NCBI GenBank assembly: GCA_949152475.1
Contig: OX424560.1
Coordinates: 42,486,719-42,550,718, forward strand
Reading direction: 5' to 3'
DNA length: 64,000 bases
Source: Terebella lapidaria
Lineage: Eukaryota > Annelida > Polychaeta > Terebellida > Terebellidae
The translations under genes and the position numbers were made by a program. Positions 1-64,000 of the stretch are shown here, in pieces; position 1 is the stretch's first letter; every line of letters begins with the position of its first letter. The notes beneath the pieces were generated by a model, which was given only the letters and a program-made list of their open reading frames with translations, was not told the DNA's origin and did no database searches.

Positions 1-395
1 CCATTCTGTTCTCTGACCTTCAATATGATGTGAAAAGTCAAAATCAAGGTCACAAGAATATTCAGCATATATCATTTCCTATATGTTCACTATTGATTCC
101 TAGGCTGTAAAGTCAATAATAAGTGAGATATTAGCCATTCTGTCATGTGACCTTGAAAATTAGTTCAAAGGTCAAATTGAAGGTCATGACAATATTCACC
201 ATATACCATTTCCTATATGTCCACAATTGATTCCTAAGCTGTAAACTCGATAATAAGCGAGATATCAGCCATTTTCTTCTGTGACCTTGAAAATTAGGAC
301 AAAAGTCAAATTGAAGGTCGTGACAATATTCACCACATACCATTTCCTATATGTCCACAATTGATTCCTAATCTCTAATCTCAATATGAAAGTCA
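1..395. repeat. Tandem repeat, about 134 bp x 3
   Basis: Three imperfect head-to-tail copies start at 1, 135 and 269. Each reads: a CCATT start, a GTGACCTTGAAAATTAG-like stretch, an AGGTCA-type motif, ATTTCCTATATGTCCACAAT, then a GAGATAT end. The array is cut by the left window edge. Relatives of the same unit recur in the opposite orientation at 4690-4980. Short ORFs across it are repeat artefacts. Confidence 0.85.
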
Positions 396-1107
396 TAGTA
401 GCAAGGTACCATTATATGGTTTTATTCCTGTTAACATAAAGACATTATGGACATTTAATGAAAAAGGTGTTCACGTTAATTGGTAGCTAATAACAGCGAC
501 ATATAATGGATTATATTGGGTCAGTATTACGATCGCCTTCTCCAGCCGATGAAAGAAATAGCTTCGGTAATTTCCGTAATCGTGACGTCAGTTGAGGCAG
601 AATGTGCTTTGATGTCTCGCCGAAAACATAAAATACGTAATTTGGTGGCCAGCTCAAAGGGAAAATCACTTCAAAATGCATGCGATTCAACAGAAAACAC
701 GCAAAAACCAGCAAATACTGGACATCTTGCAGTTTAACGAACCTCCGTTCTGGGTCAATGAATAGTGCTGATTCTAAATATCAAGACAAGAAGTGCCGTA
801 TTTCTGCCATCTCACCCGTTCACTTGAATTGTCAAACATACATCAGGGGAATGAATATGTGACATGCAGTTTATCTTGCTGGCTACATGTACTTTCAGGT
901 CTGCCTCAACTGACAACACCAATCACGTGACCCACTCTAAAATCAGGATCAAAATCTTCGGCAATTTACAGAAGGAGTGCCTATTTGGTTCAACATCTCG
1001 AAACCTATTGATTGTATTTGCATAATTCATTCGAATTTATTGAAAACTATTCATAAATTACAAATAGACTAAATGAAAAGAACTTACATCAGCATGCAAC
1101 TAGGTCT
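396..1107. other. Intergenic, no gene recognised
   Basis: No convincing exon or RNA gene. The only structure noted is a perfect 15-bp inverted pair, GTCAGTTGAGGCAGA at 587-601 and its complement at 900-914, about 300 bp apart. It may be the remains of a foldback element, but the flanks do not extend the pairing well. Confidence 0.5.
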
Positions 1108-1532
1108 TTAACGTAGTCCGCTACGAACAGTGAGGTAACGGAGAGTCAAAATTTAAAAGTCTTTTCTTGAATATTATCTCGTCAAAATGACATTTTTTTA
1201 TAGAGTAAATGATCAGCATCCTAATACTGAAAAGAAAATAGGGGGTCACCGTTCTCGTTTCTTCTACATATTCGGTCAAAATCACACATATTTACCTAAA
1301 ATGACATAAATTCTGGCATTTTTGCACGTTTTTTGGTCCATATTCACAACTTGCATCGTGTTTTCCATGCGAACGGATACGGTGACCCCCTATTTTCTTT
1401 TTAGTTTTAGGATGCTGAACAGTTACTCTATCAAATATATCATTTTGAAGCTCTAGATTTTGTTGATACAGGTATTTATTTTAAAAAACCCTTTGACCCC
1501 CTTCCCTCACGGTCTGGAGCGGACTACCTTAA
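1108..1532. mobile_element. Palindromic piggyBac-type MITE flanked by TTAA
   Basis: The element body is 1112-1528 (417 bp). It is flanked on both sides by TTAA (1108-1111 and 1529-1532), the target duplication typical of piggyBac transposons. Its termini are inverted copies starting (C/G)GTAGTCCGCT. The two arms, about 150 bp each, stay recognisable inwards: a shared segment GATAGAGTAA...CAGCATCCTAA...AGAAAATAGGGGGTCACCGT lies at about 1199-1250 on one strand and 1374-1440 on the other. It has no transposase ORF, so it is a non-autonomous foldback copy. Assignment to piggyBac rests on the TTAA duplication; the terminal sequence is not the classical CCCT type. Confidence 0.8.
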
Positions 1533-3557
1533 GATGCAGTGAGACCCACCATCTTTGAAGCCATTTTTTGCTCAGGGCAGAACCGCACCAAAAAGGAGTC
1601 ATTTGTTATGAATTATTGAGTAATACTAGGTCTAAAATTTCAGGTTGTGGTAGCAGATTAGTCAGTTCTCAACATTTAAAAAATATGTTGGTAACCCATG
1701 TGGGTCTGGATCCATCCGGATCTAAACCCAATTTTACGCGTAGCGGTTCTCAAACTGAGTGAAGACAGGTCCCTAGGGACCTCAGTGTTTAGAAAGTTAT
1801 ATCTGTGTAATATTCGAGCCGAGCCTTACATTTTTGACTTTCTCTATAGGTACGTGAGAAATTGTCATCGTTCTCACTGCATTTTCAAGAAAACCGCCAT
1901 TTTTCATTTTCAGCACGTTTTGGGGGCAACATTGCTGTAACAAATCTGCATTGAAATAGGCGACAATGCATAGTTTGTGGCACTTACTATTAATCCTTGG
2001 GATGTATTCTTCATCTGTACATATCCATTACAACAGTTGTTCCGTTATTTTGTTCTAAAAACACAATCCAAATGATAACATTTCAAAACAGTTTTGGCAA
2101 AACGGCATGTTTGTATTCCTAAATCACGTGATCAAGATGATACGTCATTGTATCATTACACATCCCAACAGCTGATCGGTGCCTCATTATAACAGGAATA
2201 ATAATAGTATAATAATCGACTTTTCGAGCTGTAATGGAGATGCTCTAAGTAAATTCAAGTAATACACAGATAAATAACATTTCTTCAATGCCACAATACC
2301 GAATAATCTGGGACTATTTGCATTGCTGCCGCACACGTAATTGGGCAACGAATGACTCAGGACTTCTATTCGCCAGATGGCGCATTGAATGTTTCCAGGA
2401 ATTTCCCAAACAACAAAAAAGTTTTGAGGCACTGTCGTCAATCAAAACACTTGAGCTAGTCCAAAATGACTGATTCACATACAGGAATGTTATACGCCAA
2501 TGAGTTACAACGATCCAACAACTGTCAACGTCTGCAGGTGAATATATCACGTACGCAACCCATTCCAGGACACATGTGCTTTGCCCTTCAATCCGAATCG
2601 GAACCGATCGGAAGTAAACATTTGTCACAAAAATCACATGCAAGCCCATGTGCATCAACAGCTGACCAGCATGTAAACAACACTGATATGCGGGTCACGT
2701 GTGTGGTTAACCCTATCATTTGCCATGTCCGGCACATGGGAAGGTCCGATGCCAGCCATTTGTAGAATTTGGTCTGTCAACTCAGGGACATGCACACATT
2801 TTGGCCAGTGCAACAGGTTAGTATTTGTTTATTTCTTATACCAACAAACAGTGTTTGTTTATTATTGATACTGATTAGGACAGGCGGTCTGTTTACACAG
2901 AAAAGCACAGGAACTGAATAATGAACATTTTGTTGATAATTTTTGCCGGTACCATACAGTATATGGGTAGACCATCTACTGGTACTAGTATGTCTTAAAT
3001 TTATTTCCAGAACTAGTGCTTAGGGATCATTCGTTGATGCATCCAAAATTGCTATTATTCGGTTCATATTTCACTATTTGAACATTCGTTATGGACAAAA
3101 AATTGGCCCGAAATGTGTCATGAAATATTGACATTAAACTACAACAGCTTCATCGACTCCATGGAAAATGCTGTTGAAATTAACTGTACTTCTCGTTATT
3201 TCCGATACTTAGTTCCTACAACATAGTACCAGCATAGAAAATAGCCAAAACTTTCTAACTAATTATCTAATATCACAGACGAGTACCTGTTCGGTTGATT
3301 CCCATGACACGAATAATTGGTTCCTACTTCAGTCATTCCGCCACTACTTAGATTGTGTGTCAAGTTTTGTGTGTCAAAATTGTGTGTCAATATTCCACTG
3401 GCATGCCAGAGGTTGCAGGTTTCAATCCTACATGTACCCAGTCTAGCATACTGTACACCCAAAATTTACTTATGAATATTTCACAAATTACATGTTCACT
3501 TTACTTTTTTATTTGCAGGCCTCTACCACATGACAATTAGGGGAAGGGGATGTTCAG
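1533..3557. other. Intergenic, no gene recognised
   Basis: Several overlapping ORFs of 60-115 codons occur on both strands, but none has a recognisable domain, codon bias or credible splice context. A TGTGTGTCAA-type triplication lies near 3354-3390. I see nothing else I can name. Confidence 0.5.
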
Positions 3558-3578
3558 CCCCCCCCCCCCCCCCCCCCC
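3558..3578 (+). repeat. Poly-C run, 21 nt
   Basis: An uninterrupted run of 21 C residues in otherwise AT-rich DNA. It is a simple homopolymer whose length is likely to be unstable and prone to sequencing error. Confidence 0.95.
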
Positions 3579-4191
3579 AGGACAATGAACCCCACCCACG
3601 TCTCTAAATCCTGCATCTTGCATCATGCCATGTGAACACATGCAATCACCAGAGCACCAGATTACAGATTCTGTCACCAGATGACAGAATGGATATTATG
3701 GATGTGTTGCTACGTGTTTTACCCGTATTATTGATGATGTCGATAACAGCTAATCACTGTGATGTGATTTAGCTGTTTGATTGGTGCCACATGAAGTGGA
3801 TCCCCAGTTGGATATACTCACTAGATGGATAAGTGTGTGCTGCTACAGAGATTGAAATTGTGGGTCTGACTAGCAACATCGTCTCCGAAGCGACGAAGAA
3901 AACTGTGTCATGTGTATCTACCCAAATTGGACATATTGGCAAGTCGATACATGTACATGTATGTGCTAAAAGACCTACTCTGTGCTGCAGATATACTGTG
4001 AGTACTAATTTACATAGATATAATGTGGCTTGCATACCGAGATGTGAACATTATTATCTGGTTTAGATATCATGTGGAGAGTTTGTATTTCCATGTAATG
4101 CCTGACAATATCATGTTTGGACCTGGGATGCTATGCCTCAAGCAGTTGCATGAACTTTTGCAAAAAGGCTGAATTGAATGACAATGTTTTT
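3579..4191. other. Intergenic, nothing recognised
   Basis: AT-rich sequence with short random ORFs only. I find no repeat boundary, RNA gene or exon signal in it. Confidence 0.45.
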
Positions 4192-4689
4192 AGGTTACCG
4201 GACCTATGGTCCGCGTCGTCGTCAGCGTCGGCGCCGTCCGTCCACATTTTCAGGTTATCGGACCAAAGGTATTGCCGTGGCGTTGCGTCCGTCGTCCGTC
4301 GTCGTCCATCGGCGTCCGTCATCGTCCGTCAACATTTTTATCTTTAAAGTTTACGATTTTTCTGAAATTTTGCACAAAAATGCCTAAAAATATTTCGAGA
4401 GGGAGGCATTTTTTAGTTTTTTGATTTTCGCAATTATTTCAAAATGGCGGCCGTCTTCGTCGAAAAATGGCCAATTTTGGACTTTGGCTGTCGTTCTCTC
4501 AAAATCTGTTCAGTAACTTTTTTTCTTATTCATGCATAACACTCCTCATATGTACCTCTGTGACATGTATAAATTTCGTTGCCCTTGAATCGCTCGAAGT
4601 GGGCCATTTTGGGCCCAAACTCAGCCCAAATGGGACTTTCCCATGTTAAATTCTCCTATGCTTTATAATGGGACACATTAAGCCTAATA
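4192..4689 (+). repeat. Dispersed repeat with hairpin and GTC-rich head
   Basis: It starts with AGGTTACCGGACC and a perfect hairpin, CGGACC-TAT-GGTCCG, at 4199-4213. A (GTC/CGT)-rich low-complexity tract follows. The head is partly duplicated about 60 bp later (AGGTTATCGGACC at 4252). The body runs through ATGGCGGCC (about 4444) to a tail at about 4639-4720, and a related tail is found at 20417-20480. Its plan (hairpin, simple-sequence tract, then AGGTCA-rich tandem repeats) matches the larger elements after 20.5 kb, which suggests a distant relative of that superfamily. Frames of 60-75 codons are low-complexity artefacts. Confidence 0.6.
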
Positions 4690-4980
4690 TCTCACTTAAT
4701 ATTGAAATTAGAGACTAGGAATCAATTGTGGACATATAGGAAATGATATATGCTGAATATTGTCGTGACCTTGAATTTGACCTTTGACCTCATTTTCAAG
4801 GTCACAGGACAAAATGGCTAATATCTCGCTTATTATCGACTTTACAGCTTAGGAATCAATTGTTGACATACAGCAAATGATAAATGCTGAATATTCTGTA
4901 GACCTTTAATTTGACATTTGATTTGATTTTCAAGGTCACAGGACATGATGATTATTATCTCTCTCATTATTGAATTTCCA
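4690..4980 (-). repeat. Inverted relatives of the 134-bp repeat
   Basis: Two copies of the unit seen at 1-395 lie here in the opposite orientation. The shared parts are TAGGAATCAATTGT, GACATA..GG/CAAATGAT, TGCTGAATATT, TTTCAAGGTCACAGGACA and CTAATATCTC. They directly continue the element that begins at 4192, so this repeat is probably its body. Confidence 0.75.
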
Positions 4981-6431
4981 GTATACAATTTTCATATGAG
5001 CATTTGAGTACTGTTTTTCTATTATACAGGAATCTATTGAAATATTGAACATATATGGTAAATACATTTATTGAGAAACAGCCTGATTGCATCATGACCT
5101 AGCATATTGTCATTATGGTTATGTACAAATGCTGGTATTTTTTTTATGTCAGTTATTCTGAGCCACTTTCTTGGCAACTAATATAGAGAAAAGAATGAAC
5201 TGACCAATTGGATAAGTGTGTGTGCCTATGATAAAAGTGAATCAATAAATGAAACTAATGTCAAACAACTTGTAATCAACAATTAAATTAACGATGGTTT
5301 TAATACATGTAATACTTGTGTTTCATGCTGGGTAGGTAATACTAGGTATATTAATTTACTGAATTTTGTAAATAAAATTTTTTAATTAATCACTTTTATA
5401 AATTCCACTTGTACCATGTGTACATGTTCTTGTATGTGTTGGCCTGGCAGAATTGAACCATTTACAATATTAATAATGAGAAATATATATGTTCTGCAAA
5501 TATGTTGTGTATTATTACTAGTATTTAACCTCAGTATTGCAGATTAATATGACAGCTTGAGCAGTATACTGACTTGTTCTTGACATGCACATCATGTACT
5601 AGTATTTGAGCTTCTATAAACATGAGGAAAGCAGTGTGCACCTTGCAGGTGTGTTACACATGACTGCACACACAGTCCAGGCAGGTGCCTGTAGCATGTG
5701 GCACACAAGATTCCTGTAAACAAAGTATATCTGCTTGTTCTCACTTATTCAACTTATTTGTCATACATCTTCCCCTTCCAGACAATGAATGAATGTTCCA
5801 TAGGTGTACAAGGGTTAAAAAAGTAGTCCCCTTGGAAGTGAACCTGTGGCCATGATGGATTTGTTGTTCAGTTCTCACAGCAGAGTCAACTTCAAAAATC
5901 CATTGTATGGTTTTGAGGGGGAAATCTAAAAAAGTAAGGCTCGGCTCATAGACTTGGGTATGTGGCAATTGTTGGAAAAATAGTTAGCAGATTTGTTAAT
6001 GTATATTTCTATATGAACGGTGACGCGTAAAATTGTGTAATTTAACTTTGTCATTTGGCATCCTAAAATTTGATTAAATACTTCAAAATTCTTCTTTAAT
6101 ATAATATTGCTTGCTCAAATGCTATTTCTAGTCCTTTTTTCCCATATTGGGTTTGATAAAAATAATTTAGTAATATTCAATGCTGCAATATTTACTGTGC
6201 TACACAAAAAAATGGTGGGTATTTCTGAATCTTAAGTGAGATATTTGGAAAAAAAATGTTCGCGACAGAAGTCCGGTCGACAATTGTCATTTGATACTCA
6301 AATGGAGTATACCATTTATCATCGCAAAAAAATCAGCAAAAAACAGTGTAAACGAGACGTGTGAGTGGACAGTTGCATAGATCTAGATCTACTCTGGGCA
6401 ACTTGCGAGGCCAAAAACTGGTAGATCTAGC
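4981..6431. other. Intergenic, AT-rich, no gene recognised
   Basis: About 1.4 kb of AT-rich sequence with homopolymer runs. The only longer ORF (75 codons, minus strand near 5741-5968) has no recognisable feature. No RNA gene, TIR pair or tandem repeat was found. Confidence 0.45.
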
Positions 6432-6479
6432 ACATGTTCAATTTAGTGGGAATTAGATCGCCCACTAAATTGAACATGT
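6432..6479. other. Perfect 19-bp hairpin
   Basis: The arm at 6432-6450 (ACATGTTCAATTTAGTGGG) is exactly complementary to 6461-6479, with a 10-nt loop. No target duplication is visible and no larger element surrounds it. It could be a small transposon relic or a transcribed stem-loop; the sequence does not decide. Confidence 0.75.
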
Positions 6480-6752
6480 AGGCTACAATTGTAGGCCCAC
6501 GGCTGTAACCACTGATAGGGATCTAGCTGCCTGGTAGGCCTAACCTGATAACAGTGTAACCCAAAACCTGTTCCTTACGGTATATTAGTGCAGCCATAGG
6601 CCTAGATCTACAAACAATAGGCCTATCATGTGAATGTTCTAAAACAAAAGAGCACGCAAGAAATATCACGCCTCTACTTGTGAGTATTCATGCATTATTA
6701 TCTTTTTTTTTAACAAATCATTTTCAAATTTTCATCAACCGTCTCACCAAAA

Positions 6753-6920
6753 ATGGCGTCAAGTGCATATAAAATTCGGATAGCTTTCGAACCGGAACAA
6801 CACCGCTTGGTTTCTACAAAATTCGTAATCAAGAAGATTCGTACCCTGAAAACTATGGAACGTTTTTCGGGCCAAAACTCTAGAATGTGTTATCGTTATT
6901 GTATTCCATTTTGTGAATGA
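6753..6920 (+). pseudogene. 55-codon ORF with a CxxxC end, likely coding relic
   Basis: An ATG-initiated frame ends in ...MERFSGQNSRMCYRYCIPFCE and stops. The other arm of the same foldback (minus strand, about 7480-7560) encodes MERFSGQNS followed by CVCCIPLCD. The two arms differ in this stretch partly by synonymous changes (GGC/GGT, AAC/AAT, TGT/TGC, CCA/CCG) and conservative ones (F/L, E/D). The CIPFC-type end recalls the first zinc-ligand pair of a THAP-like domain, but the remainder of such a domain is absent here. I infer a relic of a transposon-borne first exon and do not claim a function. Confidence 0.3.
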
Positions 6921-7620
6921 TCAATTATGCCTTCTCGTTATTCGCATTTTGTTCAAATTCATTTCAGTGTAGGCCTACATATTTCAGTCTAATGCATTTC
7001 GGTTAATTCCATTTTGAATTTCGACAGACATGACGTGTAGCCGTATAGCGGGTATAGGCCTACTATGTAGACTTTCTTTTTTTAAAAACTTGGCTAATCG
7101 TTTGTATGATGTCTTCAAAAACTTATCTTTCACAGAGTGGGAAATGGTAATTGAAAAGCATGTACTCTGCCTGTACTTTTAAAGTACTATTTTTGTTATA
7201 TTCTGAGAACAAGTGGCGAACCCAATATCATAATGAGGCGAACCTAAATGCGCTGAACCAAAATGTGTTAGACTAAAATGCATGGACCACAATATGACGG
7301 AGTGGAATGCATTGTATCACAAACAGGTTTGGCATATTGCAAAATGACATGTACCATGATAGAATAAACATATTTGGATTAACCATATAGCATGATGGGA
7401 TTGTCACGAAGCAAAATACCACATACCACAATGAGGCACAATGAAACTACAAGAAGCATGAAGCACAATCGCATTGTCACAAAGCGGAATGCAGCAAACA
7501 CAAATCAACATAGAATTTTGACCCGAAAAACGTTCCATAGTAACTGGGTACGAATCCTCCTTTCTCAGCAGGTAGGAACCCTCTCGGGTACGAGCTGTTA
7601 CCGACCTCTCGGCCAAAACT
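6780..7620. mobile_element. Old diverged foldback element
   Basis: Arms of about 50 bp, strongly alike in inverted orientation (6831-6880 against 7516-7562; shared core ATGGAACGTTTTTCGGG), are separated by about 640 bp. Weaker inverted similarity extends outwards to about 6780 and 7620 and inwards. The inner parts are degenerate repeats of 14-15 bp, for example CCAAAATG-type units at 7235-7320 and CACAATG-type units at 7400-7510. No target duplication could be defined. A small 55-codon frame lies in the left arm. Confidence 0.55.
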
Positions 7621-8817
7621 TCTACTGTAAACCCCAAAACACTCTCGACCTGCAACTTTCGCGAACTGACCAGCGGCTTGACAGAGGTCCTCATGATCCT
7701 GGGTCGATCAAAAACATAATCTGACCTTTTTGTTCTATAAATAGAACAGTCCTGAAGTGTCAGCCGAAAAATCTTGGAAATCCCTAAAAACAGAATCCCA
7801 TATATATAGAGTGCCCCTTTAAGAAAAACTGACAGTAACCAAAAACGTCCTTTTACGGTATTTGACCTATATCGTAGGCCTATACACTATACTTCCATAT
7901 AGATTCACAGTGCGCGAGTGTAAGGCATGACAACACCAATCACATTACGTCACAAAATAGAAAATTCCCTATTTCGAAAACGGGGGATGCCCTTCATCCC
8001 CCGCAGAATGGTGGGGATATTTTGTTATGGCTGCATGGTTGTTGACCCGAGCTGATTGGCATGGCACACAAACAGTTTCGAGACCACAGCGCGAACAGAA
8101 CGGCTCAGACGACAGACGATATATATGGATCATCAGGCATGAAAATCAGTCGAATTGAGGGGGTACCCTCAGAATTCGAGCAAAAATTCAACTTTTTAAC
8201 CTATATTTCCCTCACTAATGAACTAGCTTGTTATGTAAGCTGCTAAGGTTTATCTCGTTCTGGGACGGAGCTCCGAAGACTTGAATTTGGACTTTTTATC
8301 ATTGCTTTGAATGGCTTGGGCTATTACCAGATTACTGAAATCTGTCTTGTGAGGCTTAGTGTGCACGTCTAACTAGGTCGTGTATTGACCAGAGTGGCTG
8401 AGAGATGCAGTAACCTATGAAATTAACAGTAAAATGTCAATAGTATCAATAGTGCCCGGAGTCTGTCCCAATGAGGTCAAGCTACACGGTCATAAAATTT
8501 ACACAGCAAAACTTCGATGTAAAACTGTGGAATGATTCTGTTCATCAGAGATGCGTGTAGCTATCCCTGAAATGATCCATAGGACAGGACATGTTGTAGA
8601 CTTGTTCTGCAATTCAATCGATATCTAAATCGATATCTAAACCAAGACAGTGTCATCGCTCCTTAACTTACGTGTATATGTACAACAACTATCAAACTCT
8701 ATATAGAAATTTCTAGAAAAAATGACACAGGCTTTATCATGCTCGGTGCTTTCCGCTTGCTTGGCATAGTGGGCTTTGTTTAAAGGTTTGATCCTGGGTG
8801 GGCAAGAAAGGAATCGC
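7621..8817. other. Intergenic, no gene recognised
   Basis: No exon or RNA gene seen. One perfect 9-bp stem with a 5-nt loop (CGGGGGATG / CATCCCCCG) lies at 7981-8003. Two TAGGCCTA octamers from a regional cluster lie just before and within this segment (7055 and 7875). Confidence 0.45.
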
Positions 8818-8909
8818 TGTCAGACACACGACCGAGGGCAGTCTGCCATCATGCAGACCGAAGGCATTGCATTGCACTGTACCGAGGTCGTGTGTCTGGC
8901 AGGCAATGC
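8818..8909. other. Nested foldback, about 90 bp
   Basis: TGTCAGACACACGACC at 8818-8833 pairs, 15 of 16, with the complement of 8886-8901. Inside lies a second short hairpin (GTCTGC-CATCAT-GCAGAC). An overlapping pair, GGCATTGC / GCAATGCC, suggests an alternative fold. There is no flanking duplication. It could be a short MITE or a transcribed hairpin. Confidence 0.55.
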
Positions 8910-9121
8910 CCAAAATACCTCAAACACGATTATAACAAGTTTCTCGTCGAGACAAACGAACGAAGACTAGTGATTTTACAAAAATCTCAAATTACATACA
9001 TGTACGTTAATTAGGCTATATGCTATTCGATCAGGTCTTGACGACGGGCCATTGTAAGACCGCAAACCCCGGGAAAAAAGTCGTTTCCCAGGCATTGCAC
9101 GAATAACCACGTGCTGATAAT

Positions 9122-9137
9122 ATAACCACGTGGTTAT
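9122..9137. other. 16-bp perfect palindrome with E-box
   Basis: ATAACCACGTGGTTAT is a perfect palindrome centred on CACGTG. A half copy, ATAACCACGTG, precedes it near 9104. Two CACGTG boxes within 25 bp could bind bHLH factors, but no gene start is nearby, so the meaning is open. Confidence 0.45.
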
Positions 9138-9808
9138 TTTGTGGAAATAGATATTTCCCCTTGTTGTCTGACAAAGTCAATCCTCTCCAAAGTAGTGTGT
9201 ATAAGAGCCTCGGGAGATCTGCCGGTCATGTTGTAATGAATCGCCAAAAGGCCTGTCACATCAACATCGATTTCAGTAGACTGGTGCTCGAACAAAAAAC
9301 TCCAAAAACAACATGCATAACAAAAAAGGCAATTGACATATCCAATGAAAACCAGCTGGCCTGTAACCGCCTGTTGTCGATTGTTGTTTATTTTTGTCAT
9401 CAATTATATTGTGTTATCAATTGTAAGGTCTTGTTTTTTTCTTTTGTTTTGTATTTTTTGGGGGGGAGGCGAGGGGAGATACATTTATAAGCTACAACTT
9501 CTAATATTCTCCCCCTCAATGTGTATATTCTGCATATGTACATAAATTCAAATATTTTTGAAGTGAATAGAATTGAATTGCTGCCAATGTGTGACTGACG
9601 CGTTGGCCGCAGTTCGGTTGGACCGTATTTCCGAAATTTAGAGTACACCAGTCCAAAATGCCGCATACTAGTCCTGGCCTAGCCTATCACAAGTTCTTTC
9701 TGACGATGTCTCGAAGGCGGATCCATAAATTTTTAATCGAGGGCGGGGGGGGGGGGGGTGTTGATTTATATTGAGGGGATTTTGATCCTATATAGGCTTA
9801 TGGTAATG
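9138..9808. other. Intergenic with a poly-G run
   Basis: Overlapping ORFs of 70-109 codons on both strands have no domain and are probably chance. A run of 14 G residues lies at 9745-9758, and a shorter G/T-rich stretch near 9460. Nothing else recognised. Confidence 0.45.
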
Positions 9809-10114
9809 TAGGTTTAATATTTTGTTTGCTTTGCTTTCGTTTTGGTAGATTCGTAGGTGGCATCTTTGGCGAATGTACGTGTCTTCCAGGCACCTTGCGC
9901 CAGTAATGGCATTAAAAAATCTCTGACAAGAAATGATTGTCTATGGACCCCAGGGATTCAGAAAGTAATTCCTGGCCATATGATGCGGCTAATACATATG
10001 AAGTGTGCTGATCAGATTCCTGGAGAAGCGCTACATGAAAACTTCACATTAATTGTTATTATATTATAACGAAACTACCAAAACGAAAGCAAAGCAAACA
10101 AAATATTAGACCTA
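9809..10114. mobile_element. 302-bp MITE with 43-bp TIRs and TA duplication
   Basis: The body is 9811-10112. The terminal inverted repeats are 9811-9853 and 10070-10112, with only about two mismatches over 43 bp; the core is GTTTGCTTTGCTTTCGTTTT. Both ends are bounded by TA (9809-9810 and 10113-10114), as expected for Tc1/mariner-type insertion. The 216-bp interior carries a 70-codon frame without any transposase motif. The close TIR match implies a fairly recent insertion. Confidence 0.8.
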
Positions 10115-10537
10115 TTTTGAAATACTACCCCAGAAAAGATTGCATAGGATTTTTCATTCATACCAAAAATTCGCTTGCATCGGGCTAGGCCTACATGAGA
10201 AGCTAAAATTACGCCTCTAGCCTGTAGGCCTAATTGTAGGCCCACAAGTACATGCAAGGGCGCAACCAGAGTTTAAAAGTTAGAGGGAGGGGGTTAAATG
10301 CTTGTAAGCGATGAAGGCGCAAAGCCTTTAGGGCCGAGGGCCCCAAAAGCTGGAGGGTAATGTCACTTTTGAAGTGTGTTCTGAATGCCTATCTAGGCCT
10401 ATGGCCTATTTATTTGTTAGTAGCGCTCTGAGCATGTGCACTGATTTATATGTACGCACAATACAAGGTGAAAAAATTGGTGTTCAACAACAAAAAATAT
10501 ATAGGCCTACAGACATTATATAAAACCAATATATAAT
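10115..10537. other. Intergenic, no gene recognised
   Basis: No ORF or repeat of note, apart from four TAGGCCTA octamers (10186, 10225, 10394, 10502) that belong to a regional cluster. Confidence 0.45.
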
Positions 10538-10800
10538 TGAGCGTCAGTTGCTCAGTGGTACAGTGTTTGCCTATAAAACGAATATTCCCGGGTTTGATCC
10601 CGGCTCGGGTTTGATCTCACTGGCGAATGTAGCACCTGATATGTTGTCATTCAGCCTGGAGAGGACATTAAATTTGGTGCTGGGTGAGGAGTAATATTGC
10701 TGCACTGGGATTATCAGCGGTGCTGCGGTGATGATGGGGGAACTGATAGATCCCTGACAGATCCCATGGTTCTAGGGACCCGCTCTCAAGATTCTGTAGG
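10538..10800 (+). mobile_element. tRNA-derived SINE-like sequence
   Basis: The head looks like a tRNA. It has an A-box-like TTGCTCAGTGG at about 10548-10558 and a near-perfect B-box, GGGTTTGATCCC, at 10590-10601, spaced as in a pol III promoter. The cloverleaf is not closed at the acceptor stem and the sequence continues into an unrelated body, so a SINE or tRNA pseudogene fits better than a functional tRNA. The 3' limit is not defined. Confidence 0.5.
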
Positions 10801-10839
10801 AAAATAGAGACAAAACAAGGAAACTTAACCTTTAAGCTA

Positions 10840-11010
10840 AACATCCATTCATCTGTGCTCCGTGTCCGCGTGCGTGTCCGTGTCAGTGAAAAATCCCTCT
10901 CATAAAGCAAATCATGTCTGCAATCCATACCTCCATTCCGTGAGCACGTCCGTGTCCGTGACAAATCGCTCTGGGAGCGATTCTTCACGGAGCACGGATG
11001 CGTGTTCGTG
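10840..11010. repeat. Degenerate CGTGTCCGTG repeats with foldback
   Basis: Several copies of a CGTGTCCGTG-like decamer occur on one strand (10860-10885, 10940-10960), with the complement GGAGCACGGATGCGTG near 10988. A perfect hairpin, AATCGCTC-TGG-GAGCGATT, lies at about 10964-10982. The minus-strand frame of 106 codons crossing it is low-complexity and not credible as a gene. Confidence 0.45.
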
Positions 11011-11770
11011 AGATTTAATGGCTTTTCATGGTGTTCATTGACCTAGTTAGCTCAGTTTCTGGAGTACTTTCGCTGGATCTTTGGATTCTTTGCACAGAAG
11101 GACTTGATACATACCATATATACATGTGGGGTTTAGGCCTATATGCCTATAGAAGAGATATCTGAAGACTCATTGAAGTTTACTTTTTATTTTCTTAACA
11201 AATGGGATAACAAGTTGATGTGCATGCCATATTGGTTAAGTTTCACTAGGCCTATATAAAATTGGCTAAAAGTTGGGAAACCACTCACAAATGTATTAAA
11301 AATGTATTATGTATTTTGAAAATGTATTAAAAATCCGAACAATGCTTTCGTGGTATTAGATCTACCAATGGATGGTTGCCTCACGGAGGCACTGACACGC
11401 ATAGGCCTACAGACATGGAGCACGGATCACGGAAATATGGATGCCTAGCTTTAGCATAGTTTTCACAAGAAGTCATGCCACAGGAATAGCTATAGTAAGA
11501 TCACTTGTAGGCTTATCATTCTCTCTTGGAGAGGATCTATGCTTGTATGATATAGGCGCCACGGCTTCATAGGCCCTATTGTGAGCAGCTGATCAACAGG
11601 TCACTCATTCGCTAATAATGTTGTGGCCTACCCCTTTTGCTTTAGTCTATTTGACACTGCCACCAACCATGCCCTGCCCCACTTCCCGAGCCCCACCTAA
11701 ATCCGCCACTGAACCCTGGCGGTAATTTGCACGTGACCACCGCCTGGCCTAGCCACTCCTATCTTCAAAT
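11011..11770. other. Intergenic and probable 5' flank of the OB-fold gene
   Basis: No ORF of note. It contains three TAGGCCTA octamers (11134, 11247, 11402). The last 200 bp become less AT-rich towards the gene start, as expected for a promoter region. No TATA box was identified. Confidence 0.4.
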
Positions 11771-11780
11771 GCGCGCCAAA
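11771..11780. promoter_or_regulatory. E2F-type site upstream of the OB-fold gene
   Basis: GCGCGCCAAA is the complement of TTTGGCGCGC, a full match to the E2F consensus. It lies about 123 bp before the chosen ATG at 11903. E2F sites are characteristic of DNA replication and repair genes, which suits a single-strand DNA-binding candidate. This is one motif match and binding is inferred. Confidence 0.4.
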
Positions 11781-11902
11781 CTCACACCACGGCACGGCAG
11801 ATGCGGCAGCGTCTCTCTGGTGATCTGGTAATCACGGCACAGCTTTATTATCCATCATTATTATCCACGTTTATTATCCATCATCAACTGACCAGTTTCA
11901 AC

Positions 11903-12169
11903 ATGTCGTCGCTTCAACAGAAGTTGTACATCTTATCTGACCAAGTTGTACAGGAAACCGAATCCTTCAAGAAGATTTTCACGGAGGGCATGGACGCAGC
12001 TGGTGTCGTGTGGAAAATCCATGTGCAAGATCTTGATGGAATAGGCAAACGATATGTACAAAAACTCAAAAAATCAGAGACTGTGCTGATAGCGAACCAC
12101 CAGCAATTCAGATCCAGATCGGCGCTGACACCTGACAAAGATTCCATAAGCCTGACGAAGAACACGAAG
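11903..12169 (+). CDS. OB-fold gene, exon 1
   Basis: 89 codons from ATG, starting MSSLQQKLYILSD and ending ...SLTKNTK. The donor is AAG|GTAGT at 12170, phase 0. The content is amphipathic and helical with many K, E and Q residues, and no signal peptide. Intron 1 is 3651 bp and holds several repeats. Confidence 0.65.
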
Positions 12170-15100
12170 GTAGTCCTACCGTAGATCTACTTACACATGA
12201 ACAGCTGATGAAAAAAAAAAACCCATAGAATCTTAAAACCTCACATAGATCTAATTTTCGGCCTAACTTGTTTGTTTCCATTTGACATAAAAGCGTATTT
12301 TGTCACCAAATTTCAGACTCCTAACTTGGAAAACCCTATTTTTCTAGATCTAGACCTACTAACGTCAGGGTACCTAATCATCGACCCTGTCCTTAATCAT
12401 CGACCCCTGCAAACACTGCCAAACAGCTGTACAAAACAGACATCTGACAAAAACCACACTGAAAGTACTTCTATACTTCTAATACACATTCAGCTCATTT
12501 TAGTTTATTGAAGTTCTGCCCAGCCTTTTGCAGGGGTCGAGCATTAGGAAGCGGGACAGTGTCGATGATTAGGTACTCTGACGCTATCTTGAAAACTGAA
12601 AAAGTTGGCAATCTACCCCAATGTTAAATGTTGGGCACTAGATCTAATCGGATCACAGGAATTGCTCAAACAAATAAAATTTCAAATTGATCCGACCATC
12701 CTAAACGAAGTTATCGCCGAAAATTATGTGAGGTTCTGTGTTGAACTTGAGTTTTGCATAAAGTGACCCAGCCCAAGCGATGCAGAGCCCGCGTCGCTTG
12801 GGCTGAAAGTGACCATGCAGTAGTCGTACAGGGACCAGTGCTCGTACAGTCAATGAAACAATAAAATTATGGCAGACACATTCTTCATGATTCTCCAGAC
12901 ATAAGGACGAATGGGAGTGAATTTACATGGAAACAAATGTATTGAATGTATCAGCACTGGTCACCACACTATAGGCCTAGGTCTGCATCTAGACGAAGAG
13001 AGTAGATCTATACTCAGAGAGTTTGGAACAGAGAGGTGTCACTCTGCAAATTTCTATTGTCTACGGCCGTCACGGGTAGTGTTGGGAATTGGACATAAAT
13101 TTCACAATCGATCATCGCCAAGATCCAACGACCGATCATCGAAGCCAAAGTGAATACGAGACCAATATTGTGTAAACCTTTGAATTATTGGCCTGGCCTG
13201 AGCCGCTAAAATAGAACAGCAAAATTTCGAGTCCACTCTAACTGGTTTTAAATCAGCAATTGTAAATGCAGTCTTGGTCAGAGGCGGCTCATTATGTCAA
13301 TGCTTCCTAAATCTAGCCAAATTATCATGTTTTTCACTATTAACTGTTCTGAAGCTGCCCGGGATACTTTTTCAAACAAATTTTCTGACATCGTGGCTTG
13401 CCAGTGACGTCATCAGTTTCGCTTCTGATGTTTTGCAATTTGCGGACTGCTATTTTTGTTCCCCTCTGTAGGTTGAAAAAAAGTTGAATTTGTGACATCG
13501 ATCATCGGTCAGAATTTCAACATCGATCATCGAACCTCTATATAGATTAATCAGTGCAACACTAGACTCTGATTTTTCTAACTTGTTTACACCGGTTTTT
13601 GATGATATCTTTGCGGTGCTAAATCGTATCATTCTATAACTTGGCATACCTCACCTGGGAGTCAAACGGCAATTTTCTACCGAATTTCAGACTTCTATTG
13701 CAATAATTGAAAAAGTTGGACCCTATTTTTTTTGAGCCGGATCCGAGGTCCATGAGGATGAAATCAAGGCTAATTTTGAGACTTGGTTTCCAGACAATAA
13801 CTCGAAAAATATTCTCGCAATAGTTGCAGAACTCTGCATGGAGGTTCATATGCCACCAGGGAAAAACCCTATTGATTTTGGGATCGATCCGTCAAATGAC
13901 CTTTGACCTAGAGATTAAAGTAATTTTTTGCTGATTCATCCTTCAGGCTTCCTGCATATCTCAGAAATCGTGCGTCGTAGAGCAAAACAGACGTCATTTT
14001 CGGATTTGTCGCCCTAGACAAACATGTCTAAGGGCCCGGGGTATTAGGGATGAACTTTGACCTTGACCCGAAATTTCTTTGCCAAGTTAGCATTTTTCGT
14101 TTTCGTCAATATCTCGGAAACGGTGCTTCGTAGAGCAAAACGGATGTTATTTTCGGACTCATCACCTTAGATAAACATCCTACAGATGAACTTTGACCTT
14201 GACCCGAATTTATTTTTGCCGAGTCGGCATTTTTCCTTTTCGTCGATATCTCGGAATCGGTGCATCGTAGAGCGAAACAGACATTATTTTTGGACTCATC
14301 ACCCTAGACAAACTTGTCTTAGGGTATTATGGATGAACTTTGACCTTGACACGAAAATGTTTTTTTGCTGAGTCGATATTTGTAATTTTCGTCCATATCT
14401 GAAAAACGATGTGTCGTAGAGCCCATGGCAAACATGTTTTAAATATTACGAATTAGTCCTAACACCGAAATGCCTCCAAGGCATCTTCATGATCTTTAGG
14501 CCTTGACGTCTAGTTTCATTCATAAATTCATGTCGTAGTAATAGTAGTAAACACTTTCATTCATAAAGCACATCCATCCACCAGCACTCCTACAAGTTCA
14601 AGACACAAAATTGTCCTAGTGGAGTGAAACCTCTCTGTTCTACACTCTGCTATAATGTATTCACACCAGGCCACAATAGCACTATCACAGCGCTTTCACT
14701 TCGGTGGAACGTTCACACCTAAGAGCGCTGTCAAGCTTCTAGGTGGGCAGAAACGTCATTTATTTTCGGACTCGCCGCCCTAGACAAACATATAAGAGTT
14801 ATTAACGATAAACTTTGACCTTGACCTGAATTTTTTTTGCTGAGTCAGCATTTTTCATGTCTGTCGATATCTCGGAAACAGTGCATCGTAAAGCGAAACG
14901 GATAGGTCAGACTCGTCACCTCAGACAAACTTTTCTAAAAGGTATTAGGGAAGAACTTTCACCTTGACCTGTATTTTTTTTTTTTTTGCTGAGTCGGAAC
15001 TTCTTTCATTTACGTCGGTATCTCGATTCGGTGCATCATACAGTAAAACGCCAACGGGCGTTATTTTCGGATTTGTTGCTCTAGACAAACATACGTTAGT

Positions 15101-18100
15101 AGGGGTACATGTGTTACGAATAAACTATGACATTGACCTGAACATTTTTAGCTTTGCCATATTCACATCGTTAGAAGATTGTCATGGTCATTCTTGGCTA
15201 TTTGGAATTCTTGGGCATGTCAGTTTACGCAGGACAATCTTGGACTACTGAAGGTTACGATGTGTGCAATATTGGAATGCAGTTTGCCCTGGACCTTCTC
15301 GAAATCGTCCTAATTTCCAAGAATGAACATCAAACCTTGGCAGTAGCTCACCGATTTCTCACATGGTGCATCCTTTGCACATGTTGCATGGTGACCTTCA
15401 CGAAATTTGTATTTATACATATTTGAAGAAAACACTTAAAATTAGTGCAGCATGGATATGAGGAATCATTATGGTATATCTCTTGGTGACTCTGATTCTG
15501 ACTTGACTCAAGATATCATTGGAAGAAGATCAAGGTTAATTCCACCTCAAATGTGGGAATTGTTCTGTTGGTATAGTGTTATGAGCATATGTACATGATA
15601 TAGGAAATCATATATGCACAACATACAACTTTGTGAAATATTCTGCTCGTCTTCCGATAAGCTACAGGGTCCTTGGCCCTATGTTTAATTTATGGATTTG
15701 TTCCCGAACAATTTGGTGGCCATTCTATTCTCTATGTAAGTTTACTTCGAAATCAAAGCCCAAATAATGGACTATTTGTTGTTATGTTTAAGGTGTATGT
15801 TTTCCTGTGACATTTTCCAGATCTTTCAAGTCACCGGCGACGGTAAACTAGATGAAAAACTCAGACCAAAACTGACGGCATACTTCGAAGCGGCTGAGAT
15901 GACCGTCAAAGACGTCCTGACATCACCTCAAAAAACCAGACTGGCACTATCAGGAAAAGTTACACGTGTATGTATTGCTATCATTCTTAGGTTACAAGAC
16001 CAGACTGATGGTCTGATAACCTATTGCCATGGCATTGTGTTGGTCTTTGTCCATCGTCATCTGCTACATCTTTATCTTCTAAAGACTATGGTCAATTTTT
16101 CTGGACATTTTGCAGCTCTACGATCCGCAAACTTCCACGACCGGTGGATCCCCATGGAAGCGGCGAGATCTGCTGATAGAAGATGCGAATGCTGATACAA
16201 TCAAACTAAAGCTCTGGAATAATTTGGCTGATGACACAGAGAAATTGCTCCACAAAAACGTCCACATTTCGAATCTAGAGGTCAACAAGTTCCAAGGAAC
16301 AACATCTCTCCAGAGTACTCTCCAAACGGGCATCATAGTAAGCCAGAGACATGATTGCAATGAATGTTTAGACCACACCAATTTTTATTCCAAAATTTAG
16401 GACCATACCACCAAGTTACATGTCTTTTTTTTTGTGTATTTTTGGCCTTTTGGATGCTTTTTGTGTCATTGAGTATACAGGATGTATTAATGGCATATTA
16501 CGAGAGTAATGGAAATGTATATCTCCATGAGTTTGGCTGGTATTCTGAATGCTGAACAATATCGAGAACTGCAAGTATATCAGCAATTATAAGTAGTAAC
16601 TCATTTCTCCTGCTTGTAACCATGACTGTAGAGTATGATATGCAGTTATGTATAAACACTGCAAATTGAGAGTCTTATTAAATAACTAGACCTACAACTA
16701 AGGTCTCAAGGCTGTACCTCTCAGCACCAGCAGTCAGGCAGTACAGCACCTTCAATTTTAGTGCATTTATCACCCTGCAAATATGATGCTGATTAGGGAC
16801 TGACATGGAACTGCCTGACTTTGACCTGATTTCCCATGGTCAACTCGTCTTTAATCTTTATCTCCATTTTTCCGGCAACCAACTGAGCCCCATGGGCTAA
16901 GTTTTGTTATTCCCATTGTGTAATATATATCATGTTTCATTGATGACATTCCAGATAAAGGAGGAACCAAAAGAGTTCACCGTTCTTGTCAAAGACTTTG
17001 ACATAGATCCTGATCAGTGAGTCCATACAAATATACTTTTAAAATATGTTTTGTCATATAGGATAAAAATGAGCAATTACATTACATGCATCTGAAAAAT
17101 TCAGTACAACAATTCTTCTGTAAGTCTTCGGCACAAAAATTCATTGGTCAACTACTACTATACTTCAACATGACCTTGTGATAACATTTCTGTGCTGACA
17201 ATATTATATTTTTGACAGCCCGGATGTCGACCTCCTCACAGATGAAGGAATATACTCTGTGCCCAAATCACTTCTCAAGCCCAAACCAGAGCTTCGGAAG
17301 CAGCTTCCTTTTCAACTTCACATCCACAAGAAAGATGAGGTCATCACGAAGGTGTCCATGGTAAACCATTCAATACACAATTATACTTTCAATGTATGTG
17401 TATGATGCAGTAAAGCATTATGCATTGTTCATGTCAACATGGTCATGGTGTATCTATGATTGTAGTCAAAATTATATTCCAAATGGCCAGATAATTAAAC
17501 AATTGTTTGTTGACTTAAAATAAAAAAAGATCTTGACCTTGATATAAAAAGCAATGTGTTTCCTTTTTATAGGTTGGACAGAAGTGAGGCACCTCCATCC
17601 TCCCACGGAATTATGACCAGGTGCAGAAAAGTGCAACATTTTGACCAAAATAACATTTATCCTGTGTTGTATCCCCTAAACAAACATCGACAAATACTAT
17701 GCATTGCAATCCCTGTACATATTTGTAGATTTTCTTGTCAATACTCTACAGGTTGCAATTGTCAACCGATACTTTCAAGTTTATTTTAAACAATTGTTAA
17801 CAATCTGAAATCTACACGCTCATACCTGTACCGAGCTAGACCGTTGGACTACCACGAAAAAAGTCTGCCATAACATGGCCAGCCACGTTAACTTTCGCCA
17901 AAACTGATTGGTGCATGCACAGTGCACAGCTTCGTTCGTCACTTTTTCTTGTCTGGGCCCATCTTGCAGGTTGCAGACCTTCATAATTTAGAAAATGTCA
18001 AAGCATTTTGCCTTATACCGGCATATAAAGTATTAAGTGATCCTAGTGGCATCATTTCACCTCTTGGCTAATGCTTTTGGAATAGGAAGGCATTAGTGGG

Positions 18101-19003
18101 ATAAGTATTGGGCTTTCACTTATACTTATAAACTGATACCGCTTTCGCTTAACTTAACTGACAGGAAAAAGTGAAACAAGCTGCGCTGCGCATGCACCGA
18201 TCAGCAATCCCTTCTGGCCGCGAGTTCAAGCAGCTGGCCACAGTTGGCGCTCATGATGGCACACTTTTTTCATGGTAGTCAGATGGTCTAGCTCGCTGCA
18301 ATACGAGCATGTACTATTTCCGAGGCAAATTTAACAATAAACAGAAAAATTACAATTAATATTTGGAATTCTACATGCAAAATCCCTTAAGAACATTCTA
18401 CATGCAAAATCCCTTAAGAACATAATACTATTCATTCTTGTCTTGACCCAAAATAGCCATACACTATTTTTCAAGTCCTTATTTGTCTGCATGTATATCT
18501 CCCCTCCACAATACTACATGGGTTAGCATGCTTAAAAAAGTCTCCTCGCCAGCAAGAAAACGTCCTTGTGAAAAAAAAACGGGTATGACTGATACTGTCC
18601 TAATTTCTGCCTCAATGGTGGCTCTGCCTGGCTAGTGATTTACAAATCATTCATTTCCTTTTGGAAACCTATTTTGCAGCATACAAATTTTGTTCTGTCA
18701 AGTTTCCCTCAGGAACCCAACCAAAACAAAGATTGTACCTTAGATCTAGATAACCTTTACCACCCAATCAATAAATTATACCCAGGACTTCCCCAATTTG
18801 TAGACCCAGTTGACAATTAACTATGTCATTCTTTTTGTTAATCCATATTGTATTATGAACGTGGGTGTACCAAAAAGTTTTAACAATAATTATTATTATT
18901 ATAACACTTTTCTGCATTTCTCTTTTCCACAGGCAACAAAGTGGTTGACCTTGGGAGCTCTTCTGACGATTCAGACGTAACGGTGGCAAGAATCACAAAC
19001 TGA
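11903..19003 (+). CDS. Spliced gene for an RPA-like OB-fold protein (gene span)
   Basis: Plus-strand gene of at least six exons: 11903-12169, 15821-15967, 16116-16337, 16955-17016, 17219-17360 and a last exon from 18933. All introns have GT/AG ends, and exons 1-5 join in frame (phases 0, 0, 0, 2, 0) to about 280 codons. Residues 1-89 are helical and charged. Residues about 128-215 read like an OB-fold: LSGKVTR strand, RRDLLIEDANADTIKLKLW (the D/E-rich turn then hydrophobic strand seen in RPA1 DNA-binding domains), then NVHISNLEVNKFQGTTSLQ. I infer nucleic-acid binding, but the family is not certain. The ATG at 11903 has A at -3; an in-frame ATG at 11801 would add 34 unconvincing residues. The C-terminus is unresolved (see the last exon). 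I do not know a gene name. Confidence 0.6.
12363..12583. mobile_element. Foldback element in intron 1, about 220 bp
   Basis: Inverted arms at 12363-12412 and about 12530-12583 share CGTCAG.GTACCTAATC, ATCGAC.CTGTCC and CGACCCCTGCAAA. The arms match closely over about 50 bp, with a gap in the middle. No clear target duplication is visible, so the superfamily is not assigned. Confidence 0.65.
12769..12805. other. Perfect 12-bp hairpin in intron 1
   Basis: CAGCCCAAGCGA at 12769-12780 is exactly complementary to 12794-12805, with a 13-nt GC-rich loop. AAGTGACC occurs just before it, and AAGTGACC again just after at about 12807-12814, so it may be a tiny insertion with an 8-bp duplication. Confidence 0.55.
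13077..13564. mobile_element. Possible hAT-like MITE in intron 1
   Basis: The ends are TAGTGTTG (13077) and CAACACTA (13557-13564), an 8-bp inverted pair of the kind found in hAT elements. Subterminal GATCATCG motifs cluster near both ends (about 13108-13142 and 13498-13534). The flanking octamers are not identical, so the insertion duplication is lost or the call is wrong. Confidence 0.35.
13890..15140 (+). repeat. Tandem repeat of about 135-165 bp in intron 1, interrupted
   Basis: About seven degenerate copies. Each has GAACTTTGACCTTGACC, TTTTTTGCTGAGTCG, ATATCTCGGAAACGGTGC, CGTAGAGC(A/G)AAACG and CCTAGACAAAC. Marker starts lie near 13898, 14051, 14186, 14334, 14807, 14953 and 15120. A non-repeat segment of about 300 bp (about 14440-14745) splits the array. 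Frames of 60-95 codons inside are shadows of the repeat. Confidence 0.8.
15821..15967 (+). CDS. OB-fold gene, exon 2
   Basis: 49 codons, phase 0 at both ends. The acceptor is TTTTCCAG|ATC and the donor CGT|GTATGT. It encodes IFQVTGDGKLDEKLRPK...RLALSGKVTR; the last residues form the first strand of the proposed OB-fold. The following intron is only 148 bp. Confidence 0.65.
16116..16337 (+). CDS. OB-fold gene, exon 3 (core of OB-fold)
   Basis: 74 codons, phase 0 at both ends. The acceptor is TTTTGCAG|CTC and the donor ATA|GTAAGC. It encodes LYDPQTSTTGGSPWKRRD, LLIEDANADTIKLKLWNN, then NVHISNLEVNKFQGTTSLQ. The alternation of hydrophobic residues with a DxxADT turn is like the central strands of RPA1-type OB-folds. 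This exon gives the main support for the functional guess. Confidence 0.65.
16955..17016 (+). CDS. OB-fold gene, exon 4
   Basis: 62 nt ending in phase 2. The acceptor is GACATTCCAG|ATA and the donor CA|GTGAGT, a strong consensus. It encodes IKEEPKEFTVLVKDFDIDPD. Confidence 0.6.
17219..17360 (+). CDS. OB-fold gene, exon 5
   Basis: 142 nt. It completes a His codon, then encodes PDVDLLTDEGIYSVPKSLL...HIHKKDEVITKVSM. The acceptor is TTTTTGACAG. The donor is most simply ATG|GTAAAC at 17361; an alternative, AAG|GTGTCC, is nine bases earlier and has the same phase. Confidence 0.6.
17832..18295. mobile_element. Foldback element in the last intron
   Basis: Inverted arms of about 130 bp (17832-17958 and 18163-18295) begin CGAGCTAGACC and share GACTACCA.GAAAAAAGT, TGCCAT, GGTGCATGC and CACTTTTTC. 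Arm identity is about 70-75 percent, so the element is old. No target duplication can be defined. A short open frame in the right arm near 18172 is part of the element and unlikely to be an exon. Confidence 0.65.
18368..18421 (+). repeat. 27-bp perfect tandem duplication
   Basis: Two identical adjacent 27-bp units (18368-18394 and 18395-18421), each starting ATTCTACATGC and ending TTAAGAAC, lie inside the last intron. Confidence 0.9.
18933..19003 (+). CDS. OB-fold gene, last exon (frame uncertain)
   Basis: There is a good acceptor, CTCTTTTCCACAG. Joined directly to exon 5 (phase 0), it reads ATKWLTLGALLTIQT and stops at 18978-18980. In the next frame it reads NKVVDLGSSSDDSDVTVARITN and stops at 19001-19003, which looks much more like a natural acidic C-terminus. 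The second reading needs one unpaired base from an unplaced small exon. A 22-nt candidate at about 18714-18735 (CCTCAG acceptor, weak GTACCT donor) would fit the phase, but this is speculation. Confidence 0.4.
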
Positions 19004-19198
19004 AAAAACAGAGTCAAAAACAAACCAATGTTGTAATGACATTACAGAAAAATTCTATATGTAATTTGATGGAAACACATTATTACCCACAGTGCCGAAG
19101 ATGCTCATGTATTCTGGTGTTTAGACAATTACTTTGACAGTAGTGGTTCTTGTTGATTGCCATACTTACTCGGTTATGTATTGATCACATCTACAACA

Positions 19199-20010
19199 TA
19201 TTGATTGACTGGTTTGTTTTGCTTCTTGATATTTTAATATTCGACTTTGATGCTGTCTGCATTTGGATTTGCTTTCTGGTAATTTTGCGACCAATTTATA
19301 TCAAGCAAATAGATGCCAATGTATGTCAAGATAATGTACGAAGGTTGACTTATTTGTTTTGCTTTTTGATATTTTCAATGTTTGACTTTGATGCTGTCTG
19401 CATTTGGATCTGCTTTTTTGGTAATTTTGCGAGCAATTTATATCGGGCAAATAAATGCCAATGTATGTCAAGATAATGTACGAAGGTTGACTTGTTTGTT
19501 TTGCTTTTTAATATTTTCAATGTTGACTTTGATGCTGTCTGCATTTGGTTCTGCTTTTTTGGTAATTTTGCGAGCAATTTATATCGGGCAAATAAATGCC
19601 AATGTATGTCGAGATAATTTGCAAAGGTTGACTTTTGTTTTTTAATATTTGAATTTAATGTCTCCAGTTGGATCTTTTTTTTTAGTAATTTTGCGAGCAA
19701 TTTATATCGGGCAAATAAATGCCAATGTATGTCGAGATAATTTGCAAAGGTTGACTTTTGTTTTTTAATATTTGAATTTAATGTCTCCAGTTGGATCTTT
19801 TTTTTAGTAATTTTGCGAGCAATTTATGTCGAGCAACTAAATGCCAATGTTACTATTATCGAATGGTCCAGATAATCTACAAAGATTTACTTGGTTTTTT
19901 TTTGCTTTTCAATATTTGACTTTGATGGTGTCTGCATTAGGATCTCCTTCCTGGTAATTTGCAAGCAATGTATGTCGAGCAAGTAAATGCCAATGTATAG
20001 CGAGATGATG
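19199..20010. repeat. Minisatellite, about 123-144 bp x 6
   Basis: Six head-to-tail copies with marker positions near 19243, 19384, 19524, 19651, 19774 and 19918. The shared parts are GACTTTGATG.TGTCTGCAT, GGTAATTTTGCGAGCAATTTAT and AAATGCCAATGTATGTC. Copies 4 and 5 are a nearly perfect 123-bp pair. Several AATAAA motifs inside the units (for example near 19450 and 19570) could serve as poly-A signals for the gene just upstream. ORFs on both strands are repeat shadows. Confidence 0.85.
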
Positions 20011-20489
20011 TATGAACCTAGAATAAAGAAATAAACATGTATCATGCTGGTATTTACATCCTGTCCTATGTTCTCGTTCACAGTGCAGTATGTAATTAGG
20101 CATCCCAATAGAAGTGCTTTTTTTTTCTTCCGCCATTTTGCTTGACAATAACTCGAGAAAGCCTCCACATATTAAACTTTCAGATATACAAAATACTTCA
20201 ATACAGCCAACCCACTATTGTTGTTCGTTCAAATTCTACTTCCGGAATGGCCATCGTTGCCACAAGTCTTGATTCCCCATTTGTTTTCGGGCAGTCTCAG
20301 TTTCCAGCAACAAAATTATTGTGGCGGGGACTTAGAAATTTTTCCTCACCTGAGCCCACTATTCAAACCTCGGAAGATTATCGATTGAAATTTTTCAATC
20401 CAAGTAGGATTTTTCCATGTTAAATTCCCCTATGCTTTATAATGGGGGCACATTATTCAAAATATCAATATTAGATATCAGGAGTAGTA
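20011..20489. other. Short dispersed-repeat remnant, no gene
   Basis: No exon recognised. The segment 20417-20480 (CCATGTTAAATTC.CCTATG, CTTTATAATGGG) matches 4639-4680, the tail of the GTC-headed repeat, so a truncated copy of that family ends here. Confidence 0.55.
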
Positions 20490-20647
20490 GGCTGCTTGAA
20501 AGGTATTTGAGAGTACTTTCCAAATCTGCTGTAATTTTGTTTAATCGGCGTCATTTGACGTCATAATGACGTCTGTCATTGTATTTGCCTCACCAAGTGT
20601 GATATGTCATTTTCAATCCGGCAAGTGGGTGCCCTAGGGGCTCTCGT
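20490..20647 (+). mobile_element. 3' end of a hairpin-terminated element (5' truncated)
   Basis: It starts within a segment homologous to 34780-34870 (AGTACTTTCCAAAT, TGACGTCAT...CGTCATAATGACGT). It ends with CCGGCAAGT (20618-20626), the hairpin GCCC-TAG-GGGC (20631-20641) and CTCTCG. The end is almost the same as that of the 22.6-kb element at 59181-59213. The A monomer begins immediately after it. Confidence 0.65.
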
Positions 20648-22018
20648 TTGTATGTTTGTTTGTTTGTTTGTGTGCGCTCTACAGGCCACAGTTCTCATTG
20701 GAAATTCATGAAATCTGGTAGAAAGTTTCTAGGCTGAAAAAGGAAGGTCGCTAGTTCTTTGTTAAGCTCAAGGTCAAATAACAAGGTCAAGGTCACGCAA
20801 AACGTCGAAAACACATAAGTGCTCATTATTCCAGTTCTAATCATCGTAGAGACTTCAAATCAAGTTCATATTGTAGATATACTCGAGTTCTGTCTTCTGT
20901 GACCATGACCTTGACATTTGACCTTGACCTTGAGAAGTATGCCATGAGGTGAATATCAAGGTCAAGTACGAAGGTCAGCGCACTATATCGAGTAGTACAT
21001 TGTTGGAAAGGTCTTGAGTCCCTGATTCCAGTGATATCTCATTTTTGGCGCTGCGACATAAACTGACGTCATAATGACGTCATAAACGTCAAAAATCCGA
21101 AATTTCAAAGGGCCATAACACCGTCAATAGTGAATGGAATCCTTTGAAATTTGATATGCACTTTGACAGCATTGACTTCTACGAATTTAAGTGCAAAGGT
21201 CAAAGGTCAAGGTCAAGGTCATCGAAATCCCAGAAAAACACGTTTCCGGTAATAACATCTGTTTGAATCATTGTGGGCTCATGAAATTTGAACCATGTCA
21301 TTCAGAAGAGGTATATCAATCAGACAAATATGTCAAATCCATGATTGACCTCGAATTTTGTCTATAATCTGACAAAGCTTAATCAGAATCTTATGAGGAT
21401 TCTGGATTTTACAGATATTTTTAATGTTTTCATGGCTCCAATTTTCACAAATTTTCTGAACATTCAATTCTGAAGCATTTCATACAGTCAGGTGCAGTGT
21501 TATTTCTAGTTTATAATGCACTTTTCACATTTGGAATAAATTGAAAACTCGCCGAGATATCAAAGTAGAAAGAGCAGTGGGGTGAATCTGATTCTCAATC
21601 CGTTCACACAACAATAAGCTGCAGAAACGATTACCCCCTGTGGACATGTCCCCTTCTAAATATACACACTCGGTTGAGCAGTAGTACAGTATATCATATA
21701 TGTATCCAAGTGCACATCTCAAACAACAAAACAATTCCTTTGTTTTCAGACTCAGAGGTGTCCAACTGATATAATAAAGCCTAAAACTCATGTCTAAATA
21801 CAGTCTGGGTCAAGCCACAGGCCACTTTATATCAGAACTATTGGGCATGACGAACAGGGGTTTGTGAGCACCGGGTTTGTGAGCATTGTGAGCACTGTTA
21901 CAGGTTTATAGTACATGTAGGGCATTGCCTAAGGCCCAATAGCTTGTATATATGCACCGGATATTATTACTTGACGAAATCAAAGATTTTGTCAAGTATG
22001 TTGATCGGTTCCGTTTGT
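20648..22018 (+). repeat. A satellite monomer 1 (1371 bp)
   Basis: First of seven near-identical A monomers. It starts TTGTATG plus a (TTTG)n tract and GCGCTCTACAGGCCACAG. It then has AGGTCA/TGACCT clusters, a TGACGTCATAATGACGTCAT pair, and a tail from 21841. It ends in a palindromic head, ACTTGACGAAAT/ATTTTGTCAAGT, at 21969-21997 and CCGTTTGT. The length is exactly 1371 bp, the same as all other full A copies. The minus-strand 88-codon frame at 21525-21791 is shared by all copies and is judged non-coding. Confidence 0.9.
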
Positions 22019-22068
22019 TACTTTACGAAATTAAATTTCGTCAAGTATGTTGGTCAGTTGCGTTTGTT

Positions 22069-24300
22069 ACTTGACGAAATGTAAATTTCGTCAAGTATGT
22101 TGGTCAGTTGCGTTTGTCTGTCTGTTTGTTTGTTTGTTTGTTTGTTTATTTGTTAGCGCTCTACAGGTCACAATTTTGATCGTAAAGTCCCGAAAATTTG
22201 TCAAAAGATGTGCAATCAGTACACGACCAAGTGATTAACTTTTGGAAGGTCAAGGTCAAATATTGAGGTCAAGGTCACGCAAAACGATAAAAACACATAA
22301 ATGGCCATAACTCCGGTTCTAATTGTCCCAGAGACTTCAAATCAAGTTCATATTGTAGATAAACTCGAGTTCTATCTTCTGTGACCTTGACCTTGGCATT
22401 TGACTTTGACCTTGAGAAGTTCGCCTAAGGTGAATGTCAAGGTCAAATACGAAGGTCAGCGCACCATATCGAGTAGTATATCGTTGGAAAGGTCTTGACC
22501 CCCTGATTGCAGTGATACCTTATTTTCAGCGCTGCGACGTAAACTGACGTCACAATGACGTCATAAACGTCAAATTTCCGAAATTTCAAAAGGCTATAAC
22601 ATCGTCAATACTGTATGGAATCTCTTGAAACTTGATATGCATATTGACAGCAATGACCTTTACGAATTTAAGTACGAAGGTCAAAGGTCAAGGTCAAGGT
22701 CATCGAAATCCCAGAAAAACACGTTTCCGGTAATAACATCCGTTTGATTTGTCGTAGGTTCATGAATTTTGAACCATATCCTTCAGAAGGGGTATAGTAA
22801 TCGAGTGTATATGTCAATTTCATGATTGACCTTGAATTTTGTCAGGAAAATAAGGTCATATGAGGAAAACTTCAAGGTCAAATTTTCAAACTAACTGAAA
22901 CCTATCAAGTAGTATATCAAATGAAAGGTCTTGATTCCCTGGTACATACTTTCTCATCAATTTTGAGATGTGACGTTTATTGACGTCACAGTGACGTCAT
23001 AAACGTTAATTTTTCGAAATTTCAAACGGTCATAGTGTCCACAAATCTTGTTTGATTCTAATGAAATGATACAGGTATAATATATGTCTTCATGCACAGG
23101 CAATGCACAATTTTCGTGACTCAAGGTCAAAGATCAAGGTCAAGGTCACGCAAAATGTTAAAAACGCATAAGTGGCCATAGCTCCGGTTCTATTTGTTAT
23201 AGAGACTTCAAACCAAGTTCATAATGTAGATAAACTCGAGTCCTATATTCTGTGTCCTTGACCTTGGCATTTGACCTTGACCTTGAGAAGTTCGTCATGA
23301 GGTGAATGTCAAGGTCAAGTACGAAAGTCAGCGCACCATATCGAGTAGTATATCGTTGGAAAGGTTTTGAGCCCCTGATTGCAGTGATACCCTAATTTTG
23401 GCGCTGCGACGTACACTGACGTCACAATGACGTCATAAACGTCAAATTACCGAAATTTCAAAAGGCCATAACAGCGTCAATACTGTATGGAATACCTTGA
23501 AACTTGACATGCATATTAATAGCATTGACCTTTACGAATTGAAATACAAAGGTCAAAGGTCAAGGTCAAGGTCATCGAAATCCCAGAAAAACACCTTTTC
23601 GGTTATAACATCGTTTTTTAATCGTTGTAATTTGAACAATATCATCAGAAGAGGTATAGCAATCAGACTTATATGTCAATTCCATGATTAACCTTGAACT
23701 TGATCGGAAAAATGAGGTCACATGAGCAAAACTTCAAGGTCAAATTTTCAAACTAACTAAAAGCTATCAAGTAATATATCAAATGGAAGGCCTTGAACCC
23801 ATGATGAATAGTTTCCCATCAGTTTTCAAATGTGACGTTTATTGACGTCACAGTGACCTCATGTACGTAAATTTTTCGAAATTTCGAAAAGCCACAGTGT
23901 CCGGAATTCTTGTTCGATTCTGATGGAATTGTTCAAGTATAATTTATATTTTCATGCACGGGCAATGCACAATTTTCGTGACCCAAGGTCAAGGGTCAAG
24001 GTCAAAGAAAAGGTCAAAATCACAAAAATTGCCATAACTTCGGAACTATTCGTCATAGAAAGTTCAAACTGGGACCATATTGTAGCATATCAAAAGGTCT
24101 TTGTCCGCTGACCTTGAATGTGCACTTTGACCTTGACCTTGAAAAGCTTGCCCAACGTAAAAATTTCATGAAAAAAGTATCTTTCTTCAAATGTCGACGA
24201 GTTGTTCAGTAAATCTTTTCAATGTGTAAATTATGGGTAAATGTTTTAAATGTAAACAAATGTTTAGTCATTTCGTCAAGTGTTGGCCTATGGCCGATTT
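22069..24300 (+). mobile_element. Inner HINE-like element nested in the first (2.2 kb)
   Basis: It begins ACTTGACGAAAT (22069-22080) and ends with the exact complement ATTTCGTCAAGT (24270-24281), followed by hairpin GGCC-TAT-GGCC (24285-24295). After the head come (TTTG)n and GCGCTCTACAGGTCACA, then two and a half modules of about 860 bp. Each module has AGGTCA clusters, ACGCAAAA...ACACATAA, GGCCATAACTCCGGTTCTA, TCGAGTAGTATATCGTTGGAAAGG and TGACGTCAcaaTGACGTCA. Its last 110 bp (24190-24300) match 26590-26700, the end of the outer element, so both belong to one subfamily. Confidence 0.65.
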
Positions 24301-24459
24301 TCTGTCTGTCTGTCTGTCTGTTTGTTTGTTTGTTTGTTTGTTAGCGCTCTACAGGTCACAATGTTGATCGTAGAGTGCTGAAAATTTGTCAGAAGTTGTG
24401 CAGTCAGTACTCGACCAAGTGATTAACTTTTGGGAGGTCAAGGTCAAAAATTGAGGTCA

Positions 24460-25640
24460 AGGTCAAGCAAAAGGTCAAAATCGAAAAATCGCGATAACTC
24501 CGTTTTTAATCAATGTTATTTTTTGTAGCTATTTTTATATTTTTCTATGGTCAATTCCGCATCATATGATGCATGCCCGATGGTCGTACAACCAAAACTC
24601 CCGATTTTCGGTCCAGGTCGAAAATTTGGGGGTCACAAATTTAGGTTTTTTTCTACCTCGCAATATTCAAAACCATATTATAGAGCAAATTCCCGATATA
24701 TGTTGCTGATTTTCACTCAGAAGTTGTGCCTTATCACACAAAACACGATTGTGAAGTTATAGGACTCAAGGTCAAGAATTAGAGTTAAGGTCATAGTAAA
24801 GGTCAAAATCGAAAAATTGCAATAACTTGGCTTTTGATCAAAATTAATTTTTCTGAACATTTTTGTATTTTTATTTGGTCAATTCGACATCAGCTGACGT
24901 ATGTCCGATGGTTGTACGACCAAAACTCCCGATTATCGCCCATGGTTGAACATTTGGGGGTTTTCAGATCATTTGTATTTTGTGCAATATTCAAACCGTT
25001 ATTGTGCAGTCAGAATCCGATAGAAGTTGCTGATTTTTAATCAGTAGGTGTGTCTTATCATACTGAACATATGTGTAAAAATGTAGGACTCAAGATCAAG
25101 AATTACAGTTAAAGTCATAGTAAAGGTCAAAATCGAAAAATCGCAATAACTCCGTTTCTATTCAATGTTATTTTTTCTGAGTATTTTTATATTTTTTTAT
25201 GGTCAATTCCGCGCCCTGTGGTGCATGCCCGATGGTCGTACGACCAAAAGTCCCGATTTTCGGTCGAGGTCGAAAATTTGAGGGTCATGATTTTATGGTT
25301 TCATGTCTCGCAACCTTCAACCCCATATTGCGAGGCCAATTTCTGATATGGGTTATTGATTTTTACTCAGGAGTTGTGCCTTATCAAATTGAACAAATCT
25401 GTGGAGTTTCTTAACTCAAGGTTGAAAATTAAGGTCAAGGTCATGTAAAAGGTCAAAATCGAAAAATCGCAATAACTCCACTTTTGATCAACATTAATTT
25501 TTGTCAGTATTTTTGTATTTTTATATGGTTAATTCGGCGTCAAATGGTGTATGTGCGATGGTCGTACGACCAAAAGTCCCGATTATCGCCCGGTGCCGAA
25601 AATCTGGGGGTCATGTGCAAGTTGCATAGTGGTAGCCCTA
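24460..25640 (+). repeat. 325-bp tandem repeat x about 4
   Basis: Four copies with markers at about 24550, 24880, 25200 and 25525. Shared parts are GGTCAATTC.GC, CCGATGGTCGTACGACCAAAA, TCCCGATT.TCG, GGTCAAAATCGAAAAATCGC and ATAACTCC. They form the body of the outer element. Frames of 68-76 codons in each copy are repeat shadows. Confidence 0.85.
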
Positions 25641-26589
25641 GTGTAGTGGCCGCAAAATTACCTCACATAAGTTGCCAATTTATAGGAGATATGAAATGTT
25701 TTATGCAGCTTTGAATACACAAATGTGAAACGTGGACTTTTCTTGCCCTAATTCTCCAATTGAGTTGACTGTGAAAGTTGGTTATCAATACTAGTTTGGG
25801 TTATAAAGTTACAGTTATTTTGGATCGATTACTTCGTGCAGTCATGCCGACATGCATGCGGTCATACATGTACAGTAAATGTTGTTCTCCATGGGGAAGG
25901 GGAATATGACAATTTATTGTATGATGGCTCGGTGGCCGAGTGGTTCCAGCGCTTGCTCTCTAACACGTAGGCTTTTGACTCTGCGAGTTCGAATCTACCT
26001 GCTTTTAAATATTTTTTTTTGCTCTTTATTTTTTTCAAGAATATCCATTACCATTATAATCTATTATAGTATTATGAATATACACTGTTGAATGATCATT
26101 TGGTACGAATATGGCGTGCAAAAATTATCGTTGCCTCTGTCATATAACACCAGTATGGCATGCAAAAACGGCCATCACGATCTGCTTGAACTCATTAGAT
26201 AGTTCTCCGAAGATGAAGCATCATGATATGAAAGTTACCAAGTTGTAGTAACGAACATTTATAGCAGTGTTGTATTTTATAATTTTTCTTATATTGACAT
26301 CATCAAAATTTTGTGCTGTTAGTAGTATATATTATGTTGATACACACATCGATTGAATGTTTTGAATGAGTCAGTCTCAAATGGCTGGGTCTTGCTCAGG
26401 AGACGTCATAAAGATTCAATATGTATGTCTGCTCAGGAGTTGTGCATTATTAATTCTAACAAATTTGTGAAAATTCAGAATTCAAGGGCCAAGGTCACTG
26501 TGAAAATGAAGCAACTCTTGTCTAATTTCTAAAATTGTGAATTCTTCTGCTGGGTGATGCTCAGGAGGTGTCTTAAAAGTGCCAATTTC
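25641..26589. other. Unrelated filler inside the outer element
   Basis: About 0.95 kb that is not homologous to the AGGTCA satellites. It has AT-rich sequence, two ATGGC(A/G)TGCAAAAA motifs (about 26112 and 26156), and the tRNA-like piece described separately. It may be captured genomic DNA. No coding exon recognised. Confidence 0.45.
25925..26003 (+). tRNA. tRNA-like sequence (Leu/Ser-type boxes), probably not functional
   Basis: A perfect class II-type A-box, TGGCCGAGTGG (25933-25943), and a B-box, GAGTTCGAATC (25985-25995), are followed by a T-rich pol III-type stop at about 26012. The acceptor stem does not pair with the 3' side and the anticodon arm is poor, so I cannot read an anticodon. 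A tRNA pseudogene or SINE head is the best reading. Confidence 0.4.
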
Positions 26590-26701
26590 TAATGCTAGAA
26601 GTTGTTCAGTATATCTTTTCAATGTGTAATTAATGAGTAAATGTTTTAAATGTAAACAAATGTTTAGTTATTTCGTCAAGTGTTGGCCTATGGCCGATTT
26701 T

Positions 26702-28072
26702 TTGTATGTTTGTTTGTTTGTTTGTGTGCGCTCTACAGGCCACAGTTCTCATTGGAAATTCATGAAATCTGGTAGAAAGTTTCTAGGCTGAAAAAGGAAG
26801 GTCGCTAGTTCTTTGTTAAGCTCAAGGTCAAATAACAAGGTCAAGGTCACGCAAAACGTCGAAAACACATAAGTGCTCATTATTCCAGTTCTAATCATCG
26901 TAGAGACTTCAAATCAAGTTCATATTGTAGATATACTCGAGTTCTGTCTTCTGTGACCATGACCTTGACATTTGACCTTGACCTTGAGAAGTATGCCATG
27001 AGGTGAATATCAAGGTCAAGTACGAAGGTCAGCGCACTATATCGAGTAGTACATTGTTGGAAAGGTCTTGAGTCCCTGATTCCAGTGATATCTCATTTTT
27101 GGCGCTGCGACATAAACTGACGTCATAATGACGTCATAAACGTCAAAAATCCGAAATTTCAAAGGGCCATAACACCGTCAATAGTGAATGGAATCCTTTG
27201 AAATTTGATATGCACTTTGACAGCATTGACTTCTACGAATTTAAGTGCAAAGGTCAAAGGTCAAGGTCAAGGTCATCGAAATCCCAGAAAAACACGTTTC
27301 CGGTAATAACATCTGTTTGAATCATTGTGGGCTCATGAAATTTGAACCATGTCATTCAGAAGAGGTATATCAATCAGACAAATATGTCAAATCCATGATT
27401 GACCTCGAATTTTGTCTATAATCTGACAAAGCTTAATCAGAATCTTATGAGGATTCTGGATTTTACAGATATTTTTAATGTTTTCATGGCTCCAATTTTC
27501 ACAAATTTTCTGAACATTCAATTCTGAAGCATTTCATACAGTCAGGTGCAGTGTTATTTCTAGTTTATAATGCACTTTTCACATTTGGAATAAATTGAAA
27601 ACTCGCCGAGATATCAAAGTAGAAAGAGCAGTGGGGTGAATCTGATTCTCAATCCGTTCACACAACAATAAGCTGCAGAAACGATTACCCCCTGTGGACA
27701 TGTCCCCTTCTAAATATACACACTCGGTTGAGCAGTAGTACAGTATATCATATATGTATCCAAGTGCACATCTCAAACAATAAAACAATTCCTTTGTTTT
27801 CAGACTCAGAGGTGTCCAACTGATATAATAAAGCCTAAAACTCATGTCTAAATACAGTCTGGGTCAAGCCACAGGCCACTTTATATCAGAACTATTGGGC
27901 ATGACGAACAGGGGTTTGTGAGCACCGGGTTTGTGAGCATTGTGAGCACTGTTACAGGTTTATAGTACATGTAGGGCATTGCCTAAGGCCCAATAGCTTG
28001 TATATATGCACCGGATATTATTACTTGACGAAATCAAAGATTTTGTCAAGTATGTTGATCGGTTCCGTTTGT
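26702..28072 (+). repeat. A satellite monomer 2 (1371 bp)
   Basis: Same start, end and length as monomer 1; the one difference seen is C to T at about 27780. Its palindromic head is at 28023-28051. It lies between the first and second inserted elements. Confidence 0.9.
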
Positions 28073-28659
28073 TACTTGCCGGAATCTCCGATTTCGGCAA
28101 GTATGTTGGTTGGTTGGTTTGTGGATTTGTTTGTTTGTTCGCACTCTAGCGTCCACATTTCTGGTTCGATTGTTTCCAAACTTGGTGAGCACATTCTCTA
28201 GGATAATGGCTCGGACGAGTTCGAAGATGGAAGAAATCGGTTCATTGATGACGTCACCAAAAATCATTGAAAATCGAAAAATCCCTATCTTTTAACATGG
28301 GGCGATGTTCACAAATTTATAACTCGCTTAATTTGCATTGAATCGTTTCGAAATTTTGAACATCTGTATAGAATGACAACCTCTATAAACGCTATAAGTT
28401 TGATCCGGATCGGATTCGGATTACGGATTTGACAGCCAATTGAATTTAACATTGAAAGCTCCATTTAACACATTCTTTTTGTTCGCATTCTAGCGTCTAC
28501 AGTTTTTGTGTAATCATCACGAAACTTTTTTGGTAGATAGGCATTTGCCCATGAAAAGCACCGCACGTTTTGGAAAAAAAATCGGTTCATTGATGACGTC
28601 ACCAAAAATCATTGAAAATCGAAAAATCCCTATCTCTCATCATTGGCGAATTTTCAAAA

Positions 28660-29645
28660 ATTCCCACAGCAGTCACATTTGAACCGATACTTCTGAAATT
28701 CAGCACACGGATATATATTGGTATCCCCCATCAAACTGCGAAGTTTTACCCGGATTGTTTGAACGTCAATGACGTCACGACGTGAAAGGTCATTTTTCAA
28801 AATGGGGCTATATATCGGAAAGTATTTGTCGTACAGAGAAGCGAATTGCACCATTGGAAAGCTCCTTGAATTCTGGTTCAGAAGGGTACTGTCCGATACT
28901 TTTCCGCTATGATAGATTTTCCGCTATGACGTCATAAACGTAAGGCCTGTCATACCAATTTTTCGACTTTTCAGCAAACTTTCAAACATCCACAGTGCAC
29001 TCAATTTTGAGGTTATTAGGCTGTAATTATCAGAACGTATGTGGAATAATGATACCCAGCCATGTACTAAGTTTCAACACGCTACGTGTAACGTCAATGA
29101 CGTCATGACGTAAAACGTCAATTTTCGAAATCGGGCTATATATCAAAAAGTATTTGTCGTACAGAGAAGCGAATTGCACCATTGGAAAGCTCGTTGAATT
29201 CTATTTCAGAACGATACTGTCCGATACTTTTCCGTCATGATAGATTTTCCGCTATGACGTCATAAACGTAACGCCTGTCATACCAATTTTTCGACTTTTC
29301 AGCAAACTTTCAAACATCCACAGTGCACTCAAATTTAAAGGTATTGGACTGTAATTATCAGAACGTATGAAGAATGATGATATCCAGTCATATACCAAGT
29401 TTCAGCATGCTACGGGCAACGTCAATGACGTCATGACGTAAAACGTCAATTTTCGAAATGGGGCTATATATCGAAAAGTATTTGTCGTACAGAAAAACGG
29501 ATTGCACCATTGGAAAGCTCGTTGAATTCTAGTTTAGGAGGGTACTGTCCGATACTTTTCCGCCATGATAGATTTTCCGCTATGACGTCATAAACGGAAG
29601 GCCTGTCATACCAATATTTCGACTTTTCAGCCAACTCTCAAACTT
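28660..29645 (+). repeat. 328-bp tandem repeat x 3 (C repeat, copy 1)
   Basis: Three copies with GGGCTATATATC markers at about 28805, 29133 and 29461. Each has AACGTCAATGACGTCATGACG, TATTTGTCGTACAGAGAAGCG, CCATTGGAAAGCTC, GATACTTTTCCG and GCTATGACGTCATAAACG. Two TGACGTCA-type sites occur per unit. The same array recurs at 57970-58925. Confidence 0.85.
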
Positions 29646-29699
29646 TGACAGTGCACTTCAATTTAAAGGTATTATATATATAGACTATAATTATCAGAA

Positions 29700-30317
29700 C
29701 AATAGAATTAGATAAAAGGGTGACTATGGAAAACATGTCAGAATTAATACAAAAAAACACGCAGAAACAGAAAAAGTAATTTAGTTGGAATTTAAAAAAA
29801 AAAAGTGGCAATAGGTACCGAACCCGCGCACCAAGACCTAACGCCTTTACTGACTGAGCCAATCCGTCACTTGAAAGTTATTGCGTGTGAAGCATATTAT
29901 AGCCTACAAGAGACCGCGCTCAGAATGAATGCAGGTATATCCCATGGTTGCGCATTGGTGTGGCTGCTGTGGCGGCAGCGTGAAGAATTTTTCGAGACTT
30001 TTTTGTGACCTCTTCACACTTGACCGATTTTCACGAAAATTGAACCGTTTCTAGCCTTCAACCTCGGTGTATGGTTGGGTATTATTATTCCACATGGGTT
30101 TCGCGATATTAAATCAAAATCAAGCCTGAAGCAGAAAACACAAAGAATCTACTACTTGGTGCCTTTATGGAGATAACAAAAGCGTTTCATGAATATGAGA
30201 GGAATATTTCACTGTGTCTTCGGATGAACTATTTGATCGAGCTACAATTTTCATTGCAAACTGTTGTATTTTACGTTTGTTTTTGGCATCATCAAACTCC
30301 GACTGCATCATACAGGT
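29700..30317. other. Unrelated filler inside the 7.2-kb element
   Basis: Not homologous to the satellites. It begins where the third 328-bp repeat breaks off (after TTATCAGAAC) and ends where an AGGTCA module resumes. It holds a minus-strand tRNA-like piece and no recognisable exon. Possibly captured DNA. Confidence 0.45.
29805..29870 (-). tRNA. tRNA-like sequence, probably not functional
   Basis: On the minus strand there is an A-box TGGCTCAGTCAG (complement of 29850-29861) and a B-box GGGTTCGGTACC (complement of 29814-29825), followed by a run of T. The acceptor stem pairs only partly (GTGACGGA against TATTGCCAC). Best read as a tRNA pseudogene or SINE head. Confidence 0.4.
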
Positions 30318-31437
30318 TAAATTTCCGAAATTCCAAAATGCCATAACAGCGTCAATACTGTATGGAGCATCCTGCAACTTGATATACCCATTGATAGCAT
30401 TGACCTCTACGAATTTAAGTGCAAAGGTCAAGAGTCAAGGTCAAGGTCATCGAAATCCCAGAAAAACACTTTTTCTGTGATAACATCCGTTTGAATTGTT
30501 GTAGGTTCATGAAATTTGAACCATATCATTCAGAAGAGGTATAGCAATCGGACCTATATGTCAAATTCATGATTGACCTTGAACTTGGTCAGGAAAATAA
30601 GGTCATATGAGGAGAACTTCAAGGTCAAATTTTAAAACTAACTGAAACCTATCGAGTAGTATATTAAATGAAAGGTCTTGATTCTCTGGTACATACTTTC
30701 TCATCAGTTTTCAGTTGTGACGTTTATTGACGTCACAGTGACGTCATAAACGTTAATTTTTCGAAATTTCAGAAGGTCATATTGTCCACAAAGCTTGTTC
30801 GATTCTGATGAAATTATACAGGTATAATACATGTCTTCATGCACAGGCAATGCACAATTTTCGTGACTCAAGATCAAAGGTCAAGGTCAAGGTCACGCAA
30901 AATGTTAAAAACACATAAGTGGCCATAACTCCAGTTCTATTCGTTATAGAGACTTCGAACCAAGTTCATATTGTAGATAAACTCGAGTTCTATCTTCAGT
31001 GACCTTGACCTTGGCATTTGACCTTGACCTTGAGAAGTTCACCATGAGGTGAATGTCAAGGTCAAGTACGAAGGTCAGCGCACCATACCGAGTAGTATAT
31101 CGTTGGAAAGGTCTTGGGCCCCTGATTCTTGTGATATCTTGTTTTTGGCGCTGCGACGTACAATGACGTCGCTGACCATTTTGGTGTATTTCACTTAATT
31201 GAAGATGACACGAAAAAAACTATCCCTGAGTATATATTCAGAAGAAATATAAATAACGAAACTGTAAAACAATTTAGGAATAAACTCTCGAAAACTAATT
31301 TCAATGATGTATTAACTACTTCCGACCCTAATAAAGCGTACAATATATTTATTGACAAATATAAATCCATATACGAGGACTCATTCCCTATCAAAAAGAT
31401 CAAATATAACAAGAAATATATCAAAAGAGTTCCATGG

Positions 31438-33432
31438 ATGACCAAAGGACTATTAACTTCATCAATAAAGAAAAATAAGTTATTTGCTCGGAAATTGAAA
31501 CAACCAACTCTGGATAATATCAAAACATATCGTGATTATAATGTGTTATATAAAAAACTTCTGAGACTATCCAGGAAAACATATTATGAAGACGTTCTCG
31601 AAAAACATAAAAATAACATAAAAGAGACCTGGAAAACGTTGAGGCAAGCCTTGAATAAATCGAGAAATAAATGTTTTTTTCCAAACTCAATGGAAATTGA
31701 TAACAAAATTATTGAAGATCAACAAGTCATAGTAGGATACATCAATAAATATTTTGTAAACATAGGTAAAGACACAAACCTGTCGATACCAAAATCTAAA
31801 GATAGTTTTAGAAATTATTTGAAATTTTATAATTCTGAATCAATATTCCTAATACCCACTGATCCATATGAAATTATGAAAATATGCAATAAAATGAAAC
31901 CTAAAACTAGTTCTGGGCACGATAATATATCTACCAAACTCATGAAAGACTCTATTCTGGAAGTTATAATTCCTTTAACTCATATTTTCAACGAATCGAT
32001 GAAGCAAGGTATTTTTCCTGATAATATGAAACTTGCTAAGGTCATGCCCCTATATAAGTCCGGAACGGAACATTTGATAACGAATTACAGACCAATAAGT
32101 ATTCTACCTGCGTTTTCTAAATTACTTGAAAAACTCGTCAGTAATAGAGTCATGAAATTCATTGAAAACACTTCAGCATTTTATAAACACCAATATGGTT
32201 TCCGTAAACACCATTCTACCTCTCACCCTTTAATTCATTTATTAAAGTTCATATCGGAATCAAATGACAAACCAACAAAAGATTTTACAATATCTATTTT
32301 TCTCGATTTATCAAAAGCGTTTGATACGGTTAACCATGAAATATTATTGTACAAACTAAATCGATATGGTATTAGAGGTACGTGCAACTCTTGGTTCAAA
32401 AGTTATTTATCAAACCGACGACAGTATTGCGAAATAAACAAATCCAAATCAAACCCGTTAGAAATAGAATATGGTGTTCCCCAAGGGTCTATTTTGGGTC
32501 CGTTATTATTTTTAATATATATCAATGATCTGCACGAAAATACGAATCTGAATATTTTATCATTTGCAGATGATACTACAGCTTTTACATCAGGAAGCGA
32601 TAAACTTAAAGTTGCCCAATTTGTGAATGATGAGTTGAACAAGATCCAAGATTGGCTCTGTAGTAACCGATTGAAACTCAATAGTAACAAAACAAAATTT
32701 GCTGTCTTCTCTCCACATGGCACTTCACATAATTTCATGAATTCCCCATTGAGTATTAATGGATACGAAATTGAGCAGTGCGATAATATCAAATTTTTAG
32801 GGGTATATATGGATTCAAACCTAACATGGAAAACTCATATTGATTATCTAATCAAAAAAATTTCCAAAGGATTATACATGATGAACAGATTAAAAAATTA
32901 TTTGCCCTCAAAAGCACTTGCTACTTTGTATTTTACGCTCGTCGAGTCTTACTTGAACTACGGTATAATAGCCTGGGGCAACTCCTTACATGCTGAAAAG
33001 TTGTTCAAAATACAAAAACGTGCGATACGAATCATAGGGAAATTATTTTATAGGAGCCACACTGAACCATCCTTCAAAGTTTTGGAAATTCTTAAATTAG
33101 AGGATTTATACAAACTTCGCGTATTAATGTTCATGTTCGATTTTCAAAATGACAATTTACCAATTTCTTTCAAAATGTTTGCTACGGTGAATAACGCTTA
33201 TCGAAACAGAATCACTCGCCAAAATAATCTTTTTCACATAACCCGACCTAGAACTAATTTCAGTAGCAGATTGCCTAATCACAACTTTCCGAGAATTTGG
33301 AATGACATTGTTCAAAATGTCTCTATATCAGATAAAAGACGTGCAATAAAATTAACATTAAAAAAACATTTACTTTCGAAGTATTTAGATATTATAAATT
33401 GCAGAAATAGTCATTGTCTGGCATGTCGCTAA
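31438..33432 (+). CDS. LINE ORF2: reverse transcriptase (CR1/jockey-like), 5' truncated
   Basis: 664 codons with no stop. The true frame is open from 31171, about 89 codons earlier, so the Met at 31438 is not a real start. RT motifs in order: YRPISILPAFSKLLEKL (from residue 217), QYGFRKHHST, FLDLSKAFDTVNHE (288-301), YGVPQGSILGPLLFLIYIND (from 345) and the catalytic FADD (376-379). Thumb-region sequence and GIIAWGNS follow. It would copy its own RNA at a nicked target, with an N-terminal APE-type endonuclease of which only the last motif survives. The frame is intact in all key residues, so insertion is recent, but the copy cannot move without an endonuclease supplied in trans. Confidence 0.92.
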   Translation: MTKGLLTSSIKKNKLFARKLKQPTLDNIKTYRDYNVLYKKLLRLSRKTYYEDVLEKHKNNIKETWKTLRQALNKSRNKCFFPNSMEIDNKIIEDQQVIVGYINKYFVNIGKDTNLSIPKSKDSFRNYLKFYNSESIFLIPTDPYEIMKICNKMKPKTSSGHDNISTKLMKDSILEVIIPLTHIFNESMKQGIFPDNMKLAKVMPLYKSGTEHLITNYRPISILPAFSKLLEKLVSNRVMKFIENTSAFYKHQYGFRKHHSTSHPLIHLLKFISESNDKPTKDFTISIFLDLSKAFDTVNHEILLYKLNRYGIRGTCNSWFKSYLSNRRQYCEINKSKSNPLEIEYGVPQGSILGPLLFLIYINDLHENTNLNILSFADDTTAFTSGSDKLKVAQFVNDELNKIQDWLCSNRLKLNSNKTKFAVFSPHGTSHNFMNSPLSINGYEIEQCDNIKFLGVYMDSNLTWKTHIDYLIKKISKGLYMMNRLKNYLPSKALATLYFTLVESYLNYGIIAWGNSLHAEKLFKIQKRAIRIIGKLFYRSHTEPSFKVLEILKLEDLYKLRVLMFMFDFQNDNLPISFKMFATVNNAYRNRITRQNNLFHITRPRTNFSSRLPNHNFPRIWNDIVQNVSISDKRRAIKLTLKKHLLSKYLDIINCRNSHCLACR

Positions 33433-33619
33433 TGTAAGTATACTCTCGTCTTCCGGACCTGGCCGTCCACATACCCTCCAGTTACGACCAGAGTCGCGAT
33501 ACGACATCAAACGGAGACCGAGCGAACAATTGTCCCAGTGCGAATGGTTGTCCTGTATATATGCCGTGTTATGAATGTGCTTACGATTATTCTATGTGGG
33601 TGCGGGTTTTTGGTATTCA

Positions 33620-33821
33620 TGTCGTGTGTGTGTGTGTGTATGTATGTATATAGGTGTGTGTGTGTGTGCGTGCGTGGGTGTGTGTGTGTGTGGGAGGGGG
33701 TGTATGTGTGTAGTGGTTTGTATGAGGGTGTGTGATTTTGAGTCATGACGTGTTGCATGTGTGATGATGTATGATATGGGTGACGTGCTTTGTATAATAA
33801 ATGTTGAAAGTTTGTGTAGGT

Positions 33822-33852
<31 letters not shown>
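33620..33852 (+). repeat. (TG)n microsatellite and poly-G in the LINE 3' UTR
   Basis: TG-rich tracts lie at about 33624-33720 and 33815-33835, ending in 17 G residues (33836-33852). They produce spurious C/V- or H/T-rich frames on both strands. Confidence 0.9.
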
Positions 33853-34905
33853 TGAAGGGGTATCGCAGGAAGACAACTGACAAGTTATGTGATACCCCAA
33901 CAGCTGACTTGTAAATTACAATATTATGTTTAATTGTCGTGTACACGTGAATGCTGTTGAAATAAATTGATTGATTGATTGATTGATTGACGTCACAATG
34001 ACGTCAAAAACGTCAAATTTCCAAAATTTCAAATGGCCATAACATCGTCAATACTGTATGGAATCTCTTGAAACCTCATATGCATATTGACAGCAATGAC
34101 CTTCACGAATTGAGGTACAAAGATCAAAGGTCAAGGTCATCAAAATCCCAGAAAAACACCTTTTTGGTAATAACATCTGCTTGAATCGTCGTAGGCTCAT
34201 GAAATTTAAATCATACCATTTAGAAGGGATATGGCGATCAGACGAATATGTCATTGATATGAATGACCTTGAACTTGGTCGGAAAATTGAGGTCACATGA
34301 GCAAAATTTCAAGGTCAAATTTTCAAACTAACTGAAACTTATCAAGTAGTATATCAAATGGAAGGTCATGATCGCTTGATGCATACTATTCCATTAGTTT
34401 TGATATGTGACGTTTATTGACGTCACAGTGACGTCATAAACGTCAATTTTTCGAAGATTCAAAAGGCCATAGTGTCCACAATTGTTGTTCGATTCTGATG
34501 AAATTATTCAAGTATATTCTATATCTTCATGCACAGGCGATGCACAATTTTCGTGACCCGAGGCCAAAGGTCGAGGTCAAGGTCAAGGAAAAGGTCAAAA
34601 TGACATAAATGACCATAACTTTGGTAAAAATCGTCATAGAGATTTCAAACTAGGAACATATTACAGCATACCAAAAAGCCTTTCTTAGATGACTTTGAAT
34701 GTCACTTTTGACCTCGATGCCTGAGGTCAAAGTTGACCTCAAAAATGACCTTGACCATGACCCTTTGCGAATATATCGAGTAGTACCTTTATCGAAAGGT
34801 CTTTGGAAGTACTTTCCAAATATGTTTTTATTTTTGAAATCTGACGTCATACAACGTCATAATGACGTGTCTTAATGAAGAAATTTGGTGAAATTTCAAA
34901 GAAAC

Positions 34906-35177
34906 TCATTTGCTTTTTTAGCCCTCTAGCGTCCACAATTCTCACTGGATTTCTTTCAAAGTCTCACTTCTCGCGACTGCACACTTTTGGTGATTCTAGG
35001 TCAAAGGCCAAGGTCATGGAAACAGTCAAAATCACATAAACGGCTATAACTTCAGAACTAATCATTGAAAACAGTTTGATCTAAAAAATATTGTAGCATA
35101 TTAAAGTCCCTTGATTGACCTTGGTCGTGTCATTTGACTTTGACATTACAGCTCAAGGTCAAAGTTCTCTTTTTTCC
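34906..35177 (+). repeat. Terminal AGGTCA-rich part of the 7.2-kb element
   Basis: It contains a second internal start-like motif, GCCCTCTAGCGTCCACA (about 34920), then AGGTCA motifs and CACATAAACGGCTATAACTTC. It leads straight into the 3' end motif at 35178. No gene. Confidence 0.6.
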
Positions 35178-35247
35178 ATTCCGGCAAGTACTCGCTGTAC
35201 CAGCGAAGGCTTTCAGCCGTCAAGTCAGCAGCAGCGAGCGATTTCAT

Positions 35248-36618
35248 TTGTATGTTTGTTTGTTTGTTTGTGTGCGCTCTACAGGCCACAGTTCTCATTG
35301 GAAATTCATGAAATCTGGTAGAAAGTTTCTAGGCTGAAAAAGGAAGGTCGCTAGTTCTTTGTTAAGCTCAAGGTCAAATAACAAGGTCAAGGTCACGCAA
35401 AACGTCGAAAACACATAAGTGCTCATTATTCCAGTTCTAATCATCGTAGAGACTTCAAATCAAGTTCATATTGTAGATATACTCGAGTTCTGTCTTCTGT
35501 GACCATGACCTTGACATTTGACCTTGACCTTGAGAAGTATGCCATGAGGTGAATATCAAGGTCAAGTACGAAGGTCAGCGCACTATATCGAGTAGTACAT
35601 TGTTGGAAAGGTCTTGAGTCCCTGATTCCAGTGATATCTCATTTTTGGCGCTGCGACATAAACTGACGTCATAATGACGTCATAAACGTCAAAAATCCGA
35701 AATTTCAAAGGGCCATAACACCGTCAATAGTGAATGGAATCCTTTGAAATTTGATATGCACTTTGACAGCATTGACTTCTACGAATTTAAGTGCAAAGGT
35801 CAAAGGTCAAGGTCAAGGTCATCGAAATCCCAGAAAAACACGTTTCCGGTAATAACATCTGTTTGAATCATTGTGGGCTCATGAAATTTGAACCATGTCA
35901 TTCAGAAGAGGTATATCAATCAGACAAATATGTCAAATCCATGATTGACCTCGAATTTTGTCTATAATCTGACAAAGCTTAATCAGAATCTTATGAGGAT
36001 TCTGGATTTTACAGATATTTTTAATGTTTTCATGGCTCCAATTTTCACAAATTTTCTGAACATTCAATTCTGAAGCATTTCATACAGTCAGGTGCAGTGT
36101 TATTTCTAGTTTATAATGCACTTTTCACATTTGGAATAAATTGAAAACTCGCCGAGATATCAAAGTAGAAAGAGCAGTGGGGTGAATCTGATTCTCAATC
36201 CGTTCACACAACAATAAGCTGCAGAAACGATTACCCCCTGTGGACATGTCCCCTTCTAAATATACACACTCGGTTGAGCAGTAGTACAGTATATCATATA
36301 TGTATCCAAGTGCACATCTCAAACAACAAAACAATTCCTTTGTTTTCAGACTCAGAGGTGTCCAACTGATATAATAAAGCCTAAAACTCATGTCTAAATA
36401 CAGTCTGGGTCAAGCCACAGGCCACTTTATATCAGAACTATTGGGCATGACGAACAGGGGTTTGTGAGCACCGGGTTTGTGAGCATTGTGAGCACTGTTA
36501 CAGGTTTATAGTACATGTAGGGCATTGCCTAAGGCCCAATAGCTTGTATATATGCACCGGATATTATTACTTGACGAAATCAAAGATTTTGTCAAGTATG
36601 TTGATCGGTTCCGTTTGT
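35248..36618 (+). repeat. A satellite monomer 3 (1371 bp)
   Basis: Same start, end and length as monomers 1 and 2. Its palindromic head is at 36569-36597. It lies between the 7.2-kb element and the 22.6-kb element. Confidence 0.9.
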
Positions 36619-36619
36619 T

Positions 36620-39600
36620 ACTTGCCAGAATCTTCGATTTTGGCAAGTATGTTGGTCAGTTGGTTTGTGGATGTGTTTGTCTGTTTGTTTGTTTGTGCCC
36701 ACTCTAGCGTCCCCAATTCTTGATCGAAACCTTACAAAAGTCGTGTATATATTCTGTGAACTTGTGGCAAGAAAACGTCCTATTTTGGTGTGTAAAGGTC
36801 GAAGGTCAAGGTCAAGGTCACGCAAAACGTCGAAAACACATAAGTGGTCATAACTTCGGTTCTAATGGTCCTAGAGACTTCAAATTAAGTTCATATTGTA
36901 GATAAACTCGAGTTCTATCTTCTGTGACCTTGATCTCGACATTTCACCTTGACCTTGAGAAGTTCGCCTGAGGTCGAAGTCAAGGTCAAGTACGAAGGTC
37001 GGCGCAGCATATCGAGTAGTATATCGTTAGAAAGGTCTTGAGCCCCTGATTCCAATGATATCTTATTTTTTGCGCTGCGACGTAAACTGACGTCACAATG
37101 ACATCATAAACGTCGAAAATCCGAAATTTCAAAAGGCCATAACCTCGTCAATAGTGTATGGAATCCATTGAAACTTGATATGCATATTGACAGCATTGAC
37201 CTCTACGACTTGAAGTGCAAAGGTCAAAGGTCAAGGTCAAGGTCATCGAAATCCCAGAAAAACACGTTTCCGGTAATAACATCTGTTGGAATTGTCGTAG
37301 GTTCATGAAATTTGAACCATGTCATTCAGAAGAGGTATATCAATCAGACAAATATGTCAATTCTATGATTGACCTCGAACTTTGTCTATAATCTGACAAA
37401 ACTTAATCAGAATCTTATGAGGATTCTGGATTTTATAGATATTTTTAATGTTTTCATGGCTCCAATTTTCACAAATTTACTGAACATTCAATTCTAAAGC
37501 ATTTCATACAGTCAGTTGCAGTGTTATTTCTAGTTTATAATGCACTTTTTACATTTGGAATAAATTGAAAACTCGCCGAGATATCAAAGTAGAAAGAGCA
37601 ATGGGGTGAATCTGATTCTCAATCCGTTCACACAACAATAAGCTGTAGAAACGATTACCCCCTGTGGACATGTCCCCTTCTAAATATACACACTCGGTTG
37701 AACAGTAGTACAGTATATCATATATGTATCCAAGTGCACATCTCAAACAATGAAACAATTTTTTTTGTTTTCTGACTCACAGGTGTCCAACTGATATAAT
37801 AAAGTCTAAAACTCATGTCTAAATACAGTCTGGGTCAAGCCACAGGCCACTTTATATCAGAACTTCATTACTTGCCAGAATCTTCGATTTTGGCAAGTAT
37901 GTTGGTCAGTTGGTTTGTGGATGTGTTTGTCTGTTTGTTTGTTTGTGCCCACTCTAGCGTCCCCAATTCTTGATCGAAACCTTACAAAAGTCGTGTATAT
38001 ATTCTGTGAACTTGTGGCAAGAAAACGTCCTATTTTGGTGTGTAAAGGTCGAAGGTCAAGGTCAAGGTCACGCAAAACGTCGAAAACACATAAGTGGTCA
38101 TAACTTCGGTTCTAATGGTCCTAGAGACTTCAAATTAAGTTCATATTGTAGATAAACTCGAGTTCTATCTTCTGTGACCTTGATCTCGACATTTCACCTT
38201 GACCTTGAGAAGTTCGCCTGAGGTCGAAGTCAAGGTCAAGTACGAAGGTCGGCGCAGCATATCGAGTAGTATATCGTTAGAAAGGTCTTGAGCCCCTGAT
38301 TCCAATGATATCTTATTTTTTGCGCTGCGACGTAAACTGACGTCACAATGACATCATAAACGTCGAAAATCCGAAATTTCAAAAGGCCATAACCTCGTCA
38401 ATAGTGTATGGAATCCATTGAAACTTGATATGCATATTGACAGCATTGACCTCTACGACTTGAAGTGCAAAGGTCAAAGGTCAAGGTCAAGGTCATCGAA
38501 ATCCCAGAAAAACACGTTTCCGGTAATAACATCTGTTGGAATTGTCGTAGGTTCATGAAATTTGAACCATGTCATTCAGAAGAGGTATATCAATCAGACA
38601 AATATGTCAATTCTATGATTGACCTCGAACTTTGTCTATAATCTGACAAAACTTAATCAGAATCTTATGAGGATTCTGGATTTTATAGATATTTTTAATG
38701 TTTTCATGGCTCCAATTTTCACAAATTTACTGAACATTCAATTCTAAAGCATTTCATACAGTCAGTTGCAGTGTTATTTCTAGTTTATAATGCACTTTTT
38801 ACATTTGGAATAAATTGAAAACTCGCCGAGATATCAAAGTAGAAAGAGCAATGGGGTGAATCTGATTCTCAATCCGTTCACACAACAATAAGCTGTAGAA
38901 ACGATTACCCCCTGTGGACATGTCCCCTTCTAAATATACACACTCGGTTGAACAGTAGTACAGTATATCATATATGTATCCAAGTGCACATCTCAAACAA
39001 TGAAACAAATCTTTTGTTTTCTGACTCACAGGTGTCCAACTGATATAATAAAGTCTAAAACTCATGTCTAAATACAGTCTGGGTCAAGCCACAGGCCACT
39101 TTATATCAGAACTTCATTACTTGCCAGAATCTTCGATTTTGGCAAGTATGTTGGTCAGTTGGTTTGTGGATGTGTTTGTCTGTTTGTTTGTTTGTGCCCA
39201 CTCTAGCGTCCCCAATTCTTGATCGAAACCTTACAAAAGTCGTGTATATATTCTGTGAACTTGTGGCAAGAAAACGTCCTATTTTGGTGTGTAAAGGTCG
39301 AAGGTCAAGGTCAAGGTCACGCAAAACGTCGAAAACACATAAGTCGTCATAACTTTGGTTCTAATGGTCCTAGAGACTTCAAATTAAGTTCATATTGTAG
39401 ATAAACTCGAGTTCTATCTTCTGTGACCTTGATCTCGACATTTCACCTTGACCTTGAGAAGTTCGCCTGAGGTCGAAGTCAAGGTCAAGTACGAAGGTCG
39501 GCGCAGCATATCGAGTAGTATATCGTTAGAAAGGTCTTGAGCCCCTGATTCCAATGATATCTTATTTTTTGCGCTGCGACGTAAACTGACGTCACAATGA

Positions 39601-42600
39601 CATCATAAACGTCGAAAATCCGAAATTTCAAAAGGCCATAACCTCGTCAATAGTGTATGGAATCCATTGAAACTTGATATGCATATTGACAGCATTGACC
39701 TCTACGACTTGAAGTGCAAAGGTCAAAGGTCAAGGTCAAGGTCATCGAAATCCCAGAAAAACACGTTTCCGGTAATAACATCTGTTGGAATTGTCGTAGG
39801 TTCATGAAATTTGAACCATGTCATTCAGAAGAGGTATATCAATCAGACAAATATGTCAATTCTATGATTGACCTCGAACTTTGTCTATAATCTGACAAAA
39901 CTTAATCAGAATCTTATGAGGATTCTGGATTTTATAGATATTTTTAATGTTTTCATGGCTCCAATTTTCACAAATTTACTGAACATTCAATTCTAAAGCA
40001 TTTCATACAGTCAGTTGCAGTGTTATTTCTAGTTTATAATGCACTTTTTACATTTGGAATAAATTGAAAACTCGCCGAGATATCAAAGTAGAAAGAGCAA
40101 TGGGGTGAATCTGATTCTCAATCCGTTCACACAACAATAAGCTGTAGAAACGATTACCTCCTGTGGACATGTCCCCTTCTAAATATACACACTCGGTTGA
40201 ACAGTAGTACAGTATATCATATATGTATCCAAGTGCACATCTCAAACAATGAAACAATTCTTTTGTTTTCTGACTCACAGGTGTCCAACTGATATAATAA
40301 AGTCTAAAACTCATGTCTAAATACAGTCTGGGTCAAGCCACAGGCCACTTTATATCAGAACTTCATTACTTGCCAGAATCTTCGATTTTGGCAAGTATGT
40401 TGGTCAGTTGGTTTGTGGATGTGTTTGTCTGTTTGTTTGTTTGTGCCCACTCTAGCGTCCCCAATTCTTGATCGAAACCTTACAAAAGTCGTGTATATAT
40501 TCTGTGAACTTGTGGCAAGAAAACGTCCTATTTTGGTGTGTAAAGGTCGAAGGTCAAGGTCAAGGTCACGCAAAACGTCGAAAACACATAAGTGGTCATA
40601 ACTTCGGTTCTAATGGTCCTAGAGACTTCAAATTAAGTTCATATTGTAGATAAACTCGAGTTCTATCTTCTGTGACCTTGATCTCGACATTTGACCTTGA
40701 CCTTGAGAAGTTCGCCTGAGGTCGAAGTCAAGGTCAAGTACGAAGGTCGGCGCAGCATATCGAGTAGTATATCGTTAGAAAGGTCTTGAGCCCCTGATTC
40801 CAATGATATCTTATTTTTTGCGCTGCGACGTAAACTAACGTCACAATGACATCATAAACGTCGAAAATCCGAAATTTCAAAAGGCCATAACCTCGTCAAT
40901 AGTGTATGGAATCCATTGAAACTTGATATGCATATTGACAGCATTGACCTCTACGACTTGAAGTGCAAAGGTCAAAGGTCAAGGTCAAGGTCATCGAAAT
41001 CCCAGAAAAACACGTTTCCGGTAATAACATCTGTTGGAATTGTCGTAGGTTCATGAAATTTGAACCATGTCATTCAGAAGAGGTATATCAATCAGACAAA
41101 TATGTCAATTCTATGATTGACCTCGAACTTTGTCTATAATCTGACAAAACTTAATCAGAATCTTATGAGGATTCTGGATTTTATAGATATTTTTAATGTT
41201 TTCATGGCTCCAATTTTCACAAATTTACTGAACATTCAATTCTAAAGCATTTCATACAGTCAGTTGCAGTGTTATTTCTAGTTTATAATGCACTTTTTAC
41301 ATTTGGAATAAATTGAAAACTCGCCGAGATATCAAAGTAGAAAGAGCAATGGGGTGAATCTGATTCTCAATCCGTTCACACAACAATAAGCTGTAGAAAC
41401 GATTACCCCCTGTGGACATGTCCCCTTCTAAATATACACACTCGGTTGAACAGTAGTACAGTATATCATATATGTATCCAAGTGCACATCTCAAACAATG
41501 AAACAATTCTTTTGTTTTCTGACTCACAGGTGTCCAACTGATATAATAAAGTCTAAAACTCATGTCTAAATACAGTCTGGGTCAAGCCACAGGCCACTTT
41601 ATATCAGAACTTCATTACTTGCCAGAATCTTCGATTTTGGCAAGTATGTTGGTCAGTTGGTTTGTGGATGTGTTTGTCTGTTTGTTTGTTTGTGCCCACT
41701 CTAGCGTCCCCAATTCTTGATCGAAACCTTACAAAAGTCGTGTATATATTCTGTGAACTTGTGGCAAGAAAACGTCCTATTTTGGTGTGTAAAGGTCGAA
41801 GGTCAAGGTCAAGGTCACGCAAAACGTCGAAAACACATAAGTGGTCATAACTTCGGTTCTAATGGTCCTAGAGACTTCAAATTAAGTTCATATTGTAGAT
41901 AAACTCGAGTTCTATCTTCTGTGACCTTGATCTCGACATTTCACCTTGACCTTGAGATGTTCGCTTGAGGTCGAAGTCAAGGTCAAGTACGAAGGTCGGC
42001 GCAGCATATCGAGTAGTATATCGTTAGAAAGGTCTTGAGCCCCTGATTCCAATGATATCTTATTTTTTGCGCTGCGACGTAAACTGACGTCACAATGACA
42101 TCATAAACGTCGAAAATCCGAAATTTCAAAAGGCCATAACCTCGTCAATAGTGTATGGAATCCATTGAAACTTGATATGCATATTGACAGCATTGACCTC
42201 TACGACTTGAAGTGCAAAGGTCAAAGGTCAAGGTCAAGGTCATCGAAATCCCAGAAAAACACGTTTCCGGTAATAACATCTGTTGGAATTGTCGTAGGTT
42301 CATGAAATTTGAACCATGTCATTCAGAAGAGGTATATCAATCAGACAAATATGTCAATTCTATGATTGACCTCGAACTTTGTCTATAATCTGACAAAACT
42401 TAATCAGAATCTTATGAGGATTCTGGATTTTATAGATATTTTTAATGTTTTCATGGCTCCAATTTTCACAAATTTACTGAACATTCAATTCTAAAGCATT
42501 TCATACAGTCAGTTGCAGTGTTATTTCTAGTTTATAATGCACTTTTTACATTTGGAATAAATTGAAAACTCGCCGAGATATCAAAGTAGAAAGAGCAATG

Positions 42601-45600
42601 GGGTGAATCTGATTCTCAATCCGTTCACACAACAATAAGCTGTAGAAACGATTACCCCCTGTGGACATGTCCCCTTCTAAATATACACACTCGGTTGAAC
42701 AGTAGTACAGTATATCATATATGTATCCAAGTGCACATCTCAAACAATGAAACAATTCTTTTGTTTTCTGACTCACAGGTGTCCAACTGATATAATAAAG
42801 TCTAAAACTCATGTCTAAATACAGTCTGGGTCAAGCCACAGGCCACTTTATATCAGAACTTCATTACTTGCCAGAATCTTCGATTTTGGCAAGTATGTTG
42901 GTCAGTTGGTTTGTGGATGTGTTTGTCTGTTTGTTTGTTTGTGCCCACTCTAGCGTCCCCAATTCTTGATCGAAACCTTACAAAAGTCGTGTATATATTC
43001 TGTGAACTTGTGGCAAGAAAACGTCCTATTTTGGTGTGTAAAGGTCGAAGGTCAAGGTCAAGGTCACGCAAAACGTCGAAAACACATAAGTGGTCATAAC
43101 TTCGGTTCTAATGGTCCTAGAGACTTCAAATTAAGTTCATATTGTAGATAAACTCGAGTTCTATCTTCTGTGACCTTGATCTCGACATTTCACCTTGACC
43201 TTGAGAAGTTCGCCTGAGGTCGAAGTCAAGGTCAAGTACGAAGGTCGGCGCAGCATATCGAGTAGTATATCGTTAGAAAGGTCTTGAGCCCCTGATTCCA
43301 ATGATATCTTATTTTTTGCGCTGCGACGTAAACTGACGTCACAATGACATCATAAACGTCGAAAATCCGAAATTTCAAAAGGCCATAACCTCGTCAATAG
43401 TGTATGGAATCCATTGAAACTTGATATGCATATTGACAGCATTGACCTCTACGACTTGAAGTGCAAAGGTCAAAGGTCAAGGTCAAGGTCATCGAAATCC
43501 CAGAAAAACACGTTTCCGGTAATAACATCTGTTGGAATTGTCGTAGGTTCATGAAATTTGAACCATGTCATTCAGAAGAGGTATATCAATCAGACAAATA
43601 TGTCAATTCTATGATTGACCTCGAACTTTGTCTATAATCTGACAAAACTTAATCAGAATCTTATGAGGATTCTGGATTTTATAGATATTTTTAATGTTTT
43701 CATGGCTCCAATTTTCACAAATTTACTGAACATTCAATTCTAAAGCATTTCATACAGTCAGTTGCAGTGTTATTTCTAGTTTATAATGCACTTTTTACAT
43801 TTGGAATAAATTGAAAACTCGCCGAGATATCAAAGTAGAAAGAGCAATGGGGTGAATCTGATTCTCAATCCGTTCACACAACAATAAGCTGTAGAAACGA
43901 TTACCCCCTGTGGACATGTCCCCTTCTAAATATACACACTCGGTTGAACAGTAGTACAGTATATCATATATGTATCCAAGTGCACATCTCAAACAATGAA
44001 ACAATTTTTTTGTTTTCTGACTCACAGGTGTCCAACTGATATAATAAAGTCTAAAACTCATGTCTAAATACAGTCTGGGTCAAGCCACAGGCCACTTTAT
44101 ATCAGAACTTCATTACTTGCCAGAATCTTCGATTTTGGCAAGTATGTTGGTCAGTTGGTTTGTGGATGTGTTTGTCTGTTTGTTTGTTTGTGCCCACTCT
44201 AGCGTCCCCAATTCTTGATCGAAACCTTACAAAAGTCGTGTATATATTCTGTGAACTTATGGCAAGAAAACGTCCTATTTTGGTGTGTAAAGGTCGAAGG
44301 TCAAGGTCAAGGTCACGCAAAACGTCGAAAACACACAAGTGGTCATAACTTCGGTTCTAATGGTCCTAGAGACTTCAAATTAAGTTCATATTGTAGATAA
44401 ACTCGAGTTCTATCTTCTGTGACCTTGATCTCGACATTTCACCTTGACCTTGAGAAGTTCGCCTGAGGTCGAAGTCAAGGTCAAGTACGAAGGTCGGCGC
44501 AGCATATCGAGTAGTATATCGTTAGAAAGGTCTTGAGCCCCTGATTCCAATGATATCTTATTTTTTGCGCTGCGACGTAAACTGACGTCACAATGACATC
44601 ATAAACGTCGAAAATCCGAAATTTCAAAAGGCCATAACCTCGTCAATAGTGTATGGAATCCATTGAAACTTGATATGCATATTGACAGCATTGACCTCTA
44701 CGACTTGAAGTGCAAAGGTCAAAGGTCAAGGTCAAGGTCATCGAAATCCCAGAAAAACACGTTTCCGGTAATAACATCTGTTGGAATTGTCGTAGGTTCA
44801 TGAAATTTGAACCATGTCATTCAGAAGAGGTATATCAATCAGACAAATATGTCAATTCTATGATTGACCTCGAACTTTGTCTATAATCTGACAAAACTTA
44901 ATCAGAATCTTATGAGGATTCTGGATTTTATAGATATTTTTAATGTTTTCATGGCTCCAATTTTCACAAATTTACTGAACATTCAATTCTAAAGCATTTC
45001 ATACAGTCAGTTGCAGTGTTATTTCTAGTTTATAATGCACTTTTTACATTTGGAATAAATTGAAAACTCGCCGAGATATCAAAGTAGAAAGAGCAATGGG
45101 GTGAATCTGATTCTCAATCCGTTCACACAACAATAAGCTGTAGAAACGATTACCCCCTGTGGACATGTCCCCTTCTAAATATACACACTCGGTTGAACAG
45201 TAGTACAGTATATCATATATGTATCCAAGTGCACATCTCAAACAATGAAACAAATCTTTTGTTTTCTGACTCACAGGTGTCCAACTGATATAATAAAGTC
45301 TAAAACTCATGTCTAAATACAGTCTGGGTCAAGCCACAGGCCACTTTATATCAGAACTTCATTACTTGCCAGAATCTTCGATTTTGGCAAGTATGTTGGT
45401 CAGTTGGTTTGTGGATGTGTTTGTCTGTTTGTTTGTTTGTGCCCACTCTAGCGTCCCCAATTCTTGATCGAAACCTTACAAAAGTCGTGTATATATTCTG
45501 TGAACTTGTGGCAAGAAAACGTCCTATTTTGGTGTGTAAAGGTCGAAGGTCAAGGTCAAGGTCAAGGTCACGCAAAACGTCGAAAACACATAAGTGGTCA

Positions 45601-48600
45601 TAACTTTGGTTCTAATGGTCCTAGAGACTTCAAATTAAGTTCATATTGTAGATAAACTCGAGTTCTATCTTCTGTGACCTTGATCTCGACATTTCACCTT
45701 GACCTTGAGAAGTTCGCCTGAGGTCGAAGTCAAGGTCAAGTACGAAGGTCGGCGCAGCATATCGAGTAGTATATCGTTAGAAAGGTCTTGAGCCCCTGAT
45801 TCCAATGATATCTTATTTTTTGCGCTGCGACGTAAACTGACGTCACAATGACATCATAAACGTCGAAAATCCGAAATTTCAAAAGGCCATAACCTCGTCA
45901 ATAGTGTATGGAATCCATTGAAACTTGATATGCATATTGACAGCATTGACCTCTACGACTTGAAGTGCAAAGGTCAAAGGTCAAGGTCAAGGTCATCGAA
46001 ATCCCAGAAAAACACGTTTCCGGTAATAACATCTGTTGGAATTGTCGTAGGTTCATGAAATTTGAACCATGTCATTCAGAAGAGGTATATCAATCAGACA
46101 AATATGTCAATTCTATGATTGACCTCGAACTTTGTCTATAATCTGACAAAACTTAATCAGAATCTTATGAGGATTCTGGATTTTATAGATATTTTTAATG
46201 TTTTCATGGCTCCAATTTTCACAAATTTACTGAACATTCAATTCTAAAGCATTTCATACAGTCAGTTGCAGTGTTATTTCTAGTTTATAATGCACTTTTT
46301 ACATTTGGAATAAATTGAAAACTCGCCGAGATATCAAAGTAGAAAGAGCAATGGGGTGAATCTGATTCTCAATCCGTTCACACAACAATAAGCTGTAGAA
46401 ACGATTACCTCCTGTGGACATGTCCCCTTCTAAATATACACACTCGGTTGAACAGTAGTACAGTATATCATATATGTATCCAAGTGCACATCTCAAACAA
46501 TAAAACAATTCTTTTGTTTTCTGACTCACAGGTGTCCAACTGATATAATAAAGTCTAAAACTCATGTCTAAATACAGTCTGGGTCAAGCCACAGGCCACT
46601 TTATATCAGAACTTCATTACTTGCCAGAATCTTCGATTTTGGCAAGTATGTTGGTCAGTTGGTTTGTGGATGTGTTTGTCTGTTTGTTTGTTTGTGCCCA
46701 CTCTAGCGTCCCCAATTCTTGATCGAAACCTTACAAAAGTCGTGTATATATTCTGTGAACTTGTGGCAAGAAAACGTCCTATTTTGGTGTGTAAAGGTCG
46801 AAGGTCAAGGTCAAGGTCACGCAAAACGTCGAAAACACATAAGTGGTCATAACTTCGGTTCTAATGGTCCTAGAGACTTCAAATTAAGTTCATATTGTAG
46901 ATAAACTCGAGTTCTATCTTTTGTGACCTTGATCTCGACATTTGACCTTGACCTTGAGAAGTTCGCCTGAGGTCGAAGTCAAGGTCAAGTACGAAGGTCG
47001 GCGCAGCATATCGAGTAGTATATCGTTAGAAAGGTCTTGAGCCCCTGATTCCAATGATATCTTATTTTTTGCGCTGCGACGTAAACTGACGTCACAATGA
47101 CATCATAAACGTCGAAAATCCGAAATTTCAAAAGGCCATAACCTCGTCAATAGTGTATGGAATCCATTGAAACTTGATATGCATATTGACAGCATTGACC
47201 TCTACGACTTGAAGTGCAAAGGTCAAAGGTCAAGGTCAAGGTCATCGAAATCCCAGAAAAACACGTTTCCGGTAATAACATCTGTTGGAATTGTCGTAGG
47301 TTCATGAAATTTGAACCATGTCATTCAGAAGAGGTATATCAATCAGACAAATATGTCAATTCTATGATTGACCTCGAACTTTGTCTATAATCTGACAAAA
47401 CTTAATCAGAATCTTATGAGGATTCTGGATTTTATAGATATTTTTAATGTTTTCATGGCTCCAATTTTCACAAATTTACTGAACATTCAATTCTAAAGCA
47501 TTTCATACAGTCAGTTGCAGTGTTATTTCTAGTTTATAATGCACTTTTTACATTTGGAATAAATTGAAAACTCGCCGAGATATCAAAGTAGAAAGAGCAA
47601 TGGGGTGAATCTGATTCTCAATCCGTTCACACAACAATAAGCTGTAGAAACGATTACCCCCTGTGGACATGTCCCCTTCTAAATATACACACTCGGTTGA
47701 ACAGTAGTACAGTATATCATATATGTATCCAAGTGCACATCTCAAACAATGAAACAATTCTTTTGTTTTCTGACTCACAGGTGTCCAACTGATATAATAA
47801 AGTCTAAAACTCATGTCTAAATACAGTCTGGGTCAAGCCACAGGCCACTTTATATCAGAACTTCATTACTTGCCAGAATCTTCGATTTTGGCAAGTATGT
47901 TGGTCAGTTGGTTTGTGGATGTGTTTGTCTGTTTGTTTGTTTGTGCCCACTCTAGCGTCCCCAATTCTTGATCGAAACCTTACAAAAGTCGTGTATATAT
48001 TCTGTGAACTTGTGGCAAGAAAACGTCCTATTTTGGTGTGTAAAGGTCGAAGGTCAAGGTCAAGGTCACGCAAAACGTCGAAAACACATAAGTGGTCATA
48101 ACTTCGGTTCTAATGGTCCTAGAGACTTCAAATTAAGTTCATATTGTAGATAAACTCGAGTTCTATCTTCTGTGACCTTGATCTCGACATTTCACCTTGA
48201 CCTTGAGATGTTCGCTTGAGGTCGAAGTCAAGGTCAAGTACGAAGGTCGGCGCAGCATATCGAGTAGTATATCGTTAGAAAGGTCTTGAGCCCCTGATTC
48301 CAATGATATCTTATTTTTTGCGCTGCGACGTAAACTGACGTCACAATGACATCATAAACGTCGAAAATCCGAAATTTCAAAAGGCCATAACCTCGTCAAT
48401 AGTGTATGGAATCCATTGAAACTTGATATGCATATTGACAGCATTGACCTCTACGACTTGAAGTGCAAAGGTCAAAGGTCAAGGTCAAGGTCATCGAAAT
48501 CCCAGAAAAACACGTTTCCGGTAATAACATCTGTTGGAATTGTCGTAGGTTCATGAAATTTGAACCATGTCATTCAGAAGAGGTATATCAATCAGACAAA

Positions 48601-51600
48601 TATGTCAATTCTATGATTGACCTCGAACTTTGTCTATAATCTGACAAAACTTAATCAGAATCTTATGAGGATTCTGGATTTTATAGATATTTTTAATGTT
48701 TTCATGGCTCCAATTTTCACAAATTTACTGAACATTCAATTCTAAAGCATTTCATACAGTCAGTTGCAGTGTTATTTCTAGTTTATAATGCACTTTTTAC
48801 ATTTGGAATAAATTGAAAACTCGCCGAGATATCAAAGTAGAAAGAGCAATGGGGTGAATCTGATTCTCAATCCGTTCACACAACAATAAGCTGTAGAAAC
48901 GATTACCCCCTGTGGACATGTCCCCTTCTAAATATACACACTCGGTTGAACAGTAGTACAGTATATCATATATGTATCCAAGTGCACATCTCAAACAATG
49001 AAACAATTCTTTTGTTTTCTGACTCACAGGTGTCCAACTGATATAATAAAGTCTAAAACTCATGTCTAAATACAGTCTGGGTCAAGCCACAGGCCACTTT
49101 ATATCAGAACTTCATTACTTGCCAGAATCTTCGATTTTGGCAAGTATGTTGGTCAGTTGGTTTGTGGATGTGTTTGTCTGTTTGTTTGTTTGTGCCCACT
49201 CTAGCGTCCCCAATTCTTGATCGAAACCTTACAAAAGTCGTGTATATATTCTGTGAACTTGTGGCAAGAAAACGTCCTATTTTGGTGTGTAAAGGTCGAA
49301 GGTCAAGGTCAAGGTCACGCAAAACGTCGAAAACACATAAGTGGTCATAACTTCGGTTCTAATGGTCCTAGAGACTTCAAATTAAGTTCATATTGTAGAT
49401 AAACTCGAGTTCTATCTTCTGTGACCTTGATCTCGACATTTCACCTTGACCTTGAGAAGTTCGCCTGAGGTCGAAGTCAAGGTCAAGTACGAAGGTCGGC
49501 GCAGCATATCGAGTAGTATATCGTTAGAAAGGTCTTGAGCCCCTGATTCCAATGATATCTTATTTTTTGCGCTGCGACGTAAACTGACGTCACAATGACA
49601 TCATAAACGTCGAAAATCCGAAATTTCAAAAGGCCATAACCTCGTCAATAGTGTATGGAATCCATTGAAACTTGATATGCATATTGACAGCATTGACCTC
49701 TACGACTTGAAGTGCAAAGGTCAAAGGTCAAGGTCAAGGTCATCGAAATCCCAGAAAAACACGTTTCCGGTAATAACATCTGTTGGAATTGTCGTAGGTT
49801 CATGAAATTTGAACCATGTCATTCAGAAGAGGTATATCAATCAGACAAATATGTCAATTCTATGATTGACCTCGAACTTTGTCTATAATCTGACAAAACT
49901 TAATCAGAATCTTATGAGGATTCTGGATTTTATAGATATTTTTAATGTTTTCATGGCTCCAATTTTCACAAATTTACTGAACATTCAATTCTAAAGCATT
50001 TCATACAGTCAGTTGCAGTGTTATTTCTAGTTTATAATGCACTTTTTACATTTGGAATAAATTGAAAACTCGCCGAGATATCAAAGTAGAAAGAGCAATG
50101 GGGTGAATCTGATTCTCAATCCGTTCACACAACAATAAGCTGTAGAAACGATTACCCCCTGTGGACATGTCCCCTTCTAAATATACACACTCGGTTGAAC
50201 AGTAGTACAGTATATCATATATGTATCCAAGTGCACATCTCAAACAATGAAACAAATCTTTTGTTTTCTGACTCACAGGTGTCCAACTGATATAATAAAG
50301 TCTAAAACTCATGTCTAAATACAGTCTGGGTCAAGCCACAGGCCACTTTATATCAGAACTTCATTACTTGCCAGAATCTTCGATTTTGGCAAGTATGGTC
50401 AGTTGGTTTGTGGATGTGTTTGTCTGTTTGTTTGTTTGTGCCCACTCTAGCGTCCCCAATTCTTGATCGAAACCTTACAAAAGTCGTGTATATATTCTGT
50501 GAACTTGTGGCAAGAAAACGTCCTATTTTGGTGTGTAAAGGTCGAAGGTCAAGGTCAAGGTCACGCAAAACGTCGAAAACACATAAGTGGTCATAACTTT
50601 GGTTCTAATGGTCCTAGAGACTTCAAATTAAGTTCATATTGTAGATAAACTCGAGTTCTATCTTCTGTGACCTTGATCTCGACATTTCACCTTGACCTTG
50701 AGAAGTTCGCCTGAGGTCGAAGTCAAGGTCAAGTACGAAGGTCGGCGCAGCATATCGAGTAGTATATCGTTAGAAAGGTCTTGAGCCCCTGATTCCAATG
50801 ATATCTTATTTTTTGCGCTGCGACGTAAACTGACGTCACAATGACATCATAAACGTCGAAAATCCGAAATTTCAAAAGGCCATAACCTCGTCAATAGTGT
50901 ATGGAATCCATTGAAACTTGATATGCATATTGACAGCATTGACCTCTACGACTTGAAGTGCAAAGGTCAAAGGTCAAGGTCAAGGTCATCGAAATCCCAG
51001 AAAAACACGTTTCCGGTAATAACATCTGTTGGAATTGTCGTAGGTTCATGAAATTTGAACCATGTCATTCAGAAGAGGTATATCAATCAGACAAATATGT
51101 CAATTCTATGATTGACCTCGAACTTTGTCTATAATCTGACAAAACTTAATCAGAATCTTATGAGGATTCTGGATTTTATAGATATTTTTAATGTTTTCAT
51201 GGCTCCAATTTTCACAAATTTACTGAACATTCAATTCTAAAGCATTTCATACAGTCAGTTGCAGTGTTATTTCTAGTTTATAATGCACTTTTTACATTTG
51301 GAATAAATTGAAAACTCGCCGAGATATCAAAGTAGAAAGAGCAATGGGGTGAATCTGATTCTCAATCAGTTCACACAACAATAAGCTGTAGAAACGATTA
51401 CCTCCTGTGGACATGTCCCCTTCTAAATATACACACTCGGTTGAACAGTAGTACAGTATATCATATATGTATCCAAGTGCACATCTCAAACAATGAAACA
51501 ATTCTTTTGTTTTCTGACTCACAGGTGTCCAACTGATATAATAAAGTCTAAAACTCATGTCTAAATACAGTCTGGGTCAAGCCACAGGCCACTTTATATC

Positions 51601-54600
51601 AGAACTTCATTACTTGCCAGAATCTTCGATTTTGGCAAGTATGTTGGTCAGTTGGTTTGTGGATGTGTTTGTCTGTTTGTTTGTTTGTGCCCACTCTAGC
51701 GTCCCCAATTCTTGATCGAAACCTTACAAAAGTCGTGTATATATTCTGTGAACTTGTGGCAAGAAAACGTCCTATTTTGGTGTGTAAAGGTCGAAGGTCA
51801 AGGTCAAGGTCACGCAAAACGTCGAAAACACATAAGTGGTCATAACTTCGGTTCTAATGGTCCTAGAGACTTCAAATTAAGTTCATATTGTAGATAAACT
51901 CGAGTTCTATCTTCTGTGACCTTGATCTCGACATTTGACCTTGACCTTGAGAAGTTCGCCTGAGGTCGAAGTCAAGGTCAAGTACGAAGGTCGGCGCAGC
52001 ATATCGAGTAGTATATCGTTAGAAAGGTCTTGAGCCCCTGATTCCAATGATATCTTATTTTTTGCGCTGCGACGTAAACTGACGTCACAATGACATCATA
52101 AACGTCGAAAATCCGAAATTTCAAAAGGCCATAACCTCGTCAATAGTGTATGGAATCCATTGAAACTTGATATGCATATTGACAGCATTGACCTCTACGA
52201 CTTGAAGTGCAAAGGTCAAAGGTCAAGGTCAAGGTCATCGAAATCCCAGAAAAACACGTTTCCGGTAATAACATCTGTTGGAATTGTCGTAGGTTCATGA
52301 AATTTGAACCATGTCATTCAGAAGAGGTATATCAATCAGACAAATATGTCAATTCTATGATTGACCTCGAACTTTGTCTATAATCTGACAAAACTTAATC
52401 AGAATCTTATGAGGATTCTGGATTTTATAGATATTTTTAATGTTTTCATGGCTCCAATTTTCACAAATTTACTGAACATTCAATTCTAAAGCATTTCATA
52501 CAGTCAGTTGCAGTGTTATTTCTAGTTTATAATGCACTTTTTACATTTGGAATAAATTGAAAACTCGCCGAGATATCAAAGTAGAAAGAGCAATGGGGTG
52601 AATCTGATTCTCAATCCGTTCACACAACAATAAGCTGTAGAAACGATTACCCCCTGTGGACATGTCCCCTTCTAAATATACACACTCGGTTGAACAGTAG
52701 TACAGTATATCATATATGTATCCAAGTGCACATCTCAAACAATGAAACAATTCTTTTGTTTTCTGACTCACAGGTGTCCAACTGATATAATAAAGTCTAA
52801 AACTCATGTCTAAATACAGTCTGGGTCAAGCCACAGGCCACTTTATATCAGAACTTCATTACTTGCCAGAATCTTCGATTTTGGCAAGTATGTTGGTCAG
52901 TTGGTTTGTGGATGTGTTTGTCTGTTTGTTTGTTTGTGCCCACTCTAGCGTCCCCAATTCTTGATCGAAACCTTACAAAAGTCGTGTATATATTCTGTGA
53001 ACTTGTGGCAAGAAAACGTCCTATTTTGGTGTGTAAAGGTCGAAGGTCAAGGTCAAGGTCACGCAAAACGTCGAAAACACATAAGTGGTCATAACTTCGG
53101 TTCTAATGGTCCTAGAGACTTCAAATTAAGTTCATATTGTAGATAAACTCGAGTTCTATCTTCTGTGACCTTGATCTCGACATTTCACCTTGACCTTGAG
53201 ATGTTCGCTTGAGGTCGAAGTCAAGGTCAAGTACGAAGGTCGGCGCAGCATATCGAGTAGTATATCGTTAGAAAGGTCTTGAGCCCCTGATTCCAATGAT
53301 ATCTTATTTTTTGCGCTGCGACGTAAACTGACGTCACAATGACATCATAAACGTCGAAAATCCGAAATTTCAAAAGGCCATAACCTCGTCAATAGTGTAT
53401 GGAATCCATTGAAACTTGATATGCATATTGACAGCATTGACCTCTACGACTTGAAGTGCAAAGGTCAAAGGTCAAGGTCAAGGTCATCGAAATCCCAGAA
53501 AAACACGTTTCCGGTAATAACATCTGTTGGAATTGTCGTAGGTTCATGAAATTTGAACCATGTCATTCAGAAGAGGTATATCAATCAGACAAATATGTCA
53601 ATTCTATGATTGACCTCGAACTTTGTCTATAATCTGACAAAACTTAATCAGAATCTTATGAGGATTCTGGATTTTATAGATATTTTTAATGTTTTCATGG
53701 CTCCAATTTTCACAAATTTACTGAACATTCAATTCTAAAGCATTTCATACAGTCAGTTGCAGTGTTATTTCTAGTTTATAATGCACTTTTTACATTTGGA
53801 ATAAATTGAAAACTCGCCGAGATATCAAAGTAGAAAGAGCAATGGGGTGAATCTGATTCTCAATCCGTTCACACAACAATAAGCTGTAGAAACGATTACC
53901 CCCTGTGGACATGTCCCCTTCTAAATATACACACTCGGTTGAACAGTAGTACAGTATATCATATATGTATCCAAGTGCACATCTCAAACAATGAAACAAT
54001 TCTTTTGTTTTCTGACTCACAGGTGTCCAACTGATATAATAAAGTCTAAAACTCATGTCTAAATACAGTCTGGGTCAAGCCACAGGCCACTTTATATCAG
54101 AACTTCATTACTTGCCAGAATCTTCGATTTTGGCAAGTATGTTGGTCAGTTGGTTTGTGGATGTGTTTGTCTGTTTGTTTGTTTGTGCCCACTCTAGCGT
54201 CCCCAATTCTTGATCGAAACCTTACAAAAGTCGTGTATATATTCTGTGAACTTGTGGCAAGAAAACGTCCTATTTTGGTGTGTAAAGGTCGAAGGTCAAG
54301 GTCAAGGTCACGCAAAACGTCGAAAACACATAAGTGGTCATAACTTCGGTTCTAATGGTCCTAGAGACTTCAAATTAAGTTCATATTGTAGATAAACTCG
54401 AGTTCTATCTTCTGTGACCTTGATCTCGACATTTCACCTTGACCTTGAGAAGTTCGCCTGAGGTCGAAGTCAAGGTCAAGTACGAAGGTCGGCGCAGCAT
54501 ATCGAGTAGTATATCGTTAGAAAGGTCTTGAGCCCCTGATTCCAATGATATCTTATTTTTTGCGCTGCGACGTAAACTGACGTCACAATGACATCATAAA

Positions 54601-57600
54601 CGTCGAAAATCCGAAATTTCAAAAGGCCATAACCTCGTCAATAGTGTATGGAATCCATTGAAACTTGATATGCATATTGACAGCATTGACCTCTACGACT
54701 TGAAGTGCAAAGGTCAAAGGTCAAGGTCAAGGTCATCGAAATCCCAGAAAAACACGTTTCCGGTAATAACATCTGTTGGAATTGTCGTAGGTTCATGAAA
54801 TTTGAACCATGTCATTCAGAAGAGGTATATCAATCAGACAAATATGTCAATTCTATGATTGACCTCGAACTTTGTCTATAATCTGACAAAACTTAATCAG
54901 AATCTTATGAGGATTCTGGATTTTATAGATATTTTTAATGTTTTCATGGCTCCAATTTTCACAAATTTACTGAACATTCAATTCTAAAGCATTTCATACA
55001 GTCAGTTGCAGTGTTATTTCTAGTTTATAATGCACTTTTTACATTTGGAATAAATTGAAAACTCGCCGAGATATCAAAGTAGAAAGAGCAATGGGGTGAA
55101 TCTGATTCTCAATCCGTTCACACAACAATAAGCTGTAGAAACGATTACCCCCTGTGGACATGTCCCCTTCTAAATATACACACTCGGTTGAACAGTAGTA
55201 CAGTATATCATATATGTATCCAAGTGCACATCTCAAACAATGAAACAATTCTTTTGTTTTCTGACTCACAGGTGTCCAACTGATATAATAAAGTCTAAAA
55301 CTCATGTCTAAATACAGTCTGGGTCAAGCCACAGGCCACTTTATATCAGAACTTCATTACTTGCCAGAATCTTCGATTTTGGCAAGTATGTTGGTCAGTT
55401 GGTTTGTGGATGTGTTTGTCTGTTTGTTTGTTTGTGCCCACTCTAGCGTCCCCAATTCTTGATCGAAACCTTACAAAAGTCGTGTATATATTCTGTGAAC
55501 TTGTGGCAAGAAAACGTCCTATTTTGGTGTGTAAAGGTCGAAGGTCAAGGTCAAGGTCACGCAAAACGTCGAAAACACATAAGTGGTCATAACTTCGGTT
55601 CTAATGGTCCTAGAGACTTCAAATTAAGTTCATATTGTAGATAAACTCGAGTTCTATCTTCTGTGACCTTGATCTCGACATTTCACCTTGACCTTGAGAT
55701 GTTCGCTTGAGGTCGAAGTCAAGGTCAAGTACGAAGGTCGGCGCAGCATATCGAGTAGTATATCGTTAGAAAGGTCTTGAGCCCCTGATTCCAATGATAT
55801 CTTATTTTTTGCGCTGCGACGTAAACTGACGTCACAATGACATCATAAACGTCGAAAATCCGAAATTTCAAAAGGCCATAACCTCGTCAATAGTGTATGG
55901 AATCCATTGAAACTTGATATGCATATTGACAGCATTGACCTCTACGACTTGAAGTGCAAAGGTCAAAGGTCAAGGTCAAGGTCATCGAAATCCCAGAAAA
56001 ACACGTTTCCGGTAATAACATCTGTTGGAATTGTCGTAGGTTCATGAAATTTGAACCATGTCATTCAGAAGAGGTATATCAATCAGACAAATATGTCAAT
56101 TCTATGATTGACCTCGAACTTTGTCTATAATCTGACAAAACTTAATCAGAATCTTATGAGGATTCTGGATTTTATAGATATTTTTAATGTTTTCATGGCT
56201 CCAATTTTCACAAATTTACTGAACATTCAATTCTAAAGCATTTCATACAGTCAGTTGCAGTGTTATTTCTAGTTTATAATGCACTTTTTACATTTGGAAT
56301 AAATTGAAAACTCGCCGAGATATCAAAGTAGAAAGAGCAATGGGGTGAATCTGATTCTCAATCCGTTCACACAACAATAAGCTGTAGAAACGATTACCCC
56401 CTGTGGACATGTCCCCTTCTAAATATACACACTCGGTTGAACAGTAGTACAGTATATCATATATGTATCCAAGTGCACATCTCAAACAATGAAACAATTC
56501 TTTTGTTTTCTGACTCACAGGTGTCCAACTGATATAATAAAGTCTAAAACTCATGTCTAAATACAGTCTGGGTCAAGCCACAGGCCACTTTATATCAGAA
56601 CTTCATTACTTGCCAGAATCTTCGATTTTGGCAAGTATGTTGGTCAGTTGGTTTGTGGATGTGTTTGTCTGTTTGTTTGTTTGTGCCCACTCTAGCGTCC
56701 CCAATTCTTGATCGAAACCTTACAAAAGTCGTGTATATATTCTGTGAACTTGTGGCAAGAAAACGTCCTATTTTGGTGTGTAAAGGTCGAAGGTCAAGGT
56801 CAAGGTCACGCAAAACGTCGAAAACACATAAGTGGTCATAACTTCGGTTCTAATGGTCCTAGAGACTTCAAATTAAGTTCATATTGTAGATAAACTCGAG
56901 TTCTATCTTCTGTGACCTTGATCTCGACATTTCACCTTGACCTTGAGAAGTTCGCCTGAGGTCGAAGTCAAGGTCAAGTACGAAGGTCGGCGCAGCATAT
57001 CGAGTAGTATATCGTTAGAAAGGTCTTGAGCCCCTGATTCCAATGATATCTTATTTTTTGCGCTGCGACGTAAACTGACGTCACAATGACATCATAAACG
57101 TCGAAAATCCGAAATTTCAAAAGGCCATAACCTCGTCAATAGTGTATGGAATCCATTGAAACTTGATATGCATATTGACAGCATTGACCTCTACGACTTG
57201 AAGTGCAAAGGTCAAAGGTCAAGGTCAAGGTCATCGAAATCCCAGAAAAACACGTTTCCGGTAATAACATCTGTTGGAATTGTCGTAGGTTCATGAAATT
57301 TGAACCATGTCATTCAAAAGAGGTATATCAATCAGACAAATATGTCAATTCTATGATTGACCTCGAACTTTGTCTATAATCTGACAAAACTTAATCAGAA
57401 TCTTATGAGGATTCTGGATTTTATAGATATTTTTAATGTTTTCATGGCTCCAATTTTCACAAATTTACTGAACATTCAATTCTAAAGCATTTCATACAGT
57501 CAGTTGCAGTGTTATTTCTAGTTTATAATGCACTTTTTACATTTGGAATAAATTGAAAACTCGCCGAGATATCAAAGTAGAAAGAGCAATGGGGTGAATC

Positions 57601-57851
57601 TGATTCTCAATCCGTTCACACAACAATAAGCTGTAGAAACGATTACCCCCTGTGGACATGTCCCCTTCTAAATATACACACTCGGTTGAACAGTAGTACA
57701 GTATATCATATATGTATCCAAGTGCACATCTCAAACAATGAAACAATTCTTTTGTTTTCTGACTCACAGGTGTCCAACTGATATAATAAAGTCTAAAACT
57801 CATGTCTAAATACAGTCTGGGTCAAGCCACAGGCCACTTTATATCAGAACT
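36620..57851 (+). repeat. B satellite: 17 tandem copies of a 1249-bp monomer
   Basis: Monomers start at 36620, 37870, 39119, 40368, 41617, 42866, 44115, 45364, 46619, 47868, 49117, 50366, 51612, 52861, 54110, 55359 and 56608. Most are exactly 1249 bp. Monomer 1 has +1 (T run), monomer 8 +6 (one extra GGTCAA) and monomer 12 -3. Each has the palindromic head, (TTTG)n, CACTCTAGCGTCCCCA, about 12 AGGTCA/TGACCT half-sites, one TGACGTCA, and an A-like end to TATATCAGAACT. Copies differ at only a few positions each (about 99 percent identity or more) and show a higher-order pattern. B lacks the A tail of about 120 bp. Repeated frames of 61-88 codons on both strands are judged non-coding. Confidence 0.95.
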
Positions 57852-57969
57852 ATTGGGGACGACGAACCGGCGGATGTATCAGTCCCATTCCCGGTTTTTA
57901 GCGGTAATTTGTCTCAGGACCAGAGGTCCTGTACATGCACCATACATCTCTCTTTTTTTTTTGAATTTT
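57852..57969. other. Spacer after the B array
   Basis: The first 16 bases (ATTGGGGACGACGAAC) match the A tail (ATTGGGCATGACGAAC), showing that the last B monomer keeps the ancestral continuation lost from internal copies. The rest is unmatched. It includes a perfect hairpin, CAGGACC-AGA-GGTCCTG (about 57914-57930), and a T run. Confidence 0.55.
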
Positions 57970-58925
57970 CAGAAATTCACACAGCACTCACATTTGGACC
58001 GATACTTCTGAAATTCAGCGCACTGATATATAATGGTATTTTCCATTAAAATGTGAAGTTTTACTCGGATTGGTCGAACGTCAATGACGTTATGACGTAA
58101 AACGTCAATTTTCGAAATGGGGCTATATATCGAAAAGTATTTGTCGTACAGAGAAGCGAATTGCACCATTGGAAAGCTCGTTGAATTCTGGTTTAGAAGG
58201 GTACTGTCCGATACTTTTCCACTATGATATATTTTCCACTATGACGTCATAAACGTAAGGACTGTCATACCAAATTTTCGACTTTTCACCAACTATCAAA
58301 CATCCACAATGCACTCAAATTTGAAGGTATTGGAATATAATTATCAGAATGTATGTGAAATAATAATACCCAGCCATACACCAAGTTTCAACACGCTACA
58401 TGCAACGTTGATGACGTCATGACGTAAAACGTCAATTTTCGAAATGGGGCTATATATCGAAAAGTATTTGTCGTACAGAGAAGCGAATGACTCCATTGGA
58501 AAGCTCGTTGAATTCTTGCTTGGAAGCGTACTGTCCGATACTTTTCCGCAATGAAAGATTTTCCGCTATGACGTCATAAACGTAAGGCCTGTCTTACCAA
58601 TTTTTCGACTTTCCAGCGAACTTTCAAATATCTACAGCGCACTCACATTTGAAAATATTGGACTGGATGTGGAATCATAATGCTTAGCTATATTCCGAGT
58701 TTCAACACGCTACGTGCAACGTCAATGACGTCATGACGTAAAACGTCAATTTACAAAATGGGGCTATATATAGGGAAATATTTATCATACAGAGAAACGG
58801 CTTGCACCATTGGAAAGCTCGTTGAATTCTGGTTTACGAGAGCACTTTCCAATACTTTTTCGCAATGACAGATTTTCCGCAAAGACGTCATAAACGTAAG
58901 GCCAGTCATACTTTTTAGCAAACCT
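57970..58925 (+). repeat. 328-bp tandem repeat x 3 (C repeat, copy 2)
   Basis: GGGCTATATATC markers at about 58120, 58447 and 58761. Same unit as 28660-29645, with scattered differences and a small deletion in the third copy. The minus-strand 60-66 codon frames are repeat shadows. Confidence 0.85.
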
Positions 58926-59180
58926 TCAAGCATTCGAGGTCAAGTACGAAGTTCAGCTCACCATATCGAGTAGTATACCGTTAGAATGTTGTTGGTCTCC
59001 TGAGTCCAGTGATATTTTAATTTTGACGCTGTGACATTCAATGACAGTATGAGTAGTTTGTGAAGTAAAGTGAAGTAAAATGAAGTGAAGTAAGGAAGTA
59101 AACGTAGTAAGTAGGATAGTAAGTGTCGTCAATTTGCTCAAATCCATATGTCCTGTCATTGGCATATTACATATATTTTG
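58926..59180. repeat. 3' part of the 22.6-kb element with (GAAGT)n
   Basis: It starts with an AGGTCAAGTACGAAG...TCGAGTAGTATACCGTTAGAA fragment of the A/B body. A degenerate (GAAGT/AAAGT)n tract (about 59057-59115) and about 65 bp leading to the end motif follow. No gene. Confidence 0.6.
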
Positions 59181-59213
59181 GTTCTGGCAAGTGTGTGCCC
59201 TATGGGCTCTCGT

Positions 59214-62200
59214 TTGTATGTTTGTTTGTTTGTTTGTGTGCGCTCTACAGGCCACAGTTCTCATTGGAAATTCATGAAATCTGGTAGAAAGTTTCTAGGC
59301 TGAAAAAGGAAGGTCGCTAGTTCTTTGTTAAGCTCAAGGTCAAATAACAAGGTCAAGGTCACGCAAAACGTCGAAAACACATAAGTGCTCATTATTCCAG
59401 TTCTAATCATCGTAGAGACTTCAAATCAAGTTCATATTGTAGATATACTCGAGTTCTGTCTTCTGTGACCATGACCTTGACATTTGACCTTGACCTTGAG
59501 AAGTATGCCATGAGGTGAATATCAAGGTCAAGTACGAAGGTCAGCGCACTATATCGAGTAGTACATTGTTGGAAAGGTCTTGAGTCCCTGATTCCAGTGA
59601 TATCTCATTTTTGGCGCTGCGACATAAACTGACGTCATAATGACGTCATAAACGTCAAAAATCCGAAATTTCAAAGGGCCATAACACCGTCAATAGTGAA
59701 TGGAATCCTTTGAAATTTGATATGCACTTTGACAGCATTGACTTCTACGAATTTAAGTGCAAAGGTCAAAGGTCAAGGTCAAGGTCATCGAAATCCCAGA
59801 AAAACACGTTTCCGGTAATAACATCTGTTTGAATCATTGTGGGCTCATGAAATTTGAACCATGTCATTCAGAAGAGGTATATCAATCAGACAAATATGTC
59901 AAATCCATGATTGACCTCGAATTTTGTCTATAATCTGACAAAGCTTAATCAGAATCTTATGAGGATTCTGGATTTTACAGATATTTTTAATGTTTTCATG
60001 GCTCCAATTTTCACAAATTTTCTGAACATTCAATTCTGAAGCATTTCATACAGTCAGGTGCAGTGTTATTTCTAGTTTATAATGCACTTTTCACATTTGG
60101 AATAAATTGAAAACTCGCCGAGATATCAAAGTAGAAAGAGCAGTGGGGTGAATCTGATTCTCAATCCGTTCACACAACAATAAGCTGCAGAAACGATTAC
60201 CCCCTGTGGACATGTCCCCTTCTAAATATACACACTCGGTTGAGCAGTAGTACAGTATATCATATATGTATCCAAGTGCACATCTCAAACAACAAAACAA
60301 TTCCTTTGTTTTCAGACTCAGAGGTGTCCAACTGATATAATAAAGCCTAAAACTCATGTCTAAATACAGTCTGGGTCAAGCCACAGGCCACTTTATATCA
60401 GAACTATTGGGCATGACGAACAGGGGTTTGTGAGCACCGGGTTTGTGAGCATTGTGAGCACTGTTACAGGTTTATAGTACATGTAGGGCATTGCCTAAGG
60501 CCCAATAGCTTGTATATATGCACCGGATATTATTACTTGACGAAATCAAAGATTTTGTCAAGTATGTTGATCGGTTCCGTTTGTTTGTATGTTTGTTTGT
60601 TTGTTTGTGTGCGCTCTACAGGCCACAGTTCTCATTGGAAATTCATGAAATCTGGTAGAAAGTTTCTAGGCTGAAAAAGGAAGGTCGCTAGTTCTTTGTT
60701 AAGCTCAAGGTCAAATAACAAGGTCAAGGTCACGCAAAACGTCGAAAACACATAAGTGCTCATTATTCCAGTTCTAATCATCGTAGAGACTTCAAATCAA
60801 GTTCATATTGTAGATATACTCGAGTTCTGTCTTCTGTGACCATGACCTTGACATTTGACCTTGACCTTGAGAAGTATGCCATGAGGTGAATATCAAGGTC
60901 AAGTACGAAGGTCAGCGCACTATATCGAGTAGTACATTGTTGGAAAGGTCTTGAGTCCCTGATTCCAGTGATATCTCATTTTTGGCGCTGCGACATAAAC
61001 TGACGTCATAATGACGTCATAAACGTCAAAAATCCGAAATTTCAAAGGGCCATAACACCGTCAATAGTGAATGGAATCCTTTGAAATTTGATATGCACTT
61101 TGACAGCATTGACTTCTACGAATTTAAGTGCAAAGGTCAAAGGTCAAGGTCAAGGTCATCGAAATCCCAGAAAAACACGTTTCCGGTAATAACATCTGTT
61201 TGAATCATTGTGGGCTCATGAAATTTGAACCATGTCATTCAGAAGAGGTATATCAATCAGACAAATATGTCAAATCCATGATTGACCTCGAATTTTGTCT
61301 ATAATCTGACAAAGCTTAATCAGAATCTTATGAGGATTCTGGATTTTACAGATATTTTTAATGTTTTCATGGCTCCAATTTTCACAAATTTTCTGAACAT
61401 TCAATTCTGAAGCATTTCATACAGTCAGGTGCAGTGTTATTTCTAGTTTATAATGCACTTTTCACATTTGGAATAAATTGAAAACTCGCCGAGATATCAA
61501 AGTAGAAAGAGCAGTGGGGTGAATCTGATTCTCAATCCGTTCACACAACAATAAGCTGCAGAAACGATTACCCCCTGTGGACATGTCCCCTTCTAAATAT
61601 ACACACTCGGTTGAGCAGTAGTACAGTATATCATATATGTATCCAAGTGCACATCTCAAACAACAAAACAATTCCTTTGTTTTCAGACTCAGAGGTGTCC
61701 AACTGATATAATAAAGCCTAAAACTCATGTCTAAATACAGTCTGGGTCAAGCCACAGGCCACTTTATATCAGAACTATTGGGCATGACGAACAGGGGTTT
61801 GTGAGCACCGGGTTTGTGAGCATTGTGAGCACTGTTACAGGTTTATAGTACATGTAGGGCATTGCCTAAGGCCCAATAGCTTGTATATATGCACCGGATA
61901 TTATTACTTGACGAAATCAAAGATTTTGTCAAGTATGTTGATCGGTTCCGTTTGTTTGTATGTTTGTTTGTTTGTTTGTGTGCGCTCTACAGGCCACAGT
62001 TCTCATTGGAAATTCATGAAATCTGGTAGAAAGTTTCTAGGCTGAAAAAGGAAGGTCGCTAGTTCTTTGTTAAGCTCAAGGTCAAATAACAAGGTCAAGG
62101 TCACGCAAAACGTCGAAAACACATAAGTGCTCATTATTCCAGTTCTAATCATCGTAGAGACTTCAAATCAAGTTCATATTGTAGATATACTCGAGTTCTG

Positions 62201-64000
62201 TCTTCTGTGACCATGACCTTGACATTTGACCTTGACCTTGAGAAGTATGCCATGAGGTGAATATCAAGGTCAAGTACGAAGGTCAGCGCACTATATCGAG
62301 TAGTACATTGTTGGAAAGGTCTTGAGTCCCTGATTCCAGTGATATCTCATTTTTGGCGCTGCGACATAAACTGACGTCATAATGACGTCATAAACGTCAA
62401 AAATCCGAAATTTCAAAGGGCCATAACACCGTCAATAGTGAATGGAATCCTTTGAAATTTGATATGCACTTTGACAGCATTGACTTCTACGAATTTAAGT
62501 GCAAAGGTCAAAGGTCAAGGTCAAGGTCATCGAAATCCCAGAAAAACACGTTTCCGGTAATAACATCTGTTTGAATCATTGTGGGCTCATGAAATTTGAA
62601 CCATGTCATTCAGAAGAGGTATATCAATCAGACAAATATGTCAAATCCATGATTGACCTCGAATTTTGTCTATAATCTGACAAAGCTTAATCAGAATCTT
62701 ATGAGGATTCTGGATTTTACAGATATTTTTAATGTTTTCATGGCTCCAATTTTCACAAATTTTCTGAACATTCAATTCTGAAGCATTTCATACAGTCAGG
62801 TGCAGTGTTATTTCTAGTTTATAATGCACTTTTCACATTTGGAATAAATTGAAAACTCGCCGAGATATCAAAGTAGAAAGAGCAGTGGGGTGAATCTGAT
62901 TCTCAATCCGTTCACACAACAATAAGCTGCAGAAACGATTACCCCCTGTGGACATGTCCCCTTCTAAATATACACACTCGGTTGAGCAGTAGTACAGTAT
63001 ATCATATATGTATCCAAGTGCACATCTCAAACAACAAAACAATTCCTTTGTTTTCAGACTCAGAGGTGTCCAACTGATATAATAAAGCCTAAAACTCATG
63101 TCTAAATACAGTCTGGGTCAAGCCACAGGCCACTTTATATCAGAACTATTGGGCATGACGAACAGGGGTTTGTGAGCACCGGGTTTGTGAGCATTGTGAG
63201 CACTGTTACAGGTTTATAGTACATGTAGGGCATTGCCTAAGGCCCAATAGCTTGTATATATGCACCGGATATTATTACTTGACGAAATCAAAGATTTTGT
63301 CAAGTATGTTGATCGGTTCCGTTTGTTTGTATGTTTGTTTGTTTGTTTGTGTGCGCTCTACAGGCCACAGTTCTCATTGGAAATTCATGAAATCTGGTAG
63401 AAAGTTTCTAGGCTGAAAAAGGAAGGTCGCTAGTTCTTTGTTAAGCTCAAGGTCAAATAACAAGGTCAAGGTCACGCAAAACGTCGAAAACACATAAGTG
63501 CTCATTATTCCAGTTCTAATCATCGTAGAGACTTCAAATCAAGTTCATATTGTAGATATACTCGAGTTCTGTCTTCTGTGACCATGACCTTGACATTTGA
63601 CCTTGACCTTGAGAAGTATGCCATGAGGTGAATATCAAGGTCAAGTACGAAGGTCAGCGCACTATATCGAGTAGTACATTGTTGGAAAGGTCTTGAGTCC
63701 CTGATTCCAGTGATATCTCATTTTTGGCGCTGCGACATAAACTGACGTCATAATGACGTCATAAACGTCAAAAATCCGAAATTTCAAAGGGCCATAACAC
63801 CGTCAATAGTGAATGGAATCCTTTGAAATTTGATATGCACTTTGACAGCATTGACTTCTACGAATTTAAGTGCAAAGGTCAAAGGTCAAGGTCAAGGTCA
63901 TCGAAATCCCAGAAAAACACGTTTCCGGTAATAACATCTGTTTGAATCATTGTGGGCTCATGAAATTTGAACCATGTCATTCAGAAGAGGAATATCAATC
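59214..64000 (+). repeat. A satellite monomers 4-7 in direct tandem
   Basis: Complete 1371-bp monomers lie at 59214-60584, 60585-61955 and 61956-63326, and a partial one runs from 63327 to the window edge. They read as identical to each other and nearly identical to monomers 1-3. The junction CCGTTTGT|TTGTATG is uninterrupted here, giving the empty form of the site that is occupied after monomers 1, 2 and 3. The heads are at 60535, 61906 and 63277. The array continues beyond the window. Confidence 0.95.

Follow-up and report, generated by a model that had tools for sequence, protein, structure and literature searches.

Both satellites and all of the large inserts in the stretch of Terebella lapidaria DNA analysed here (64,000 nucleotides, called the window below) are very probably HINEs (rolling-circle mobile elements of the non-autonomous Helentron type) that nest in the heads of their own kind. 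In this light, the alternation of a constant monomer with variable inserts comes near to a bracket grammar, in which a head opens, a tail closes and insertion takes place at TTTGT, and this bracket reading yields the order of insertion within the satellite region. While the parts are of a known kind, the scale and the exactness of the self-nesting after TTTGT in the head are new to us, as is the target-regenerating logic. Head-in-head nesting helps build and break up the satellite arrays of this genome, tying the target preference of HINEs to the birth and the break-up of satellites, and an element whose head bears its own preferred target can keep accumulating in one place.

The A array and its filled sites

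A preliminary description of the window, made from the letters alone, had proposed that one junction of a 1371-bp satellite unit (A) is intact three times and split three times by insertions. These observations are borne out. The junction is intact at 60584/60585, 61955/61956 and 63326/63327, the only three occurrences of CCGTTTGTTTGTATG in the window (zero expected by chance), and it is split at 22018/26702, 28072/35248 and 36618/59214, exactly to the base on both sides, with 4683, 7175 and 22595 bases separating the halves. The extra T that had been claimed does precede ACTTG at all three split junctions, and six of the six complete A units measure 1371 bp. What does not survive is the reading of this junction as the boundary of the unit. 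The real boundary is the start of a hairpin (..ATTAT|TACTTG), relative to which the phase originally chosen is permuted by 51 bp. The so-called A/A junction lies 51 bp from the start of the A unit and 20 bp past the hairpin TACTTGACGAAATC..GATTTTGTCAAGTA, where a microsatellite has its first TTTGT, so that the finding concerns a site within the head. The unit starts with the hairpin TACTTGACGAAATCAAAGATTTTGTCAAGTA, followed by TGTTGATCGGTTCCG and then by the TTTG microsatellite, and joints between units read ..GGATATTAT|TACTTG. In an unfilled head, the hairpin (fold of 60534-60565) has a predicted energy of -9.7 kcal/mol, with a z of -7.9.

Two more filled sites can be added, one inside insert 1, at 22067/24301, and, as a probable fifth case, 20647/20648, where a tail runs directly into an A unit without a head. 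The string CCGTTTGTACTTG, earlier suggested as a mark of filled sites, has no match, because a filled site reads CCGTTTGT-T-ACTTG. By itself, CCGTTTGTTTGTATG is a poor marker at the scale of the genome (362 matches versus 233 in a reversed control, probably because of TTTG runs). When the window is extended by the neighboring 20 kb, 15 A units (20648-74295, window numbering) differ from the unit at 61956 by 0-1 base, and the units between the inserts are as near-identical as those outside. The array extends to approximately 78,298, closing with a full copy (75,615-78,298) and with a tail of its own, ATTTCGTCAAGC..CGACCTATGGTCG, whose inverted arm matches at 11 of 12 bases; a stack of three heads then begins. 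The features of the window are listed below.

Features of the satellite region, in window numbering; A units are given in the phase of the preliminary description.
Feature	Positions	Strand	Details
Element 0, HINE 3' tail running into headless unit A1	20475..20647	+	inverted arm AATCCGGCAAGT 20615-20626, then GCCCTAGGGGC
A unit 1: body, then head of next unit	20648..22018	+	hairpin from 21968
Insert 1, outer HINE 1a	22019..26701	+	head 22019-22067; body resumes 24301; arm 26670-26681 (11/12); end GGCCTATGGCCGATTTT
HINE 1b, nested in 1a head at homologous site	22068..24300	+	inverted arm 24270-24281 (12/12)
A unit 2	26702..28072	+	head hairpin from 28022
Insert 2, HINE	28073..35247	+	arms ACTTGCCGGAAT / ATTCCGGCAAGT (35178-35189), 12/12; tail hairpin; non-LTR-type reverse transcriptase inside
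Passenger reverse-transcriptase frame (stop to stop) in insert 2	31135..33429	+	PF00078, 5e-37
A unit 3	35248..36618	+	head hairpin from 36568
Insert 3, 17 heads and one tail	36619..59213	+	spacing ~1249 bp; inverted arm 59181-59192 (11/12)
A units 4-6 and part of unit 7	59214..64000	+	59214-60584, 60585-61955, 61956-63326
Unfilled A head (example)	60534..60606	+	hairpin 60534-60564, spacer, TTTG microsatellite

Anatomy and relatives of the inserts

The inserts had been taken for three different large elements, but they are relatives of the satellite unit itself, with which they have a core in common (about 81-93% across stretches of ~280 bases to 1.1 kb). All start with a head of the A-like kind; at the other end, the 5' arm reappears inverted and is followed by a small 3' palindrome. 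Heads open with TACTTG (TACTTT in 1a, the one exception) and possess a 5' hairpin and a TTTG-type microsatellite, the TTTG/CTGT runs sitting ~20 bp past the hairpin. The 5' arms are ACTTTACGAAAT in 1a, ACTTGACGAAAT in 1b, ACTTGCCGGAAT in insert 2 and ACTTGCCAGAAT in insert 3, and the inverted 3' arm agrees with them at 12 of 12 bases in 1b and insert 2 and at 11 of 12 in 1a and insert 3. Between the inverted arm and the end lie the palindromes GGCCTATGGCC, GCCCTATGGGC and CGCTGTACCAGCG. Four of four head hairpins fold strongly (z -6.6 to -9.1), and the four tails folded are weakly structured (z 0 to -1.9). At the three A sites, the host continues without target duplication apart from one T.

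Insert 1 proves to be two elements, with 1b entering 1a at GCGTTTGT^CTGTCTG, i.e., at T^C and not at T^T. In insert 2, homology to the core is broken at ~31170/33988, with the reverse transcriptase frame between the halves, and the three best protein-search matches of this frame also bear an endonuclease domain; it is the single large frame of the inserts, and a passenger, and we have accordingly set aside the idea of protein-coding inserts. Structured RNA or rRNA/snRNA arrays were also considered and rejected, the window having no Rfam match at the gathering threshold. Insert 3 (the B array) ends in a full-length copy (56607-59213). Element 0 is represented by its 3' side alone, with homology to dispersed repeats beginning at ~20475 and with no head found upstream within the window. 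Part of its tail (20475-20573) is 84% like a unit on contig C16 (14.15-14.20 Mb) that is repeated every ~1739 bases, possibly another HINE-derived array.

Five structural and target-site traits of HINEs are found here: a 5' subterminal arm of ~11-15 bp with its adjacent complement, forming a palindrome; a microsatellite within the 5' module; the 5' arm repeated in inverted form close to the 3' end; a short palindrome separating this inverted arm from the 3' end, for which support from folding is weak; and insertion into T-rich or TT sites without target duplication, with 1b in 1a as the exception. Insert 3, in addition, has the organization of rolling-circle tandem arrays, with several 5' ends, one 3' end and inner copies truncated at 3'. 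A canonical Helitron (Helitron1, with 5' TC, 3' CTRR and insertion between A and T) does not fit the ends observed, which are TACTTG.. and ..GATTTT, ..CTCTCGT or ..TTCAT, with T as the left flanking base.

The preliminary description knew of no system of this kind. However, three papers (PMC7492417, PMC4067079, PMC12628747) already describe the anatomy of HINEs and Helentrons, their targeting of TT, arrays resembling satellites, and tandem copies truncated at 3'. One example is Cg_HINE of the oyster Crassostrea gigas, for which a 5' subTIR of 11-12 bp with its complement, a microsatellite, internal repeats, a 3' subTIR and a palindrome are described, along with a preference for TT and no target duplication (PMC7492417). 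Another is HINE-Mo of a mite, of similar anatomy (PMC4067079). The elements of the window resemble these HINE or DINE-1-like elements in the 5' arm with its complement, the microsatellite and the internal repeats, as well as in the inverted 3' arm, the 3' palindrome and the T-rich/TT target (PMC7492417, PMC4067079); unlike them, they have ~1000 copies inside the heads of other copies. Extra Ts in variable number have been reported as a Helentron trait (PMC4067079), and the ends of Helitron2/Helentron elements are covered by PMC5148889; further literature comprises PMC11136912, PMC5876387 and PMC5139131. Helitron arrays in which many 5' ends go with a single 3' end appear in PMC12628747 and PMC7492417, both citing Xiong et al. 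(2016), and insert 3, with its 17 heads, one tail and inner 3' truncation, is like these, but it differs from them, as they are presented there, in having HINE ends and a five-unit higher-order pattern and in sitting in the head of another array. Nested or shuffled Helitron loci are reported for the oyster (PMC12628747), and those 'shuffled' Helitron/satellite loci likewise involve truncated, tandemized elements inside other elements; unlike in that account, nesting here is mostly at one kind of site and in one orientation. For published HINEs and Helitrons, the cited passages describe insertion into other repeats and Helitron clusters without this positional rule (PMC7492417, PMC4067079). Among the titles and opening lines of abstracts listed on nested or self-inserted Helitrons and Helentrons, none presents it as a rule that elements enter the head microsatellite of other copies, which does not prove that such a report is absent.

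A Helentron Rep/helicase/endonuclease, supplied in trans, would nick the T-rich strand at TTTGT^T, and the single-stranded element would be joined there. The target would then regenerate, because each new copy carries the same target in its own head, and nests would grow. The 1371- and 1249-bp monomers may have arisen separately, from copies without a 3' terminator that would have been amplified into arrays with many heads and a single tail. Several findings count against this explanation. The 3' end of the A unit (..GGATATTAT) does not simply match a truncated form of the full-length A copy (75,615-78,298). The exact repetition of the insertion site (three of three in A, and the homologous site in 1a) exceeds what a preference for TTTGT alone predicts, and 1b sits at T^C. 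In addition, as detailed below, some nests are not clean brackets, and no autonomous Helentron with these termini was found at the loci examined.

Nesting across the genome and the choice of target

We scanned the entire assembly (761.6 Mb, 438 contigs) and found 6,014 matches to the head core CAAGTATGTTGRT, versus 46 for a reversed-pattern control, and 1,011 head-in-head junctions, versus none in such a control, with a gap limit of 30 bases that hides the last TTTGT sites of A. No reversed element is seen inside a head anywhere in the genome, with a pattern that covers tails having C before the arm (two main types), and there is no match to the head pattern in viral contigs. Among the 100 junctions listed, which all come from contig C1 and are not independent, 77 end in TTTGT^, these same 77 reading TTTGT^TACTTG, and 100 end in T; the site is the first TTTGT past the hairpin in 48, a later TTTGT in 29 and another T-ending string in 23. 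Such natural junctions, ~1000 in number, can be used for measuring target choice and end processing of Helentrons. A T also precedes each of 137 heads, counted once per position and drawn from loci chosen mostly for being nested (56 nested in a head, 49 at array unit joints, 16 after a tail, 16 other). As to isolated heads, 20 places without near neighbors were chosen from 100 listed matches to the head core; two of these turned out not to be heads and one is decayed, and of the 17 intact heads left, all follow T and six follow TTTGT, one of these six being inside a decayed head and two within TTTG runs that belong to a different repeat. Isolated copies sit in non-head DNA as well. At four loci (L010, L036, L069, L074), heads have been inserted into TTTG runs that belong to a different repeat family (..ATTGGGTCTGTCCGTTTGTATGTTTGT|TACTTG, with variants).

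The nests can also be followed at their closing ends. Ten of the 44 body starts listed directly follow a tail and the remainder of a microsatellite, and where the case is clear, the copy that was interrupted continues from the very next base. In a 30-kb stretch of C1 (from 38,541,000), A units are filled at the first TTTGT at 8295 and 16,088, resuming at 11,384 and 21,034, and an additional filling is found at a later TTTGT, at 11,400. Within this stretch, positions 16,088-21,033 (L041-L043; G000:C1:38,557,087-38,562,032) possess two bodies and two tails, with arms at 18,556 and 21,001, behind one head, and either a head has been lost here or a terminator has been passed over; deletion between head copies is our guess for a lost head. 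When the ten body starts are taken together with the joint 11,383/11,384 of the C1 stretch, seven of these 11 closing joints pair one-to-one with an opening head; of the other four, two belong to the one-head, two-tail stretch, one is the headless case at 20648 and one, at ~82,862 beyond the window, is left unassigned. A strict bracket grammar is therefore rejected, with 7/11 joints clean, one head serving two tails in C1 and a headless tail at 20648. Stacking can be dense, eight consecutive heads occupying ~430 bases at one locus (L045, 409-835; G000:C1:47,349,408-47,349,834), each starting after a T that lies past the hairpin of the head before it. Eight head positions recur between G000:C1:33,429,141-33,437,480 and 33,484,864-33,493,203 at a constant offset of 55,723 bases, which suggests a large recent segmental duplication, and a second set of heads recurs on C1 at an offset of 71,837 bases (33,451,997 and 33,523,834).

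The notion of highly site-specific T/T insertion near a palindromic head comes close to the truth, except that other TTTGT sites and sites outside heads are used as well. Filled junctions at other phases of the unit, which had been named as an observation that would speak against it, do exist in part, since later TTTGT sites of heads are also filled. The composition of the A unit is informative in this respect: it contains 132 TT, 12 TTTGT (seven in the first 90 bases) and six TTTGTT (four in the head), and all four copies of GTTTGTT are inside the head. Being so concentrated there, (G)TTTGTT as a preferred target, cut at (G)TTTGT^T, accounts for the targeting of heads, even if it does not by itself explain the T^C hit in 1a. 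Recognition of the head, as opposed to base preference alone, would be another way of choosing the target: the transposase would bind the resident 5' hairpin and nick at a fixed distance from it, which is the first TTTGT^. We regard such homing as unlikely. All three A insertions, at one of six TTTGTT sites, would coincide with a chance of approximately 1/36 if the six were used equally, and both these and the insertion in 1a, despite C as the next base there, fall at the first TTTGT past the hairpin. In addition, among the 32 A-type hosts of the 100 listed junctions, 17 are filled exactly at the first site, nine at the first site with extra Ts and six at later ones, but these junctions are not independent and the gap limit hid the last A sites. 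Against homing speaks the fact that isolated copies, too, are preceded more often by TTTGT than by any other five bases (6/17), and the use of TTTG runs of another repeat family (L010, L036) favors base preference over head recognition. Were homing on heads to operate, every insertion would recreate its own target, and self-feeding nests of one strand, such as the eight consecutive heads at L045, would form both a sink for elements and a factory of satellites, with multi-head arrays moving whole by way of a single tail. We ascribe the shared junction mostly to a preference for T^T targets, which the element finds again and again in its own head, with some bias toward the first TTTGT remaining.

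Two further alternatives were considered. In one, which we consider improbable, the inserts never entered an existing array; instead, in a single concerted event, the Rep nuclease would have linked several HINEs, as circles or single strands, into a mixed concatemer, and this product would then have been integrated. The 15 A units, whether they precede or follow the inserts, are all within 0-1 base of one unit, and from such near-identity it can be argued that array and inserts are both very recent; joints of tail to head between different elements do exist; and the two bodies and two tails behind one head in C1 fit a joined product. However, every insert in the window is complete and has ends of its own, with closure exact to the base, and similar nests occur in many combinations. 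The B units also point to a separate past. The 17 units of insert 3 (window 36619-57851) have more private changes than the A units, and the variants that they share come back every five units, in a higher-order period of ~6.25 kb: the pattern of units 1-5 returns in units 6-10 and, in part, in units 11-14, so that the B array has its own history of amplification. A donor of insert 3 with the same private change was sought, but across the genome the 3-base deletion seen in the B12 head has a single occurrence, the one in the window, and thus lends no support to transfer of the whole array as one unit. Copying of the A/1a junction together with its surroundings is rejected, the junction of the A head with 1a being single-copy in the assembly. 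The other alternative, an assembly artefact in which identical units were mis-joined around unrelated contigs, appears very improbable to us. Near-identity of units over 20 kb does mean that the copy number could be wrong, but 1,011 similar junctions throughout the genome obey the sequence rule, the inserts of the window are closed to the base and the junction of the A head with 1a, as noted, is single-copy. Nesting of HINEs in the heads of resident HINEs is the explanation that we retain.

Potential autonomous partners

One open frame of 2325 aa in the genome encodes OTU, Rep, PIF1 helicase and endonuclease domains, the make-up of Helentrons according to PMC4067079, and Helitron_like_N has at least 150 scored matches, many of them in open frames longer than 2,000 aa. 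No autonomous Helentron with the termini of the HINEs was found at any of 12 loci with 1.5-kb flanks; there were likewise no matching termini in 16 kb around one Rep-helicase and no convincing ones in five upstream regions of 5.5 kb, and 9 kb around another Rep-helicase has heads on one side and no matching tail. Both ACTTGNC ends occur together at none of the Rep-helicase loci examined. A Helentron-type Rep-helicase frame of 1979 aa is located on the minus strand ~7 kb upstream of the window (L060; G000:C6:42,479,400-42,484,900), with no heads of the window's kind in the 5.5 kb beside it. The window itself has, at 16083-16397 (+), a weak match to the Replication protein A OB domain (24.7 bits, for a cut-off of 27), which may come from a host gene or from an RPA carried by a Helentron.
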